DNA from: Proteiniphilum propionicum
Lineage (GTDB): Bacteria > Bacteroidota > Bacteroidia > Bacteroidales > Dysgonomonadaceae
Assembly (NCBI RefSeq): GCF_022267555.1
Contig: NZ_CP073586.1
Location: forward strand, 3,204,501 to 3,268,500
Reading direction: 5' to 3'
DNA: 64,000 nt
Shown: positions 1-64,000 of the stretch, one piece after another
Position numbering within the stretch: the first letter of the stretch is position 1
Layout: each line of letters begins with the position of its first letter
The notes under the pieces: model-generated
What the model saw: the letters and a program-made list of their open reading frames with translations, nothing else
Told to the model about the DNA's origin: nothing
The model's database searches: none
Made by a program: the position numbers and the translations under genes

Positions 1-786
1 ATGCAGCGTGCTTATGATCAGGTTATTCACGACGTTGCCCTTCAGAAGCTGAAAGTGGTTATGTGTCTCGACAGAGCCGGGCTGGTAGGTGCCGACGGCC
101 CCACTCACCACGGTGTATTCGATCTGGCATACTTGCGGCCGATACCCAATCTGGTAATCTCAGCACCTTTTAATGAGCATGAGCTACGAAACCTGATGTA
201 CACAGCTGTATATGGTAACGACGGGCCATTTGTGATTCGCTATCCACGGGGACAAGGTGAGATCACCAACTGGCAGAACGAACCTCAGATACTCACTATA
301 GGAAAAGGACGAAAACTTAAACAAGGAAAAGAGATTGCCCTTCTCTCAATAGGAGCTATAGGCAACAACGCGTCTAAAGCAATTGCCGAGGCAGAGAAGT
401 TAGGTATAAGTGTGGCACATTACGACATGGTTTTCTTGAAACCTGTAGATGAAGAGTTACTTGAAGAGGTTGCGAAAAAATACAAATATATTATAACTGT
501 TGAAAACGGAGTTATTAAAGGTGGTTTGGGAAGTGCTGTACTTGAGTTTCTGGCAGAAAACGACTACAGTAACATTCATTTACACCGCATAGGCATCGGC
601 GATGAATTTGTGACACACGGGTCGGTTAAAGAGCTTCAGCAACTAACCAAAATTGACGAGAACAGCATCCTGGAAAATATTATTAAGATAAATGATAAAC
701 TAAATAACCGAAGCAGCGATATACTGCCTACAATAGAACCCATAGCCTCCACCAACATAATACACAATCGTTTCATAGTCAAATAA
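1..786 (+). CDS. dxs: 1-deoxy-D-xylulose-5-phosphate synthase, C-terminal part (5' truncated by window edge)
   Basis: This is the last 261 residues of Dxs, which condenses pyruvate and glyceraldehyde-3-phosphate to DXP using thiamine diphosphate, the first step of the MEP isoprenoid pathway. The first codon in the window is an internal Met: the fragment opens inside the transketolase pyrimidine-binding domain ([15 protein letters not shown], then [15 protein letters not shown]), followed by the transketolase C-terminal domain ([18 protein letters not shown]). The full family protein is about 620-640 residues, so the N-terminal half lies outside the window. trkA begins 20 bp downstream, so the two are probably co-transcribed, an arrangement known from Bacteroidales. 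Confidence 0.95.
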
Positions 787-805
787 AATAATTGTAACAT
801 AGTAA

Positions 806-2143
806 ATGAAAATCTTAATTGCCGGTGCAGGCGCCGTGGGAACTCACCTCGCGAAACTTCTGGGACAGGAGAATCACAATATAACACTGATGGACGACGA
901 CAAAGACCGTCTATCTATGATAAACGACAATACAGATATATTGACATATATCGGCAACTGCACTTCACTTAAAGATCTCACTGACGCAGGTATTACCAAT
1001 TCCGATCTTTATATTGGCGTAACCACTGAGGAGTCAAGGAATATCACTTCATGTATGCTGGCATCCAACCTGGGAGCAAAAAAAACACTTGCCCGCATAG
1101 ATAATTACGAGTACCTGCTGCCTAAAAATACCGGATTCTTCGAAAAACTGGGAATCAATTCAATGATCTACCCTGAACTGATGGCCGCAAAGGAGATCGC
1201 AATGGCGCTTAAAACACCCTGGACACGCTTTTGGTGGGAGCTATGCAACGGAACAGTGATACTTTCTGCTGCAAAAGTAAGAGAGAATGCTCCCATAGTG
1301 AACAAATATCTGCATGAGCTTATGCAAAGCGTGAAACTGTTCCACCTGGTAGCCATCAAACGTGACTCTCACACCATTATACCCAAAGGAAGCGACCAGA
1401 TACTTCCTAACGACATTCTCTATTTCACCACTTTAAGAAAACACCTGGATTCACTTCCCGAGTTGCTGGGGAAAAAATCTTTCGAAACAAAAAGGATCAT
1501 TTTCATGGGAGGAAGCCGTATAACAATGCGTACAGTACAGCAACTCCCCCAGAATATCAATATAAAAATAATAGAACAGGACAGAGAACGTGCTGAGATG
1601 CTGGTCGAAACAGCTCCTCCAAATGTCACAGTTTTTGTAGAAGATGGGCGCAACACTGAGTTCCTTATACGCGAAGGTATCACCGAAACAGATGCATTCC
1701 TCGCTCTCACCGGGAACTCGGAAGCAAATATCCTGAGCTGTATGATGGCAAAACAGTATGGTGTAAAGAAAACTGTTGCAGAGGTTGAAAACATCGATTA
1801 TATATCGATGGCGGAACGGTTCGACATTGGAACAGTTATCAACAAAAAACTTATTGCAGCCAGTAAGATCTATGAACTGCTGTTGAAAGCCGATGCCTCG
1901 AATATAAAAAGCCTCACCATCGCCGATGCAAACGTAGGGGAGGTAATTGCCAAACCCAACTCGAAGGTGACAAAAAAACTTATTAAAAACCTTAACCTGC
2001 CCTCCGACATCACTTTTGGAGCGCTTATCAGAAACGGCGAGCCTATGCTTGTAGATGGAGATACACTAATAGAACCTTACGACCAGGTTGTGGTATTCTT
2101 CCTAAGTAAATCACTGAGGAGCATAGAAAGCTATTTTAATTAA
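806..2143 (+). CDS. trkA: Trk system potassium transporter regulatory subunit TrkA
   Basis: Cytoplasmic NAD(H)-binding subunit that gates the TrkH/TrkG potassium channel at the inner face of the membrane. The 445 residues form two TrkA_N/TrkA_C (RCK) units. The first has an intact dinucleotide motif near the N-terminus (GAGAVGTHLAKLL); the second, around residue 233, has a degenerate one (GGSRIT). Length is normal for a two-unit TrkA. It starts 20 bp after dxs. In many Bacteroidales dxs-trkA is followed by trkH, but here the next gene is convergent clpB and no trkH reading frame is present, so the membrane partner must be elsewhere or lost. Confidence 0.93.
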   Translation: MKILIAGAGAVGTHLAKLLGQENHNITLMDDDKDRLSMINDNTDILTYIGNCTSLKDLTDAGITNSDLYIGVTTEESRNITSCMLASNLGAKKTLARIDNYEYLLPKNTGFFEKLGINSMIYPELMAAKEIAMALKTPWTRFWWELCNGTVILSAAKVRENAPIVNKYLHELMQSVKLFHLVAIKRDSHTIIPKGSDQILPNDILYFTTLRKHLDSLPELLGKKSFETKRIIFMGGSRITMRTVQQLPQNINIKIIEQDRERAEMLVETAPPNVTVFVEDGRNTEFLIREGITETDAFLALTGNSEANILSCMMAKQYGVKKTVAEVENIDYISMAERFDIGTVINKKLIAASKIYELLLKADASNIKSLTIADANVGEVIAKPNSKVTKKLIKNLNLPSDITFGALIRNGEPMLVDGDTLIEPYDQVVVFFLSKSLRSIESYFN

Positions 2144-2170
2144 GATGGTTATATGCTGAAAAAAACTTAT

Positions 2171-2200
2171 GCAATTATTTTTCAGACTCCTGACAATCAG
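2171..2200 (+). repeat. 30-bp dispersed repeat, copy A
   Basis: This 30-bp stretch matches 60193-60222 at 27 of 30 positions in the same orientation. The last 15 bp (ACTCCTGACAATCAG) are identical and contain a small palindrome (CTGAcaaTCAG). It lies just after trkA, where trkH would be expected. The nature of the element is unknown: a MITE-like or IS-end remnant, or a regulatory motif. Confidence 0.6.
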
Positions 2201-2266
2201 GTAAATAATCGCGACACTTCTGCAAAGCTCACTCTCGTGAGTTAATTGATTGCTTGCCTTCCCCTA

Positions 2267-4855
2267 TTAATTTTTGAAATAAAGCATGTCGTCAATCGCA
2301 TCAATGATGATAGGCTTTGATTTATCCACCTTACCTGCCAGAAGATCTTTCGATAGCTGGTTCAATACCCGTCGCTGTATAACCCTCTTCACAGGGCGTG
2401 CACCGAACTCTGGATCGTAACCGGCAAAAGTGATACTGCGAACTGCTTCATCGGTATATTTGAGTTCGATACCATTCTCCTTCAGCATCCTTCCTACAAT
2501 ACCAAGCTGCAAACGTACAATCTGTTCAATCTCATTCTCCTTCAACGGAGCAAACATGATAATATCATCTACGCGATTCAAAAACTCGGGACGGATAGTT
2601 CTCTTCAGCATATCCATCACAATATTTTTCGTGTTTTCAATGATCTCCTCTCGGTTTTCTCTGTTTATTTTTTCAAAGTTCTCACGAATAAGTTCAGATC
2701 CCATGTTTGAGGTCATGATGATAATGGTGTTCTTGAAGTTCACTACCCTGCCCTTGTTGTCAGTGAGGCGACCATCATCCAGCACCTGAAGCAGAATGTT
2801 AAACACATCAGGGTGCGCTTTTTCTATCTCATCAAACAGCACCACAGAATAGGGTTTGCGACGAATAGCCTCGGTAAGCTGTCCCCCTTCATCATAACCC
2901 ACATATCCCGGAGGGGCCCCGATCAATCGCGTAGCACTGAATTTCTCCTGATATTCGCTCATATCAATACGCGTCATCATATTCTCATCATCGAAAAGAT
3001 ACTCGGCCAATGCCTTTGCCAGCTCTGTCTTGCCCACACCCGTTGTCCCAAGGAAAATAAACGAGCCTACAGGACGCTTAGGATCGCTCAAACCGGCGCG
3101 ACTGCGGCGTACGGCATCAGCGACGGCAGTTATGGCCTCTTCCTGGCCAACAACACGTTTATGAAGCTCATCTTCCAGCTGAAGCAATTTCTCACGTTCA
3201 CTCTGCAGCATCTTGCTAACAGGAATTCCGGTCCAACGCGACACTACATCGGCAATATCTTCAGCATCAACCTCTTCCTTTATCATAGCTCTTCCGCCCT
3301 GGCGCTCATGAAGCTGATTCTGCAGATCTTTTATTTCGTTTTCTTTTTCCTTAATTCTTCCATATCGCAATTCGGCTACCTTCCCGTAGTCGCCCTCACG
3401 TTCGGCACGATCGGCCTCGAACTTTGCATCTTCTATATCAATTTTTGCCTGCTGGATCTTATTGATAAGCTCTTTCTCAGCCTTCCATTTGGCTTTCTGT
3501 TCAGACTCCTCGTCTTTCAGATTCCCAATCTCTCTGGTCAGAAGATCTTCTTTTTGTTTGTCATCCTCACGCCTAATAGCTTCACGCTCAATCTCAAGCT
3601 GCTTTATCCTGCGCATAATCTCATCCAGCTCTTCCGGAACGGAATCCACCTCCATACGTAGCTTGGCAGCAGCCTCATCCATAAGGTCAATAGCCTTGTC
3701 GGGCAAAAAACGATCGGTGATATAGCGGCTTGAAAGCTGTACAGCAGCGATGATAGCCTCATCTTTAATTCGCACCTTGTGGTGGTTCTCATACCGCTCT
3801 TTCAGTCCGCGAAGAATGGAGATACTGTCAGATTCACCCGGCTCATCCACCATAACCGTTTGGAAACGACGTTCAAGAGCTTTGTCTTTTTCAAAATATT
3901 TCTGATACTCATCGAGTGTGGTAGCACCAATAGCCCGCAGATCCCCACGTGCCAGCGCTGGTTTCAGAATATTGGCGGCATCCATTGCACCTTCACTTTT
4001 TCCTGCACCTACCAGCGTGTGGATCTCGTCAATAAAGAGAATAATCTCTCCGTTCGATTTTGTCACCTCGTTTATAACAGACTTCAGACGCTCCTCAAAC
4101 TCTCCCTTGTATTTTGCGCCTGCAATAAGTGCCCCCATATCGAGAGAATAGATCTGCTTGCTTTTAAGATTCTCCGGCACATCGCCTCGGATAATTCGGT
4201 ATGCGAGTCCTTCGGCAATAGCCGTCTTACCCGTCCCCGGCTCACCAATAAGAATGGGGTTGTTTTTGGTACGCCTGCTCAGGATCTGCAGCACTCTTCT
4301 AATCTCCTCATCACGACCGATAACTGGATCTAGCTTACCGTTTCGCGCTTGCTCCGCCAGGTTCACCGCATATTTACCCAGTGACTGGTATGTATCTTCA
4401 GCCGATTGGCTTGTTACCTTCTCACCCTGCCGAAGGTCCCGGATAGCCGACTGCAGCTGGCTGAGTGAAATACCTGCATCTTTCATCATCTGCGAAGCGC
4501 TGTTCTTCTCGCTCAGGATTGCAAGCAGCAAATGTTCAAGAGAAACAAACTGGTCTCCCATCTTGCTTGCGTAATCAGCCGCTTTCTGAAAAACAGCATT
4601 TGCCTCCCTGCTCAGCATAGGTTCGCCACCCGACACCCGGGGGTATGATTCAATTTCACTGTCTACAACCTTTTCCAGGTTCCGGCCATTCACCCCAAGC
4701 TTCTGAAACAGAAAGCCAGTCACATTCTCACCAACCAGCATAACCCCTTTGAGAAGATGTGCCGGTTCAATCATCTGCTGATTGTTACCCTGTGCCAGAT
4801 TTATCGCTTTTTGCACCGCTTCCTGCGCCTTTATTGTAAAATTATTGAAATTCAT
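2267..4855 (-). CDS. clpB: ATP-dependent chaperone ClpB
   Basis: Hexameric AAA+ disaggregase that rescues aggregated proteins with DnaK/DnaJ/GrpE. The 862 residues are full length: Clp N-domain repeats (about 1-145), AAA1 with Walker A GEPGTGKT (204-211) and Walker B LFIDEIH, a long charged coiled-coil middle domain, AAA2 with Walker A GTTGVGKT and Walker [14 protein letters not shown], and the ClpB D2-small domain at the end. Start is ATG at 4855 with a purine-rich AAAGAAAGGA 14-23 nt upstream. An IS1182-type element is inserted about 26-31 nt in front of the start codon, so the native heat-shock promoter is probably separated from the gene by 1.9 kb. Convergent with trkA. Confidence 0.97.
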
Positions 4856-4886
4856 ATATCCATTATCCTTTCTTTTTAATATTGTT

Positions 4887-6774
4887 GAGTCCGCTCCGAA
4901 AAGTCGGAGTGATAATTTAGTTTAAAATTTTTTGTACAATAAATTTTATAAATCAGGTAAATTTCACCTGAAAAGTTCTTTGAAATATTTGCGTATATAG
5001 CTATTATTCACTACCTTAGTAGGGCTTAAAACTGTATAATATGTTCAAAAAATCGGACGAAAACCCTCAATTGGGCATTTTTTCATCACCGACGGAGTAC
5101 TTCAGAGACTCTAAGAAGAAAGAATACCTAAAAAATGACTCCTGGCATAACCGGTTCCGAAACCATGTTGTAATGCGTGTGGATGAGTCTATTTTCAGAC
5201 CACTTTATTCTAATGGAACGGGGGCTCCTAATGCCTCTATCCGTATTTTGGTCGGTATGATGATCCTCAAGGAAGGCCAGGGATGGAGCGACGCACAATT
5301 GTTTGAGAACTGCGCATACAATTTACTTGTTCGCAGTGCTCTGGGTCTGATGTCGTTAGAGGACGCTGAGCCTGTTTCATCCACTTACTACCTTTTCCGT
5401 CGCAATCTGGTTGACTATGCAAGGGAACACGGCGAAGACCTGTTCAAAAAGTGCCAGGGGCAAATCACCCGTGACCAGCTATTGGAGTTTGAGGTGAGCG
5501 GCAAGCAGGTGCGCATGGACAGTAAACTGGTCGGCAGCAATATCGCCTGGTACTCCCGTTACGAGTTGATTCATGAAACCCTGCGTCTGTTTATCAATGA
5601 AAGGGAGGAACATATCTTCAATAAGAGCCTGTCCAAAGAGATGTTTTCCCTTATCGAAAGCATACAGGGTGAAACGGGCAACAAGGTGGTGTACCGCAGT
5701 ACAAAGGCCGAGGTTGATGCCAGGTTCGTTGAACTGGGCAAACTGATGTACCGTTTTATAGGGCTCTTCAAGAAGCATGACTATGGTCATTACCAGACCC
5801 TTAAAGCGGTTTTCGAACAACAATACTCGGTTGGCAGGGACAAAACTGTCGTTCCTCTGGAAAAGGAGAAAGTCAGCGCCAAATCCATACAGTCACCCCA
5901 TGACACCGACTGCCATTACCGTGACAAAGACGGCAACAAGGTCAAAGGGTATTCGGTGAACGTCACCGAGACATGCGACCAACCGGGAGATGACAAAGAT
6001 ACGGCATTGAACCTGATAACCGATACCGAGGTAACGGTGGCATCGGCTCCGGACAACGGCTTCCTTGAACAAGCCCTGGATCGGACACAGGAAATAATAT
6101 CCGACAAAATAGAGAAAGTATATGCCGACGGGGCTTACCACAGTGCTGATAATCAGGAGTATTGCCAAAGCGATAAAAAATGGCATCGAGCTGATACTCA
6201 CAGGCATGCAAGGCCCCGCACCGAGATATGACATCCGTTTGGACGAACAGAATGAAATCAATTTAATAGTAACCGACAACAAAACAGGAACAACAATACA
6301 GGCACAACGGGTAAAACTCCGCAAAGACAAAACACAGAGGAAATGGAGGATCAAGACTGAAGAAGGAAAATACCGCTACTTCGATGAGGATAACCTCAGG
6401 GCTGCCGCTCTGAGGAAGAAATTGGACGATATCCCGATAGATGAAAAAAATATCAGGAACAATGTCGAAGCAAGCATTTTCCAGTTAGGATACCATTACC
6501 CGAATGACAAGAGCCGTTACAGGTCACTTGCCAAGCACAAACTATGGGCATACTCCCGCTCGTTGTGGATAAACTTCGTCAGGATAGTGAATTATATGAC
6601 GCGAATAAGTCAAAGAGCGCTTTTTTGGCAAAAACTGCCACAATATATAATTAATTTATGTTTCAATATGTATATTATTGTAAACATACTTTCAATTAAT
6701 AAAAACAATCACATTTGTCCGGTTAAACTTCATTTTTCAGCAATTTGAAAAAATGGGGTTTTCAGAGCAGACTC
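4887..6774 (+). mobile_element. IS1182-family insertion sequence, 1888 bp, inactivated
   Basis: The ends were found by eye: the left end 4887-4902 reads GAGTCCGCTCCGAAAA and the right end 6759-6774 reads TTTTCAGAGCAGACTC, which are inverse complements with two mismatches in 16. Both are bounded by the direct hexamer ATTGTT. The element carries one transposase gene on the plus strand, interrupted by a frameshift. Size fits the IS1182 group (about 1.3-2 kb). It sits between clpB and its upstream region, with the transposase pointing away from clpB. Confidence 0.85.
5041..6748 (+). pseudogene. IS1182-family transposase, frameshifted
   Basis: DDE transposase in two frames. Frame 1 (5041-6231) gives the DUF772-like N-terminal domain and most of the DDE_Tnp_1 core up to YADGAYHSADNQEYCQ. 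The conserved continuation (NGIELILTGMQGPAPRYDI, then the C-terminal region ending near LWAYSRSLWINF) is in frame 2 and runs to 6748. The frames cross near the six-A run at 6175-6180, consistent with a one-base insertion (+1 shift). The restored product would be about 565 residues, close to full length for the family. The +1 direction and the lack of a classic slippery heptamer argue for mutation rather than programmed frameshifting. Confidence 0.85.
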
Positions 6775-6834
6775 ATTGTTTAATCTGGAACATATCTCAC
6801 CGGATAAGCCACTTGAAGCAACAGCTAAAAGTGG

Positions 6835-6856
6835 GCAGCCCTTTCAACCGGGCTGC
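6835..6856. terminator. Hairpin in the spacer right of the IS1182 element
   Basis: GCAGCCC (6835-6841) and GGGCTGC (6850-6856) form a perfect 7-bp stem with an 8-nt loop. On the plus strand the stem is followed by a short T run (TTTACCC), on the minus strand by CCACTTTT, so it could stop transcription on either strand. The 237-bp stretch 6781-7017 holds no convincing gene. Confidence 0.4.
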
Positions 6857-7017
6857 TTTACCCAAAGCCTGTTCAACGCTGATTCACATCATGGTAAGGT
6901 CAAAATCTTTGCCAAAGGACTAATCATGACGTTTTGGCAGTCGAGTATTTATCTGTGAATATATGAAAGTTTATTTACAGTACATTAATAGGTAATATGG
7001 CCCAATTGTTTCAGTTA

Positions 7018-7320
7018 TTATACTCTCTTCTTCATTGACTTTCTTAATTCATTAGCCTTCTTAAAAAAGGTCTCATCTTTTCCAAACTCAATAATGCGAG
7101 CTACGCTTCCATTGCATACTTTGCAGCTCCCCTTTACCAGAATGTCGTTAAAATGAGTCAGATAAATCTCTTCCACCAAAACTCCTTTTTCAGCAATACT
7201 CCTGCAGTGGCTACAAAATACGTTAGCAGAAATTATTGTGTCGTAAAAAATTTTTTGTCCTTTATCGAGTAATATTCCCAATTGAAATTGGTTGATTTCG
7301 ATTTCATCTTGTCGTTTCAT
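7018..7320 (-). CDS. Small hypothetical protein with two CxxC pairs (zinc-ribbon-like)
   Basis: 100-residue protein of no family I recognise. Two cysteine pairs, CSHC (about 36-39) and CKVC (about 66-69), spaced about 27 residues apart, suggest a small zinc-ribbon fold; the C-terminus is Lys/Arg rich (KKANELRKSMKKRV). No signal peptide or membrane segment, so probably cytoplasmic. The start codon at 7320 lies in an exact 13-bp tandem duplication that also places an out-of-frame ATG upstream. It stands alone between IS remnants and a broken sigma-factor gene and is divergent from the latter. Confidence 0.6.
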   Translation of the reverse strand: MKRQDEIEINQFQLGILLDKGQKIFYDTIISANVFCSHCRSIAEKGVLVEEIYLTHFNDILVKGSCKVCNGSVARIIEFGKDETFFKKANELRKSMKKRV

Positions 7321-7333
7321 CTTGTCGTTTCAT
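7308..7333. repeat. Exact tandem duplication of 13 bp at a start codon
   Basis: CTTGTCGTTTCAT occurs twice in direct succession (7308-7320 and 7321-7333). On the minus strand it duplicates ATGAAACGACAAG, the first codons of the small CxxC protein, creating a second ATG that opens a 9-codon out-of-frame leader ORF. Confidence 0.85.
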
Positions 7334-7402
7334 CTTTTGTCTCAGTTTTGTCAATTTATGGTTAATATTTTTTTATACATGGTACAAAGATGAACAGATA
7401 CT

Positions 7403-7419
7403 TTGACAACTTTTGTCAA
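7403..7419. promoter_or_regulatory. Palindrome TTGACAA-CTT-TTGTCAA, possible operator
   Basis: A perfect 7-bp inverted repeat with a 3-bp centre lies about 80 bp upstream of the CxxC gene start. A further TTGTCAA half-site occurs at 7348-7354. The spacer 7334-7622 is otherwise AT-rich with no gene. The size and symmetry fit a dimeric repressor site, but no cognate regulator is evident. Confidence 0.35.
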
Positions 7420-7622
7420 TGCTTTCCGCATTTGCAAAAGAAACTGAGAAACTTACATAAAGCAAGCTCCTCTGTTTTTCGCTTTCATATAGACCATTAT
7501 CCAGCTAATATTCATATCATTATACCGCATTAAGAAAAAGTACTAAACTATTTTCTTTTTTAAATGCTCTGTATAAAGGATACAAATGCACTACAAATTC
7601 CATAACCGAACGAATATTTTTT

Positions 7623-7630
7623 TAATTTTG
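7623..7630 (+). promoter_or_regulatory. Bacteroidetes-type -7 box (TAATTTTG)
   Basis: TAATTTTG matches the TAnnTTTG consensus of the Bacteroidetes primary sigma factor exactly. It lies 35 bp before the likely TTG start (7665) of the truncated sigma-factor gene. I see no good -33 TTTG element at the usual 19-21 bp distance. Confidence 0.4.
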
Positions 7631-7640
7631 TGGAACTTCT

Positions 7641-7865
7641 TTGTACAAATCAACAGGCAACGGATTGAAAAGCAGAACAGAAATAACAAAACTATCGAAC
7701 GATGAATTGTTTGATCTTTGTAAAAAAGAAGAACAAGCAACCTACTTCGACGAATTATACCGGCGCTATATACCTATGGTATACGGATTATGTCTGAAAT
7801 ACCTGTCTAACGAGGCCGACGCACAAGATGCAGTGATGGATTTGTTTGAAGATGTTTCACAATAA
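7641..7865 (+). pseudogene. ECF-type RNA polymerase sigma factor, truncated after region 2
   Basis: The 74 residues match only sigma region 2 of Bacteroidetes ECF factors (DELYRRYIPMVYGLCLKYLSNEADAQDAVMDLFEDV); region 4, needed for -35 recognition, is missing and the frame ends at 7865. Full-length relatives are about 170-190 residues. The reading frame has no ATG; TTG at 7641 or 7665 are the candidates, the latter fitting the -7 box at 7623. The 133 bp between the break and the next gene hold short frames such as one ending VSAMVGSEPENNVES, possibly leftovers of the sigma gene's deleted neighbour. Best read as a gene remnant after an internal deletion. Confidence 0.75.
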
Positions 7866-7998
7866 CCGATAATGGAAAAATCTATGGACAATGAGATTAA
7901 AGCAGCCACAGCACAAGGTAAAAAAGACTTTTACCCGGGTCTCCGCCATGGTCGGAAGTGAGCCGGAAAATAACGTTGAAAGTTGAATTATAAATCTT

Positions 7999-8655
7999 GT
8001 GACAAACGAAAAATTCTATACTGACCGCGAAGAGAAGGCCAACTACATAACACATGGCCTTGGGGTATTGATAAGTATTGCAGCAACTGTTATACTAATT
8101 AACAAGGCTATTTCTTCAGGTAACCGTGGTGCAATCATCGCCTATGGGTTATTCGGCATCGGTATGACTATCTGCATGGGCTCCTCCACCATCTATCACT
8201 ACGTGCGGGATCAAGTTTTAAAAGCCAGGTTACGCCATTTCGACCATGCAAGCATTTATCTTCTTATCGCTGCAAGCTACTCTCCATTCACTATTATCCT
8301 GCTTCGCGATGCACAGTTCTGGGGCTGGCTTCTGTTCGGGATAGCCTGGACAACCGCCATTGCTGGTATCGCCTTGAGCTTCAGGAAGCTCAGTAAAAAC
8401 AGCCACCTGAAAACCGCTTCATATGTAATGATGGGGCTGGTGGCTCTCATCGCTTTCAAACCGTCAATAGAGATTGCTCATGCAAAAAACTGTATGGATG
8501 TGATCTACTGGCTGCTTGGGGGAGGCCTGTTCTATATTGCCGGCGCCGTTATATACGCCACTGCCAGACGGGAGTTTGTACACGCTGTATTCCATCTGTT
8601 TGTATTGCTGGGACTTGCATGCCATATAACGGCAGCATATCTGATCCCGCTATAG
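7999..8655 (+). CDS. Hemolysin III / PAQR-family membrane protein (TrhA)
   Basis: 218 residues with seven predicted membrane helices, the full length for the bacterial hemolysin III (YqfA/TrhA) group of the PAQR superfamily. Signature metal-site residues are present: SSTIYHY after the second helix, the FDHASIYLLIAASYSPF block, and HxxxH-type histidines near the end (HAVFHLFVLLGLACH). Family members act in the inner membrane in lipid homeostasis or as weak cytolysins; the exact role here is unknown. The start is GTG at 7999; no in-frame ATG fits the conserved N-terminus. It follows the sigma-factor remnant and is followed by a hairpin terminator. Confidence 0.88.
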   Translation: MTNEKFYTDREEKANYITHGLGVLISIAATVILINKAISSGNRGAIIAYGLFGIGMTICMGSSTIYHYVRDQVLKARLRHFDHASIYLLIAASYSPFTIILLRDAQFWGWLLFGIAWTTAIAGIALSFRKLSKNSHLKTASYVMMGLVALIAFKPSIEIAHAKNCMDVIYWLLGGGLFYIAGAVIYATARREFVHAVFHLFVLLGLACHITAAYLIPL

Positions 8656-8768
8656 TATTATAGTAAGACTGGGATCGTAAGGCCCTAATCACTACCATTT
8701 TTCCACATGCTAACCATCCCTTATAGATACACAAAGTTTTATTAACTCTCAATAAAGCCTCAATCAAA

Positions 8769-8801
8769 AAAGGCGACCCGCCTTTGTAGCGAATCGCCTT
8801 T
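8769..8801. terminator. Hairpin terminator downstream of the hemolysin III gene
   Basis: AAAGGCGA (8769-8776) pairs perfectly with TCGCCTTT (8794-8801) around a 17-nt loop, flanked by A-rich sequence on the left and T-rich on the right. It can serve the hemolysin III gene and the convergent MFS gene. Confidence 0.65.
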
Positions 8802-8832
8802 ATGTAGTTTTCAAATCAACTTCGGGCCGTCA

Positions 8833-8924
8833 GTCATCAGCTTTCAGTTGCCTGCTATAAGTTTTCTGTGATCAGTTTCTCTTCCCAGCTTTATTTAGCC
8901 TGTCATCAGCTTTATGTCATCAGT
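8833..8924. repeat. Short repeats GTCATCAG(CTTT) in the hemolysin III-MFS spacer
   Basis: GTCATCAGCTTT occurs at 8833-8844 and 8902-8913, with a third partial copy GTCATCAGT at 8916-8924. The 309-bp spacer 8656-8964 contains these repeats and the hairpin terminator and no gene. Confidence 0.5.
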
Positions 8925-8964
8925 AACAGTACTCGCAAGCCATGAAACATGAAACTCTTCACGA

Positions 8965-10350
8965 TTAATTCTGGATATTAGGTAATTCCAGTCCGTATCC
9001 TTTCTTTTTATCCTCTGCTTTCAGCAGGAAAGCAAAAAGAAGTGCCAGAACACCAAAGGATGTAAAAATCATCATTGGAATTGTGTAGTCGTATGTGTTA
9101 ACGCTCAGTCCGTCGCGAACTGTCTGCCCCGTCACGCAGAACTTCTCGAGCACCCATCCTATCAGAAGAGGGACCCCCATCAATCCCCAGTTTTGTACCC
9201 AGAAGATAAGTGAATAAGCTGTACCAAGGCGCTTTTCGGGAACAATCTTGGGTACAGATGGCCACATTGCCGAAGGAACAAGTGAGAAGCCAATACCCAG
9301 AATTACGACCAGCACCATCGCAAAAATCCAGTTGTTGAATAGTGGAACGGAGAACAGTGCATGAACCAGAATCAGCAGCAGCGAGCCAATAATCATAATT
9401 GTTGCACCTTTCCCTTTCTTGTCATATATACCGCCAAACAGAGGTGTAAGGAGAATATTTCCGAAAGGCAGCAACATAGGTATCATTCCCGCAAGGTCTT
9501 CTTTCACTCCGAACTTATTTACCATCAGGTCGGTGGCATATTTAAGAAATGGGAAAACAGCAGAATAGAACAAAACGCACAAGATAGCAATATACCACCA
9601 TCCTTTATTACCCAGAATCTTTCCTATATCAGATAGTTTAAACTCATCTTCAGAACTACTTTGTTCCATAGAATCCGTTGCCTCCGAAGCATCCAGCTTT
9701 TTATCCATCACCACATAAACCAAGAACGAAATAAATCCGATACATAGTCCTATCAGGGCCACCAGCACGGGGCGCGAAACATCAATAATACCTGTAGCTT
9801 TTGCGATAGGGATAGAGAAACCCAACGCCATAGCGGTACCTATTCTTGCCATCGCCATCTCCATACCCATAGCCGTGGCCATCTCTTTACCCTTGAACCA
9901 CTTAACAATAATCTTTGAAACGGTAATTCCGGTCACCTCTACACCCACGGCAAAAACTGCAAAACCGATACTTGCCCATAAGACCTGGGCATCCAGTCCC
10001 AAAATGACCTTTCCTGCAAGTGTGTCAGTAGAAATAGCCCAGTATTTTATAGCCGTACCTATCACCATTACAGCTGTGGCACCAATACCTGTCATACGTA
10101 CTCCCAGTTTGTCGAGAATTATTCCTCCAAATATTAGCATCAGCAGAAAGACGTTAAACCAGCCATATGAGCTTGTGAATGTGCCATAATCAGCACGTGA
10201 CCATCCGAGTTGTCCCTCAAGCAGTCCGGCCAGGGGGGCCATGATATCCGTTAAAAAATACCCGCACATCATTGTAAAAGCGACGAAGAACAGTGCGGAC
10301 CACCGTGCCGCTGCAGAATCTCTGAGCGATTTCCTGATTTTTTCTACCAT
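8965..10350 (-). CDS. Major facilitator superfamily transporter
   Basis: 461-residue inner-membrane transporter with about twelve hydrophobic segments in two bundles separated by a charged cytoplasmic loop (about 218-236, rich in Asp/Glu/Ser). The GGIILDKLGVRMTG segment after helix 2 matches the MFS loop 2-3 signature, and GGIYDKKGKG is its counterpart in the second half. It resembles uncharacterised Bacteroidetes MFS proteins, some related to the MFSD1 group. It is last in the minus-strand run of histidine-degradation genes, 198 bp after hutH, with its own candidate promoter, so it may import histidine, histidine peptides or another related compound; that is inference from position. Confidence 0.85.
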   Translation of the reverse strand: MVEKIRKSLRDSAAARWSALFFVAFTMMCGYFLTDIMAPLAGLLEGQLGWSRADYGTFTSSYGWFNVFLLMLIFGGIILDKLGVRMTGIGATAVMVIGTAIKYWAISTDTLAGKVILGLDAQVLWASIGFAVFAVGVEVTGITVSKIIVKWFKGKEMATAMGMEMAMARIGTAMALGFSIPIAKATGIIDVSRPVLVALIGLCIGFISFLVYVVMDKKLDASEATDSMEQSSSEDEFKLSDIGKILGNKGWWYIAILCVLFYSAVFPFLKYATDLMVNKFGVKEDLAGMIPMLLPFGNILLTPLFGGIYDKKGKGATIMIIGSLLLILVHALFSVPLFNNWIFAMVLVVILGIGFSLVPSAMWPSVPKIVPEKRLGTAYSLIFWVQNWGLMGVPLLIGWVLEKFCVTGQTVRDGLSVNTYDYTIPMMIFTSFGVLALLFAFLLKAEDKKKGYGLELPNIQN

Positions 10351-10492
10351 TTCAAATTATTTTAAATTTTAATTGAGTTAAGTTTCGCATATATAAATTA
10401 CTGGCATATACACCTAAATATAAGACTTTTGTGATTTTATATAGCTCTTATCGTAACACATGTGAAAGTTAATTAATTTATTTTCGAATCTG

Positions 10493-10500
10493 CAAAGATA
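10493..10500 (-). promoter_or_regulatory. Candidate promoter of the MFS gene (-7 box TATCTTTG)
   Basis: On the minus strand TATCTTTG matches the TAnnTTTG consensus exactly, with a weak TCTG about 20 bp upstream in the -33 position. It would give an untranslated leader of roughly 135 nt before the MFS start at 10350, and suggests the transporter is not only read from the hut genes. Confidence 0.5.
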
Positions 10501-10548
10501 ATCAATCCGAACAACTTATTCAGAAAATAACCGTATATAATCACATAA

Positions 10549-12048
10549 TCAGAGTTCATCAACCTGAAGTCTGTTAAGGAATGCCACTGTCTTACGAATC
10601 TCTTTATACATCACAATATCCTCTTTAATGAATGGCACCTCTTTCCTATACTCCTTTACCACTTTTTCAATCATTTGCGACGATTTTAGTGGGCGTCGGA
10701 ATTCGAGCGCCTGTGCTGCATTCATCAGTTCAATAGAGAAAATGATATCGAGATTGTCCAGAATCCTTAGAAGCTTAATTGCCGAAGTGGCACCCATGCT
10801 CACATGATCTTCCTGGCCATTTGAAGAGACAATTGAGTCAGTACTTGAAGGAGCGCAGTACATCTTGTTCTGGCTAACTACCGATGCCGCCACATATTGT
10901 GGAATCATAAAGCCCGAATTAAGACCGGGACTTGCAACCAGGAACTCCGGCAGCTCACGCCTTCCCAATATCAACTGAGCCGTTCGTCGTTCGGAGATAT
11001 TACCCAGTTCTGCAAGCGCTATAGCCAGAAAATCGTAAGCTATTGCCAGCGGTTGTCCGTGAAAATTTCCTCCAGATATTATCTTATCATCATCAGGGAA
11101 GATTGTTGGATTATCGGTCACCGAGTTGATCTCGGTAAGCACCACCGATTTTACGTAAGCGAGGGCATCCTTGGTAGCTCCGTGCACCTGCGGTACACAG
11201 CGGAATGAGTACGGATCCTGCAAATGCTTCTTTGCTCTTGAAATGATCAGGCTTCCCTCAAGGAAACTACGTATATTACGTGCAGTCTCCAGCTGTCCAC
11301 TGTGCGGTCGGATCATATGCAACCTTTCATCGAAAGGCTCCAGGTGTCCATCATATGCATCGAGCGACAATGCAGCTATAAGGTCGGCCCTCTTCGAAAG
11401 CCTTTGCGCTTTCATAATGGCATATACACCATGTGCCGACATAAACTGGGTACCGTTCAGCAATGCCAGTCCCTCTTTGCTCTTCAGTCTTATCGGCTGC
11501 CAGCCGAACTCATCGAGTACACTCCCTATATCACGTTTGCTTCCCTTATAAAAAACATCACCCACACCTATAAGCGGCAAAAATAGATTTGCCAATGGAG
11601 CCAGGTCCCCTGAAGCACCAAGTGATCCCTTATCATACACAACAGGCAGTATATCGTTATTGAACAGATCAAGCATCCTTTGCACTGTAGCCTCCTGCAC
11701 GCCACTAAAACCTAATGAAAGAGCATGTGCCTTCAGCAAAAACATAAGCTTCACTATAAGCGGTGTAACCTCTTCTCCAACACTACAGGCATGCGATTTT
11801 ACAAGATTCTCCTGTAATGTGTTCAGGTCATCACCTGAAACAGAATGATTACATAATGAACCGAAACCGGTAGTTATACCGTAAACAGGTTCAGTCTGGT
11901 TTTCCATTTTTCTGTCGAGGTAATCGCGGCACTTCCTTATACGTTCCCTAGCCTCGGGAGCCAGCTCCACCTTTATGTTACCAGTAATAATCCTCTCCAG
12001 GTCTTCAATGGTGAGATCTTTTTTTCCTATGTAGTAAATATTTTTCAT
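10549..12048 (-). CDS. hutH: Histidine ammonia-lyase
   Basis: Deaminates L-histidine to trans-urocanate in the cytoplasm, the first step of histidine use. The internal triad Ala-Ser-Gly at 145-147 (GSLGASGDLAPLANL) forms the MIO cofactor; the catalytic Tyr is in EPVYGITTGFG near residue 56. I place the start at MKNIYYIGKK (12048), giving 499 residues, the usual family length; the open frame extends 21 codons upstream into the preceding gene. With this start the ATG follows the fchA stop codon by one base, so translation is likely coupled. Confidence 0.95.
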   Translation of the reverse strand: MKNIYYIGKKDLTIEDLERIITGNIKVELAPEARERIRKCRDYLDRKMENQTEPVYGITTGFGSLCNHSVSGDDLNTLQENLVKSHACSVGEEVTPLIVKLMFLLKAHALSLGFSGVQEATVQRMLDLFNNDILPVVYDKGSLGASGDLAPLANLFLPLIGVGDVFYKGSKRDIGSVLDEFGWQPIRLKSKEGLALLNGTQFMSAHGVYAIMKAQRLSKRADLIAALSLDAYDGHLEPFDERLHMIRPHSGQLETARNIRSFLEGSLIISRAKKHLQDPYSFRCVPQVHGATKDALAYVKSVVLTEINSVTDNPTIFPDDDKIISGGNFHGQPLAIAYDFLAIALAELGNISERRTAQLILGRRELPEFLVASPGLNSGFMIPQYVAASVVSQNKMYCAPSSTDSIVSSNGQEDHVSMGATSAIKLLRILDNLDIIFSIELMNAAQALEFRRPLKSSQMIEKVVKEYRKEVPFIKEDIVMYKEIRKTVAFLNRLQVDEL

Positions 12049-12049
12049 A

Positions 12050-12676
12050 TTAAATCTCATTTTTTGCCCATTCAAATAACTCCCGTTCACTATTGATAGC
12101 CTCTTTTTCAAGCAGATCGCATTTTAATGAAAGCTCACTGACAAACTTATCATCCCTAATCCCCCTCAGGTTAATGCGTACGTTAAGCAGTGCGCCCAGA
12201 ATAGCGGTGCGACATGCCAGCATAGCCACACAACCATCGGTAACTGCATTTTTATTACCACTCTTCACTGTTTCGGCGATAATACCGAGCATACCTGAAG
12301 CTCGTTCGGCCACCTCCATCGGCACCAGCGACGCAATTTTAGTAGCTTCCTGAATTTTTCCGGTACGATATTCTTTCTCCTCTTCTGTCTCTTTCGGAAG
12401 TTTGTAGGCACTGATAACAAGGTTATATGCATCGCTGTCCCTATCGATATCTTCTATAAAGCGCATCCGCAAATCAGATGCCTTATGTAGGTTCTGCTTC
12501 ATCATCGCCTCAGCATCAGCATAGTTCTTTTTGCCGATGGTCAAATTAGCCATCATTTCAGTCAATGCCGCAGCAATGGCTCCATTCAGTGCCGATGAAC
12601 TGCCCCCTCCGGGCAAAGGTTCTTTTCCCGCGGTTTTTTCGAGAAATTGCTTTAAAGTTAAATCTTGTAGCCTCAT
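12050..12676 (-). CDS. fchA: Formiminotetrahydrofolate cyclodeaminase
   Basis: 208-residue protein of the cyclodeaminase/cyclohydrolase family (FTCD_C fold), converting 5-formimino-THF to 5,10-methenyl-THF and ammonia. The glycine-rich EPLPGGGSSSALNGAIAAAL segment near the N-terminus is the family signature. In animals this activity is fused to the formiminotransferase; here the two are separate genes (with ftcD at 14149). Its stop codon is adjacent to the hutH start. The pair tells that histidine-derived formimino groups enter the one-carbon pool rather than being released as formamide. Confidence 0.9.
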   Translation of the reverse strand: MRLQDLTLKQFLEKTAGKEPLPGGGSSSALNGAIAAALTEMMANLTIGKKNYADAEAMMKQNLHKASDLRMRFIEDIDRDSDAYNLVISAYKLPKETEEEKEYRTGKIQEATKIASLVPMEVAERASGMLGIIAETVKSGNKNAVTDGCVAMLACRTAILGALLNVRINLRGIRDDKFVSELSLKCDLLEKEAINSERELFEWAKNEI

Positions 12677-12827
12677 ATTTGTTAAACTATAAATAAAATA
12701 ATACGGAAATTACTGTATATGATTTTTTGATTTCTTAGCGACAAATACCACAATACAAAGCAGCAGCTCTACTCATTTTCAACTGTTTAAATAAGATTGT
12801 GCCAGCTGTTTTCAGAATAAACTAATT

Positions 12828-14075
12828 TTAATGCAAACTACATACAATTTTCCCCCGTTTCACCACCTTATCCACTATATTCATTCCCACGTGGTAAGGC
12901 AGAAACTTGTACGACGGAAACTGCAACAGCACCAGATCCCCCTGTTTACCCACATCTATGCTGCCTGTTATCCCCTCCCTGCCGAGTGCTGCAGCACTGT
13001 TGATGGTAAATGCGGTAACAGCCTCTTCAGGTGTAAGCTTCATGTATATACATGCCAATGCAAACAGTAACGGGACAGAAGCCGTGAACGAGCTCCCCGG
13101 GTTGAAATCGGTAGCAAGTGCCACTATGCATCCCGCGTCAATCATTTCGCGAGCACGAGCATATTTTTCCCGCAACGAAAAAGCAGTAAGAGGTAATAAT
13201 GTTGCCACTACACCTTTCTCAGCCATGGCACGTATTCCCTCATCGGAAGCTTGCAGCAGATGGTCAGCCGACAGGCAACGCAACTCCGCCGCCAGCTCTG
13301 CACCTCCGAGAGGAGTTATCTCATCGGCATGTATCTTTATCTTAAGCCCTTGCTCTCTGGCGGCTGTCAGATAGCGGCGCGATTGGGCGATAGCGAAAAC
13401 CCCCTTTTCGCAGAAAATATCCACCGCTTCGGCCAGTTCCCCCTTCACCACAAGTGGGAACATTTCGTTAATATTAAAATCTATATAATCTTCCTCCCTC
13501 CCCTGCCATTCGGCGGGGATAGCATGTGCACCCATAAAGGTTGAAACAATATCCACCGGATGGGTTTCGTTGAGACGATGCATCACGCGGAGTTGCTTAA
13601 GTTCGGTATCTTTGTCCAGCCCATAGCCGCTCTTTCCCTCTACGGTGGTGATTCCAAGCCGCATCATTGCATCAAGCCTCTGCCTGCCCGTCTCCATCAG
13701 CTCCTCTTCCGTCGCTTCACGGGTGGCATTTGTAGTCTTTACAATGCCACCTCCCCGTTCCATTATCTCCATGTAGCTATCGCCCCTCATCCGCCATGAG
13801 AACTCTTCCTCCCGGTATCCTCCAAAGATAAAATGTGTATGAGGATCGATAAACCCCGGCAACAGCGCTTTGCCTGTTGCGTCAATAACCCTGTAATCCT
13901 GTTCATTTACCGGAAGAGTCTCTCCTGCTTTCAGGATATGAGAGATCAGGCCATCTGTCACTATCACCGTACCGTTTTCAATAACATGTAAATCGGACAT
14001 TTCCCTTCCTTGCTTCCCCGCGAAACCGCTGCAAGTAACCACCTGCTCTGCATTTTTTATAATCAGGTTATTCAT
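12828..14075 (-). CDS. hutI: Imidazolonepropionase
   Basis: Hydrolyses 4-imidazolone-5-propionate to N-formimino-L-glutamate, the third step of histidine degradation. 415 residues, typical length for this amidohydrolase-superfamily metalloenzyme. Metal-binding signatures are visible: GFIDPHTHFIFGG (about residue 75-87), HADEITPLGG in the middle, and ALATDFNPGS near residue 310. A 151-bp gap separates it from fchA and 73 bp from ftcD. Confidence 0.95.
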   Translation of the reverse strand: MNNLIIKNAEQVVTCSGFAGKQGREMSDLHVIENGTVIVTDGLISHILKAGETLPVNEQDYRVIDATGKALLPGFIDPHTHFIFGGYREEEFSWRMRGDSYMEIMERGGGIVKTTNATREATEEELMETGRQRLDAMMRLGITTVEGKSGYGLDKDTELKQLRVMHRLNETHPVDIVSTFMGAHAIPAEWQGREEDYIDFNINEMFPLVVKGELAEAVDIFCEKGVFAIAQSRRYLTAAREQGLKIKIHADEITPLGGAELAAELRCLSADHLLQASDEGIRAMAEKGVVATLLPLTAFSLREKYARAREMIDAGCIVALATDFNPGSSFTASVPLLFALACIYMKLTPEEAVTAFTINSAAALGREGITGSIDVGKQGDLVLLQFPSYKFLPYHVGMNIVDKVVKRGKIVCSLH

Positions 14076-14148
14076 CAGTTATAACTTTTCGTGATACCCC
14101 TGGTTTATGCCTTTATTCAAAAGCCAATTCAAATTGCAAAAATTTCAA

Positions 14149-15045
14149 CTATTCCATCAGCTTTGTTTCCAACACCTGGTTGACGGAGAAATTCTCAAGG
14201 CCAAGGTAATAAGCTGCCGAATCAATCAGAGCCTCCATAGGCACCAGTCCTATTACCTCTCCGCCCACCACCGGAACACCATACCGTTTAGCTTCCATGC
14301 GCACCATCTCATGGGCGCGGTAAATAGCCGTTTTGGTGTAGTCGGTCAGGTTCATCGATACCTGTGTGATACCCCGATCGTGCAGTGCAACACCCATCGC
14401 CTTGCAGAAACGCAGTCCGCCTCCAATATGGCGCACCTTCCTGCTGATAGCCTCAGCAATCTCCAGGTTATTGGTCCCCAGGTTAACGTTGTAAGCCACC
14501 AGCGGCATGCGGGCACCGATAGCAACTGCTCCTGCTGTAGGGTGAGGTTCTGTAGGACCAAAGTCGGGCTTCCATTCCTGTTTTTTCATTTTCTCTACCA
14601 GTCCTTCAAACTCGCCCCTGCGAACATTCGCCAAATTTTCACGATGAGATGCCGAAGCCGATTTCTCATATAGATATACCGGAAGGTTGTAACGTTCTGC
14701 CACTGCCTCCGCTACCTCCTTAGACAGAGCCACCGCCTCATTCATAGTTACGTTTTTAATAGGGATAAACGGCACCACATCAGCGGCTCCCATACGAGGG
14801 TGCTGCCCCTGATGCCTTTGAAGATCAATCAGCTCCACTGCTTTCCCTATTGCTTCAATAACTGCAGTTTTCAATGCCTCCGGCTCCCCAACAACAGTTA
14901 CTACCGATCGGTTATGGTCGGCATCACTGCTATAATCCAGCAGTTTCACTTTCTCTCTTCCCCGGAAGAGGTCCGCTATTTTTTCCACTTTCTGTCTGTC
15001 GCGTCCCTCACTAAAGTTGGGAACACATTCCACGATTTTATTCAT
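14149..15045 (-). CDS. ftcD: Glutamate formimidoyltransferase
   Basis: Transfers the formimino group of N-formiminoglutamate to tetrahydrofolate, yielding glutamate and 5-formimino-THF. 298 residues cover the two formiminotransferase subdomains only (starts MNKIVECVPNFSEGRD; VVTVVGEPEAL; GQHPRMGAADVVPFIPI), without the cyclodeaminase domain fused in animals. Expected to work with the separately encoded cyclodeaminase at 12050. Confidence 0.95.
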   Translation of the reverse strand: MNKIVECVPNFSEGRDRQKVEKIADLFRGREKVKLLDYSSDADHNRSVVTVVGEPEALKTAVIEAIGKAVELIDLQRHQGQHPRMGAADVVPFIPIKNVTMNEAVALSKEVAEAVAERYNLPVYLYEKSASASHRENLANVRRGEFEGLVEKMKKQEWKPDFGPTEPHPTAGAVAIGARMPLVAYNVNLGTNNLEIAEAISRKVRHIGGGLRFCKAMGVALHDRGITQVSMNLTDYTKTAIYRAHEMVRMEAKRYGVPVVGGEVIGLVPMEALIDSAAYYLGLENFSVNQVLETKLME

Positions 15046-15144
15046 AATTGTTATTCCTATAAAACAAAGTTAACTAAAATGATATTGCTTATTTTTTTGT
15101 TATCCGCCTTTTCCGATTTAAAAATATGAAAGATAAGCCGTTCA

Positions 15145-17133
15145 TTACTTATGAGAAACATACTTCCTGATTATATCTTCATCAACTAAAAAGGGTTCTG
15201 TTATATGATAGTTCTCCGGATAAATCCTATTAAACTCACGAGCAGTGGTAATTGCATGCTCGTTGCGTGCCCAGGCACGGCGAGCCACGCCACCCATCAC
15301 ATCCCAAATCATTGCGGAACGGAGGATCTCGTCAACCCGCGTGCTACCATCGCACACCATGCCGAAGCCGCCGTTGATAGCTTTACCGATGCCCACTCCG
15401 CCGCCGTTATGTAGAGCCACCAAGCTCATGCCGCGCGCCGCATTACCTGCGAAGCACTGCACCGCCATGTCGGCCATCACGTTGCTGCCATCCTTTATGT
15501 TGGCTGTCTCACGGAAAGGCGAGTCTGTACCGCTCACGTCATGGTGATCGCGACCCAGCATCACAGGTCCTATTTCGCCGTTACGTACCATTTCATTGAA
15601 TCTCAGTGCTATCTTCTGCCGTCCCTCGGCATCCTGATAAAGTATGCGAGCCTGGGTACCAACCACCAGCTTATGTTTCTCTGCATCGCGTATCCATAAC
15701 CAGTTGTCACGATCCTGTCCACGCCGGCCGGGGTCGATGCACTCCATTGCTACCATGTCGGTTTTAACCAGATCCTCGTGCTTCCCGCTAAGGCATACCC
15801 ATCGGAATGGGCCATAGCCATAATCGAACAGCTCTGGTCCCATTATATCCTCCACATATGATGGCCAGATAAAGCCATCTTTCTCATCAACCCCGTTTCT
15901 TGATATCTCCTTAACGCCTGCATCGTAGATCGCCTTCATAAAAGAGTTACCATAATCAAAAAAGTATGTTCCACGGGCAACTAACTTACTTATAACATTA
16001 AAGTGGCGGCGAAGCGAATCATCAACCAGTTTTCTGAATTTGTCTCTATCCTCGTGCAGCAGGCTGGTACGCTCTTCAAAGGTTATGCCGGCAGGACAGT
16101 AACCTCCTGTGTATGGTTCATGGCAAGAAGTCTGATCGCTAAGCAACTCTATATCGATTATCTCTCTCTCCGCATATTCCAGCAGATCAACAATATTTCC
16201 ATAGTAAGCAATCGACAGTGGTTCCTTCCGTCTTATTGCTCCATTCGCCCAGTCAAATGCCTGTTGTTTCTCAGCTGTTACTCGCTGCACCCACCCCTGT
16301 TGCCGTCGTGTTTCTATACGCGACCCATCCACCTCGGCAATAATGGAAACGGCTCCGGCTATATCGGCCGCTTTGGGTTGTGCTCCGCTCATACCTCCCA
16401 AACCAGACGATACGAACAGATGCCCTCTGAGATCACTATCCGGAGTTATTCCCAGTTTCAACCTCCCCGCGTTAAGCAATGTGTTGAACGTACCATGTAC
16501 AATGCCCTGGGGACCAATATACATCCATCCGCCGGCAGTCATCTGTCCGTAGTTTGCCACCCCCATCTGAGCAGCGATATCCCAGTCGGCCTGGTTATCA
16601 AACAGCCCTATCATCAACGAGTTGGTAATTATTACCCTCGGCGCATCGGGTCTCGATTTAAATAATCCCAGCGGATGGCCGCTCTCCACCACCAGAGTCT
16701 GCTCCTGTGTCATCACCTCCAGATATTTTTTTATCAGCCTATACTGCATCCAGTTCTGGCATACTTGGCCTGTTTCGCCGTAGGTGACCAGTTCATAGGG
16801 ATATAGCGCGATATCGAAAGAGAGGTTATTGTCAATCATTACCTGAAACGCTTTTCCTTCCAGGCATCTACCTTCATACTCATCAACAGGTTTTGCTTTC
16901 AGGTCACCTTCGGGACGATAGCGGTATCCATAAATCCTGCCACGTGTTTTCAGTTCATCAAGAAACTCAGGAGCCATCTGTTCATGCAGTCCAGAGGGAA
17001 TATAACGCAAGGCGTTTCTCAATGAAATTTCCGTTTGCGATGGCGAGAGTGAAAAACCACGGTCGGGTGCACGACGAATCCCCTCCCTGAACTCAGGATA
17101 ATTCGGTAATTTACTATCTAAGGCAATTCTCAT
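15145..17133 (-). CDS. hutU: Urocanate hydratase, long form
   Basis: Converts trans-urocanate to 4-imidazolone-5-propionate using tightly bound NAD+. At 662 residues it belongs to the long type also seen in animals and other Bacteroidetes, about 100 residues longer than the roughly 555-residue proteobacterial HutU. Recognisable blocks include HLFVSSGLGGMSGAQ, DQTSCHEPYTGGYCPAG and MLGRDHHDVSGTDSPFRET. First gene of the hut run in transcription order, so the operon promoter should lie between 17134 and the intron remnant at 17290. Confidence 0.95.
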   Translation of the reverse strand: MRIALDSKLPNYPEFREGIRRAPDRGFSLSPSQTEISLRNALRYIPSGLHEQMAPEFLDELKTRGRIYGYRYRPEGDLKAKPVDEYEGRCLEGKAFQVMIDNNLSFDIALYPYELVTYGETGQVCQNWMQYRLIKKYLEVMTQEQTLVVESGHPLGLFKSRPDAPRVIITNSLMIGLFDNQADWDIAAQMGVANYGQMTAGGWMYIGPQGIVHGTFNTLLNAGRLKLGITPDSDLRGHLFVSSGLGGMSGAQPKAADIAGAVSIIAEVDGSRIETRRQQGWVQRVTAEKQQAFDWANGAIRRKEPLSIAYYGNIVDLLEYAEREIIDIELLSDQTSCHEPYTGGYCPAGITFEERTSLLHEDRDKFRKLVDDSLRRHFNVISKLVARGTYFFDYGNSFMKAIYDAGVKEISRNGVDEKDGFIWPSYVEDIMGPELFDYGYGPFRWVCLSGKHEDLVKTDMVAMECIDPGRRGQDRDNWLWIRDAEKHKLVVGTQARILYQDAEGRQKIALRFNEMVRNGEIGPVMLGRDHHDVSGTDSPFRETANIKDGSNVMADMAVQCFAGNAARGMSLVALHNGGGVGIGKAINGGFGMVCDGSTRVDEILRSAMIWDVMGGVARRAWARNEHAITTAREFNRIYPENYHITEPFLVDEDIIRKYVSHK

Positions 17134-17176
17134 AACTTTAATTTTTTCATGGCGATATTCACGTCACGATATCTAA

Positions 17177-17184
17177 CAAAAATA
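17177..17184 (-). promoter_or_regulatory. Candidate hut operon promoter (-7 box TATTTTTG)
   Basis: On the minus strand TATTTTTG fits TAnnTTTG exactly, 44 bp ahead of the hutU start. A near-palindrome (ATTTTTTGTAAAAAAAT) lies just upstream and may bind a regulator. A -33 TTTG at the normal distance is not evident. Confidence 0.4.
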
Positions 17185-17289
17185 GTGATTTTTTTACAAA
17201 AAATGTAATATGCAGGCCGTTTTTTATAAAACAAAATTTATCTGCATTTATATAACAATACTTCGGTAATTTTTTTAAAATAGCTCTCA

Positions 17290-17716
17290 TAATTTGCTGA
17301 ATATCAATCGAGAGTGCCTTGTGGCAACTTCGATGAGGACGGAAGCCAAAACTGTTGTCGCTAAACTGACCCTCATAGATAGGGCTCAGTATCTGGCTGA
17401 TGGCCTGTTGGATGACCCGGTCTACTACCGTTGGGATACCCAGTAGAAGTCTCTAGCCGTTATCCTTCGGTATCTCTACACGACGGACGGGATTCGGGCG
17501 GTATCTCCCCGACTTCAAGGATTCCACGAGTATTTCTTTGTGCCTTTTCAGATGGTCTCCCAACTGCTCGGTTGACAATCCATCTACTCAACCACTGCCA
17601 TTATTACGCTTGACTTGCTTGTAGGCTTTGTTAAGGTTATCGGGCGAGAGGATGAACTCCAATGGGTCTCCTTGTTCAAATTGCACTTCCTTGAGTTTGT
17701 TTTCTGTTATCTCCAT
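17290..17716 (-). pseudogene. Group II intron reverse transcriptase/maturase, N-terminal fragment with stops
   Basis: Translation from ATG at 17716 gives MEITENKLKEVQFEQ and later YRPNPVRRVEIPKDNG, LLGIPTVVDRVIQQA and SDNSFGFRPHRSCHKAL, all standard for the RT0-RT2 region of group II intron-encoded proteins. Two in-frame stops interrupt it: TGA at 17588-17590 where GGVDG is expected, and TAG at 17453-17455 just before RLLLGIP. Both fit single base changes (GGA to TGA, CAG to TAG). The homology ends near 17290. Dead fragment of roughly 140 codons out of more than 400. Confidence 0.85.
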
Positions 17717-18235
17717 AAAGGTCTGCCCCCCCTCATAGCCTTAGCATTCCGTGCTATTCTTTTGAAGCCGGCTATCGCTCGTTGTCGATATTTTCTGCAT
17801 TCGCTCCTTCATAAAGTAATATTCATTGACTACTCAATTGAATTTGGTTCAGTCCTTCCCTAAGTCGAATAAATTGGGTCTTAGATACTATGACCTCGGC
17901 TGACTTCTCATGGCAAGCTTTACTCCGTGTTTCTAAAAAGACTTATCAGCACGTCAATGAGACCTCCACAGTTAGGGACATCCTCTTTCCATCTTATGCC
18001 AGCTGGATTTACTTAGGGTGTTTCAGTATAGCTATTGGACTTTGATTTGTACTGTAATCTTATCCATATCCTTCAGTCTTATATCAAGTTCCTGTTCGTC
18101 AGACCAGATGTTTACCGCCGGCTTCCTTCAGATTCCGTCTCGCGGCAGACACCCTTTCCTTGGGCTATACACTTCCCGCTATCGGGCGTGTTACGGATTT
18201 ACACCGATTATAGAATGTTAGTGTTGGGCGAACAC
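17290..18235 (-). mobile_element. Group II intron, 5' fragment
   Basis: Read on the minus strand the fragment begins GTGTTCGCCC at 18235, matching the GUGYG-like start of bacterial group II introns. It then has about 520 nt of structured RNA-like sequence without a gene, followed by the start of an intron-encoded reverse transcriptase (17716 leftward). The RT is cut off inside its first RT blocks, so the 3' part of the ORF and ribozyme domains V/VI are missing; the left boundary near 17290 is approximate. The intron starts 5 nt after a 10-bp hairpin that lies downstream of the 18301 gene, an insertion preference known for group IIC introns. Confidence 0.8.
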
Positions 18236-18240
18236 GAAAG

Positions 18241-18273
18241 AATGTCGGACTGATTAATCATTGGTCCGACATT
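18241..18273. terminator. 10-bp perfect hairpin downstream of the DUF4153 gene
   Basis: AATGTCGGAC (18241-18250) and GTCCGACATT (18264-18273) form a perfect stem with a 13-nt loop, 28 bp past the stop codon at 18301. The likely U-tract has been replaced by the intron sequence that begins at 18235. Probable intrinsic terminator and intron target. Confidence 0.65.
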
Positions 18274-18300
18274 GCTCTATGAAGACAATTTCACGCCGGT

Positions 18301-19560
18301 TTACCTCCATCCAAAAACCACTGGAAAGAGGAACGTCACCAAAAGCGTCCATGCGGCATATAACGGCAGGTACTTAGCGATGGTATGTTCAACAATCTTC
18401 ATCCTCTTTCCTTTTCTTACGACCATGAAAAGATCGACCGCAATCAGCACAAGATGTACAAATATCAGAAGATTGGAGCCGAGCACTGCAGTCCGGTTGG
18501 GTGTAAATCCAAACTCTCCCACTCGGTAGAGGATGGCAGAAAGCGCCACCAGATCAACCGCCAGTGCCAGGAGAGATAACACAAAGAGTATCCATTCATT
18601 AAAACGTTGTTTTTCACGGGTCGATATGCCTGCAACTGAAAAAACAACAATTGCCATGACTCCCAGAAGCATCAGATTAAATACAAGTAGAAAATCTCTA
18701 TCGTTGTAGGGATCTTTTCCTGTCACGATAATAAATATCAAATAGACTAACAGCGTGACCAACACCAGTGGACTGAAAATTTGGGCAATAATCGGTGCAA
18801 GTTTATCGGTGATTGCCGGGAAGTTCCTGATAATATAAGTGGCTACAATGGGTGATGCAACCAATCCAATGATTGCGATATTTTCCATATAGAAGTTTTC
18901 GATATGCACGCCGATCGCAGAAAACAAACCAATGGTCACCGCAGTGAGAGCCCCTCCCCCAATCAGAATCAGGAGAGTCAGGATAATCAGGTCTCCGTTG
19001 TATTTGAGGTAATCTATTCTTTTCGACCGCTCTTTCAGATCAAAATCGATAAAGATCACGCCATAGAGGCACCATAAGAACAGAGGCAGATGTATGTAAG
19101 TCAAGATAATTGAATCGCTTCCCTCACCTGCCGGGAGCAGGTTGACGTACAAAGCCGCTAACACATATACCCACAGCGTTATAATTAAATTTCCTGGGTT
19201 GAGACGGCTGTTTGTGAGAAAAATATAGGTCGATAATCCCAGAAAAACAATGATTCCGGTATTCTTCATGTAGAAGGCGTATTTCTCCGGATCAAAACTG
19301 GCCAGTTGAGGAATCTTGATCAAAAGGCCTGCCATCACACAGGAGATGATCAGAAAAAGGAGATCGCGCTTCAGTACCTTTCGGCCGGGGTCAGCCTGAT
19401 GATCGAACTCCAGCCTGGCTTTCCAATAATCGGCCATTGGAAGGGCGGCAATATCGGGATAAAGGGCAAAGAATGATTGCTCAAAACGCTTTTTATCGGA
19501 CCGGTAGAGTTTTTCCAGTTCACCGGGATAATTCAGATTTTCTCTTATTGCTGTTTCCAT
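18301..19560 (-). CDS. DUF4153-like multi-pass membrane protein
   Basis: 419 residues: a soluble N-terminal segment of about 80 residues (METAIRENLNYPGELEKLYRSDKK...) followed by about eleven hydrophobic helices. Similar in build to Bacteroidetes DUF4153 proteins, whose biochemical role is not established. Third gene of a probable operon with a membrane protein and a winged-helix regulator (19928 and 19625), 64 bp after the latter. Confidence 0.7.
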   Translation of the reverse strand: METAIRENLNYPGELEKLYRSDKKRFEQSFFALYPDIAALPMADYWKARLEFDHQADPGRKVLKRDLLFLIISCVMAGLLIKIPQLASFDPEKYAFYMKNTGIIVFLGLSTYIFLTNSRLNPGNLIITLWVYVLAALYVNLLPAGEGSDSIILTYIHLPLFLWCLYGVIFIDFDLKERSKRIDYLKYNGDLIILTLLILIGGGALTAVTIGLFSAIGVHIENFYMENIAIIGLVASPIVATYIIRNFPAITDKLAPIIAQIFSPLVLVTLLVYLIFIIVTGKDPYNDRDFLLVFNLMLLGVMAIVVFSVAGISTREKQRFNEWILFVLSLLALAVDLVALSAILYRVGEFGFTPNRTAVLGSNLLIFVHLVLIAVDLFMVVRKGKRMKIVEHTIAKYLPLYAAWTLLVTFLFPVVFGWR

Positions 19561-19624
19561 ACCGTAAAATATAATGTTTTTAATTTGCTGACTGTTTGTT
19601 AAGACTCTGACCGTTGACAGTTTT

Positions 19625-19924
19625 CTATCTTTTCTCCTGAAGCAGCTTCTCTATCGCGCCGATATGCTTCCTGAATGCCTTTTTTCCTTTGGTCGTGGCA
19701 GCGTAGGAAGTGTTTGGTTTACGCTCCAGGAATGATTTGCTGAAGGAGACATATTCGCTTTTTTCCAGTGACTTGAGATGACTCGCCAGATTACCGTCGG
19801 TGACTCCAAGCAGATCCTTCAGTGTATTAAAGTCCAGCTGATCATTCACCATCAGTGCCGACATGATACACAACCGGGTTCTGTTTTCGAATGCCTTGTC
19901 CAGATCTTTTAGAAACTCCTTCAC
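19625..19924 (-). CDS. Winged-helix transcriptional regulator (HTH_34 type)
   Basis: 99-residue single-domain DNA-binding protein. RTRLCIMSALMVNDQLDFNTLKDLLGVTDGNLASHLKSLEKSEYVSF is a MarR/ArsR-like winged helix with the recognition helix in TDGNLASHLKSLE, then a basic wing with a TTKGKKAFRKHI C-terminus, as in the PF13601 group. The start is GTG at 19924, 3 nt after the stop of the upstream membrane protein gene, implying coupled translation. Probably regulates its own three-gene operon. Confidence 0.85.
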   Translation of the reverse strand: MKEFLKDLDKAFENRTRLCIMSALMVNDQLDFNTLKDLLGVTDGNLASHLKSLEKSEYVSFSKSFLERKPNTSYAATTKGKKAFRKHIGAIEKLLQEKR

Positions 19925-19927
19925 CGC

Positions 19928-20539
19928 TTATCCTTTCCGCTGAATCAGCACACCGTAAATCATCTGTATCACGCCAAAGCCCAACATCCACAGGTAAAGG
20001 CTCTGTCCGATAAAGAGGAACGCCGTAAGACCCAGTACAATCTCTGCAATTCCCAGATACCGGATATGACTAAACGTGTAATGGCTGCCATTTACCAGTG
20101 CCAGACCGTAAAAGATCAATGTCAATCCGGGAAGAAAACCCACATATCCTTTGAATAGAAGTATCAGACAAAGAATACCACCGGTTGTCAAAGGAATCAG
20201 CAAATTTATCAGGAGTCGCTTTGCCTGATTATCCCATACACGCTGGTTTTCCTTTCTGCTCTTTCTACCAGTAAACCAGACGGCACTGACAATCGATAAC
20301 AACAACGTGCCTAACGCAATCAGCAGCAAACTGGCTGGATTTTTCAGGTCGGGCCACACCGCTCCATATATCAGGTAATCGTGATGCCTGAAAACCATTT
20401 GATGGGCCAGCAAGGCTCCAGCCAGGGCGATCAATCCTGTCGATACACCCGAAAGGCCACTGAGGGAGATGAACCGGGCACTACGATTCATGATCTTTCG
20501 AATCTCACTCAGATCGTTTGCATATTTTTCTTTTTCCAT
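19928..20539 (-). CDS. Hypothetical membrane protein
   Basis: About 203 residues from MEKEKYANDLSEIRKIMNRS (start at 20539; the open frame begins 21 codons earlier but a promoter-like box lies in that segment). The N-terminal 25 residues are charged and are followed by six hydrophobic helices, with a basic loop (GRKSRKENQRVWDNQAKR) in the middle. Family not recognised. First gene of the operon with the HTH regulator and the DUF4153-like protein, so it may be the regulated or sensing partner. Confidence 0.7.
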   Translation of the reverse strand: MEKEKYANDLSEIRKIMNRSARFISLSGLSGVSTGLIALAGALLAHQMVFRHHDYLIYGAVWPDLKNPASLLLIALGTLLLSIVSAVWFTGRKSRKENQRVWDNQAKRLLINLLIPLTTGGILCLILLFKGYVGFLPGLTLIFYGLALVNGSHYTFSHIRYLGIAEIVLGLTAFLFIGQSLYLWMLGFGVIQMIYGVLIQRKG

Positions 20540-20558
20540 TTGAAAGTACTTTGTTCTG

Positions 20559-20566
20559 CAAAGTAA
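20559..20566 (-). promoter_or_regulatory. Candidate -7 box of the 20539-18301 operon (TTACTTTG)
   Basis: On the minus strand TTACTTTG differs from TAnnTTTG at one position and lies 20 bp ahead of the ATG at 20539, giving a very short leader. A TTG is present about 21 bp upstream. Confidence 0.4.
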
Positions 20567-20717
20567 CATCAAAAAAAAAATAACTTGCAACTCTTTGTCC
20601 AAAAATATTCAATCTCTTCGGGGTTTATAGTGATTTGATATGGGGTTGTGGATAAGGAAGTGCCTAAATTCAATATAGAAGTGCAACAAACTCGACATTC
20701 CTATTCTTCTATATTCA

Positions 20718-20773
20718 ATTGTTTTTTTCAAATCCCCTTTCAAAAACACTCAAGGGGTTTTGAAAAAAACAAT
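20718..20773. terminator. 22-bp-arm hairpin inside the left end of the IS30 element
   Basis: Arms 20718-20739 and 20752-20773 are inverse complements with a single mismatch, around a 12-nt loop. The core is CCCCTT/AAGGGG with long A/T outer arms, which makes a bidirectional terminator-like structure. It stands between the IS end and the transposase start (20839) and would block read-through from outside into the transposase. Confidence 0.75.
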
Positions 20774-20838
20774 CAAGAGTCAAACAGCAACATAAATAAA
20801 ACAAAAAGGAGACCGAAGTCTCCCTAAAATTAACTATT

Positions 20839-21798
20839 ATGTTGCTTATGAAAAAATACAAACAGTTAACTTCAGAACAAAGATACGCTATTTATTTAGG
20901 CTTACAAAACGGAGTGAGCAAAGCTAAAATTGCAGAGTCGATACAGGTTGATCCCTCTACTGTTTACAGGGAAATAAACCGCAATATAAACAAAAGAGGA
21001 GGCTATTCATGGCGTTTGGCACAAGAGATGGCAGATGAGCGCGAAGAGCGTTTACCGGGCAACAGATCAATACCTGAGTGGATAAAACAGAAGATAATTC
21101 GTTTGATTCGCAAAGAGTGGTCGCCCAAGCAAATCAGTGGATATCTTATGAAATTTGAGCAAATATCCATCTCACACGAAACCATTTATAAATGGATAAG
21201 AGAAGATAAAAAAGCAGGAGGAGACCTTTGCAAACACTGCCGCCACAAACTCAAATACCGTAAAAGACCCGTAGGGTCAGCCAAAAATATTCCTAACCGA
21301 AAAAGCATCAGGGAAAGACCCCAAGAAGCAGACGGAAGTAGATTTGGAGATTATGAAATGGATACGATAATAGGAGACTCACAAAAAGATGTAATGCTGA
21401 CAATAACAGAAAGAAAAACCAACTTTATAATGATGAAAAAACTGCCTATGGAAAAAGACTCGAAAAAAGTTTCCAAGGAAGTAATTGCCATGCTGCTGCC
21501 CTATAAAGACAAGTTGAAAACAATAACAACCGATAACGGATCCGAATTTGCAGCTCACCAGGAAATAACAAAAAAATTAAAAGTGCCGGCCTATTTTACA
21601 GACCCATATTCATCGTGGCAAAAGGGAGCGGTGGAAAATGCCAATAAACTAATCCGGCAATACATACCAAAAGGGGCTGCATTCAGCAACTATTCAGCTA
21701 AGGAAATCAAAGATATACAGCATAAATTAAACAGAAGACCAAGAGAAAAATTAGACTTCAATTCTCCAAAAGTTGAGTTTTATAAAAAATTTGATTAA
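20839..21798 (+). CDS. IS30-family transposase
   Basis: 319 residues, apparently intact. N-terminal HTH_38 domain (LTSEQRYAIYLGLQNGVSKAKIAE, then PSTVYREINRN), then a DDE integrase core with visible acidic residues: Asp in YEMDTIIGD, Asp in ITTDNGSEF, Glu in KGAVENANKLIRQ. The C-terminus (LNRRPREKLDFNSPKVEF) is diagnostic for the family. The frame starts ATG at 20839; a second Met three codons later is an alternative. No frameshift or stop, so the element may still be active. Confidence 0.93.
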   Translation: MLLMKKYKQLTSEQRYAIYLGLQNGVSKAKIAESIQVDPSTVYREINRNINKRGGYSWRLAQEMADEREERLPGNRSIPEWIKQKIIRLIRKEWSPKQISGYLMKFEQISISHETIYKWIREDKKAGGDLCKHCRHKLKYRKRPVGSAKNIPNRKSIRERPQEADGSRFGDYEMDTIIGDSQKDVMLTITERKTNFIMMKKLPMEKDSKKVSKEVIAMLLPYKDKLKTITTDNGSEFAAHQEITKKLKVPAYFTDPYSSWQKGAVENANKLIRQYIPKGAAFSNYSAKEIKDIQHKLNRRPREKLDFNSPKVEFYKKFD

Positions 21799-21896
21799 TA
21801 TTGCACTTGCTGATTGACTCTATAGTGTGTTAATTACGAAAAGAGGTACTTCTAATCACGCAAATTATCCAATTTTTGTAAATAAATAAAAGTGTA

Positions 21897-23504
21897 TTGT
21901 TTACTGTGAAATATCCCCTGCTGGCCATATTGATCTTTTTTCTTCCTAGCTCCTTATTTAGCTTAGAAAATAAATCCGATTCATTACTTAAGGAGTTGGA
22001 TAAGATCATATTGAAACGTTCTGACTTTTTGGAGATGAAAGAAGCCGGAATTTTAGCACTTAAACAAAAAAAGCTACAACTCAGAGAACCGGCAGATATC
22101 GTTGATATTAACTGGGAGATCATCAATCAGTACAATAGTTTCATTTGCGACTCTGCTGAATTTTATATCAAAGAGAATCTGAATATTGGCAAACAATTAG
22201 ATAAAGAAGAGATTATTACCGAATCCCTACTACAGCTTTCATATGTCTATTCACTCTCGGGCCTTTTTTTTCAAGCAGCGGAAATTTTCGAGTCAATGGA
22301 GTATGAACATCTTCCCAATCATTACAAAGCATGGTATTGTTGGAATTATATCCGGTACTTTGAGAATCTGATTGTCTATATCGATGATTCGAGATATTCT
22401 TATCCCTATGAGGTAAAGAAGGAAAAATGGAGAGACAGGGTGATGAATCTCCTAAGTGACCAATCGGAAGAGTATAGAAAAGAACTTACCCATAAGTTAC
22501 AATTGTCCGGTCAGTTTCCTGCAGCAGAGGAAATATTGTATTCAATTTTCTGGCACCAGCAACCCCACACACACCAATATGCCATGGCGGCCATGAATCT
22601 GGCAAAACATTACGCAAAGACCAATGAAACAGAAAAAGAAACCTACTATTTAATTATAGCGGCTATTTCAGACATAGAGCTGGCTGTGAAAGAGAATGAA
22701 GCGCTATTGTCTCTTGCTGTAAAACTATACCATAAAGGAGATGTGGACAGAGCATATAATTACATCAGGGTGGCCCTGGATGATGCCCTTTTCTACAATG
22801 CACGGTTTAAGAATTCGGTCATAGCACGCATACAACCCATTATTGAGGATACTTATTTACAGAAGATACATTCTCAACAAAAGAATTTAACACTATATTC
22901 AATCGCTACAAGCCTTTTTGTGATTTTTCTCATTATCACCTTATCCTATCTGTATATTCAGATTAAAGCAGTTTCGAGAGCAAAAAAAGAGCTCAGGGTG
23001 ATGAACGATGACCTTATTCAACTGAATAGAAAGTTGGATGAAGCTAATATCGTGAAAGAACACTACATTGGATACTTTATGAATCAATGTTCCGTATATA
23101 TCAACAAGCTTCACAAATATCGAAAAAATGTAAATCTGAACATCAAGACTGGTCAAATGGGAAATTTACACAAGTTCTCCGCTGATGAAATGGAGTATGA
23201 TATCAACGAACTGCACACGAATTTCGACAAAACCTTTTTGTCGCTCTATCCTAATTTTGTAACAGAATTCAACTCTTTACTCAGATCCAATGAACAGTAT
23301 AATCTCGATCGGGATGAATTAAACAATGAACTTCGCATATTTGCCCTCATAAAGTTGGGGATTATTGACGTAAAACAGATTGCCGAATTTCTGCACTATT
23401 CCGTACAGACGGTATACAATTATAAAAGTAAAGTAAAGGCAAAAGCATTGGTAGAAAGCGATCTATTCGAAGAAGAGGTAATTAAAATCGGAATCATCAA
23501 GTAA
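21897..23504 (+). CDS. DUF6377-type membrane-bound transcriptional regulator of the PUL
   Basis: 535 residues in the layout seen in Bacteroidetes DUF6377 regulators: signal peptide (about 1-20), helical TPR-like sensor region (about 30-320), one transmembrane helix (LYSIATSLFVIFLIITLSYLY, about 330-352), coiled coil (about 355-390) and a C-terminal helix-turn-helix (IAEFLHYSVQTVYNYKSKVK). Such proteins sit beside sus-like loci and are thought to sense the glycan in the periplasm and act on DNA. No ATG is available: an in-frame stop at 21879 limits the start to TTG 21897 or GTG 21906. The IS30 element ends about 90 bp upstream and may have altered its promoter. Convergent with the GH2 gene. 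Confidence 0.8.
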   Translation: MFTVKYPLLAILIFFLPSSLFSLENKSDSLLKELDKIILKRSDFLEMKEAGILALKQKKLQLREPADIVDINWEIINQYNSFICDSAEFYIKENLNIGKQLDKEEIITESLLQLSYVYSLSGLFFQAAEIFESMEYEHLPNHYKAWYCWNYIRYFENLIVYIDDSRYSYPYEVKKEKWRDRVMNLLSDQSEEYRKELTHKLQLSGQFPAAEEILYSIFWHQQPHTHQYAMAAMNLAKHYAKTNETEKETYYLIIAAISDIELAVKENEALLSLAVKLYHKGDVDRAYNYIRVALDDALFYNARFKNSVIARIQPIIEDTYLQKIHSQQKNLTLYSIATSLFVIFLIITLSYLYIQIKAVSRAKKELRVMNDDLIQLNRKLDEANIVKEHYIGYFMNQCSVYINKLHKYRKNVNLNIKTGQMGNLHKFSADEMEYDINELHTNFDKTFLSLYPNFVTEFNSLLRSNEQYNLDRDELNNELRIFALIKLGIIDVKQIAEFLHYSVQTVYNYKSKVKAKALVESDLFEEEVIKIGIIK

Positions 23505-23597
23505 GTAGTACACATTCGTGATAATCCTACAACTTATGCTTCCGATTTTAATTTGTCTTTCTAAAGCTTGGTGAAGACCTGATATCAACAAGCATTG

Positions 23598-26500
23598 TTA
23601 TTTATAACCCAGCGATAACACTTTTTTTTCCTTTTGATTATACTGTTTATGAAGAAGGGTAATTCCGTTTTTACAAAGTTCGGTATCGGCTTCAATGGTT
23701 ATCAGTTTCATTTCACCCGGCATCAAGGTGATGTAATTCTCATTCATGATTACAGGCAAAATTCGCTCCCCGGTTATGCTATCCACCAATCTCAGCCGGT
23801 TACCGAAAGCAACAGTAGGGGAATTGTTTTTCACTTGTAGATAGATCATCTCCGTATCCTCACTCTTATTGTAGCGATGCTCCGCAACACGGACAGATAA
23901 ATTTGCTTCTGGCAGCTCATCGAGATCCCTATAGTCCAATTCATTGACTCCATTTCTCCAATAGAAATTCTCAGATATCAGCCTGCCTGCTGCATCATTC
24001 AACTCAAGACGCACAAAATGCAAAGGAGTCAGGTCATCCAACTGTTTGTTTTCTCCATACACCTCGAACTCATAGATGGAATATCCAAATTCTGTTCCGC
24101 GTTTCAGTCCATTCATCCGTATATAACGTGCTTTAACCGGCTTGAAGATAATTTCATCGGTATTGCCACTGCCGTCTCTTATCTCTGCGACTGTTTTCCA
24201 TTTCTCAGCATCATTTGAAACCTGAATTTCATATTGTTTAGCGTAAGCATCTTCCCATTTCAGTTCCACTTTCTGCACTTTCTTCATTTCTCCGAGATCT
24301 ACCTGAATCCATTCAAAATCGCTATAATCACTCTCCCAGCGGCTTCCTGCGCACCCGTCGGCCGCAAGCCCAGCTGAACCGATGGTCGTTTCAGAAGACG
24401 CCTTAATTTTTTTTCCTCGCGCAAGGTTGGATGGATTGAAGTTCAATGTAAAAGCCTCTTGGAAATTGGCAGAAGGGACATTCAAAACCACTGAATCTCC
24501 ATAAAGTGGCATCTCTTCACCTTGTAGGGTAAAGATGCGGGCTGTGGCAGTAACATTCTCTAAATTAGCTGAAGATGAATTGATTACTTTCACGCTATTG
24601 CTGGAAGCGTTCCATTGTATATGAAACGGTTCGCACGCTTTTTTGGCACCCCAGTAAGCTCCCGAAGCGTCATGGTAATAATCATAAGTCTGCCATACAA
24701 AGGATGGGTATGCCGACTGGCTCATCCAAATCAGTATCCCGGTGGCATCATTCCACATTTTATCATTCCAGGCTTCATACATTCCTTTCATCACCTCGAT
24801 ATTCAGGAACTGCGCTTTTTCACAAAAGGCTTCCAGGTTGTCCGATTCACCAAACTGCTCATTCACTGCTTTCTTGTAGTTGATAGGGTTGGCATTGGAA
24901 GCCGATTTTCCAAAAAAATGACAGTCCCATACATTCTCCTCATCCTCTTCCAGTTGCTTGTCGGTTGGCAATGGCCAGAGCTGGTCTTCCGGGATAAACC
25001 GCCTTACACTCTCGTAGACGGGAAATGTAGCTGTGCCTATCTCGGATCGCAAACCATAGCCCCGATCCGAACCGTATGGATAGGGGGGATTGTTCCAGGC
25101 CAGATTGCTTCCTGAATTTTCGAAATGGCGCTTGGGAGGCTGATTACCCCACCATCCGCTACCCGACAGGCCATCCTGGTTGGAAGAAGACTTATACATC
25201 CTGTCGTTATGATCTTCCGAACCTATAATTCCTCTGAGGTAATTATCCAGTTCCGGTGCTGGATGTGTTTCATTGGCACCACACCACAGGGCAATGGAGG
25301 GGTGATTTCTAAGACGCTTCACTTTGTCCAGAGCGTTCAGCTTAAAATGTTCCGCATTCTCTACTTCGTTATAGGCTACATAGAGCCAGAAGTCGTCCCA
25401 GACCATGATCCCATACTTATCACAATATTCATAAAACTGGTCATCGGTTACACAGCCCGTCCACAAACGGATCATGTTATAGTTCATATCCTTGTGCATC
25501 CGGATCTTCTGTTCATACTCTTTGACATTTGTTCGGAGCAAATATTCACTCATACCCCAATTACCTCCTTTCAGAAAGAGCTTCTGTCCGTTGATGTAAA
25601 AAGTCATTACAGGCCATCCGGCGGCATTCTGTTCAAATCGATAATCATATTTCCGAATGCCAAAAGTAATCTTACGCGTATCGGTCACCACGCCCTCCAC
25701 TTTGCAGGTAACATGACAGTTGTATAGATTAGGCTCTCCATAACCATTCGGCCACCATAGGGCAGGATTCTTCACAATCAGCTCTTCAAATTGCTTTCGA
25801 TTAAGATACACCATTCCTGCTTCTCCAGCTTGCAGACCAATATTTTTAGAAACCGAAATGTTACCAGGCTGAACCGTGATGGTTACGGTCACATCTTTCT
25901 TCATATTCGAACAGTTCTTCAAAGCGGTCTGAAAAGAAAGATCGGCTATCTCGTTGGACTCGAGTTCCGACCTGATCCAGGGATCCTCCATCACGACATC
26001 CCCTGTTACTTCAAGGTATACATTCCCGGTAATGCCATGCAATCTTCCAGGTACATAGGGCATCCAATCCCATCCCGCAGCGGACAGATAGGTGGGGCTG
26101 GCGGTTATACCGAATCCATCCTTTGCGTCACGGGTCTTTTTCTGATTGGCGTCATAGATTAAAACTGCGATTGCGTTTTTTCCTGTTTTGCTGATCAAAT
26201 CTGTTACATCAAACTTTGAACGGAGCATGTGCCCGCTCACATCTTTAATGGACAACTCTGTACCGGAAATTTTCACACCGTTAAAATAAAAATCTGCATA
26301 CCGGTTAATATTATCAAAATGAAGCCAGACACGCTCTCCTTCTTTAGGGTACGGCGGCAGGGCAAACTCGGTTCTGTACCAGAATGGACGGTTGTAAAAA
26401 GTTTCATCTACTCGATAGATGTTGTCTCCATAATTTGGGTCCTTTTCCAGTCCGGCTTCCACATAGGCAGTAAAAACAACTCCCGGTACTACCCCTTTCA

Positions 26501-26690
26501 CCTCATTTTTAGCAACGTATCCGGCCTCAGAAATTTCGTATCCGGATACTTCAACTTCTGCCTGCGGCATTAATTTCCAAGTGATGTCGGGATTGGAACT
26601 GTTTAAGGAAACTCTCTTGTTCTGTGCAGGGGAATAAGTAAACAAGCACAACAGTGACATCATCACCATGCCAAATTTCAATCTATTCAT
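23598..26690 (-). CDS. Glycoside hydrolase family 2 enzyme with discoidin (F5/8 type C) domain
   Basis: 1030-residue secreted protein, signal peptide ending about YSPAQ (residue 23). GH2 sandwich, Ig-like and TIM-barrel domains follow. The catalytic acid/base is in WCGANETHP (about residue 475) and the likely nucleophile Glu in LRSEIGTA (about 565). Near 810-920 there is a F5/8C carbohydrate-binding domain (SSETTIGSAGLAADGCAGSRWESDYSDFEWIQVDLG is its typical layout). The barrel resembles exo-beta-D-glucosaminidase and beta-mannosidase members; the substrate cannot be fixed here. In a mannan or N-glycan context a beta-mannosidase or beta-N-acyl/glucosaminidase role is plausible. Last gene of the PUL run. 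Confidence 0.88.
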   Translation of the reverse strand: MNRLKFGMVMMSLLCLFTYSPAQNKRVSLNSSNPDITWKLMPQAEVEVSGYEISEAGYVAKNEVKGVVPGVVFTAYVEAGLEKDPNYGDNIYRVDETFYNRPFWYRTEFALPPYPKEGERVWLHFDNINRYADFYFNGVKISGTELSIKDVSGHMLRSKFDVTDLISKTGKNAIAVLIYDANQKKTRDAKDGFGITASPTYLSAAGWDWMPYVPGRLHGITGNVYLEVTGDVVMEDPWIRSELESNEIADLSFQTALKNCSNMKKDVTVTITVQPGNISVSKNIGLQAGEAGMVYLNRKQFEELIVKNPALWWPNGYGEPNLYNCHVTCKVEGVVTDTRKITFGIRKYDYRFEQNAAGWPVMTFYINGQKLFLKGGNWGMSEYLLRTNVKEYEQKIRMHKDMNYNMIRLWTGCVTDDQFYEYCDKYGIMVWDDFWLYVAYNEVENAEHFKLNALDKVKRLRNHPSIALWCGANETHPAPELDNYLRGIIGSEDHNDRMYKSSSNQDGLSGSGWWGNQPPKRHFENSGSNLAWNNPPYPYGSDRGYGLRSEIGTATFPVYESVRRFIPEDQLWPLPTDKQLEEDEENVWDCHFFGKSASNANPINYKKAVNEQFGESDNLEAFCEKAQFLNIEVMKGMYEAWNDKMWNDATGILIWMSQSAYPSFVWQTYDYYHDASGAYWGAKKACEPFHIQWNASSNSVKVINSSSANLENVTATARIFTLQGEEMPLYGDSVVLNVPSANFQEAFTLNFNPSNLARGKKIKASSETTIGSAGLAADGCAGSRWESDYSDFEWIQVDLGEMKKVQKVELKWEDAYAKQYEIQVSNDAEKWKTVAEIRDGSGNTDEIIFKPVKARYIRMNGLKRGTEFGYSIYEFEVYGENKQLDDLTPLHFVRLELNDAAGRLISENFYWRNGVNELDYRDLDELPEANLSVRVAEHRYNKSEDTEMIYLQVKNNSPTVAFGNRLRLVDSITGERILPVIMNENYITLMPGEMKLITIEADTELCKNGITLLHKQYNQKEKKVLSLGYK

Positions 26691-26788
26691 ATCAAATTAA
26701 GTAAAAAAAATGTTTCTTCAGGGCTCATGAACACTGAAGCATAAAACCTACATTATTGTGGACTGGAGAAGGTGGCGGAATCAGCGAG

Positions 26789-29065
26789 CTATTTATCCGT
26801 TGAGACTGAATAGGGACGATCCTCCATGCGTGTTCCCCTTTCCTTGTTGGGGGTGTTGCTCATCACCAATTTCAACTTTCCGCCATTCACAATATCAGCA
26901 TACGCAATCCAGTTTTTAGTGTATGCGACCCCGTTCAATTCAGCATAGGTGATGTATACGTTATCGGGACTGTTGTTTTCGGCTTCGATAACAAACTGTT
27001 TGCCGTCTTCCAGGGTAAGAGTCACCTTCTTGAACATGGGACTGCCCAGTACATACTGATCGCTTCCGGGACAAACACTGTATATCCCCATGGCACTCAA
27101 TACATACCAGGAAGAGAGTCCACCCTGATCTTCATCACCTGGATAACCCTGAGGAGAAGAATTGTACAACTGCGACATCACTTTACGCACCTGCGCCTGT
27201 GATTTCCATGGTTCTCCCGAAAAATTATACAGATAAGGTACATGTTGGCAAGGTTGGTTTCCATGTGCGTACTGCCCCATATTGGCTGCAAGCATCTCCT
27301 TAATCTCGTGGATGACCTCAAAATAAGCACCTTTGTCGTATTCATTTGTGCCATGAAAAAATGAATCAAGACGTGCATTGAACGAATCTTCTCCACCCAT
27401 GAGACTAATCAACCCCTCTATATCATGGAACACAGACCATGAGTATTGAGCGGAATTTCCTTCGGTAAAGGGATTGCCCCACCTGTAAGGGTTGAAATCT
27501 TCAAAAGCCCAACCGCCATCCAGTTTTCTGCCACGCATATACTTTGTTTCAGGATCCCACATGTTTTGATAATGATAAATCAACTCACCGAATATTTCTT
27601 CATATTTCTTGTTTCCTGTCATCTTCGCCAGGTGATACGCACACCAGTCGTCATACGCATATTCCAACGTTTTGGCAGCACTTTCTCCGGTTATTTCATA
27701 GGGGATATACCCTCTTTCAAAATAGTATTCATGGCCTTCGCGTCCACTGGATCCCTTCCAAAAGCTCACATGGGTAATCTCATGATGGTACTGTTCCAAT
27801 ACTTTCGCAGGATCGAAGTTACGGATCCCTTTTGCCCAAGCATCCGTCAGCAGGGAAATGGCATGATTGCCGATCATGATACCCGACATCCCGGGACAAG
27901 ACCAGGCAGGAAAGAATCCACATTGTTCTTTCGCGTCCACCAACGACTGCATATAACGCCCTAGCATGGAGGGATGCAGGATATTGGTCAATGGGAACTG
28001 AGAACGGAAGGTATCCCAGAAACCATTATCGGTGTACATATATCCGTCATGGACGTTAAAATCGTAGGGACTTCTGTAATAAGCTTCACCCTCTTCATCG
28101 ATTTCATAAAAGGTGTGGGAAAATAAATTGGAGCGAAACAGACAGGAGTAGAAAGTTGCTTTATCCTCTTCACTATCACCTTCCACTTTTACCCTGTTCA
28201 GCAGATCATTCCACAGTTTTCCAGCAGCTCTGCTCACCTCCTCCAGTTTGTCGAAATTACCCAATTCCTGTCTTAGCGTCAGCTCAGCCTGTTCCGGACT
28301 GATATAGGACATCGCTATCTTCACCTGGACGGTAGCACCATCGGCAAATGCAAGATACGCTCCTTTACCCTCTCCTTCATCTGAAAGTTTGTGGGGATCG
28401 ATCTGGTTTGTGCGATTATCCCAGGTACCGTGCGACAGAAATGGCTGATCAAAAGTAATTACAAAATAGCCTTTCATCTCCTGTGGAAAAAGAAAACCAC
28501 TGTTTACCCATCCAACTATTTTATTTTCTTCCGGAATGATGGTCACACCGCTTCTGCCGATATAACCATCCAGCACGAGGAAGGTTTTTTCCTTTTCCGG
28601 GAAAGTGAAACGCATCATGCCACCGCGCTTAACCGGTGAAATCTCCACTTTTACGCTGTTGTCCAGTTGCACGACATAATAGTGAGGTTGGGCTGTTTCA
28701 TGGTCATGTGAAAAGCCTGTGGCTCGTTCATCCTCATGCACAGTGAGCTTGCCTGTTTGCGGCATCAAGGAAATCGTAGCATAGTCCCTCACCCATGGGC
28801 TGCATTGATGCGTCAACTGAAATCCCCTGATGGTGGTCGCTTCATACTGGTATTTCCATCCATCGCCGTTTTTGCCGGTTTGCGGAGAAAAGGCATGCAT
28901 GGGATATGGCACGGCCACAGTGGGATAGGTATTTCCATAACTATAATCCGGTCGTGAATCCGTCCCCTGCAAGGTATTCACATATCGAACCAGATTTTCC
29001 TGTCCCGTTTTACACGAAAGGGTGAATATTCCTACAATCAGAACAATCATTACAATCTTTCTCAT
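26789..29065 (-). CDS. GH92 alpha-mannosidase, lipoprotein
   Basis: 758 residues. Lipobox TLSC at Cys18 implies a surface or periplasm-facing lipoprotein. GH92 enzymes are calcium-dependent exo-alpha-mannosidases, mostly alpha-1,2 or alpha-1,3/1,4. Hallmarks: VRYVNTLQGTDS at the mature N-terminus, the long N-terminal beta-sandwich, and the catalytic (alpha/alpha)6 domain with GDEDQGGLSSWYVLSAMGIYSVCPG. Second of two consecutive GH92 genes, 137 bp after the other. The two copies differ clearly and likely cleave different linkages. Confidence 0.95.
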   Translation of the reverse strand: MRKIVMIVLIVGIFTLSCKTGQENLVRYVNTLQGTDSRPDYSYGNTYPTVAVPYPMHAFSPQTGKNGDGWKYQYEATTIRGFQLTHQCSPWVRDYATISLMPQTGKLTVHEDERATGFSHDHETAQPHYYVVQLDNSVKVEISPVKRGGMMRFTFPEKEKTFLVLDGYIGRSGVTIIPEENKIVGWVNSGFLFPQEMKGYFVITFDQPFLSHGTWDNRTNQIDPHKLSDEGEGKGAYLAFADGATVQVKIAMSYISPEQAELTLRQELGNFDKLEEVSRAAGKLWNDLLNRVKVEGDSEEDKATFYSCLFRSNLFSHTFYEIDEEGEAYYRSPYDFNVHDGYMYTDNGFWDTFRSQFPLTNILHPSMLGRYMQSLVDAKEQCGFFPAWSCPGMSGIMIGNHAISLLTDAWAKGIRNFDPAKVLEQYHHEITHVSFWKGSSGREGHEYYFERGYIPYEITGESAAKTLEYAYDDWCAYHLAKMTGNKKYEEIFGELIYHYQNMWDPETKYMRGRKLDGGWAFEDFNPYRWGNPFTEGNSAQYSWSVFHDIEGLISLMGGEDSFNARLDSFFHGTNEYDKGAYFEVIHEIKEMLAANMGQYAHGNQPCQHVPYLYNFSGEPWKSQAQVRKVMSQLYNSSPQGYPGDEDQGGLSSWYVLSAMGIYSVCPGSDQYVLGSPMFKKVTLTLEDGKQFVIEAENNSPDNVYITYAELNGVAYTKNWIAYADIVNGGKLKLVMSNTPNKERGTRMEDRPYSVSTDK

Positions 29066-29202
29066 AATTTTTAAGCTTGATTCGTTTGTACACTCAAATA
29101 ACTTATTGGATGAATCCTATTCATCAAAAGGCTTCCATAAAACCTTTTCAGAGCGCTTCCATGATTGCATTTATTTGAACAGGGAGATGCAAGAGCACGG
29201 CA

Positions 29203-31575
29203 TCATACTCCCCAATTCATATTGGGTTCGGGGCCCATTTCCAGTTTCAGTTCTCCTCCCGAGATGATCTCATCGTAATGCAGCCAGCATCTCTCAAGTG
29301 GCACACCGTTCAGACTTGCCTGCTGAATATACACATTCTTTTCAGAATTATTGGTTGCAATGATCCGAAAGCTCTTCCCTGTAGCAAATTTTCCATCCAG
29401 TTGAATTTCTATTTCCTCGAATATAGGGCTGGTTATCTCATACCGCAGGTCTCCAGGGCAAGCCTGATGCAAGCCTACAGCCGATAAAACATACCAGGCC
29501 GACATCTGTCCCACATCTTCATTCCCGACCAACCCATCCACCCGGTTTCTGTAGGCACGGTGACAAATCTCCCGGGTCCACTTCTGCGTCAGCCAGGGAG
29601 AACCCAAACGGTTAAAAAGATAGGGGACGAAATGTACCGGCTCATTGGCATGGTTATAATAGTCGTTCCACATCATGTCATCGGGTACATTCTCAAAGAA
29701 ACTGATCAGGTCGGGCAAGACTTTTTCTATGCCCCCCATCAGGTCAACCATCCCCTCCACATCGTGCGGCACGAACCAACCCTGTTGATAGGGGTTACTT
29801 TCAACCGTGCCGTAGCTCTCTTCCAGTCTACCTTTCACCGGCCATTCAGCCCACGTTCCGTCTTCGTTTCTGGGCCGGAACCAACCCATCTGCGCATCAA
29901 ATACATTCCTGTAGCTTCGGGAGAGAGACAGATACTTTTCCTGATCCTCCTTGTGATCCATCATCCCGGCTAACCGCGACATGCACCACTCGGTATAACT
30001 CAGCTCCAGCGTATTGGATATGGAGAAGTTTCCTGTTGCGTAACCGGCACTCCCCGAATCAACAGCATCGCTCCGCACGGCAAAACCCAGCTTTTCATTT
30101 CCACTTCGTTCTGATGTGCGAAGGGCCAGCTCATATGCTTTTTGGATGTCATAACCCCTGATTCCTTTTGCATAGGCGTCGGTCAGTACCGATATGGCCG
30201 GATTGCCTATCATACAGGCACTATAAGCATTCATCAGTTCCCACCGTTCAAGATAACCTTTGCCACTCTCCTCAGCCAGTGTAATGAGCGATTGAAGCAT
30301 ATCATTCACGACAGTGGGGTTGATGAGAGTCTGCAATGGAAACTGACTGCGGAATACATCCCAACCGCTAAATACAGTCCGCTTTGTAAAATCGACTGAC
30401 GTATGAACCTCCTGATCGCCTCCACGGTACTGTTTATCCACATCTTCATAGGTCCTTGGATCGATCATCGTATGATAGAGAGCGGTGTAAAAAACTTTTT
30501 TCTGCTCATCGCTTCCGCCGCTAATTTTAATCTTAGCAAGAGAATCGTTCCATTTTATATATGCATCCTTCCTTACTCGGTCGAAATCCCAGTCGGGTAT
30601 CTCCTCCTCGAGGTTCCGCCTTGCACCTTCCTGATCCACAAACGAAATACCTACCTTCATCGACACCCGGTCTCCTTCCTTTGTAGGAAATTCGGTAAAA
30701 AAGCCCAGATGTTTTCCCTGCCCTTCCGCGATGTTTCTTTTAATTCCAGCTTCTGCAATGATCTGTTGATATCCGGGACTGGTCACATCTTCCAGCTTTC
30801 GTGTCTGGTCATCCGGAATGGCAGCACTCCAGATGCCATAGTCCCGAAGTGGTTTTTCGAATTGTGCATAAAAAAAGAGCGTATAATCCGATTTTCCATC
30901 GCCATTTCCCCATCCTCCTCCTTCGGGTGGACATTTCATCCAGCCGGAAATCGTGTGTTTATCTACCACCTTCACCTGCTGCTCTGTAGAGGTACCTCCC
31001 ACACGACGCGCCAGGTCGATCTGTATTCTTGATTTTTCGTTTTCGGGAAAGGTGAACCGATACATGCCACAACGCTGCGTAGCCGTCATTTCTGCCATAA
31101 TATGATAGTCGTCCAACAGGACGGAATAGTAGCCGGCTTTTGCCTTTTCATTTTCGTTGGTGTAGCGGGAACGGTATCCGCTATCAGGATTCTCTTCCGT
31201 GCCCGCACTTGTCTTAAGATCACCCGTTGAAGGCATGACAAGAAAGTTGCCCATATCTCCATTCCAGCCAATACCACTCAGCTGGGTCATGGCAAACCCT
31301 TCAATGGTCTGGTGTTCGTAGCTGTAGCCTGAGCCGTTGTCACCACCAGTAATTGTGTTGGGACTAACTTGTACCATGCCAAAGGGCGTGGTTGCACCCG
31401 GGAATGTTTTTCCCAAGCCATGATAAACGCCTGCTGCATCGATGCTGGTACTAGCTCCGATAAACGGATTCACATAGATAGCATAATCACTGCCCTTCTC
31501 CATGTGATTACCTATACACCCCTGCAACAACAGGAGTAATACAGGTAAAAAAGATAGTTTGTCTGTCATTGTCAA
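29203..31575 (-). CDS. GH92 alpha-mannosidase, lipoprotein (second copy)
   Basis: 790 residues, lipobox LQGC at Cys20. Family hallmarks: YVNPFIGAST near the N-terminus, GYSYEHQTIEGFAMTQLSGIG, and VGNEDVGQMSAWYVLSAVGLHQACPG in the catalytic domain, the counterpart of the GDEDQGG block of its neighbour. Gln-to-Val beside the conserved Asp is a visible difference between the two copies. Starts 36 bp after the GH38 stop, so it is in the same transcript. Confidence 0.95.
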   Translation of the reverse strand: MTMTDKLSFLPVLLLLLQGCIGNHMEKGSDYAIYVNPFIGASTSIDAAGVYHGLGKTFPGATTPFGMVQVSPNTITGGDNGSGYSYEHQTIEGFAMTQLSGIGWNGDMGNFLVMPSTGDLKTSAGTEENPDSGYRSRYTNENEKAKAGYYSVLLDDYHIMAEMTATQRCGMYRFTFPENEKSRIQIDLARRVGGTSTEQQVKVVDKHTISGWMKCPPEGGGWGNGDGKSDYTLFFYAQFEKPLRDYGIWSAAIPDDQTRKLEDVTSPGYQQIIAEAGIKRNIAEGQGKHLGFFTEFPTKEGDRVSMKVGISFVDQEGARRNLEEEIPDWDFDRVRKDAYIKWNDSLAKIKISGGSDEQKKVFYTALYHTMIDPRTYEDVDKQYRGGDQEVHTSVDFTKRTVFSGWDVFRSQFPLQTLINPTVVNDMLQSLITLAEESGKGYLERWELMNAYSACMIGNPAISVLTDAYAKGIRGYDIQKAYELALRTSERSGNEKLGFAVRSDAVDSGSAGYATGNFSISNTLELSYTEWCMSRLAGMMDHKEDQEKYLSLSRSYRNVFDAQMGWFRPRNEDGTWAEWPVKGRLEESYGTVESNPYQQGWFVPHDVEGMVDLMGGIEKVLPDLISFFENVPDDMMWNDYYNHANEPVHFVPYLFNRLGSPWLTQKWTREICHRAYRNRVDGLVGNEDVGQMSAWYVLSAVGLHQACPGDLRYEITSPIFEEIEIQLDGKFATGKSFRIIATNNSEKNVYIQQASLNGVPLERCWLHYDEIISGGELKLEMGPEPNMNWGV

Positions 31576-31611
31576 ATATTTAGTGTAGGAAGACTCTTTT
31601 TTTATAATAAA

Positions 31612-34161
31612 TCAAAAAGGTTTTATTCTCTTAATTCTCAGTGTTTTAAATCCAAACTGAGGAATTGAAATCTCAGTGGACAATTGGCCGTTGGCCTTTT
31701 TCTCATAAGCTACATCCGCTATCTTGTCTCCTTTTAAATCGATCTGTTCAATGCCGTCCACCTCACCATTCAGGATAATTCTCTGAGGTTTTTTGTCTGA
31801 TGAACTGTTGTATAAGCGAACAATCAGCGCCTCATTCTCTATCTTAGCTGAGGAGATTTCAAGATTGCTATCGATCGTTTCAATAAGATTTCTGACAGAA
31901 GTGGAGAGTTTGTTACTGAATTGTGCGATCAGTGGTTCATTCCATGCATCACTCTCCCGCTGCACCATCCCTTTTTCCCAATCTCCGGCATGGGGAAACA
32001 ATGCATAGTGAATCTCAGTGGGACCGTGAACCTTATAATCACGACCCCATAGCGCCTTTCCGATATACTGTACGGTTAATCCCAAAGGTAGATCGTCGTG
32101 TTGAAGGTAGCTGGTGGTATGGTCTGTGAAAAGGGCAACGCCTCGTTCTCCGACCTGGTCGGTCAGATCAACCCAATGTAAAATCACATTGTGCCTGAGA
32201 CTGTCCCAGCTGGAAAAAAGAGTATTCCTCAGTTCACTTTCACATACATCAAACGGCGCATTTTTAAATAATCTCTCTCCCACTTTATCTAGCGGAAACT
32301 CAACATGTAGTTTGAACTTATCATTGTAAAATGCTTTACGCCGATCTGTTGCCTCGTAATTGTCGTGATGATCATACGCTCCAATTCCGGGCTGACCTTC
32401 CCAGTCGATGTGCAAGGTAAAATCAATCCGCGGATTGTTTTTATGGAATGTTACCAGCTGATAATAGCTATTTCCGGCTATTTGGTTCTCTACTTTTACT
32501 GTGATGAAGAGTGGACCATCCTCAACCACGGAAAGGGTGGCGGGACTCTCGGCTCCTTCATGGAATTTCTCCTCCCGGTAGAAGAAACCCTTCAGGTTAT
32601 TCAGCGAACGATTGCTCATCACAAGCTCTGCCCCACAATTCCTTTTATCAACCAAGCTTGTAATGGTTCCCCCTTTCGCGGGATCAAAAAGTACTGAATA
32701 ATAATTGGTTTCAATTTTTAGGCATTCGTTTGAATCCCACACCATTTCTGTTTTATCGGAGACTGAGACAGCTGTTTTCTTCAATTGGAAAGTTGTATAT
32801 CCCATTCCTGAAACTTCTGCTTCAAAATGAATCAGTTTATTTCCCCGGCTATCGAGGGAAAGTTGAGAGGGAACCACATGGTTTTCTGTATCAATCACCG
32901 TGAGATTGTTCTCCTTCAAATAATCCGGCAGAATCAGATCAACTTTTTCTTTTCTTGTAGAGCCCAATGTATTATACACCCGCACAAAGGCGGACTCTTT
33001 GGCTTCTCCGAACAGCGAAAAAATCTTTTCATCCGCTATCCTGTTTGTGGAGCGGGTCCACCGTGTGACTTTATCGGCCCAGGTATTGCCCTGTTTACCG
33101 TTATAGGGGACGATCCAGCAGTCGTGATGCTGGGCAAGCATCAGTGTGCGCCATGCCTCTGCAAAATCCTCTTCAGGCCATGGTTTGTTGTGATACAAAT
33201 AATCGAGGGTTGCCATTTTTTCGGCCGCAAGAAGCCGGTTCTCACTCACACGCACCTCTTGTGCGATTCGCTGCATGACCTGTGCTCCCCAAACCAGTCC
33301 CGGTTGAATATCCTCCTGCGTAAACCGCCAGTCGGAAGCTTCTACCCTATCCTTTATCCTCTCTATATAATCGGTCCAGGTGGTATACGCCGTCGGTTGA
33401 TATGCATTGCGCCAAGGCCCGAAATCCCAGCCTGCATCCTGAAAACACATTCCGACCGGATACTGTATCCCATCCTGAAAACAGGCATGAATAAATTCCC
33501 TGGAATTGGTCCACGAATCGGTTTGCCAGGTAGATTCCTTCGACAGTCCCTCAATGGCGTACCGGGGAACAGCCAATATGGATGTACCATCGGGGCCGAT
33601 CCAGTTGACCATATCTTTTCCGAAAGCGCTGGTATATCCTCCCCAACAGGTATTGGGATTCCGCAATACGGCATATTTGAACCCGAAACCTTTCAAAATC
33701 TGAGGCAGACTGCTCGTAAAGCAGGGTTCTTCCACGGCATAGGTACGAAAGGTCGCGTTGGGAAAGTATGCACGGGTTTTTGCAATCCCATAGGAAAACT
33801 GTCTGATAATACTCTCCCCGGAAATATTATAACAATAGGGTTGTGCCCAGGTGGGATTTACAAATTCTATCCGGCCATGACGTCCTTCCTTGTCGTAGTA
33901 CGCCTGCAATGCAGCAAAATTATCTGCATCCTTTATACTGATTGTATCCCACGTCTCCGGCTCAATCTCCAGATTGATTACCCAACCAGGATTGGCTTTT
34001 AGCTGATCGACCATAAATTTTGCCTGCCACTTGGGATAATGCCCATATATTCCACCGTGATAACCATCTGCGAACCAGGCTTGTTGCGCTTGCAACGAGA
34101 AGCCTGCAATCATGAACATGAGAAATATGTTTTTTTTTGCTGTACCAATTATGCAATTCAT
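31612..34161 (-). CDS. Divergent GH38-type alpha-mannosidase, secreted
   Basis: 849 residues, signal peptide to about LQAQ (residue 26). The order of blocks is that of GH38: N-terminal 7-stranded barrel, LAQHHDCW three-helix segment (about residue 350), and large C-terminal beta domains. The canonical zinc motif HxD near the N-terminus is not seen; the position reads DGYHGGIYGHYPKW, and the segment that usually holds the nucleophile Asp reads YAVEEPCFTSSLPQIL. So metal coordination or the nucleophile may differ from classical GH38. Lies 14 bp after the ricin/DUF4185 lipoprotein gene. Likely removes terminal alpha-mannose, but specificity is uncertain. Confidence 0.82.
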   Translation of the reverse strand: MNCIIGTAKKNIFLMFMIAGFSLQAQQAWFADGYHGGIYGHYPKWQAKFMVDQLKANPGWVINLEIEPETWDTISIKDADNFAALQAYYDKEGRHGRIEFVNPTWAQPYCYNISGESIIRQFSYGIAKTRAYFPNATFRTYAVEEPCFTSSLPQILKGFGFKYAVLRNPNTCWGGYTSAFGKDMVNWIGPDGTSILAVPRYAIEGLSKESTWQTDSWTNSREFIHACFQDGIQYPVGMCFQDAGWDFGPWRNAYQPTAYTTWTDYIERIKDRVEASDWRFTQEDIQPGLVWGAQVMQRIAQEVRVSENRLLAAEKMATLDYLYHNKPWPEEDFAEAWRTLMLAQHHDCWIVPYNGKQGNTWADKVTRWTRSTNRIADEKIFSLFGEAKESAFVRVYNTLGSTRKEKVDLILPDYLKENNLTVIDTENHVVPSQLSLDSRGNKLIHFEAEVSGMGYTTFQLKKTAVSVSDKTEMVWDSNECLKIETNYYSVLFDPAKGGTITSLVDKRNCGAELVMSNRSLNNLKGFFYREEKFHEGAESPATLSVVEDGPLFITVKVENQIAGNSYYQLVTFHKNNPRIDFTLHIDWEGQPGIGAYDHHDNYEATDRRKAFYNDKFKLHVEFPLDKVGERLFKNAPFDVCESELRNTLFSSWDSLRHNVILHWVDLTDQVGERGVALFTDHTTSYLQHDDLPLGLTVQYIGKALWGRDYKVHGPTEIHYALFPHAGDWEKGMVQRESDAWNEPLIAQFSNKLSTSVRNLIETIDSNLEISSAKIENEALIVRLYNSSSDKKPQRIILNGEVDGIEQIDLKGDKIADVAYEKKANGQLSTEISIPQFGFKTLRIKRIKPF

Positions 34162-34175
34162 ATATAACTGATTTG

Positions 34176-36095
34176 TTAGAGTCCAATCACCGACATGGGT
34201 ACTCTTATCGCTTTCAATCGGTAATAATAAGCGTTCATTGCTTTGTTTCCGTTTTCATCAAAAAAGTAATCCTGCTGGTCACAAGCACTGAAGTTCAGAG
34301 AATAAGTGAGTAAAACTTCATTCTGCTCATTCACGCACCAAGGATGTATGATGGGGGTATAAAAACGTGCTTTGCCCCCGTTGATATTTTCTTCTATTTC
34401 ATATACTTTTATTTTTTCAGAGAAAGGTTTTACGGGACTCGTTGACCAGGATAGATAAATATTACGCTCTTCGGTACACCAGAAACCCATGTCCATGGAC
34501 ATCATCAGATACTTATCCCCCACCTTCACTACACTTGTCGTGGCTTTGGAAGTAGCTATCGACTTCTTTTTCGAGGGTTCCGTACTCCATCCATCTCCAT
34601 TCCAGAAGGTCCAGTCAGCCAATGGATTATTTTCCGAAAATCTTCTCATAAACAAATCGGTCGTATATCCGATTCCATCATTGGCCTGGTGGCTGTAGCA
34701 ATACACATAGCCGTCACCACCCTTGACCATTCCGTCTGCTCCCCCTACATTGCGTGGTGTCTTGCGTTCCACCTTCCATGAAGTACCGCTTTGCTGATGC
34801 AATACATATAATGCATCGTTGATGGCTTCAAGACCTTTTCCTTCACCGGCATACACATATACTTTATCACCGATCTCTACACCCACACCAGGCCAGGTCC
34901 AATCCATACCCTCCTGCACATCCATCATCTGGTACTCTCTGTCGGGATGTCGTGTATCGGGGTTTGTCAGGTTCACTGCCTCGTGAGGGCTCCAATTATC
35001 TTTGGAGCGCTGAAGAATTATTGAGTTGTTGTACCTGAAAAAGCTGTTTCCGTTGAGCAGATCGGGTCCCAGCATCTGTGCAGCATCCCATGCATCTTCC
35101 GTGATCCACAGTATCTTGCCGTTGTTATCACCCCAGGTGAGGGGGATTGAATTGCCCTGATCAAATGCGACCGATCCCATCCAGGGTTCGTTTCTTCTAA
35201 AAAAATTCTGCACCTCCACATCTCTGTAGCTTTCATAAGGAATAGGATTAAGGTACCACAGTTGCGAGATGTTGTCTCCATCAGCAAGTAGTTTCAACTC
35301 ACCATCAGCCATAGTAAGCAGCAATCCGTTCTGCTTGTTTATGATCTTGTATTTATTTGTACCAGCGGTTTGGATGGTCCACAACTGTTTATCTCTGTCT
35401 TCACTGTATGCCTGATCCTGAAAGAGGGATATACCATCGGTCTCATTTCCAACATGAAGTGTAAGGTAGAGACCACTGAAAAGATTTCTGAGTGTAAAAT
35501 ATCTTTTCCCATTCTCTTCTTTTTCGAATATAAAGTGCCATTTTTGCCATTTGCGTCCTTCATTGTTTTGAAGATTTATCACGGCGTGATCCCAGTACTT
35601 GTCATTATACAACAAATCGCCTTGTACACCCGGCACTTTGTTACCTGTCACACCGGTGATAATAAAGGTACCGTATTCCATTGTATTGATGTCATTGTCC
35701 ACAATTTCAAAATGTATGATCCACTCCCTGCCCTGTCCAGAAGCTGCCGTGACCACATAACTGGATTGAAGATTCTTTGATATATCAATCGCCGCTCCCG
35801 ATGCTGGAGAGATAGAAGCTCCTTCTGATATGGTTATCTCAGGAATGACAGAAGTGAGATCCACGGACCTGTCAATGGTCACATGAACAGTAAAGTTATC
35901 CACATTCACTCTCTCGGCTCCTATCTGTCCATTCTTTATTTTAAATGATTTGATAGCTCTGCCGGTGTTGGGCAGAGGTCTTGTTTCCTCTTCGCAGGAA
36001 ATAAAGAATAGACAAAGAAAACTACACCAAAGGAAGGTAGTCAACTGCTTTCTGGAGAAATTACTTACTCCCCGCTTCAAAGCACTCTCTTTCAT
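34176..36095 (-). CDS. Lipoprotein with ricin-type lectin domain and DUF4185-like beta-propeller
   Basis: 639 residues, lipobox FISC near Cys34. Three parts: an Ig-like DUF5018-type segment (about 45-130), a beta-trefoil of ricin type (about 135-285; WQKWHFIFEKEENGKRYFTLRN and KYKIINKQNGLLLTM are QxW-like repeats), and a C-terminal beta-propeller (about 300-630) similar to DUF4185 proteins. No catalytic residues can be assigned. Encoded between a SusC and the GH38 gene, it is most likely a surface glycan-binding protein, although the propeller could be an unassigned glycosidase. Confidence 0.75.
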   Translation of the reverse strand: MKESALKRGVSNFSRKQLTTFLWCSFLCLFFISCEEETRPLPNTGRAIKSFKIKNGQIGAERVNVDNFTVHVTIDRSVDLTSVIPEITISEGASISPASGAAIDISKNLQSSYVVTAASGQGREWIIHFEIVDNDINTMEYGTFIITGVTGNKVPGVQGDLLYNDKYWDHAVINLQNNEGRKWQKWHFIFEKEENGKRYFTLRNLFSGLYLTLHVGNETDGISLFQDQAYSEDRDKQLWTIQTAGTNKYKIINKQNGLLLTMADGELKLLADGDNISQLWYLNPIPYESYRDVEVQNFFRRNEPWMGSVAFDQGNSIPLTWGDNNGKILWITEDAWDAAQMLGPDLLNGNSFFRYNNSIILQRSKDNWSPHEAVNLTNPDTRHPDREYQMMDVQEGMDWTWPGVGVEIGDKVYVYAGEGKGLEAINDALYVLHQQSGTSWKVERKTPRNVGGADGMVKGGDGYVYCYSHQANDGIGYTTDLFMRRFSENNPLADWTFWNGDGWSTEPSKKKSIATSKATTSVVKVGDKYLMMSMDMGFWCTEERNIYLSWSTSPVKPFSEKIKVYEIEENINGGKARFYTPIIHPWCVNEQNEVLLTYSLNFSACDQQDYFFDENGNKAMNAYYYRLKAIRVPMSVIGL

Positions 36096-36242
36096 CTCTT
36101 TACGGTTTTGTTGATTGGTTTATTCAATCAGGCAATACAATGGCATGACTGCATTCGGCAGGCAATTCTGCTTCTACATACAGCCATGCCACATCTCTCT
36201 CTTTTAAAAAGTAACTTTCAATTACATATCAACGACTCATTC

Positions 36243-39200
36243 TTAGAAAGATACCTGAAATCCCAGGTTAAATACCCGTTGATTCATATAGGCATCACCT
36301 GCAGAGTTTGTGGAGATCTCGGGATCTTGTTGATATTTATTATAGTTTGTCAACGTAAGTAAGTTATAAGCATTCACGTAAATCCTGACCGAATCTAGAA
36401 AGCCGGGAAGCATTCTTTTCGGGAACTGATAGGAAAAATCCACCGTCTTCAACCGAACATACCATGCATCAATCAACCAGAAATCCGACATATAGTTCTC
36501 TGCACTGTTGATAGTCGCCGGATTACTGGTCAAGCGGGGGAATTCAATCTCTTCCCCGTTTTGATAACTCTCCAATGTCCAGCGTTTCATATGAAGTGGC
36601 TGAAACTGGCTTTTAAAGGGTTCTATACCTGTACCTACCACACTGAAGCTGTAGTTGAACGAACCCTGGAACAACAGACTCAAGCTAAATCCGTTCCAGT
36701 TGCCTCCTATGTTCCATCCCAGTGTGGTATTCGGCAGGTTGGGCATGCCGATAGCTCCTTTGTCATAATCGTTGATGACCCCATCGTTGTTCAGGTCCAT
36801 ATACTTCAGGTCTCCTGCCTGTACCGGAATATCGGTATTGGGGACAGCCGGGGCATCTTCAGCACCTTCCGTAATTTTCAGTATCTCATCCGGTGTATAA
36901 TAACCGATGTTGATATAACCGAAAGGTTGTCCAATGGGTTTTCTCGTTTCTGCAAGCCAGTCATACTTCTGTTGCGCCTCTGCTTTGTAGATTACCTTAT
37001 TCTTCGCGTAGGAAAACACCAGATTTGTATTAATATTCACTGAACCTACACGAGTCTGATAGCCCAACTGACCGTCCACACCCCGGTTGTTTGTACGTGC
37101 CACATTCAAGGGGGCAGTGCCAATACCAAGCAACAAAGGTGTATCGTTTCGCCTTACCAGCTGGTCGTAGCGTTCATCGTAAAAATAGTCGATGGTAAAA
37201 GAAATCTTATCGAAAATATTCAAATCGAGTCCCAAGTCTAATTTTCTGGCCTTCTCCCAGGTCACGTGTTCATTGCCCAGATCCCCTTCTCTATACCCTG
37301 GGAAAGTCTGTGCCCTGTCGCCGAAATAATAGTTGTCACCCGCCTCGTACACTTGATTATAGAGATAACGTCCCCCTGGTGCGATGTCAGAGCCGACCAA
37401 TCCGTAGGAAGCTCTTACTTTCATCAGCTGCACAAAGGAAAACCGATTTTTGAAAAAAGATTCTTCTGAAATGCTATATCCTACTCCCACTGCGGGGAAC
37501 CACCCAAAGCGGTTGTCGCGTCCGAAACGGTCCGACCCGTTATACGCCATATTGAAATCGATCAGATATTTATTCTTGTATTTGTAACCAATAGTGGAGG
37601 TATATCCTTCAAAGTTTTCAGGTATCTTCTGTCCCGTGTGTTCCGTAGTTCGGCTTTGACGATTATAAAGCAGCATGGCGCTCACGTCGTGAATTTCCTT
37701 GAATGTACGTGCATAGTTCAAGGATGCCTGAATGTTCAGGTCCTTCACCGATTGGTTGATGCCTCCCCCTATTCCGTAGGTGCCATAGGCATATGTTCCG
37801 TTGGGATTGATGAAATAGATCTCTGTTTCCGGATCATAATGATAGGTGGGATAGCCATCACTGAAACGGTATACCGACCGGTTATTCTCATAAATATTCG
37901 AGTATGCTACACGGAAGTTGGAACTAAGTCCTTCGGTAATAAAATCCATTTTCCAGTTTGCGCCGTACAAGATATTGTTGTCGTTCCGGCGGGTTCGCTT
38001 GTATCCTTCGTTAGCCAGTCTTGCATTTAAAGTAGGACTATGGGAGTCCGTATCATATAAATAAGCAAAAGAACCATTGGGGTTTAGAAACGGTGCCGAA
38101 TAGGGACGCATTTTGGAGAAATTATATATTTCACCTGTTGCGTTCATGTTATTCGGTTCATTGATATTCATGAAACGCGAGGTCACATCCAGGCGCATAT
38201 TCAAGCTTTTGGTGATGTCAAAGTCGAGATTCGTACGGTAATTAAACCGACGATAAAAATAATTGGTATTGATATCGTCATTAGCACTGGAAAAGTCCTT
38301 TACCAATCCATTTTGTGAAAAATAACCCGTAGAAACAAAGTATTTCAGTTTGGCCGTTCCTCCAGAAATATCGACATTCACGTTCTCCTGGAAAGCAATC
38401 TTTTTAAAGATCTCATTATACCAGTTCACATCCGGATGTCCGTAGGGGTCTGAACCATCTTTGAATGCCTGCAGGTCCTCATCAGAAAACAAGGGTTGCA
38501 AACCGTCATTTGTATAAGCTTCATTCACCAGGGAAGCTGTTTCGTAAGAATTCAGAAATTTGGGCGTACGAACAGGCGTTTGCACCCCTCCTTCCATACG
38601 CAGATTGATCTGTGGCTTTCCTTCAAGCCCTCTGCGGGTTTTCACAACCAGTACTCCATTGGCACCCTTGATGCCATAAATAGCCGTGGTAGATGCATCC
38701 TTGAGGATAGATATACTTTCAATTTCGTTGACATTGATCTGTGAGAGCTGATCATAGGAATACTCCACATCATCCACGATGATCAACGGCTGGTTACCTG
38801 CATCATTCAGTGAACTCTTGCCACGAATAAAGAAATCTGAAGCATCCTTACCCGGTTGTCCCGAAGTTTGTTGTGTAAAAAAACCTGGCAGTTTTCCATA
38901 CAAGGCATTCTGGATGTTGCTTGTAGGTACAGTGCGCAGTTCGCGGGCAGTAACTCCGCTCACAGCTCCGGTCATGGTGATACGTTTTGCTTTTCCATAA
39001 CCCACAACAAGTACCTCATCCAGGCTTGTCTGGTCGGGTTCCAGCTCGATCTGTACATTTTTTTGTGCTCCCACCACATATTCCAGGTCTTTAAAACCAA
39101 TATAAGTTAGCACCAAATGTTCTCCTGGCTCCACAGCAAGCTGGAAATTTCCGTCAATATCTGTAATTGTTCCTCTTCCCGTATCTTTCACCTTAATATT

Positions 39201-39317
39201 TACCCCGATCAGAAGCTCACCGTCGGTGGCAGTAACAACTCCTTTCAGGATGTTGGTCTGTCCGATGAGAAGGGTGATGATATGTAGATAGAATAGTATG
39301 ATGATTGTTCGTTTCAT
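36243..39317 (-). CDS. SusC-like TonB-dependent outer-membrane transporter
   Basis: 1024 residues: signal peptide, CarboxypepD_reg-like domain (about 25-100), the TonB-interacting stretch LDEVLVVGYGKAKR (about 100-115), plug with ILKDASTTAIYGIKGANGVLVV, and the 22-strand barrel ending in RVFNLGFQVSF with terminal Phe. It imports oligosaccharides across the outer membrane using TonB energy. It starts 4 bp after the stop of the SusD at 39322, which is the reverse of the common susC-then-susD order; its own lid partner may be the distant SusD at 45760. Confidence 0.95.
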   Translation of the reverse strand: MKRTIIILFYLHIITLLIGQTNILKGVVTATDGELLIGVNIKVKDTGRGTITDIDGNFQLAVEPGEHLVLTYIGFKDLEYVVGAQKNVQIELEPDQTSLDEVLVVGYGKAKRITMTGAVSGVTARELRTVPTSNIQNALYGKLPGFFTQQTSGQPGKDASDFFIRGKSSLNDAGNQPLIIVDDVEYSYDQLSQINVNEIESISILKDASTTAIYGIKGANGVLVVKTRRGLEGKPQINLRMEGGVQTPVRTPKFLNSYETASLVNEAYTNDGLQPLFSDEDLQAFKDGSDPYGHPDVNWYNEIFKKIAFQENVNVDISGGTAKLKYFVSTGYFSQNGLVKDFSSANDDINTNYFYRRFNYRTNLDFDITKSLNMRLDVTSRFMNINEPNNMNATGEIYNFSKMRPYSAPFLNPNGSFAYLYDTDSHSPTLNARLANEGYKRTRRNDNNILYGANWKMDFITEGLSSNFRVAYSNIYENNRSVYRFSDGYPTYHYDPETEIYFINPNGTYAYGTYGIGGGINQSVKDLNIQASLNYARTFKEIHDVSAMLLYNRQSRTTEHTGQKIPENFEGYTSTIGYKYKNKYLIDFNMAYNGSDRFGRDNRFGWFPAVGVGYSISEESFFKNRFSFVQLMKVRASYGLVGSDIAPGGRYLYNQVYEAGDNYYFGDRAQTFPGYREGDLGNEHVTWEKARKLDLGLDLNIFDKISFTIDYFYDERYDQLVRRNDTPLLLGIGTAPLNVARTNNRGVDGQLGYQTRVGSVNINTNLVFSYAKNKVIYKAEAQQKYDWLAETRKPIGQPFGYINIGYYTPDEILKITEGAEDAPAVPNTDIPVQAGDLKYMDLNNDGVINDYDKGAIGMPNLPNTTLGWNIGGNWNGFSLSLLFQGSFNYSFSVVGTGIEPFKSQFQPLHMKRWTLESYQNGEEIEFPRLTSNPATINSAENYMSDFWLIDAWYVRLKTVDFSYQFPKRMLPGFLDSVRIYVNAYNLLTLTNYNKYQQDPEISTNSAGDAYMNQRVFNLGFQVSF

Positions 39318-39321
39318 AAAA

Positions 39322-41082
39322 TTACCATTTTGGATTTTGAACCATATTTATATTCTTGTTCACTTCGGAATAGGGAATGGGATAGAGATAGCGCCTCTCA
39401 TTGAAAGGAGCCTGAATCAGATTGATCTCCTGATAAGAAGGGTTGCCCTGGCTTAGGACAATTTGCATTCCTTTGACCGGTTCCGAGAAAACATCTTCGG
39501 CAATCCTCCAGCGACGTATATCCCAGTAGCGATGCTCTTCAAATGCCAGCTCGATGCGTCTTTCATTCTGAATAGCTTCGCGCATTTTACTTTGTGACAT
39601 GTTGCTTTCCAGACCATACTTCTGGTTGTCTCCGGGTTCAATTCCGGCTCTCCTGCGCAATGCAATCAGCACATCATATATCTCGTCGGAGGGTGTATCC
39701 AGATATTCATTTTCTGCTTCAGCGAAATTGAGTAGTATCTCCGCATACCGGAACATGATCCACAGGTGAAGCGTATTGCCATATTGATCAGCATTCTCAA
39801 AATCACCCAGAAACTTTCGCATATAGTAACTGGTTCTTGAGTACTGACCTGTAGCAGCAGGATTGTGAGGCCCTCCCTGATAGGTTTTCAACTGTGTGCC
39901 AAGCCAGTTCGATCCGTTGTGCAAGACTGTCTGGTCGAGTCTGGGATCACGGTTATCATAAGGTCTTTGAGGATTGTATGCGTATTTCGGACTTTCGCCA
40001 CGTGCAAACCCGTCTTTCATCGGGAAAGCATTCACCAAGTTCTGAGTGGGGTTGGTACGTCCGTTTCCGAGCCTGATACCAGAGAAGCCCAAAGGTCCGT
40101 TTACCGTTTCCAATCCTGTGTTGTTTCCGGTATTCCGGAAGAAGATCAACTCAGGATTATCTCCCCCGTACCAGTTGGTAAAAATCTTACGGAAATCGGG
40201 AGCCAACTTGAATACATTGCTGCCATTCTCACCGTACGTATCCATAAAACTTCTTGCCGCATCGGCAGCATACTTCCAGCGTTCACGTTTATAAGAAGCG
40301 TACCCTACCAGCTCATTTCCTTCTTCCAGGGTGTTTCCGTTAAACAGAGGACTGGCAGCATATAGAAGCACCCTGGTCTTCAAGGCCAATGCCGCTTCGC
40401 GGGTTGCTACGTGCGCAAACTCCTCAGGGTATTCAAATGGAATGGTACGAAGTGAATCTTTGATCTCCTCAATTTCATTCACGATATAATCCACACAATC
40501 GGAAAATGTATTCCTTGGGAGCTCCAGATTATCTTCGAGTCCGAAGATCTGATCTCCGATCAAGGGTACCCCCCCGTAACGTTGAAGTAGTTCAAAATAG
40601 AAGTAAGCTCTTAAAAAACGTGCTTCGGCCTTCATCGATGCATTCAAGGGTCGTTTATTTCCCAAAGCATCGGTATAAAAGCTTTTGAACGGTACCACAT
40701 CGATATTTTTGATCAGGATGTTGACCTTGCGAATAGAGGCATAATAATCGCCCCATTTCATATCAGAGTTTATCCGGTTGCTTGCTGTATATCTTCCCAG
40801 CAACAGTTTATATACATCGGGTTCATCATCCAGGGCAATGGAAAGGGCATTATCTGTAGCTGCCTCAAGATAGTCACCGCCCACACCATTGTGTCTGTTT
40901 GGCAATTGCTCATAAATCATGTTCAGGAATTGTCGCGCCTGTTTGCCCGTAGAGTCAGTCGTTGAAAAAACAAACTCATCGGTAAACCTGTCTACAGGCA
41001 GACTTTCGTAATTATCTGTACACGAGAGTTGTGTAAAGAAGATGATTCCGACAATCCATACAAAATATTTCAATCGTTTCAT
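39322..41082 (-). CDS. SusD/RagB-family glycan-binding lipoprotein
   Basis: 586 residues, lipobox QLSC at Cys21. SusD-like alpha-helical TPR scaffold with family blocks AEARFLRAYFYFELLQRYGGVPLI (about 155-180) and AEILLNFAEAENE (about 445), and the C-terminal FNERRYLYPIPYSEVNKN block with a final ...NPKW. It caps a SusC barrel at the cell surface and delivers glycans. It lies 12 bp after the 41095 SusC stop, so these two form the canonical C-then-D pair. Confidence 0.95.
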   Translation of the reverse strand: MKRLKYFVWIVGIIFFTQLSCTDNYESLPVDRFTDEFVFSTTDSTGKQARQFLNMIYEQLPNRHNGVGGDYLEAATDNALSIALDDEPDVYKLLLGRYTASNRINSDMKWGDYYASIRKVNILIKNIDVVPFKSFYTDALGNKRPLNASMKAEARFLRAYFYFELLQRYGGVPLIGDQIFGLEDNLELPRNTFSDCVDYIVNEIEEIKDSLRTIPFEYPEEFAHVATREAALALKTRVLLYAASPLFNGNTLEEGNELVGYASYKRERWKYAADAARSFMDTYGENGSNVFKLAPDFRKIFTNWYGGDNPELIFFRNTGNNTGLETVNGPLGFSGIRLGNGRTNPTQNLVNAFPMKDGFARGESPKYAYNPQRPYDNRDPRLDQTVLHNGSNWLGTQLKTYQGGPHNPAATGQYSRTSYYMRKFLGDFENADQYGNTLHLWIMFRYAEILLNFAEAENEYLDTPSDEIYDVLIALRRRAGIEPGDNQKYGLESNMSQSKMREAIQNERRIELAFEEHRYWDIRRWRIAEDVFSEPVKGMQIVLSQGNPSYQEINLIQAPFNERRYLYPIPYSEVNKNINMVQNPKW

Positions 41083-41094
41083 GTAAATCTTGAT

Positions 41095-44000
41095 TTAAAA
41101 TTTGAAATTAATTCCGGTACTCACACAACGCTGCAATGGAGCACTGGTAAAACTGACCTCAGGATCGACCCAGTTCTGCGCTGATTTTGTAAAAAGATTC
41201 TGTCCACTTACAAATAGTTTCACCCTCACACCTCCCAGCAATCTTTGAGAAACAGATACCGGCAGTGAATAGGCCAGGTGGATATTCTTCAGGCGGTAGA
41301 AATTACCCGATTTCATCCAGAGTGAGGAGTATTGATGGTTATACCCGTTTCCTCCGGCAGAGAGTCGCGGCAGAGTGGCTGTGGCAGCGTTCTCCGGTGT
41401 CCATCTGTTTAATAGAACCTGATACGCTTGTCCATAGCTCTGCCCGATAGATTGGAATCCTTCGGTGAGGGTTCTGTCACTGAGATAAATATCCCGGTTG
41501 TAGGCCCCCTGCCATAACATGGAGAATTCAACTCCGCGCCACTCAAAACCCAAGTTCGCACCAAAGTAGCTGAAGGGTTTATCTCCGCCAATCACAGTTC
41601 GGTCAAACTCATCAATGGTACCGTCCTTATTCATGTCCACATATTTCACATCTCCGGGCTGAATGTTTTCATAACCCTCCATCACGGGATAACCGTTCTT
41701 CAGGTCGCCAGCTGTAAGAAATCCGTCTGCTACAAGTCCGAAAAGTGCCCCTGCAGGACGACCTGTTTCCCGCAGATAATCATAGGGTACATTTTGTTCG
41801 TCCTTAAACAGGAGACGACTTTGCTCCGTACTCCAATTGGCCGACAAGTAATAATTGAGTGAGCCGACATGGTCCTGGTAAGTCAACCAAACATCTGTTC
41901 CAAATCTTCGCACTTTTCCAATATTTTCTGTAGGGAAAGAAATACCCATCAGCTCTATATTCTTGCCCCGTGTTTGCAATAGATCATAATATTTATCATT
42001 ATAGTAGTCGACAGTCAATTGCAGGCGACGGTTAAAGAAAGATGCATCCAGACCCAGATTTACCTTTTGTGATTTTTCCCATGTTATAAAAGGATTCGCC
42101 AGCGCGCCGTACTCCCGAGTGAAGTATCCGTTGCTCATTGAGGAACCCTGGGGATAAGCAGCTGTAGTAATCTGCTCGAAGGTCTGTCGCCAGTCGTAGT
42201 AACCCGTATTGTCTATGCCATTTCCTGTTTTACCATATACGCCACGCAGTTTGAACTGATTGATGTTTTTATTGAACGAAGACATGAAATTCTCTTTACT
42301 GATGTCCCATCCAAGACCCACGGCGTGAAATGTACCCCAGCGACGCCCTTCGGCATACCGATTGTAATAGCTCTCGGTCAATGCCAACTGCACGAAATAC
42401 TTGTCATCATAATCATATGACAATGTTTCCATCACGTTGGAGGGAATTTTAGGCAGTTCATTATTTACCAGTTCTGTTCTTGTATCTCCCAGCAAGGTGG
42501 CCTGAAAATTATGTTTGTCAAACCGACGCGTGTAATCCATGGCAAACTGACCATACATATACTGATAATTTGATTTGGCGAAGAAATTATTACTTTGAGG
42601 AGAGGAAGAACCATACATCGTATAGGAAGGTTCCACGGATCCCTCCTCCAGCTTCAACTGATAGACCGGTGCCCTTTTGGTTCGGGTAACGGAAGACCGG
42701 TTTTGGGTAGATACACTTCCGATGAAACGTGCACTCAATCCTTTTACCACTTTGTGAAAATCATACTTCAGGTTCATGGTCCCCAAAATATCCCTTGAGT
42801 TGTCGGCAATATAACCGGAATGAAGAGTCTGGGCCTTCAAATTGTTGTTGAAAGTAAGATTGCCACCCCAACTGTCGTTCGGGTTTTTCACCGGATAAGC
42901 ATTGTTGGGTGTGGTGTAAATGGCATTCAACAAATCACTGTATCCAGTACCTGTACCTCCCGGCTGGTTGTTTTCCTGTAAACGGGCCAGTGCAGTGAGG
43001 GAAGCGGTAAAATCTTCCGTGACATTTATATTTACCTTTGAAGAGATCATGTAACGCTCAAACTGAAAATTGGTATTGTAACTGTTGGCCGGGTCAGTCT
43101 TAAATAATCCGTTTTCGTTATGATACCCAAGACTGATATAGTACTGTGCGACCCTCTCTCCACCCGATACATTCAGGTTATAAGACTGTGTAGTGGCATG
43201 GTCATTCAACAATTCATTCTGCCAGTTGACATCGGGATGGGTGAAAGGACTGCTCTGATCGAGATATTTTGCATAATCATCGTAATTGTAAAAAATCTCC
43301 TTATGATCATTCGACAATGCTTCATTTAACATATAAGCGTATTGTGAGGCAGAGAGTGGCTTTGGCTTGTTAATCATGCTTTGTACCCCAAACTGTCCTG
43401 TTAATGAGAGGTGAAAAGCTCCCTTCGATGGATTCTTTGTCGTAATTATCAGTGCGCCCCGTGAGCTTCGCATTCCTAAAAACATGGAGGAAAGTGCATC
43501 TTTTTGAATAGAAACAGACTCTATTGCTTCGGGATCAATCGATAACAGATCACGCTGCACTCCATCAATGACCACAATCGGGGAATTTCCCCGGGAGTTC
43601 AGAAAAAACTGCGAATTGTCACTTTCCGTTAAGCGGGTACCTCGGTATTGCGAAATATACAGTCCGGTCAACCGTCCTTGCAAAGCTTCTAAAATGGTTG
43701 ACGAAACAGTTTTTGTCAGGTCGTCCGTGTATACGGTAGATGAAGCCCCCAAAAAAGCATCTTTTGGCTTACTTTCGCCATAAGGTCCGGTAACAGGTTG
43801 ATTGTTCTGCAAAGCATTCTCTGTCAGATAAATCAAGTTCTCCCCACTGTTCTCCTGTGATACATTCAACGTGATTTCCTTGTAGAGGTAGTCGGGATGA
43901 GTAAGTGTAATTATTTTTCCTTTTTCGTATTCACAGGAAAAAAAGCCCTCACTGTTCGTCTGCGAAAAGGCATTTTCTCCCTTTGCTCTGATCACAACAC

Positions 44001-44160
44001 CTGACACAGGGTTGTTCGCCTGGTCCAGAATCCTGCAAGTATACATTGCATTCCCTTTATCCTGTGCCATCATTTTTATCGGTCCCAGGCCCATGCAAAA
44101 GCAACAGATGACGCAAACAAATAAAGGGCAGTATTTTTTTGTAAATGAAATTGTGTACAT
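41095..44160 (-). CDS. SusC-like TonB-dependent outer-membrane transporter (second)
   Basis: About 1021 residues from MYTISFTKKYCPLF (44160), which gives a normal signal peptide ending MMAQ. The open frame also has an ATG at 44196 that overlaps the DUF4961 stop as ATGA; that start would add 12 residues before the signal peptide. Carboxypeptidase-regulatory-like domain, plug (IESVSIQKDALSSMFLGMRSSRGALIITTK) and barrel with C-terminal ...RCVSTGINFKF. The plug lacks the usual xDEVVVVGYG stretch before it; the segment reads NLIYLTENALQNNQPVTG, so TonB contact may differ. Confidence 0.93.
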   Translation of the reverse strand: MYTISFTKKYCPLFVCVICCFCMGLGPIKMMAQDKGNAMYTCRILDQANNPVSGVVIRAKGENAFSQTNSEGFFSCEYEKGKIITLTHPDYLYKEITLNVSQENSGENLIYLTENALQNNQPVTGPYGESKPKDAFLGASSTVYTDDLTKTVSSTILEALQGRLTGLYISQYRGTRLTESDNSQFFLNSRGNSPIVVIDGVQRDLLSIDPEAIESVSIQKDALSSMFLGMRSSRGALIITTKNPSKGAFHLSLTGQFGVQSMINKPKPLSASQYAYMLNEALSNDHKEIFYNYDDYAKYLDQSSPFTHPDVNWQNELLNDHATTQSYNLNVSGGERVAQYYISLGYHNENGLFKTDPANSYNTNFQFERYMISSKVNINVTEDFTASLTALARLQENNQPGGTGTGYSDLLNAIYTTPNNAYPVKNPNDSWGGNLTFNNNLKAQTLHSGYIADNSRDILGTMNLKYDFHKVVKGLSARFIGSVSTQNRSSVTRTKRAPVYQLKLEEGSVEPSYTMYGSSSPQSNNFFAKSNYQYMYGQFAMDYTRRFDKHNFQATLLGDTRTELVNNELPKIPSNVMETLSYDYDDKYFVQLALTESYYNRYAEGRRWGTFHAVGLGWDISKENFMSSFNKNINQFKLRGVYGKTGNGIDNTGYYDWRQTFEQITTAAYPQGSSMSNGYFTREYGALANPFITWEKSQKVNLGLDASFFNRRLQLTVDYYNDKYYDLLQTRGKNIELMGISFPTENIGKVRRFGTDVWLTYQDHVGSLNYYLSANWSTEQSRLLFKDEQNVPYDYLRETGRPAGALFGLVADGFLTAGDLKNGYPVMEGYENIQPGDVKYVDMNKDGTIDEFDRTVIGGDKPFSYFGANLGFEWRGVEFSMLWQGAYNRDIYLSDRTLTEGFQSIGQSYGQAYQVLLNRWTPENAATATLPRLSAGGNGYNHQYSSLWMKSGNFYRLKNIHLAYSLPVSVSQRLLGGVRVKLFVSGQNLFTKSAQNWVDPEVSFTSAPLQRCVSTGINFKF

Positions 44161-44192
44161 ACAAATAATTTTAGTTTTTAAACAATGATGAA

Positions 44193-45257
44193 TCATTCAC
44201 ACAAAAACTCGAAATAAAAGGGAGCCATCTCTTCCGGGTTTTCTTCACCCAGAAGGGCATCATCATCCGTTTTGGAGATCACAATGGTTTCATTTTTATT
44301 TGTGAACCAATAATCCACAGATACAATGTGTTCATCATCATTGACACTGAAAAAATCTGAAGGCCAGATTGTAATACTATAGGTATCAGAAAAGGCGTTT
44401 TCTTTTGTCAACTGTGTTTTTCCACTCTTTTCATTCACTGTGTAACGATTCCCAGCATCAGTGACAGCAATTGCTTTCAGGTAGACTTCTCCCGATTTGG
44501 AGAGTGCATTATCCAGGTTTACGGCACCATTGAAACTGAAAGTCACAAAATCATCCTGCAACGATGCCAGTGGCTGCACTTTATTGTAGTGATCATTGCA
44601 ATAGTCGATTGTAAGACCTTTTCCATCCACGACTTCGAAGCATTCATCGCTGAATTTCACCTTTTTATGATCACCACCGTTGCTAAAACCATCATCGGTG
44701 TGATTCACAAAGAATCCCAGCGTTGCTTTCATATTTTGTTCTCCCACATTCGTCCGAATGTAAATGGTATAATTGGGATTGGCATTATTGACGATATCCC
44801 ATGAGTCGTCGGTCCAAAAAACCACCCATTCCATGTCATCCAGCACGTTGGGACCCACACCATACTCCTGTGTCAATGCTTCCACCCAGGTGCGTCCTCC
44901 GCCGTTCTTGGGCAAGGATGTTTCTGGAATTAATGACATGGTTTTTTCCTGATTGGGATCCTCAGCAAGGTCATTTTTGTAGGTAACCTTCGCGTTCTGC
45001 GACACTTTCCAACTCTTTGGAGCAAGGAAACCCACCACAAATTTTACACCGTTATGATCTTCATGGCATTCAATGTGTCCCTTGAGCGTAAATGTAGCGA
45101 TGTCTCCCGCTTTTGCCCAGGCTACTTCTTCTCCGTCATATATCTGCGTTACTTTTACTGAATCAAGGTATACACAGCTAAACATGATTAATCCCAGCAA
45201 AAGCAAAATCGTGTAGAATGCTTTTTTCTCCCGGATTGTTTGTATCATTTTTTTCAT
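44193..45257 (-). CDS. DUF4961-type lipoprotein
   Basis: 354 residues, lipobox MFSC near Cys28. Beta-rich, acidic mature protein with blocks such as WVEALTQEYGVGPNVLDDMEWVVFWTDDSW and ATLGFFVNHTDDGFSNGGDHKKV that I associate with DUF4961 proteins of sus-like loci. Function not established; its place between a SusD and a SusC suggests a surface-exposed glycan-binding accessory (SGBP role). Stop codon overlaps a possible SusC start by ATGA. Confidence 0.7.
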   Translation of the reverse strand: MKKMIQTIREKKAFYTILLLLGLIMFSCVYLDSVKVTQIYDGEEVAWAKAGDIATFTLKGHIECHEDHNGVKFVVGFLAPKSWKVSQNAKVTYKNDLAEDPNQEKTMSLIPETSLPKNGGGRTWVEALTQEYGVGPNVLDDMEWVVFWTDDSWDIVNNANPNYTIYIRTNVGEQNMKATLGFFVNHTDDGFSNGGDHKKVKFSDECFEVVDGKGLTIDYCNDHYNKVQPLASLQDDFVTFSFNGAVNLDNALSKSGEVYLKAIAVTDAGNRYTVNEKSGKTQLTKENAFSDTYSITIWPSDFFSVNDDEHIVSVDYWFTNKNETIVISKTDDDALLGEENPEEMAPFYFEFLCE

Positions 45258-45272
45258 CAGATTATCTCCTTT

Positions 45273-45728
45273 TTATTGTTGATCTGTTCTGTTAAATACA
45301 TAAGTATAAACGTTGCTGAAACAGCCAGGACTAAGGTCAATAGAGAGTGAACGCTTTCCGTTTACAATCATATATTCAATTTCAACGTTTACTTCCTCCG
45401 AGCTTCCCCCTTCTTCCTCAAATATCAGGTGAAAAGGGTAAAGAGGATCGTCCACTTGCCATCTCCCGTTATTTTTTACCACAAAAGGCAGGTAGTTTTC
45501 AATCACATAGTTTCCATTTTCTTTCAGTTCGAGGCTGAATTTGGAAAAGTCCATCAGTCCGGTAATATCAATTCCGTTGCGTGTTACTTTTTCCAGCTTC
45601 CAGATCCCGCTCAAGTCCTTGTGAGTTTCTTCATACACGTCGCTCTCCGTCGCACTAAATTTGTTACATGCATTCAACACGATCATGGAGAGCAGCACAA
45701 AAGCCACTTTTATTATCTTGTTTTTCAT
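45273..45728 (-). CDS. DUF5004-type small lipoprotein
   Basis: 151 residues, lipobox LNAC at Cys21, then a single lipocalin-like beta domain (LSGIWKLEKVTRNGIDITGLMDFSKF... NNGRWQVDDPLYPFHLIF), the layout of DUF5004. It sits 15 bp before the DUF4961 gene and 31 bp after the SusD gene, a known pairing of DUF5004 and DUF4961 in Bacteroidetes glycan loci. Molecular role unknown; probably an outer-membrane-associated accessory. Confidence 0.7.
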   Translation of the reverse strand: MKNKIIKVAFVLLSMIVLNACNKFSATESDVYEETHKDLSGIWKLEKVTRNGIDITGLMDFSKFSLELKENGNYVIENYLPFVVKNNGRWQVDDPLYPFHLIFEEEGGSSEEVNVEIEYMIVNGKRSLSIDLSPGCFSNVYTYVFNRTDQQ

Positions 45729-45759
45729 ATGATTCTTTTATTTTTTTACGCTCACACTA

Positions 45760-47592
45760 TTAATCATAAAAAGGATTCTGTAACAAATCTGGCGATTTTA
45801 CTGTCTCCTGATAGGGGATAGGCCAAAAGTACATACCCTGACGGAATACATGTTTTCTCACATCAAACTCACGCCAGGTTTTATTACCATTTGCTTCTCT
45901 GGTAATTTCCATTCCACGCATCATGACATTGTCTGTCTGCTCTGCGATCTTCCAGCGACGCACGTCGAAGAATCGGAAACCCTCAAATGCAAGTTCCAGA
46001 CGACGTTCCAGACGAATAGCATCTCTCATCTCCTCCTTGCTCATATGGGATTTAAGACCATACATTCCATCTTCACCCGCTTGGATACCAGCGCGTTTTC
46101 GAATGAGTTTCAAGGCTGTATAGACACTCATCTCCTGTTCACCAAGGAACTCAGTATAATCAGGGCCAAAAAACTCGTTGGCCGCTTCGGCATAGTTAAG
46201 TAATATCTCTGCATATCTTATCAGAGGACGATTCTGTGGCGGCTCGAGCCAATAATTGGCAGAAGCATTCCGATGAATCATTTTGCGGATATAATACCCG
46301 GTGGGAGTCCCGCTGTGCACCGCATCCTGCGTAGCCCCCCTACCCTGACGGGTGTATACAATATGATCTGCATTGCCTCCGCTGTAAACCTTACAACTGT
46401 CATAGATCACCGTATTTGCGAACCGGGGATCTCTGTTCAGGTTGGGCCGCAACGGATTGTAGGGATATGCACTTTCACCTATCGGCTTACCGTCAATCAT
46501 CGGAAAGGCATTGGCAAGATCACCGTATACATAACCAGCATCGCCGCCACCGCCGCATGAAGGAGGATCCAGAAAAGACATCACCGTGACACCATGACGA
46601 TCTTTTTTCTCGAAAATCAATTCGCAATAGGCTCCCATATCAAATGTCTGCCCTTCGTATTGCGTAATATTATTAAAATCGGGCGGAAAGAAGATCGCGT
46701 AAAATCCAAATCCCGGTTCATATTCCTTGCGATCATTCAAATGATAATCAAACAATCGGAAGTTACCGCTCATCGTCAGCATATTCCTTGCCGCGTCGAG
46801 TGCCAGTTTCCACCTGTTCTCATCGTAGGTGGGATAACCCAGCAGTTCTTTTGTATCTTCGGTACCAAATCCGCTCCCGTTGTATAAAGGACTGGCTGCA
46901 TATAACAAGACACGGGATATCAGGCTCCTGCAAACAGCTTCGCTCACCCTTCCATTGTTACGACCCCTTGTGCGTGGTTGCAGGGTATGTGATTTCAGGA
47001 CTGCTTCGGCCTCTGTTACAATGTAATCCACACACTCGGCAAAAGTGTTGCGACTGGTTTTCATTTCATCCTCCGCACCATAGACCTCATCTCCAATCAA
47101 CGGTATCCCTCCGTAGTGACGTAAAAGGATAAAATAATACCATGCCCTGAGCGCTCTGGCTTCCGATTTATACTGTTGTTTTGTGGATTCAATAATCGGC
47201 GCTCCGTCAACTTTTTTCAAAAAAACATTCGCCCGACGGATGTTCCGGTAACATTTTTCCCAGACATCTGCCGTGACCGTCACAGGATTGATGGTTCCGG
47301 TAGCAAACATCATCCCGGTGGAAATGGCATTCGACTGAACAAACTCAGCTTCGTCGCTGGCAACCTGCAACCCTCCTCCTTTCGTACCCCAGCCATTGAA
47401 GCGGTTGAGGTCGGTATCAAATCCTACATCCACATAGATCTGGGTTAGAAAACCGGCGGTATACGCACTGTCGGAAAAGACTTTGTTCTCATCCAAATCT
47501 GTCGTTTGGGTCTGATCCAGAAAGTCATTGTTGCAAGAGGCCAGACTCCAGACAAAAAAAAGGAATAAAGTAAATTTCAAAGAATTCTTCAT
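45760..47592 (-). CDS. SusD/RagB-family glycan-binding lipoprotein (second)
   Basis: 610 residues, lipobox LASC at Cys20. Family blocks: YKSEARALRAWYYFILLRHYGGIPLI (about 140-165), IRYAEILLNYAEAANEF (about 470), LAFEGFRFFDVRRWKIAEQT, and QGMYFWPIPYQETVKSPDLLQNP at the end. It leads the SusD-DUF5004-DUF4961-SusC segment, 110 bp after the SGNH gene. That gap holds a 13-bp tandem repeat and could contain an extra promoter. Confidence 0.94.
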   Translation of the reverse strand: MKNSLKFTLFLFFVWSLASCNNDFLDQTQTTDLDENKVFSDSAYTAGFLTQIYVDVGFDTDLNRFNGWGTKGGGLQVASDEAEFVQSNAISTGMMFATGTINPVTVTADVWEKCYRNIRRANVFLKKVDGAPIIESTKQQYKSEARALRAWYYFILLRHYGGIPLIGDEVYGAEDEMKTSRNTFAECVDYIVTEAEAVLKSHTLQPRTRGRNNGRVSEAVCRSLISRVLLYAASPLYNGSGFGTEDTKELLGYPTYDENRWKLALDAARNMLTMSGNFRLFDYHLNDRKEYEPGFGFYAIFFPPDFNNITQYEGQTFDMGAYCELIFEKKDRHGVTVMSFLDPPSCGGGGDAGYVYGDLANAFPMIDGKPIGESAYPYNPLRPNLNRDPRFANTVIYDSCKVYSGGNADHIVYTRQGRGATQDAVHSGTPTGYYIRKMIHRNASANYWLEPPQNRPLIRYAEILLNYAEAANEFFGPDYTEFLGEQEMSVYTALKLIRKRAGIQAGEDGMYGLKSHMSKEEMRDAIRLERRLELAFEGFRFFDVRRWKIAEQTDNVMMRGMEITREANGNKTWREFDVRKHVFRQGMYFWPIPYQETVKSPDLLQNPFYD

Positions 47593-47637
47593 AGTAAACC
47601 ATTATTCAAATAAATACTCATTTTTTTAAGACTCTAT

Positions 47638-47676
47638 TTTTTTATGTATATTTTTTATGTATATTTTTTATGTTGA
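47638..47676. repeat. 13-bp tandem repeat upstream of the second SusD gene
   Basis: TTTTTTATGTATA occurs at 47638-47650 and 47651-47663, followed by a third copy diverging at the end (TTTTTTATGTTGA, 47664-47676). Located between the SGNH stop and the SusD start, 46-84 bp ahead of the SusD start codon. AT-rich repeats of this kind may vary in copy number. Confidence 0.8.
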
Positions 47677-47702
47677 CAGAATGCATCGATTAAATTCATG
47701 TG

Positions 47703-49076
47703 TCAGAGTTTGATCAGTTCAACCTTCAATGCTTCAGGTCTATTTTCGCGGTATATCTGATCGGTCAGATGCTGTTGTTCTTCGATGGTATTTTTACGAA
47801 CACTTTCACTCCTTAAATGAAGCCAGTATTTATGGTTCCAGTTCACAAACGGATCAATCTCTCGGTATTTAAGGAGCGTATCCACAGCCGCTTCATCTCC
47901 TTTCCACAACATTCCTGTTCTACGCATCAAATGATATTCCATCCAGTAATACTCTCTCATTTCCCTTTCCATCAACCAGCGCTGCTCGTTCAACCTGGCT
48001 ATTTTCTGTGCTCTCTCGTATTGCGGGGTATTTCCATAAGAAGCCAGGTTGATTCCCCGTCTTAACTGGTATGCCGTAAAACGGGCAATCTCCTTTCCTC
48101 CAATTTTTAGCAAGTAGTATCCATCTGGTAACCCTGCTACAGTCAATACTTCCTGGTTCAGCTCCTCCATAAATGGAATCACCTTCAAGCCATCAGCCTG
48201 ATTGTGCAATTCATTGTCATAATAGGATGAATCGATAGGAAAAGGAAGTGATTTTGCCAGATAAGTAAAACAAATATTTTGTGCAGAAACAGAAAGATCT
48301 GAAACAGTACAATTCACTGCATGCGTAATGGCTTTCCCTGCAGCATAGATGGAAATATCAGCGACCGGATTACCAGCCAGACCCTGTGCTCTTAGGAAAA
48401 GATAAGCCATGACCAGATGACCGTCTGTGGAAGGATGAATGCGATCACGTCCGCACAAAGTGAAGGTAGAATCAAACTGTTGTTCCCGTTGATTGATTGC
48501 GACCATGGGACGGTTGAAATCAATAAAATACCATTGATTATCCGCAGCTCGCTTCGCCAGATAATCTGAGATATCCGCAATCAGATTGTTTTTCCCAGGA
48601 AAAGGGACTTTATTCAGTTTTGAAGTTTCATCATACGGTGAACTACCAATCAGTATTTTTTTTACGCGCGGTTGTTTTTTCAGGATCTTCTCCATCTGTT
48701 GATAATGATTCAGGGAGGTTTTTACATTTCTCTCTCCGATTGTATCATTTCCAGGAAGCGTAAAATCCATATACCCCACATCGTTCATCCCAAAAGTGAG
48801 GGTCACAATGGTGGGACGATGCTCAAACACTTTATCCATTCTCTGTGACATTTGTTGTACCACATCACCACCGATCCCTTCATTAAAGATATCGATCCGC
48901 ATTCCCGGAAAATGGGTCATATAATAAAGCCAGATATAAGAGTGATAACGACCACCGCAGGTGATGCTGTTTCCTATAAAAGCAACCCGTTCGCCCTCTT
49001 TGAAAACGGGAATACTTTGTGCGCTCATATGAAGGGCGACTGACAGCAGATAAATAACGACTACAATTTTTTTCAT
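47703..49076 (-). CDS. Secreted SGNH/GDSL-family hydrolase
   Basis: 457 residues, signal peptide to about MSAQ (residue 20). SGNH blocks are clear: block I FIGNSIT with the nucleophile Ser (about 37), block II NEGIGGD, block III TFGMNDVG, and block V DRIHPSTDGH with Asp and His (about 205-212). This marks a carbohydrate esterase or acetylesterase-like enzyme. The C-terminal half (about 240-457) is an additional domain with a helical end. Within the PUL it probably removes ester groups from the glycan. Confidence 0.88.
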   Translation of the reverse strand: MKKIVVVIYLLSVALHMSAQSIPVFKEGERVAFIGNSITCGGRYHSYIWLYYMTHFPGMRIDIFNEGIGGDVVQQMSQRMDKVFEHRPTIVTLTFGMNDVGYMDFTLPGNDTIGERNVKTSLNHYQQMEKILKKQPRVKKILIGSSPYDETSKLNKVPFPGKNNLIADISDYLAKRAADNQWYFIDFNRPMVAINQREQQFDSTFTLCGRDRIHPSTDGHLVMAYLFLRAQGLAGNPVADISIYAAGKAITHAVNCTVSDLSVSAQNICFTYLAKSLPFPIDSSYYDNELHNQADGLKVIPFMEELNQEVLTVAGLPDGYYLLKIGGKEIARFTAYQLRRGINLASYGNTPQYERAQKIARLNEQRWLMEREMREYYWMEYHLMRRTGMLWKGDEAAVDTLLKYREIDPFVNWNHKYWLHLRSESVRKNTIEEQQHLTDQIYRENRPEALKVELIKL

Positions 49077-49109
49077 TCTATAATTGATATAAATGAGATA
49101 ATTTCTTTT

Positions 49110-51779
49110 CTAATTCAAACCCGGCTGCGGCAACACAAACTCTACATCGTATGTGCCACTTTTCAGAAAGAGGTCGCCCTCCAAAGAAAGTTCATCCTCA
49201 TTCAGTGTCCCTTTTTGTGTATGTTTGGGTACAAGAACTGTAGCCTCCACTCCCGCGGGCAACAAGAAGTGCATCCGTTGCACGTTGTCTTTCACTTCCC
49301 ATTTCAGGATGATGGTCCCGTAGGGAGTCTCCTTGGTCGTATGCGCCCATGTCACTCCTTCGGGGATCTGCGGCTCAATAAAAACATGCTGATAACCAGG
49401 GTACTGCTCATCGGGGCGGATTCCTCCCACAGCCTGGTAGAACCAACTACCAATACCGTTGTAGCAATTATGAACCCTGCTGCGTTCACCGCTCCAGTAT
49501 TCCCAGGTGGTGGTGGCATTGTTTTGGAGCATGTAGAGATAACCGGGATAATCCCGCTGCTTTAACATGTCATACATAAAATCTGCTTCCCTGTTCCGGA
49601 TTGTCCATTCAGTTAGAATGGGCACTCCAACCAATCCGGCTGCAATATGACCCTTGTGCTGCTCCTTGGTCCGGGAAATCAACTGATCTCTCACTTTTCC
49701 GATCAACTCCTCTGGCACTGCTCCCACCAGCATGGGATAGGACATATCGAGCTGCGATCCTGTGGCATAGATATTCATTTCGGCATCGAAGAATGTTTGA
49801 TGAATCAACTTGTTCAGTACAGCGCTTTTATCGGCAAAAAGCTGTGCCTCATCCGGCTTATCAAGTTGTAAGGCAATCTTCTCCAGTGTTTGCAAACACT
49901 CGCTGATAAAACAGTTGTTCACCAGATCAATGGAAGACTGAGCACCGGTATCCACTCCGTATGGAGCAAGCCAGTCCCCCAGATACCAGTCACGGTAGGG
50001 GGTATCCGGCCAGCGTTTTAACAAGCCCTCCACGGTATATTTATCCACATAGCTCATCCACTGTTTCATTGCATCGTAGTAGAGCTCCAGGGGACGGGGA
50101 TCGCCATAGTTGACAAAAGTCCGCCAGGGAGCCAGCACCATGAATCCGCACCAATAAGGTCCCCCACCTCCTGCACCGGGATTTGGCGCCACATGAGGCA
50201 AGCTGCCTCCCTCACGCATTACATCTTTCCAGCTCTGTAACCAGTTCATATAGGTGGGCGATACATCAAACATCGTCTGGAGCGCTTGTGTTGATGAGTT
50301 CCCGTCGCCGCCGTAACCGGTGCGCTCCAGATGGGGACAATCCACCATATAACCGCTAAATGTGAGACAACGCAGGGTATAATTGACCATGTCATGAATA
50401 GCATTCAGCTCATTGTCGGAACATCTGAACGTTGCCGCCGGCTGATAATCACCGTGTATCAGATATGCTTTTATCTGACTGGAAGTGGGCCTCTCCGGCA
50501 GATTGGCAATCTTGGCATAACGGAAAGCGTGATGGTTGAATTTATTTCGAAACAGATCCCCTTCCCTGCCGGAAGCAATGTATAGATCCCGTTCACCCTG
50601 CTCTTCAATTTGACCCTCTTTGGTCATGAAATCGCTGTATGTAACTACGATCTCGTGTCCTGCATTGAGTGCAGGAACCGACAGTTCGAACCATCCCGTC
50701 ACCATTTTTCCCATATCTACGAGCCAGGTATCGTTGCCCAATGCTTCGATACTCTTTGGGGAAAGTACCTCCTGTATCCTGTTGGTTTCACACATTTGAG
50801 ATGAAACCTGATGAGGCGTAATGGCCATCACTTTTGCCGGCTCCCATTTCAATCTATCCAGGTTCTCGGATGTCAAACAAGCCGGAAGAAGTCGACCGTC
50901 TATTCTTTCTCCTCCGAACTGCAGGGCCTGCCATGTTCCAGTGTCTGCGTATCCGCTCGCGCGACCGCTCCAGAAAGCATCTGTCGCCACAATCTGTCGC
51001 CATTTCCCCTGCTGCAGGGTACACATTTCGGCTCTTACTACCGGTCCGTCGTGTTCAGCTCCGAAAGTTGTCTTCTTATACCATCCCTGTCCGAGCCATA
51101 GCACGATTTCGTTTTTTCCCTGCTGCAGATAAGAGGTCACGTCATAGGTAACCACCAACGAACGTTTATTTAACTGCGATACGGCAGGCGATAACACATC
51201 CTCTCCTACTTTTTTCCCGTTGATGTATATTTCGTGATAACCCAAAGAATTGACATGCAAGAATGTGACACCTCGTTCGTTGACAACAAATGATTTTCTC
51301 AGGAGAGGCGATCTGACATCTCCCCCACCCAATCCAATATATGCTCCCTTCAGATAATCCTTCGCTACGATACCCACAGCAAAACGTTGCACAGGGCTCC
51401 AATCAGAAGTTTTCCCATGCTCATCCCATACGCGTACCCTCCAATAGCAAAGCAAGCGGGATCTCAAGGAGGCTCCCTGATAGGGAACCATCACCGAGGC
51501 GGATGAGTGAATGCGGGTATTCCACAAATCGGCTTTCCCTTTATCAAACAGCACACTATCTGTAGCGACCTGAATTTCAAAGGATTGTTGCCTCGCGATG
51601 GAATCCCCTTTTAATTTCCAACTGAAGTGTGGCGCCAGGTTATCTATGCCTATTGGATTTATGAGGTTCTCACAACGCAGATCCACAAGACTGATCGGCT
51701 TGGCAATCAAAAAATAGAAATTGCAAAAAGCGCATAAAAGAAACAAGATACTTTTCCGCATGATACTAAATTTTTTCAT
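49110..51779 (-). CDS. GH78 alpha-L-rhamnosidase, secreted
   Basis: 889 residues with an N-terminal signal segment (MKKFSIMRKSILFLLCAFCNFYFLIA). Domain order: Fn3-like (SLVDLRCENLINPIGIDN, about 29-130), Bac_rhamnosid_N (about 165-300), beta sandwich, (alpha/alpha)6 GH78 barrel (about 440-780), and C-terminal Bac_rhamnosid_C (VGGIRPDEQYPGYQHVFIEP). The catalytic motif, usually DCPQRxERxGWxGD, reads DCPHLERTGYGGDG (about 480), one residue shorter with Tyr for Trp but with the Glu retained. ATG at 51779 overlaps the GH130 stop as ATGA, so translation is coupled. Confidence 0.9.
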   Translation of the reverse strand: MKKFSIMRKSILFLLCAFCNFYFLIAKPISLVDLRCENLINPIGIDNLAPHFSWKLKGDSIARQQSFEIQVATDSVLFDKGKADLWNTRIHSSASVMVPYQGASLRSRLLCYWRVRVWDEHGKTSDWSPVQRFAVGIVAKDYLKGAYIGLGGGDVRSPLLRKSFVVNERGVTFLHVNSLGYHEIYINGKKVGEDVLSPAVSQLNKRSLVVTYDVTSYLQQGKNEIVLWLGQGWYKKTTFGAEHDGPVVRAEMCTLQQGKWRQIVATDAFWSGRASGYADTGTWQALQFGGERIDGRLLPACLTSENLDRLKWEPAKVMAITPHQVSSQMCETNRIQEVLSPKSIEALGNDTWLVDMGKMVTGWFELSVPALNAGHEIVVTYSDFMTKEGQIEEQGERDLYIASGREGDLFRNKFNHHAFRYAKIANLPERPTSSQIKAYLIHGDYQPAATFRCSDNELNAIHDMVNYTLRCLTFSGYMVDCPHLERTGYGGDGNSSTQALQTMFDVSPTYMNWLQSWKDVMREGGSLPHVAPNPGAGGGGPYWCGFMVLAPWRTFVNYGDPRPLELYYDAMKQWMSYVDKYTVEGLLKRWPDTPYRDWYLGDWLAPYGVDTGAQSSIDLVNNCFISECLQTLEKIALQLDKPDEAQLFADKSAVLNKLIHQTFFDAEMNIYATGSQLDMSYPMLVGAVPEELIGKVRDQLISRTKEQHKGHIAAGLVGVPILTEWTIRNREADFMYDMLKQRDYPGYLYMLQNNATTTWEYWSGERSRVHNCYNGIGSWFYQAVGGIRPDEQYPGYQHVFIEPQIPEGVTWAHTTKETPYGTIILKWEVKDNVQRMHFLLPAGVEATVLVPKHTQKGTLNEDELSLEGDLFLKSGTYDVEFVLPQPGLN

Positions 51780-52924
51780 TGTTGTGTGGACGGGTCATAT
51801 ACGGCCACTGCCACTTTTGAATCGGCACATCCATAATAAAGAAACCATTTTTGTTGAAAATAGACCAACCCTTCAATAAAGACTGTTCCGGCAGGATATT
51901 GTCCGCTCTTCTCAAACTCTTCTTCGGGAAACAGAAAAGGTTTATCCAGTCGTGTAATCAATTTTTCAGGATCATTTTTATCGAATAGAGCCTGTCCGGC
52001 ACAGTATGCATTCGGTGCATATTGGTGATCACCCTCTCCTTCTTTGTTCTTTCCATTATACAACAGAATAATACCCTCTTCCGTCCAAATGGCAGGAGGT
52101 CCGCATTCAGTCAGATCACTGTCGAAACAACCCTTTCTGGGTGACATCAAGACCGCCAGTTCATTGTCTTCATTCAGAATGGGCGTCCAGTTGAGCAGGT
52201 CGGTAGATGTAGCACCATAAATCACATACTCGCCCCAATACATGAAGTAATGTCCATTTATCTTTTTGATGACCTGTCGATCATTCTTCAGGCAGGTCAG
52301 GATGCTGGATGCTTTTGACCACTCATTCAGGAAGCGGCCTTCGTATGCTTTAGCAAATGCAGGCCCCTGTTTTTCCCAGTGAATCAAGTCTGTAGAGGTA
52401 GCTACGCACAATCGGGCCGTTTTTCTGTCCCACGAAGTGTAAAAAAGCACAAAAGTACCCTCTTCGGTCACTGCTATACGGGGGTCCTCGCATCCTCCCG
52501 GCCATTCGTATGCTTTGTTCTGGTCGCTATCCGGGTAGATCACCGGAGCGTTCCTTTTATTCATTGTATATCCATCAGGGGATTCGGCCAATCCGATTCT
52601 TGAAACACGCGTACCTATACCCACCGATGAGTTGTCTTCTGCGCGGTACAAGAGATGTAGCTTTTCTCCTTTTACCACGACTCCAGGATTGAACACATCC
52701 CCTTTCTCCCAAAAAACATCGCTGTTATTCATTGGACAGTGAAACAGCGCTGTTGTGTCGGGAACAATGATTGGATTCACGTACCTGGGGCGGACAAATT
52801 CCCCCAGGGGAAAAGCAGGTTCATATTCCTGGTTGGAATGATTGCAGGAACAGAACAGGAGAACCAACGAAGTGATTCCGAGAATTGTTGTAACAAAAGG
52901 GGTACGATTATTTTTAAATTTCAT
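51776..52924 (-). CDS. GH130-type beta-mannosidase/mannoside phosphorylase, lipoprotein
   Basis: 382 residues, lipobox CSC at Cys27, then a five-bladed beta-propeller. GH130 blocks: KGDVFNPGVVVKGEKLHLLYRAED (about 75-97), GGCEDPRIAVTEEG (about 140-155), and WFLYYGCADSKVAVA near the end. The family includes phosphorylases and beta-1,2-mannosidases acting on mannosides. A secreted lipoprotein is unlikely to meet phosphate-driven cytoplasmic phosphorolysis, so hydrolysis of beta-mannosides (beta-1,2-type) is the better guess. First gene of the PUL transcript. Confidence 0.88.
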   Translation of the reverse strand: MKFKNNRTPFVTTILGITSLVLLFCSCNHSNQEYEPAFPLGEFVRPRYVNPIIVPDTTALFHCPMNNSDVFWEKGDVFNPGVVVKGEKLHLLYRAEDNSSVGIGTRVSRIGLAESPDGYTMNKRNAPVIYPDSDQNKAYEWPGGCEDPRIAVTEEGTFVLFYTSWDRKTARLCVATSTDLIHWEKQGPAFAKAYEGRFLNEWSKASSILTCLKNDRQVIKKINGHYFMYWGEYVIYGATSTDLLNWTPILNEDNELAVLMSPRKGCFDSDLTECGPPAIWTEEGIILLYNGKNKEGEGDHQYAPNAYCAGQALFDKNDPEKLITRLDKPFLFPEEEFEKSGQYPAGTVFIEGLVYFQQKWFLYYGCADSKVAVAVYDPSTQQ

Positions 52925-52993
52925 TAAAATTAAATCTGAAAATATTGGTAAGATTTCTCTTGATATTGTATTGTGTCATTTTTTCCAAACACA

Positions 52994-53001
52994 CAAATTT
53001 A
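52994..53001 (-). promoter_or_regulatory. Candidate PUL promoter -7 box (TAAATTTG)
   Basis: On the minus strand TAAATTTG fits TAnnTTTG exactly, about 70 bp ahead of the GH130 start. No TTTG at 19-21 bp upstream; the nearest is at 25 bp. The 401-bp spacer 52925-53325 divergently separates the PUL from the pirin gene, is AT-rich and shows no gene. Confidence 0.35.
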
Positions 53002-53325
53002 CGCGCAAAACGGGAGGATTCCATTTCAAAGTAGCGCATAAAGTAAAACTATTGAAAGGGCAAAATCCTTATTCCTCTCATTACATACATATTAGCGACA
53101 CAATGATCGATCCCTTTGGTAAACCATTTTGAAGAAAATAAATCGCTTTTCTTGCAAAAAAACGGATCTTGACTTAAAGGGTATTAAAAAAAAAGGTGTG
53201 ACATTCGATCTTTAAATTATATATTTTTTATTTTGCCTTTTTAAAAAAACCCAGTATTTTTAACCAATGAAAAGGCATATGCTTGCCCTTCCTGATCAAA
53301 GTTTGACACTGTAACAATAGAATAA

Positions 53326-54201
53326 ATGATGAATAAAAGAAAAGCGACTCGAATTGTGAGAGGCCAACATGCGGTAGATGGCGCCGGTGTTCGTTTACGC
53401 AGGGTATTGGGTGCAGAAACCAATCCCGATTTCGATCCATTTCTCATGCTCGATGGATTTGACTCCTCAGATCCAAAGGATTATATCAAAGGGTTCCCCT
53501 GGCACCCGCACAGAGGCATCGAAACGATCACCTACCTGGTGAAAGGCAAAATTGAACATGGCGACAGCCTGGGCAACAAGGGAACCATCCATGACCAGGA
53601 GTGCCAGTGGATGACAGCCGGATCGGGAATCATCCATCAGGAGATGCCGAAAGCGTCGGAGAGGATGCTGGGGTGCCAGCTCTGGGTCAACCTGCCGGCA
53701 AAAGATAAGATGACCGAACCCGCCTATGGTGATATCACGAAGGACAAGATTGTCGTTACAACGGAAGAAAATGCGGTTGTCAGGATACTGGCAGGCTCTT
53801 ATAAAGGAAAACAAGGCGTCTTTGAAGGCAAGTATGTGAAGGTTACCTACCTTGATATCGATCTTGCACCCGATAGTACATGGACCTACACGGAAACCCC
53901 AAACAATGAAACGCTGTTCATCTATCTGCTGGACGGGACATTGGCTGTGGATGAGCAGCTCTCGGATTTTGAAGAGAAGTCGTGTGCCGTTTTATTTCGT
54001 TCCGCCAATCCCGATGAAGAGACAAACGATGCAGTCGTTGTACGCTCAGGAAATCAGGGTGCCCGTTTTGTGCTGCTGGCAGCCAAACCACTCCGTGAAC
54101 CTGTCGCTTGGGGTGGCCCCATTGTGATGAACAGCCGGGAAGAGTTGCAACAGGCTTTCGACGAACTGGATCGCGGCACTTTTATCAAACGAGTCAATTA
54201 A
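53326..54201 (+). CDS. Pirin family protein (bicupin)
   Basis: 291 residues. N-terminal pirin cupin with the metal ligands in HPHRGIET (about 61-68), HGDSLGNKGTIHDQECQWMTAGSGIIHQE (His and Glu about 105-115), then Pirin_C cupin. Fe-binding bicupins of this kind include quercetin dioxygenases and redox regulators; the role here is not known. The ORF starts ATGATG; either Met is possible. Convergent with the acidic protein, overlapping its end by 8 bp. Confidence 0.92.
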   Translation: MMNKRKATRIVRGQHAVDGAGVRLRRVLGAETNPDFDPFLMLDGFDSSDPKDYIKGFPWHPHRGIETITYLVKGKIEHGDSLGNKGTIHDQECQWMTAGSGIIHQEMPKASERMLGCQLWVNLPAKDKMTEPAYGDITKDKIVVTTEENAVVRILAGSYKGKQGVFEGKYVKVTYLDIDLAPDSTWTYTETPNNETLFIYLLDGTLAVDEQLSDFEEKSCAVLFRSANPDEETNDAVVVRSGNQGARFVLLAAKPLREPVAWGGPIVMNSREELQQAFDELDRGTFIKRVN

Positions 54202-54490
54202 ACACCCTGTTTTCATTTAATGAATCATTTTCATTGACCTGTTCATCGGAGTCCAGGAATTCTTCTTCGTTATATCGGCTGGCCTCGCTTTGGTCGGGAT
54301 CGATCTCCAGGTCGATATCCATATCCAATTCAGGGTCCCATTCCGGATCTTCATCCAGGTCGATGTCCGGATCCTCATCCAAATCTGTCTCCAGGTCGAA
54401 GTCGTTGATATTATCCTCCTCCGTTATATATTGGCTCGGATCTTTTTCCATTTTCCGGCTCTTTCCGTCAAAATCTTTCATTGCATTCAT
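54194..54490 (-). CDS. Small highly acidic hypothetical protein
   Basis: 98 residues if started at MNAMKDFDGKSRK (54490); an upstream extension to 54637 is open but looks non-coding. The centre is almost only Asp/Glu/Pro/Leu/Ile in an alternating pattern (DIDLDEDPEWDPELDMDIDLE), very low pI, no signal peptide. No family recognised; likely intrinsically disordered. The repeated GAY codons may also inflate the open frame, so it may not be a gene. Confidence 0.45.
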   Translation of the reverse strand: MNAMKDFDGKSRKMEKDPSQYITEEDNINDFDLETDLDEDPDIDLDEDPEWDPELDMDIDLEIDPDQSEASRYNEEEFLDSDEQVNENDSLNENRVFN

Positions 54491-54869
54491 AATTAGATGA
54501 TTTATGCTGTATCTGATGCATCTCAGTACATTTTTAGAACCGCAGAAAGAAACAAAATGTTCTTGAACACGTACGAATTGTGTTTTTTTTAACGCTCCAC
54601 CTGAACCCAAGGTAATACAAAAGTTGCTATCCCCCACTATCCCTTATTATCATCCAAACTAAATATTTGGAAGGATAGCGTTGGCAAAGTTGGACGGTAC
54701 TGTATCTTCCTGAACTGGTACAACTCCTAATATCGCTCTAATATAGTCATAATGTACTCCTAATAGGAATGGAGTTGATAAGGCTTACATTAAACCGAAA
54801 TCAGGTGAAAACAAGATGATAAAATAACTTTGACCATCAGCTGGAATAAGCTACTTCAAAGAATTTACT

Positions 54870-54877
54870 TACTTTTG
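54870..54877 (+). promoter_or_regulatory. -7 box (TACTTTTG) of the tandem hydrolase gene
   Basis: TACTTTTG matches TAnnTTTG exactly, 33 bp ahead of the ATG at 54910, leaving a leader of about 25 nt. The rest of the spacer 54491-54869 shows no gene. Confidence 0.5.
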
Positions 54878-54909
54878 TTCTCTTTACTTTATATTTAAAA
54901 AATACGACT

Positions 54910-56640
54910 ATGAGAAAGATGACATGCTTATTAGCTTTGTTTATTAGCATTAGTTTATTTGCTAGTGAAAGAGTTAATATTTGGCCAAAGGATAAAATGC
55001 CACATAGGCAAGACCATCAGATTGCTGCCATGACAGACGAGGCCAGGCAAAAAGATTTTAAAGCGGACAAGAATCGGGTCGCTTACTTGGAATGGTACGA
55101 TGCACCAGCTGAGGAAGTACGCAATGGAGGATGTATGATTCTTATTTCGGGCGGTGGTTACGAGTCCTGTTGTGATATGGAACTCATTAAACTATGGAAC
55201 AAAACATTTACGCAATTAGGATTTCAATGTGTGAACTTTGTATATAGGACGCCCAGACCCGTGGGGCTGCCAATTTATCAAACTGCATGGGAAGATGGAC
55301 AACGTGCTGTTCGTAAAGTTCGAAGCGAAGCAAGGAAACGTGGATTTGATCCGGAAAGGATTGGAGTTATCTCCATGTCGGCAGGTTCGCATTTAGCCTT
55401 GCTATTGGCTACCAGTTCGCAAACTTCGGCTTATGATAAAATAGACCCGATAGACGAGCTGCCTTGTCATATCAATTGGGCGATTGTGAATGCCCCGGCT
55501 TATGGTACTACCGATGCCGAAACAGGCATACCTGCAAGCCGACAAGGATATGGAACGGATGTAAAATTGAGTTCAGTTTTTAAATTTGATGAACGAACCT
55601 GCCCAATGAGTCTTCATCACGGAGGAACCGACGTTTATGCTCCACATACTTCAACATTGGTTTACCGGCAACTCAGACGAATGAATATTCCTGCCGAATT
55701 ACACCTGTATGCGGATAAGGGACATGGCGCTTTCGGACTGGAAAGAGGAATTGAATTTATGCGCCAAATGGGATATATGGGTAAGTTAGAAGAAGAGGTG
55801 GAGTTGATGGAGCGCTATGCCGATGATAGCGACCGCCTTGATTACTCGAAAATGGATATCTGGCCAGAGGGAAAAACACCAGATATTCAGCCTAATCAGT
55901 GTACACCATATCTAGAATGGCATACACCAAAGAACCTGAAAACAAAGGCAATACAGATTATCTATTCGGGAGGAAGTTATACAGGAAACGACCCGGATGG
56001 TTTTGAGGTAGCACCTGCGCGTCGTTTCCTGAATGAAAAGGGGATGACGGTAGTAACCTTAAAGTATCGTACACCTCGGCCTACAACTGGGTTGGCTAAG
56101 CATACAACTGCCTGGCAAGACTTGCAGCGTACCATTAAAATTGTACGAAGCGAAGCGGCTAAGCGCGGACTTGATCCGGGACGAATTGGTATCATGGGCA
56201 GTTCGGCAGGCGGACACCTAACTTTAATGGGAGTTACTTCGTCTTCACATCGGTCTTATTTGCCTATTGACGCAATTGACAAACAGCCTTGTCATGTGCA
56301 GTGGGGGATTGGCTTTTATCCTGCCTATGCACTGACCGATGGATTGAATCAACCCAATGTGAAAAAAGGAAATGAAGATGATGCTGTATTGGCTCCGGAA
56401 TTCTCATTCGATTTGAAAACTGCTCCTATGCTGTTTATACACGGAGATGCCGATGGATGGGCAGCCATGAACTCAGTAAAGACTTGGGAGAAAATTCTAC
56501 AAATAGGCATTCAGAGTGAACTTCATACCTTGGCTACTCGCGAACATTGTTTCCAGCGAAAAGCTTCTCCGGAAACAGGAAGTTATACCCACCTGGAACG
56601 TATTTGGGAGTTTCTTACCGCAAAGGAATTTAATAAATAA
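54910..56640 (+). CDS. Secreted protein with two tandem alpha/beta-hydrolase (BD-FAE/esterase-like) domains
   Basis: 576 residues, signal peptide to about LFAS (residue 19). Two homologous hydrolase domains: residues about 22-290 and 315-572, each with RTPRP and an 'AWxDxQRxxxxxRSEAxKRGxDPxRIG' block. Domain 1 nucleophile is Ser157 in S155-M-S-A-G159 (a Ser replaces the first Gly of GxSxG), with Asp241 and His272 as partners. Domain 2 has the standard G430-S-S432-A-G434, Asp513 or Asp515, and His546. Both triads look complete. Family members are carbohydrate esterases of acetyl- or feruloyl-type. Single transcription unit; repeats may have different substrates. Confidence 0.85.
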   Translation: MRKMTCLLALFISISLFASERVNIWPKDKMPHRQDHQIAAMTDEARQKDFKADKNRVAYLEWYDAPAEEVRNGGCMILISGGGYESCCDMELIKLWNKTFTQLGFQCVNFVYRTPRPVGLPIYQTAWEDGQRAVRKVRSEARKRGFDPERIGVISMSAGSHLALLLATSSQTSAYDKIDPIDELPCHINWAIVNAPAYGTTDAETGIPASRQGYGTDVKLSSVFKFDERTCPMSLHHGGTDVYAPHTSTLVYRQLRRMNIPAELHLYADKGHGAFGLERGIEFMRQMGYMGKLEEEVELMERYADDSDRLDYSKMDIWPEGKTPDIQPNQCTPYLEWHTPKNLKTKAIQIIYSGGSYTGNDPDGFEVAPARRFLNEKGMTVVTLKYRTPRPTTGLAKHTTAWQDLQRTIKIVRSEAAKRGLDPGRIGIMGSSAGGHLTLMGVTSSSHRSYLPIDAIDKQPCHVQWGIGFYPAYALTDGLNQPNVKKGNEDDAVLAPEFSFDLKTAPMLFIHGDADGWAAMNSVKTWEKILQIGIQSELHTLATREHCFQRKASPETGSYTHLERIWEFLTAKEFNK

Positions 56641-56813
56641 AAGTTTCGTGTAAGTTTTCAGTCTAAAGATTACCTCTGGAAGTTTATTTAATTTTTTGCA
56701 AAAAACTCTTTTTAGGATATTTTTCTTTTCAAAATTTTTTTTCGTGAGAAGGTTCGCTACATTTCACTGACAAAATTTGAAATTCTCTTTTTCCATGACT
56801 TAACAGATTTACT

Positions 56814-57401
56814 TCATTTTTCCACCGGCGTGTTGATGTAAAATCCCTTGGGTAGCTTCACATATACACTCACCTCGCTGCTTATATCCAATTGTTCGGC
56901 AAATGGTTTTTCCACCTAGGGAGAGTCGAAGATCACGTAATCGTACAAGTGTTTATTTGCCGGAATTGCATTTACACCAAGCTTTCCTTTCAGGGTTGGC
57001 TCGATGAAGATTTCCGTGCCGAAGCTATCGTTTTCCTCTTCATCGAACAGACCCAAATCCTCCTCGTAATCCTCTTTCGTGACTTTAAAATTGTCACGGT
57101 AGACAAAATCGTTCCCGGTATTGTAAGGGGGATCGATATAGATCATCTTCACCTTGTTCAGGTAGGGGTTTTGCAGGAGCTTTAACACATCGAGATTGTC
57201 GCCTTCTATATAAAGGTTCTCGGTAGTGTTCCAGTCCTTGATCTCCTCCTTACCGGGTCGAACTGTTTTGCGAATAGGATGGTTCCCCTCAATGATGGAT
57301 TGCTTCTTCCCCACCCAAGTGAACTCGTAACATTCATCACCATCGACCACCTCAAATGTAAAATTTTCCTGCTCTTGTTCGCCATGGTTTTTGGAGCTCA
57401 A
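56814..57401 (-). pseudogene. Type III restriction-modification remnant: Mod N-terminus joined to Res C-terminus
   Basis: The open part (57401 to 56916) starts like a type III Mod methyltransferase (DWNTTENLYIEGDNLDVLKLLQNPYLNKVKMIYIDPPYNTGNDFVYRDNF with the DPPY catalytic motif IV), but after EEENDSFG it continues as the C-terminal end of Res (LKGKLGVNAIPANKHLYDYVIFDSP). A TAG at 56916-56918 follows, and the same frame continues with Res-type [15 protein letters not shown] and [15 protein letters not shown] to a TGA at 56814. So the middle of the mod-res operon was deleted and the fusion then gained a stop. Neither activity can remain. Confidence 0.8.
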
Positions 57402-57633
57402 TTACCGGCACAGACTGTCAAAAAAAGAAGTTCGCCTAAGTGGCAACGCATATTGTCACTACACACAGAGACGGTGCACATATCAGTCGTAACGGATTGG
57501 GGAGATAGACTTACCTCGGTTGCAATCATACTCAATCAGCCGCAGGTGTTTCAGTAATCATTTGTTCTTGGCATACAACGGATCTTATCTACACACGACA
57601 AATGGAAGAACAAAACGTTGTTCCCCCTTGAAC

Positions 57634-59865
57634 TTACCAAACAACTATCTCATCGAGAAAAACCCAGCCGCCTTTTATTCCGTTCGCTATGGCTTTGTAA
57701 CGGATGTATCGACCTCTTGCAGCTCCCTGCCATCCGAAATTCTGGAACAGCGTTCCGGCCTCCTTTTCAGATACGCTGTTTTTGATACGCGATAATTCAG
57801 TAAACATTTTGTTATCGTCAGACACTGCAATTACCACCTCTTTGGGAAACCATATCCACGGGCCAATACTCTGCATAAACCGTGCATTGACAGAATAAAC
57901 GGACTGCGTACTTCCCAGGTCTATGGTTACATCCATTCCATTGGTCATAAATCCCTGCCAACGACCGTCGCCATGAGATAATCCACCGGTCAAACCGTTT
58001 ACCAGGGCTTTTTCGCCCCCGGCAGCATAGTAAGGATTAACAGGGATATTGTAAAAGACCGGTTTCCCGATAGCCTTATGGTAGTCGAACCGGCGTGTTA
58101 CAGCGGGGCCTGATGGCTTTTCACCGTCGAACAACTGTGCAGTAACAATGACAGAATCAGGCACCTGAACAGGGCCGCTATAAACAGGCGACTGAGCATC
58201 GGGCAGTGATCCGTCGGTGGTATAACGTATATCCGCCGGCGCTTTTTCTGTGGAAAGTGTTACGGTAATGGCATTTTCCACGGAATCGGTATCGTGTGAA
58301 AAATCCACTTCGTTGGATAATGTAAACGGGTTATAACCCTTTTGCTGCAACACGGGTATAGCACTGTTTACACGTGTACGGAAATCTGTCCACGATTTGT
58401 TCCCGGGCTGTGTCCATGCCACTTCTGCCAAAGCAAGCAAGCGTGGGTAAAGCATATATTCAACATGTTGTTCCGTAGGAATATATTCAGCCCATAAGTT
58501 GGCTTGTACACCTAATATATGTTTCGCCTCTTCGGCCGAAAGAGCAGCCGGGACAGGATCGTAGGAATATACTTTTTCTATGGGCAAGAAACCGCCTATG
58601 GCCTCGGGTTGAGTTCCGGGATTTGCCTGATAAGCATCGAAATAACAAAATTCGCCTGGCGTCATCACAGCATCGTGCCCACTTTGCGCAGCAGTAATCC
58701 CGCCTTGCTCGCCACGCCACGACATCACGGTAGCATCTGGTGCCAATCCTCCATCGAGAATCTCGTCCCAACCCAGCAGTTTTCGCCCTTTTGAATTCAA
58801 AAACTTCTCTATGCGCTTTATAAGATAGCTTTGCAATCCGGCTTCATCTTTCAGGCCTTCGGCTTTTATCCGCGCCTGGCATTCAGGGCATTTTTTCCAA
58901 TGTTCGCGACTGGCTTCATCGCCACCCACATGAATAAATTCCGACGGAAAGATATCGATAACTTCAGTCAACACGTTTTCCAGGAACTCAAACGTTTGAT
59001 CGTTCCCTATGCAAAACTCGCTGCTTGTATATGGTTTTCCAGTACACGAAAGATGCGGATAAACAGCCAGCACCTCTTCGGAATGACCCGGCATCTCTAT
59101 CTCGGGGATCACGGTGATATGTCGTTCAGCAGCATAGCGTACAAGCTCCCGTGCTTCGTCTTGTGTATAATAACCGCCATAAGCACCTGGTGTGCCTTCA
59201 GGCAGATATATTCGTTCCGAGTCCCACCACTCTTTCCATGTGGCGTGCGTTCGCCAGGCTGCAATACCTGTAAGTTCGGGATATTTTTTGATTTCTATAC
59301 GCCATCCAGGCCCATCGGTCAAATGCCAGTGAAAACGGTTTAACTTATAGTATGCCATCAGGTCGATTTGTTTCTTGAGAAAATCGAGCGATACAAAGTG
59401 ACGCGAACAATCGATCATAGCCCCTCTGTAGCTGAAACGCGGAGCATCTTCGATTTTCACGAAAGGGATGCTGGTCCTGTTTTCAACCATCTGCAGGAGC
59501 GATTGGATTCCGTAAAACAGTCCAGCTTCGCTCGAAGCCGAAATCAACACACCATCACTATTTACTGTCAACATGTAAGACTCATGCGGAGCAGGTAATT
59601 CGCTTGGGTTCTCCATCACCAATTGCAGTTTCTTACCTGAAGGAGATATTGTTACACTGTTTTTTAAGAAAGTTAATAGTATCTCTGCTGATTCGGTATC
59701 AATATTTTTTGTCACAGCATTAAACCCACTTGAGATATTAAGATTTCCCTTACCAAATTCAGTATTATTGGGCTTGGGAATGAGGTTTAATTCTACCTGA
59801 GTACCCTCTTTTTGTTTACACGAGAATAAAACTAGAAGTAGTGAAAGAACAAAATACTTTTTCAT
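57634..59865 (-). CDS. GH20 beta-N-acetylhexosaminidase, lipoprotein (first)
   Basis: 743 residues, lipobox LFSC at Cys16. GH20b N-terminal domain (about 25-135), GH20 barrel (about 140-500) with the catalytic Asp316-Glu317 pair in HVGGDEA, plus NRFHWHLTDGPGWRIEIK. After the barrel lie a chitobiase-like C-terminal domain (about 560-620) and a F5/8C-like domain (about 630-743). It removes terminal GlcNAc/GalNAc by substrate-assisted catalysis. It is divergent from cutC and paralogous to the GH20 gene at 61148. Confidence 0.95.
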   Translation of the reverse strand: MKKYFVLSLLLVLFSCKQKEGTQVELNLIPKPNNTEFGKGNLNISSGFNAVTKNIDTESAEILLTFLKNSVTISPSGKKLQLVMENPSELPAPHESYMLTVNSDGVLISASSEAGLFYGIQSLLQMVENRTSIPFVKIEDAPRFSYRGAMIDCSRHFVSLDFLKKQIDLMAYYKLNRFHWHLTDGPGWRIEIKKYPELTGIAAWRTHATWKEWWDSERIYLPEGTPGAYGGYYTQDEARELVRYAAERHITVIPEIEMPGHSEEVLAVYPHLSCTGKPYTSSEFCIGNDQTFEFLENVLTEVIDIFPSEFIHVGGDEASREHWKKCPECQARIKAEGLKDEAGLQSYLIKRIEKFLNSKGRKLLGWDEILDGGLAPDATVMSWRGEQGGITAAQSGHDAVMTPGEFCYFDAYQANPGTQPEAIGGFLPIEKVYSYDPVPAALSAEEAKHILGVQANLWAEYIPTEQHVEYMLYPRLLALAEVAWTQPGNKSWTDFRTRVNSAIPVLQQKGYNPFTLSNEVDFSHDTDSVENAITVTLSTEKAPADIRYTTDGSLPDAQSPVYSGPVQVPDSVIVTAQLFDGEKPSGPAVTRRFDYHKAIGKPVFYNIPVNPYYAAGGEKALVNGLTGGLSHGDGRWQGFMTNGMDVTIDLGSTQSVYSVNARFMQSIGPWIWFPKEVVIAVSDDNKMFTELSRIKNSVSEKEAGTLFQNFGWQGAARGRYIRYKAIANGIKGGWVFLDEIVVW

Positions 59866-60192
59866 TAAAATTTGATTTTAGTTTCGCATGCTTAAATTTC
59901 TCCATTTAAAGCTAAATTTAAGTCATATATATGTTTTATGATGTAAAGGTAGTGAAAATAATTATCAGGCATAATTACTCAAAATGTTATATAATATAAA
60001 TTTTTAATTTATATAATTGTAAATCTGTTCACTATAGGGCCACTCATTATGCTTTATATCATCCTATTATCTAATATTTTCTAAGGCTGTACAATATTGT
60101 AACGGTCGACAAGGAACAACTGATTTTTTTGAAAAGGTTTAATTTTGTTGTTAATATTATTACATTTGCAATATCATTTTGCCAATGCTTCG

Positions 60193-60222
60193 GTAATTAT
60201 TTTTTAAACTCCTGACAATCAG
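60193..60222 (+). repeat. 30-bp dispersed repeat, copy B
   Basis: Second copy of the 2171-2200 repeat, 27 of 30 identical, same orientation, in the 59866-60364 spacer between the divergent GH20 and cutC genes. That spacer is AT-rich, holds a TACATTTG (-7-like, 60161-60168), and no gene is seen in it. Confidence 0.6.
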
Positions 60223-60364
60223 CGAAAGTGCTACTGGGTTTTGGGTGGGTTTGTTTTGCTGTTAATTAATGGATTACATGGCGTTTCAATACTTTTACCG
60301 GGCTGTTGGTTTCGCAATAAATTTAGTTTAACAAAATTAGAACTACGTGAAATTCAATACAAAC

Positions 60365-61123
60365 ATGTCAGATTATAAACTAGAGATATGCGCCAACTCG
60401 GTAGCCAGTTGCGTTGAAGCACAAAAAGGTGGCGCTTACCGTGTAGAGCTATGTGCAGCCATTCCCGAGGGGGGGACAACGCCCTCTTACGGTGATATAG
60501 CCCTGGCACGCGAACTGCTCGATATCAAACTAAACGTAATCATCCGTCCCCGGGGAGGTGATTTTCTATACTCCGCCCTTGAGCAGAGGATCATGCTCAA
60601 GGATATTGAGATAGCCCGTAAGCTGGGCGCCGACGGTGTGGTAATAGGCTGTCTGACAGCTGAAGGTGAAGTAGATATGAAACGTAATAAGGAGCTTATT
60701 GATGCCGCAAGCGGGATGAGCATCACCTTTCACAGGGCATTCGACATGTGCCGGGATCCTTTTGAAAGTCTCGAAAAAATAGTATCTTTAGGCTGTGATA
60801 GAGTCCTCACTTCCGGCCAGCAACCCAAAGCTGAACAAGGCATTCCTCTACTGAAACAACTAGTGGAAAAAGCCGCCGGCCGCATTGTCATCATGCCAGG
60901 GAGCGGCGTTAATGCGCAAAATATTGCAAAGATTGCAAAAGAGACCGGAGCTAAAGAATTTCATCTCTCCGCGCGTGAGCAGATAGAAAGCAAAATGGTT
61001 TACAGGAACCCCGATGTTAAAATGGGTGGTAAAACCATCGTAATAAACGAATACGCGCAAGAGATCACTGGCGCCGGGATTGTTAAAAATACATTGCTGG
61101 AACTGAAAAAAGTACTAAGATAA
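60365..61123 (+). CDS. cutC: CutC family protein (copper homeostasis)
   Basis: 252 residues from ATG 60365 (MSDYKLEICANSVAS); a GTG six codons upstream is a less likely start. Complete CutC TIM barrel with conserved blocks YRVELCAAIPEGGTTPS, NVIIRPRGGDF, GADGVVIGCLTAEGEVD, ITFHRAFDM, ILTSGQ-like VLTSGQQ and IVIMPGSGVN. CutC has been linked to copper tolerance, but binding and catalytic roles remain unclear. It ends 24 bp before the second GH20, so they probably share a transcript. Confidence 0.92.
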   Translation: MSDYKLEICANSVASCVEAQKGGAYRVELCAAIPEGGTTPSYGDIALARELLDIKLNVIIRPRGGDFLYSALEQRIMLKDIEIARKLGADGVVIGCLTAEGEVDMKRNKELIDAASGMSITFHRAFDMCRDPFESLEKIVSLGCDRVLTSGQQPKAEQGIPLLKQLVEKAAGRIVIMPGSGVNAQNIAKIAKETGAKEFHLSAREQIESKMVYRNPDVKMGGKTIVINEYAQEITGAGIVKNTLLELKKVLR

Positions 61124-61147
61124 AGTCAAACAAATTAAAAAAGAAAA

Positions 61148-63484
61148 ATGAAGAGAATAATTAAATTAAGTATGCTTATTGCATCCATCTGCTGTATGAC
61201 ATCGTGTAATACCGGTAGCAGCAGCCAGGCTGAAGTGAATTACAACGTGGTTCCTCTGCCCGGAGAAATTGCTATTACTGAAGGCACACCGTTCACTCTT
61301 TCAGGATCGACAAAGATTGTATACCCCGAAGGAAATGAAAAAATGCAGAGAAACGCAGAGTTTCTGGCAGATTACCTGGAGATATCCACCGGGATTAAAC
61401 CTGCTGTTACATCAGCTCCTGCCGATCAGAACGCCATAGTCCTTTCTACGGGGCTGAACCATGAAAATTCCGAAGCCTATGAGATTACTATAGACAACCA
61501 GGCCATACGAATAAATGGTGCTTCCGAAGCAGCTGTATTTTACGGTATACAGACATTGCGAAAATCCACGCCTGTTGAAAAACAGAGAACCGTATCGTAT
61601 TCGCCGGTAACCATCAACGATGCTCCACGATTTGCATATCGCGGAATGATGCTGGATGTGGCACGCCATTTCCAGCCAGCGGAGTTTGTGAAAAAGTATA
61701 TCGATCTCCTGGCATTGCACAACATCAACCGCTTTCACTGGCACCTGACAGAAGACCAGGGATGGAGAATTGAAATAGAATCATACCCGAAGCTTACCGA
61801 GATCGGTTCCATGCGGAAAGAGACAGTGATAGGCAAAAACACCGGTAAATATGACGGCACCCCTCACGGGGGCTTCTATACCAAGGATGAGCTGAAAGAG
61901 ATAGTGAAATACGCCGAAGAACGTTATATTACAATAATCCCCGAGGTGGACCTGCCTGGTCATATGCTAGCCGCGCTGGCAGCCTATCCCGAGTTAGGTT
62001 GTACTGGTGGCCCGTATGAGGTATCACGTGAATGGGGTGTCTTCGACGATGTGCTATGCCCCGGAAAAGAAGAGACTTTCGCCTTCCTTGAGGCGGTGCT
62101 GGCAGAGGTAATGGAGATCTTCCCATCAAAGTATATTCATATAGGTGGTGACGAAGCACCAAAAGTACGCTGGGAAAAATGCCCCGACTGTCAGACACGT
62201 ATCAGAGAGCTGGGTTTGAAAGACCGTGACGGACATACTGCCGAACACTACCTACAGAGTTATGTTACTGCTCGCGTGGAGAAATTCCTTAACGATCACG
62301 GCCGCAGCATTATCGGCTGGGATGAGATACTTGAGGGTGAGCTTGCTCCCAACGCCACCGTTATGTCGTGGCGCGGAATGGGAGGAGGAATACAGGCAGC
62401 ACAGATGGGTCACGATGTGATCATGACCCCCACCACTTACTGTTATTTCGACTATTATCAGACACAGGACACTAGTGATGAGCCTCTTGCTATCGGCGGT
62501 TTCCTGCCTCTTGAACAGGTTTATAGCTTTGAGCCTGCGCCCAACACGTTGACAGATGATCAGAAAATGCATATATTAGGACCACAGGCCAACTTGTGGA
62601 CGGAATATATCAGAGAACCATCGCATGTTGAGTATATGACTCTGCCGCGACTGGCTGCAATGTGTGAAGTACAGTGGATGCAGCCCGGACAAAAGAACTA
62701 TGAACAGTTCCTTACAAGGCTGCCTCAGCTGTTGTCGCTATACGAAAAGCTTGGTTATAACTATGCTACTCATGTTTACGATGTACAGGCATCGCTCACT
62801 CCCAACTTCGACAATAACGCCCTTGACGTTGAGTTCTCCACCATTGACAATGCTCCGGTATTCTACACGCTTGATGGCAGCGACCCTACCGTCTCTTCCA
62901 CGAAGTACGAAGATAAATTCTCCATCAGGGAAAATGCGGAACTTAGAGCAGTAGCCATTCGTGAAGGAGTAAAAGACAGCAAGGTATTCAAAGAAAACAT
63001 CACCCTCAGCAAGTCGAGCTTTAAACCGGCCCAGTTGCTTACTACCCCTGCAGGAAGTTACGAGTACTCGGGCGCCGGGATGCTTGTCGACGGGCTTAAC
63101 GGTAACAGCACTAACTATCGTACCGGAAGGTGGATAGGTTTCCAGGGAGAGGATCTGATTGCTGTAATTGACATGCTGGAGCCTACAGAAGTCTCATCGC
63201 TTGAGGTATGCAACGCTGTAGTAACAGGCGACTGGATTTTTGATGCTTCTGAGATCATCATTGAATCTTCAGATGATAACAAAATCTTTGCAGAGGTGTC
63301 GGCTCTTAAGATTGCAGATGAGAAAGACGGACACTGGTCAGATATCTCTACCCACAACCTTTCATTTGAGCCGGTGACGGCACGCTACTTTAAGGTAACG
63401 GTGAGACCTTCGGTTATGCCGGACTGGCATCCGGGAAAAGGGAACAGAGCCTTTATTTTCGTGGATGAGATAAAACTGAATTAA
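61148..63484 (+). CDS. GH20 beta-N-acetylhexosaminidase, lipoprotein (second)
   Basis: 778 residues, lipobox MTSC at Cys20. GH20b domain (about 30-155), barrel (about 160-510) with HxGGDE catalytic pair Asp335-Glu336 and INRFHWHLTEDQGWRIEIE, a chitobiase/FN3-like domain (about 575-650) and a C-terminal F5/8C-like domain. Same architecture as the 57634 paralog, from which it is clearly diverged, so each may prefer a different glycan. Followed by a strong terminator at 63533. Confidence 0.95.
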   Translation: MKRIIKLSMLIASICCMTSCNTGSSSQAEVNYNVVPLPGEIAITEGTPFTLSGSTKIVYPEGNEKMQRNAEFLADYLEISTGIKPAVTSAPADQNAIVLSTGLNHENSEAYEITIDNQAIRINGASEAAVFYGIQTLRKSTPVEKQRTVSYSPVTINDAPRFAYRGMMLDVARHFQPAEFVKKYIDLLALHNINRFHWHLTEDQGWRIEIESYPKLTEIGSMRKETVIGKNTGKYDGTPHGGFYTKDELKEIVKYAEERYITIIPEVDLPGHMLAALAAYPELGCTGGPYEVSREWGVFDDVLCPGKEETFAFLEAVLAEVMEIFPSKYIHIGGDEAPKVRWEKCPDCQTRIRELGLKDRDGHTAEHYLQSYVTARVEKFLNDHGRSIIGWDEILEGELAPNATVMSWRGMGGGIQAAQMGHDVIMTPTTYCYFDYYQTQDTSDEPLAIGGFLPLEQVYSFEPAPNTLTDDQKMHILGPQANLWTEYIREPSHVEYMTLPRLAAMCEVQWMQPGQKNYEQFLTRLPQLLSLYEKLGYNYATHVYDVQASLTPNFDNNALDVEFSTIDNAPVFYTLDGSDPTVSSTKYEDKFSIRENAELRAVAIREGVKDSKVFKENITLSKSSFKPAQLLTTPAGSYEYSGAGMLVDGLNGNSTNYRTGRWIGFQGEDLIAVIDMLEPTEVSSLEVCNAVVTGDWIFDASEIIIESSDDNKIFAEVSALKIADEKDGHWSDISTHNLSFEPVTARYFKVTVRPSVMPDWHPGKGNRAFIFVDEIKLN

Positions 63485-63532
63485 AACAGATGTACCTGAT
63501 CAGATGATATTGGTACAGATTAGTAATAAAGT

Positions 63533-63569
63533 AAAGCGCCACCTCCTTCGGGAAGTAGCGCTTTTTTTT
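63533..63569 (+). terminator. Strong intrinsic terminator after the second GH20
   Basis: AAAGCGC (63533-63539) pairs with GCGCTTT and an inner ACCTCC/GGAAGT stem (one mismatch) closes on a stable TTCG tetraloop; eight T residues follow (63562-63569). Confidence 0.85.
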
Positions 63570-63591
63570 GATGATTATACTATTTTATCGG

Positions 63592-63647
63592 GGTTCTTCC
63601 TGCTTTATCTGGTTCTTCCTGCTTTATCTGGTTTTTTCCTGCTTTTA
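63592..63647. repeat. 19-bp tandem repeat between GH20 and nfo
   Basis: GGTTCTTCCTGCTTTATCT occurs twice exactly (63592-63610, 63611-63629) with a third, partial copy (63630-63647). The spacer 63485-63773 holds only the terminator and these repeats. Confidence 0.85.
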
Positions 63648-63773
63648 AAGGATTGAGCCCTCTCCGAAAACCTCAAAACCCAATTTTATCGGTTTGTAAC
63701 TTATTGATAATCAATGTTCATCTTGTGAAATTTTCAAGAAAAAAGACTTATCGGACGAGACTCAAGGATTCTA

Positions 63774-64000
63774 TTATTTTTGAGGGTCTTCCTGTTTTAT
63801 CAAGCTATATAGCGTCTTAATCTCTTCCGCCCAAATGGTATCATCGGGAGTTTCAAGAATTAAAGGCATGTCGTCAAATCGCGGGTCATTTACAATAAAT
63901 GAGAACAGATTCATGTTCATCACCCCCTTTCCGAGGCTGTCGTGACGATCAACCCTTGAAGCTAGCTCTTTCTTGGAATCGTTGATATGTAAGCCTTTTA
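63774..64000 (-). CDS. nfo: Deoxyribonuclease IV (endonuclease IV), C-terminal part, truncated by window edge
   Basis: Minus-strand frame with stop at 63774 and 75 codons inside the window. The translation [39 protein letters not shown] and [18 protein letters not shown] matches the end of AP endonuclease IV, including the DRHD and ILETP metal-site blocks. It cleaves at abasic sites in base-excision repair using three zinc ions. The N-terminal three quarters lie beyond the window. Convergent with the GH20 gene. Confidence 0.9.

Follow-up and report, generated by a model that had tools for sequence, protein, structure and literature searches.

A SusC/D-type polysaccharide utilization locus of Proteiniphilum propionicum pairs predicted mannosidases with a predicted alpha-L-rhamnosidase and a divergent GH38-like protein

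Which glycan would call for mannosidases, an alpha-L-rhamnosidase and an esterase encoded side by side in one operon-like gene run? The question is raised by a locus in a window of 64,000 nucleotides (the whole stretch of DNA analysed) from Proteiniphilum propionicum, for which an earlier note had proposed a rhamnose-capped mannan as the target. The fourteen-gene minus-strand run described there, with GH130, GH78, an SGNH esterase, two SusC/D sets, two GH92 and GH2, was recovered with every member in place, as was a convergent DUF6377 gene facing GH2. The fourteen co-directional genes span 23598-52924, neighbours being separated by -4 to 147 bp, and together with DUF6377 are as follows.

21897-23504, plus strand: putative DUF6377 regulator (PF19904, 1.2e-78), convergent with GH2
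23598-26690, minus strand: GH2 with F5/8 (CBM32-like) and Ig domains by Pfam; WCGANE (469) and RSEIG (548), presumably the candidate catalytic Glu motifs
26789-29065, minus strand: GH92a, predicted alpha-1,2-mannosidase matching BT3990 residues; lipobox-like N-terminus
29203-31575, minus strand: GH92b, closest to BT3130/BT3965; lipobox-like N-terminus
31612-34161, minus strand: GH38-like protein (GH38L) with Pfam GH38 matches and altered active-site columns
34176-36095, minus strand: lipoprotein with a ricin-type lectin domain (RicinB_lectin_2 match)
36243-39317, minus strand: SusC2 TonB-dependent receptor (profile match)
39322-41082, minus strand: SusD2 (profile match)
41095-44196, minus strand: SusC1 TonB-dependent receptor (profile match)
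44193-45257, minus strand: DUF4961 protein (PF16328, 5.1e-91); lipobox-like N-terminus
45273-45728, minus strand: small DUF5004 protein (PF16395, 2.2e-16)
45760-47592, minus strand: SusD1 (profile match)
47703-49076, minus strand: SGNH/GDSL esterase with GNS, GMND and DRIH, which we take to be the esterase family motifs
49110-51779, minus strand: predicted GH78 alpha-L-rhamnosidase with five Pfam domains; DCPHLERTGYGGD (480) and ATTTWEYW (755), assumed to be the catalytic Glu motifs
51776-52924, minus strand: GH130, predicted beta-1,2-mannosidase (hydrolase) by NF058598 and nine of nine BT3780 residues; lipobox-like N-terminus

Adjacent susC and susD homologs (two of each) were linked to the esterase, the GH38-like gene and five GH genes, which represent four families. 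Judged by this content the locus is a polysaccharide utilization locus (PUL) of the known SusC/D kind, which differs from the yeast-mannan and high-mannose N-glycan PULs described so far by its gene set. The lipoprotein at 34176-36095 had been called a lectin/propeller protein; the lectin domain was found, but no propeller was matched (a DUF5018-related match fell just below the cut-off), and the protein is a probable surface glycan-binding protein, its surface location being presumed. SusC1, DUF4961 and DUF5004 were considered as a peptide importer of the BT2261-2264 kind. That assignment was rejected, as a phmmer search with SusC1 gave no recognised chain of this kind and DUF4961 had no PDB relative at E-values up to 1. 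An ECF sigma gene as in B. faecis was also rejected for the window, where a 224-aa ORF at 19928-20602 had no Pfam match.

As the earlier note had claimed, Pfam gave no match to GH76, GH99, GH125 or GH18 among the locus proteins; these also had no match to GH85 or PNGase, and no glucuronidase or lyase was matched by Pfam in the window locus. Elsewhere in the genome there were three GH76 matches and one GH125 match, as well as an L-rhamnose isomerase (620.6 bits). The locus therefore holds neither the GH76, GH99 or GH125 by which we recognized a yeast alpha-mannan PUL nor the GH18/GH85 endoglycosidase or PNGase by which we recognized a high-mannose N-glycan PUL, and the distinction that had been drawn from both systems stands. 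For these comparisons BT3774 was taken to be a GH38 enzyme and BT3990 to belong to the high-mannose N-glycan PUL. The yeast alpha-mannan PUL of B. thetaiotaomicron (BT3774, BT3780, GH92) likewise has a BT3780-type GH130, GH92, a GH38 relative and SusC/D (PMC4599007, PMC10154615), whereas the present locus, besides the three missing families, adds GH78, SGNH, GH2, DUF4961 and DUF5004 and has a GH38 relative without the canonical catalytic Asp residues. With the high-mannose N-glycan PUL of the same species, which includes the GH18 BT3987 (PMC10154615), it has in common an alpha-1,2 GH92 of BT3990 signature, but it has no GH18 endoglycosidase and carries GH130, GH78 and an esterase. GH92 with GH38, GH130 or GH2, as here, is also found in the mannose-rich PULs of marine Flavobacteriia, of which type A is often sulfatase-rich and type B has, for example, GH76 and GH125, features absent from the present locus; the main text of the source does not contain the term GH78 (PMC6298971).

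The individual enzymes gave more precise predictions. In GH130 all nine tested BT3780 active-site residues were kept (N74, R89, E141, D142, K199, E227, E268, Y302, D363), K204 being the equivalent of BT3780 K199, which is described as the likely beta-1,2 determinant (PMC4599007). The reference was PDB chain 5a7v, which we infer to be BT3780, an offset of 4 reproducing all nine residues. GH130 also scored 633.8 bits against the NCBIfam BT3780 model NF058598 (cut-off 550) and is a predicted beta-1,2-mannosidase of BT3780 type. For the GH92 enzyme BT3990 the acid E533, the base D644, and W88 and H584-E585 in the +1 site are described (PMC5930347); GH92a had E535, D646 and H586-E587 at identical spacing (111 between acid and base) and W91, whose position alone makes it the likely equivalent of W88, and is thus a predicted alpha-1,2-mannosidase of BT3990 signature. 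The PDB relatives of GH2 were exo-beta-glucosaminidases and beta-mannosidases. GH78, with its five domains and both the DCPxxER and TTWE motifs, is assigned to the alpha-L-rhamnosidases. Of the subfamily placements suggested as a check, those of GH130 and GH92a agreed with action on beta-1,2- and alpha-1,2-mannosides, and GH78 kept its catalytic motifs.

GH38L scored above the cut-offs of two Pfam GH38 models and below that of the middle domain, and HHalign gave a probability of 100% against GH38 with similarity across most of the length. The fold profile thus resembles that of GH38 alpha-mannosidases such as SpGH38 (PMC2815779), but the zinc-ligand Asp of HxD was replaced by Gly in 11 of 11 aligned GH38L members and the nucleophile column held Glu (10) or Lys (1) instead of Asp; the Asp column of GDxGG was also altered. 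Both Asp residues, which mark a retaining zinc alpha-mannosidase of GH38, were kept in all 12 canonical GH38 sequences used, which came from 12 of 17 loci. Of the five dropped, L033, L034 and L045 have HxD and L035 and L040 do not, so GH38L is not alone in having lost HxD. GH38L does keep the first His as well as HD within QxHD, and D32, H35, H41, E145, D242, H345, H346 and D347 were invariant in 11 of 11 members. EEPCFT was present in 77 of 78 GH38L ORFs of at least 700 aa (76 by pattern and EEPCFTA in L094, with L149 failing). As read from these alignments, the active site of GH38L is divergent from canonical GH38, and because the canonical catalytic Asp residues are missing it cannot be counted as the ordinary alpha-mannosidase that the GH38 label had implied; GH38L is a candidate new enzyme subfamily.

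The syntenic set was found in other Bacteroidales, as the earlier note had suggested looking for. A genome of the same genus (G054) had all fourteen genes and DUF6377 in identical order at 83-95% identity, and more distant loci retained much of the gene set; since order and content are kept in this way, the set is more than a chance grouping. Two GH20 genes (57634-63484) were rejected as part of the PUL, as they are missing from the G054 flank. GH78 recurred with the locus set in Dysgonomonas, Paludibacter, Proteiniphilum, Bacteroides xylanisolvens and B. faecis, and DUF6377 homologs (48-66%) lay near GH38L genes in Dysgonomonas, Bacteroides, Paludibacter and Tannerella loci. GH38L carriers include sludge, soil and gut organisms. 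A wider set of 80 named loci, the best 80 of 337 relatives, was collected with the peptide patterns DG[YF]HGG[VI][YFW]G and [SA]QHHD[CS]WI, so the HGG motif in its ORFs is biased by construction; the 11-member alignment, which came from the genome search, and the EEPCFT count are free of this bias. Within 10 kb of GH38L these 80 loci had GH92b in 59 and SGNH in 50, and other esterases among them were of the PF00756 type (20) and two SASA types (9 and 6). A GH92b-GH38L fusion was found once, as a single 1636-aa ORF. The subset of neighbouring ORFs scanned in related loci had no GH76, GH99 or GH125.

Gene-by-gene comparison covered PULs chosen regardless of GH78 (the window, G054, G006, G010, G015, G005 and G129), with B. 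xylanisolvens, B. faecis and Paludibacter added because they had shown GH78. Excluded were the short-contig genomes G018 and G086, then G163, in which SusC2 was not seen, and G496, whose SusC/D differed. The GH78 clade was on the GH38L contig in four of the six related PULs chosen regardless of it (G054, G006, G010, G015), was on a different contig in G129 and was not seen in G005. It was likewise on the GH38L contig in the three relatives read further after GH78 was seen, namely a Paludibacter MAG, B. faecis and B. xylanisolvens, and occurred with GH38L in Proteiniphilum L086/G496 and Bacteroides L155, where SusC/D was other or unread. A GH106 rhamnosidase was additionally present in the B. 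xylanisolvens and Paludibacter loci, and G163 had a second GH78-like family in place of the GH78 clade, so that three rhamnosidase types lie near mannosidases across genera. Since related loci pair GH78 with the set and two add GH106, rhamnose with mannose is a recurring theme.

Rhamnosidase is nevertheless an accessory trait of GH38L loci, with detection of any type within 10 kb in 14 of the 80 (best 80 of 337 relatives; 13 if a GH78 match must reach 45% identity, and with GH106 sought solely by blastp against two examples), while the other 66 count as undetected, since many of the 80 stop short at a contig end or at the edge of the 10-kb flank. Among 393 Bacteroidales genomes GH38L was found in at least 13 (one a fragment), the GH78 clade in at least 15 and both in 8 (Fisher p 6e-10), or in 12, 14 and 7 with the window's own genome removed (p 9e-9), in a test that ignores kinship and genome size. 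The counts are lower bounds, as only the top candidates per genome (mostly two) were scored and the GH78 clade search had an E-value limit of 1e-150; a partial 47% match in G436 was excluded from the fifteen. Two of the eight genomes with both in this unbiased sample had them on one contig (G000, G006) and six did not (G129, G187, G288, G369, G433, G455), and 7 of the 15 GH78-clade genomes had no GH38L match. The clade was beside GH38L in none of ten other genomes, several with short contigs (G106, G163, G187, G204, G288, G369, G375, G433, G455, G464).

Taken together, we consider it somewhat better than an even chance that the PUL serves a short, branched, O-acylated glycoconjugate with alpha-mannose, some beta-1,2-mannose and alpha-L-rhamnose, a target that fits better than a mannan backbone because GH76, GH99 and GH125 are all absent from the locus. 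Such a glycan would be captured and imported by the SusC/D pairs and the lectin lipoprotein, after which SGNH may take off acyl groups, GH78 rhamnose, GH130 terminal beta-1,2-mannose and GH92a alpha-1,2-mannose. GH92b and GH38L may act in sequence on a core linkage, GH2 could cut an inner beta-glycoside, and the RhaA encoded in the same genome could then handle the freed rhamnose. The operon is probably under the control of DUF6377.

The mannan originally proposed fared less well: the pairing of mannosidases with alpha-L-rhamnosidases recurs in other genera, but a mannan backbone is not supported by the content of the locus. Fungal rhamnomannan, an alpha-1,6-mannose backbone carrying rhamnose (PMC8489378), would account for that pairing, and its backbone could be cut by other loci, given the GH76 and GH125 genes elsewhere in the genome; those families are however missing here and from the scanned neighbouring ORFs of related loci, and the passages on rhamnomannan in that source mention neither beta-1,2-mannose nor ester groups, which makes this substrate improbable. 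O-antigens, exopolysaccharides and Bacteroidota O-glycans can combine mannose and rhamnose. A bacterial polymer or glycoprotein of this sort overlaps the glycoconjugate reading and would name its source, and recurring esterases, several rhamnosidase types and carriers from sludge, soil and gut speak for it; we hold it to be somewhat unlikely, because the BT3780-type GH130 points instead to Man-beta-1,2-Man, a linkage known from Candida mannan (PMC4599007), and a glucuronidase or lyase was not matched. Least probable is an N-glycan or yeast-mannan PUL in which GH78 is incidental and rhamnose is not in the target. Enzymes of GH92, GH130, GH2 and GH38 do act on such glycans (PMC10154615), the window has its two GH20 genes at a distance of about 5 kb from the locus, and most GH38L loci (best 80 of 337) had no rhamnosidase detected nearby, but all the marker families of both systems are missing from the locus, GH78 is kept in four of six PULs not chosen for it with GH106 added in two others, and the GH20 genes are not in the G054 flank.

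For GH38L a broader proposal can be made tentatively, and we rate it at somewhat less than even: it would be the type member of an undescribed GH38-fold glycosidase family with a Glu-based altered metal site and a linkage specificity foreign to GH38. Together with GH92b and SGNH it would make up the core of a PUL that is widespread and that, in its fuller forms, would import a mannose glycoconjugate bearing rhamnose and not so far known as bacterial food. That GH38L is instead catalytically dead or a binding protein is suggested by the change of all three Asp columns, but the eight acidic and His positions invariant in every aligned member and the near-universal EEPCFT argue against it, and we regard it as unlikely. 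With an active site at odds with the textbook one, this conserved protein of the GH38 fold lends itself to direct testing by expression and mutation. If the glycoconjugate reading is right, B. xylanisolvens, B. faecis and environmental Bacteroidota would share a dedicated mannose-rhamnose glycan route for which we found no description in the open-licence literature. Among the matches listed there, judged by title and the start of the abstract, none apparently described the locus, and nothing joined rhamnomannan to 'polysaccharide utilization'. In the same literature, mention of any of DUF4961, DUF5004 and DUF6377 was confined to a single paper, on iron deficiency.

The window occupies positions 3204501–3268500 of a single-contig 3.9-Mb genome. 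Pfam scans placed fourteen co-directional genes on its minus strand, running from GH130 (52924) to GH2 (23598) with a convergent DUF6377 gene, and intergenic distances within this run were −4 to 147 bp. A crude lipobox pattern matched both GH92 proteins (GH92a and GH92b), GH130, the lectin protein, DUF4961, SusD1 and SusC1, the last of these matches being taken as spurious. Judging from sequence, we lean towards a short, branched, O-acylated glycoconjugate with alpha-mannose, some beta-1,2-mannose and alpha-L-rhamnose as the target of the PUL. The glycan would be captured by SusD and the lectin lipoproteins, imported via SusC and de-esterified; rhamnose and terminal mannoses would be taken off, followed by paired steps by GH92b and the GH38-like protein (encoded by GH38L, 31612–34161).

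The GH130 scored 633.8 bits on a model of the beta-1,2-mannosidase BT3780 (cut-off 550) and, mapped onto BT3780 via the 5a7v alignment, kept nine of nine BT3780 residues (N74, R89, E141, D142, K199, E227, E268, Y302, and D363). The available text of PMC4599007 gives K199 as the likely beta-1,2 determinant in BT3780 and describes hydrolases as marked by loss of phosphate-binding residues. In GH92a the acid E535 and base D646 are 111 residues apart, the same spacing as acid E533 and base D644 of BT3990, and H586-E587 lies at the position of the BT3990 pair H584-E585 (PMC5930347, PMC10167667, as available). GH92b was closest to BT3130 (423 bits) and BT3965 (408 bits), with BT3990 at 330 bits; this BT3130/BT3965 clade is reported as alpha-1,3 or mixed, with the exception of BT3965, an alpha-1,4-mannosidase (PMC5930347). 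The nearest PDB entries to GH2 were exo-beta-glucosaminidases and beta-mannosidases. GH78 displayed five rhamnosidase domains in Pfam and contains DCPxxER and TTWE, which we take to be the GH78 catalytic motifs, and an L-rhamnose isomerase (620.6 bits) is present in the genome.

The earlier note had proposed a rhamnose-decorated mannan, such as fungal rhamnomannan, as the substrate, and here a mannan backbone is not supported. The Pfam scan of the PUL gave no match to GH76, GH99 or GH125, nor to any other family of classical endo-acting enzymes, although GH2 could possibly be endo-acting, and a short branched glycoconjugate therefore fits better than a mannan polymer. Since the rhamnomannan backbone is described as alpha-1,6-mannose (PMC8489378, in the text available), the lack of GH76, GH99 and GH125 also disfavours rhamnomannan as the whole substrate. 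Other loci of the genome hold GH76 (three matches) and GH125 (one match), and GH92 matches number 14, fragments included, which makes the PUL one among several systems for alpha-mannosides in this genome. At G000:C1:2667590-2680150 in the same genome, two GH76 matches lie near one full GH92 and near GH92 pieces whose open frames are short (117 and 88 aa); this may be a mannan PUL in partial decay.

We rate the GH38-like protein as the part of the PUL with most novelty. In a joint alignment, the Asp of the HxD zinc motif was present in all 12 canonical GH38 sequences used and replaced by Gly in all 11 GH38-like members. The nucleophile column held Asp in 12/12 canonical sequences, and Glu (10) or Lys (1) in the GH38-like members, where an invariant Glu adjoins it; at the GDxGG Asp column none of the 11 had Asp. 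In SpGH38, zinc is reported to be bound by H13, D15, D125 and H351; D125 also serves as the nucleophile, and D232 is the acid/base residue (PMC2815779, available text); from spacing, we infer that the GDxGG motif carries the acid/base. D32, H35, H41, E145, D242, H345, H346, and D347 were unchanged across the eleven members. Of the 393 Bacteroidales genomes sampled, 12 (own included) yielded a full-length member and one more a fragment, and a named-genome scan returned 337 relatives, the best 80 of which include MAGs labelled Phycisphaerae, Verrucomicrobia and Pontiellaceae. Two distant relatives of the window protein (L035, L040) are 834-aa GH38-like ORFs, also without HxD.

Within 10 kb of GH38L, the best 80 of these 337 loci showed GH92b in 59 (identity at least 50%), SGNH in 50 (at least 35%) and any rhamnosidase in 14, dropping to 13 of the best 80 with a 45% GH78 limit; nine of the rhamnosidase-bearing loci had a second GH78-like family. 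In one sampled genome (G464) GH92b and the GH38-like domain are fused in a single 1636-aa ORF. The second GH78-like family, seen near GH38L at L095:651-3008 and in eight more named loci (including Mucilaginibacter and Desertivirga), has the motif DCPYYEQxQY(I/V)GDTR in common. An ECF sigma factor gene, a possible second regulator, lies near GH38L at L103:9148-9672 and in 11 other named loci (Bacteroides and others), the Pfam scan covering the L103 copy only.

The gene set recurs in other Bacteroidales: six PULs that share the SusC1/SusC2 set of the window were found without regard to GH78 (G054, G006, G010, G015, G005, G129). GH78 of the window clade was on the PUL contig in four (G054, G006, G010, G015); none was seen in G005, and in G129 a GH78 with an in-frame stop is on another contig. 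GH130 was on the PUL contig in 5/6, and not seen in G010. B. xylanisolvens XB1A, B. faecis MAJ27 and a Paludibacter MAG were examined further because GH78 had already been seen there. B. xylanisolvens and Paludibacter both have GH130 and, in addition, a GH106 alpha-L-rhamnosidase (GH106 E-values 5.6e-209 and 6.9e-223, respectively), with the second GH78-like family also present in the latter; the 40 kb covered for B. faecis showed no GH130. The B. xylanisolvens copy may be decayed or misassembled, because its GH2 is split over two ORFs, its SusC1 is just 538 aa long, and none of SusD1, DUF4961 and DUF5004 was seen in the PUL. DUF5005 proteins lie within both Bacteroides PUL versions (L192:2917-4245, L193:12516-13856). 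In a Proteiniphilum MAG (G496/L086), GH130 and GH78 at 72–74% adjoin GH38L, GH92b, GH92a and GH2, with SusC/D genes that differ from the window set. The SusC/D PUL with GH92 and GH130 is already known as a general type. The type A and type B mannose-rich PULs of marine Flavobacteriia carry sulfatases or GH76/GH125 in the available text of PMC6298971, unlike the window PUL, and no description of a GH78 (or GH106), GH130, GH92, SGNH and GH38-like set was found in the open-licence literature among the matches listed.

Against 17 GH38L genomes, some chosen because GH78 was known there, the window GH78 had a full-length relative of at least 50% in five and at most 36% in the others; four of these five lie within the PUL or close to it, and the fifth, in G497, is on a different contig from its GH38L. 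The GH78 clade was seen beside GH38L in none of ten other sampled genomes with fetched surroundings, several on short contigs (G106, G163, G187, G204, G288, G369, G375, G433, G455, G464). Across the 393 Bacteroidales genomes, GH38L was present in 13 (one fragment), the GH78 clade (identity at least 45%, full length) in 15, and both in 8 (Fisher p 6e-10), or, own genome excluded, both in 7, of 12 GH38L and 14 GH78 (p 9e-9), the test ignoring kinship and genome size. Seven of the 15 GH78-clade carriers had no GH38-like match, one-contig pairs were confined to the own genome and G006 (2/8), and no such PUL was seen around GH78 on the contigs looked at in G433 and G455. Our confidence in the best explanation is slightly reduced, since genomes picked for GH78 contributed to the count of GH78 linkage and the unbiased sample gave the same contig in 2/8.

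Other genes of the window, outside the PUL:
5041–6231, transposase-type gene (DUF772)
20839–21798, transposase-type gene (HTH_38 and rve), directly before DUF6377
54910–56640, hydrolase with two alpha/beta-hydrolase stretches
57634–63484, CutC-family gene with a GH20 gene on either side

In G054, neither the HTH_38/rve gene at the site before DUF6377 nor the hydrolase and GH20/CutC-family genes in the PUL flank were seen. A histidine utilisation cluster (HAL, HutI, HutU, formiminotransferase and cyclodeaminase) lies at 10549–17133 of the window, with FTCD_N and FTCD_C as two separate genes (formiminotransferase and cyclodeaminase, respectively).
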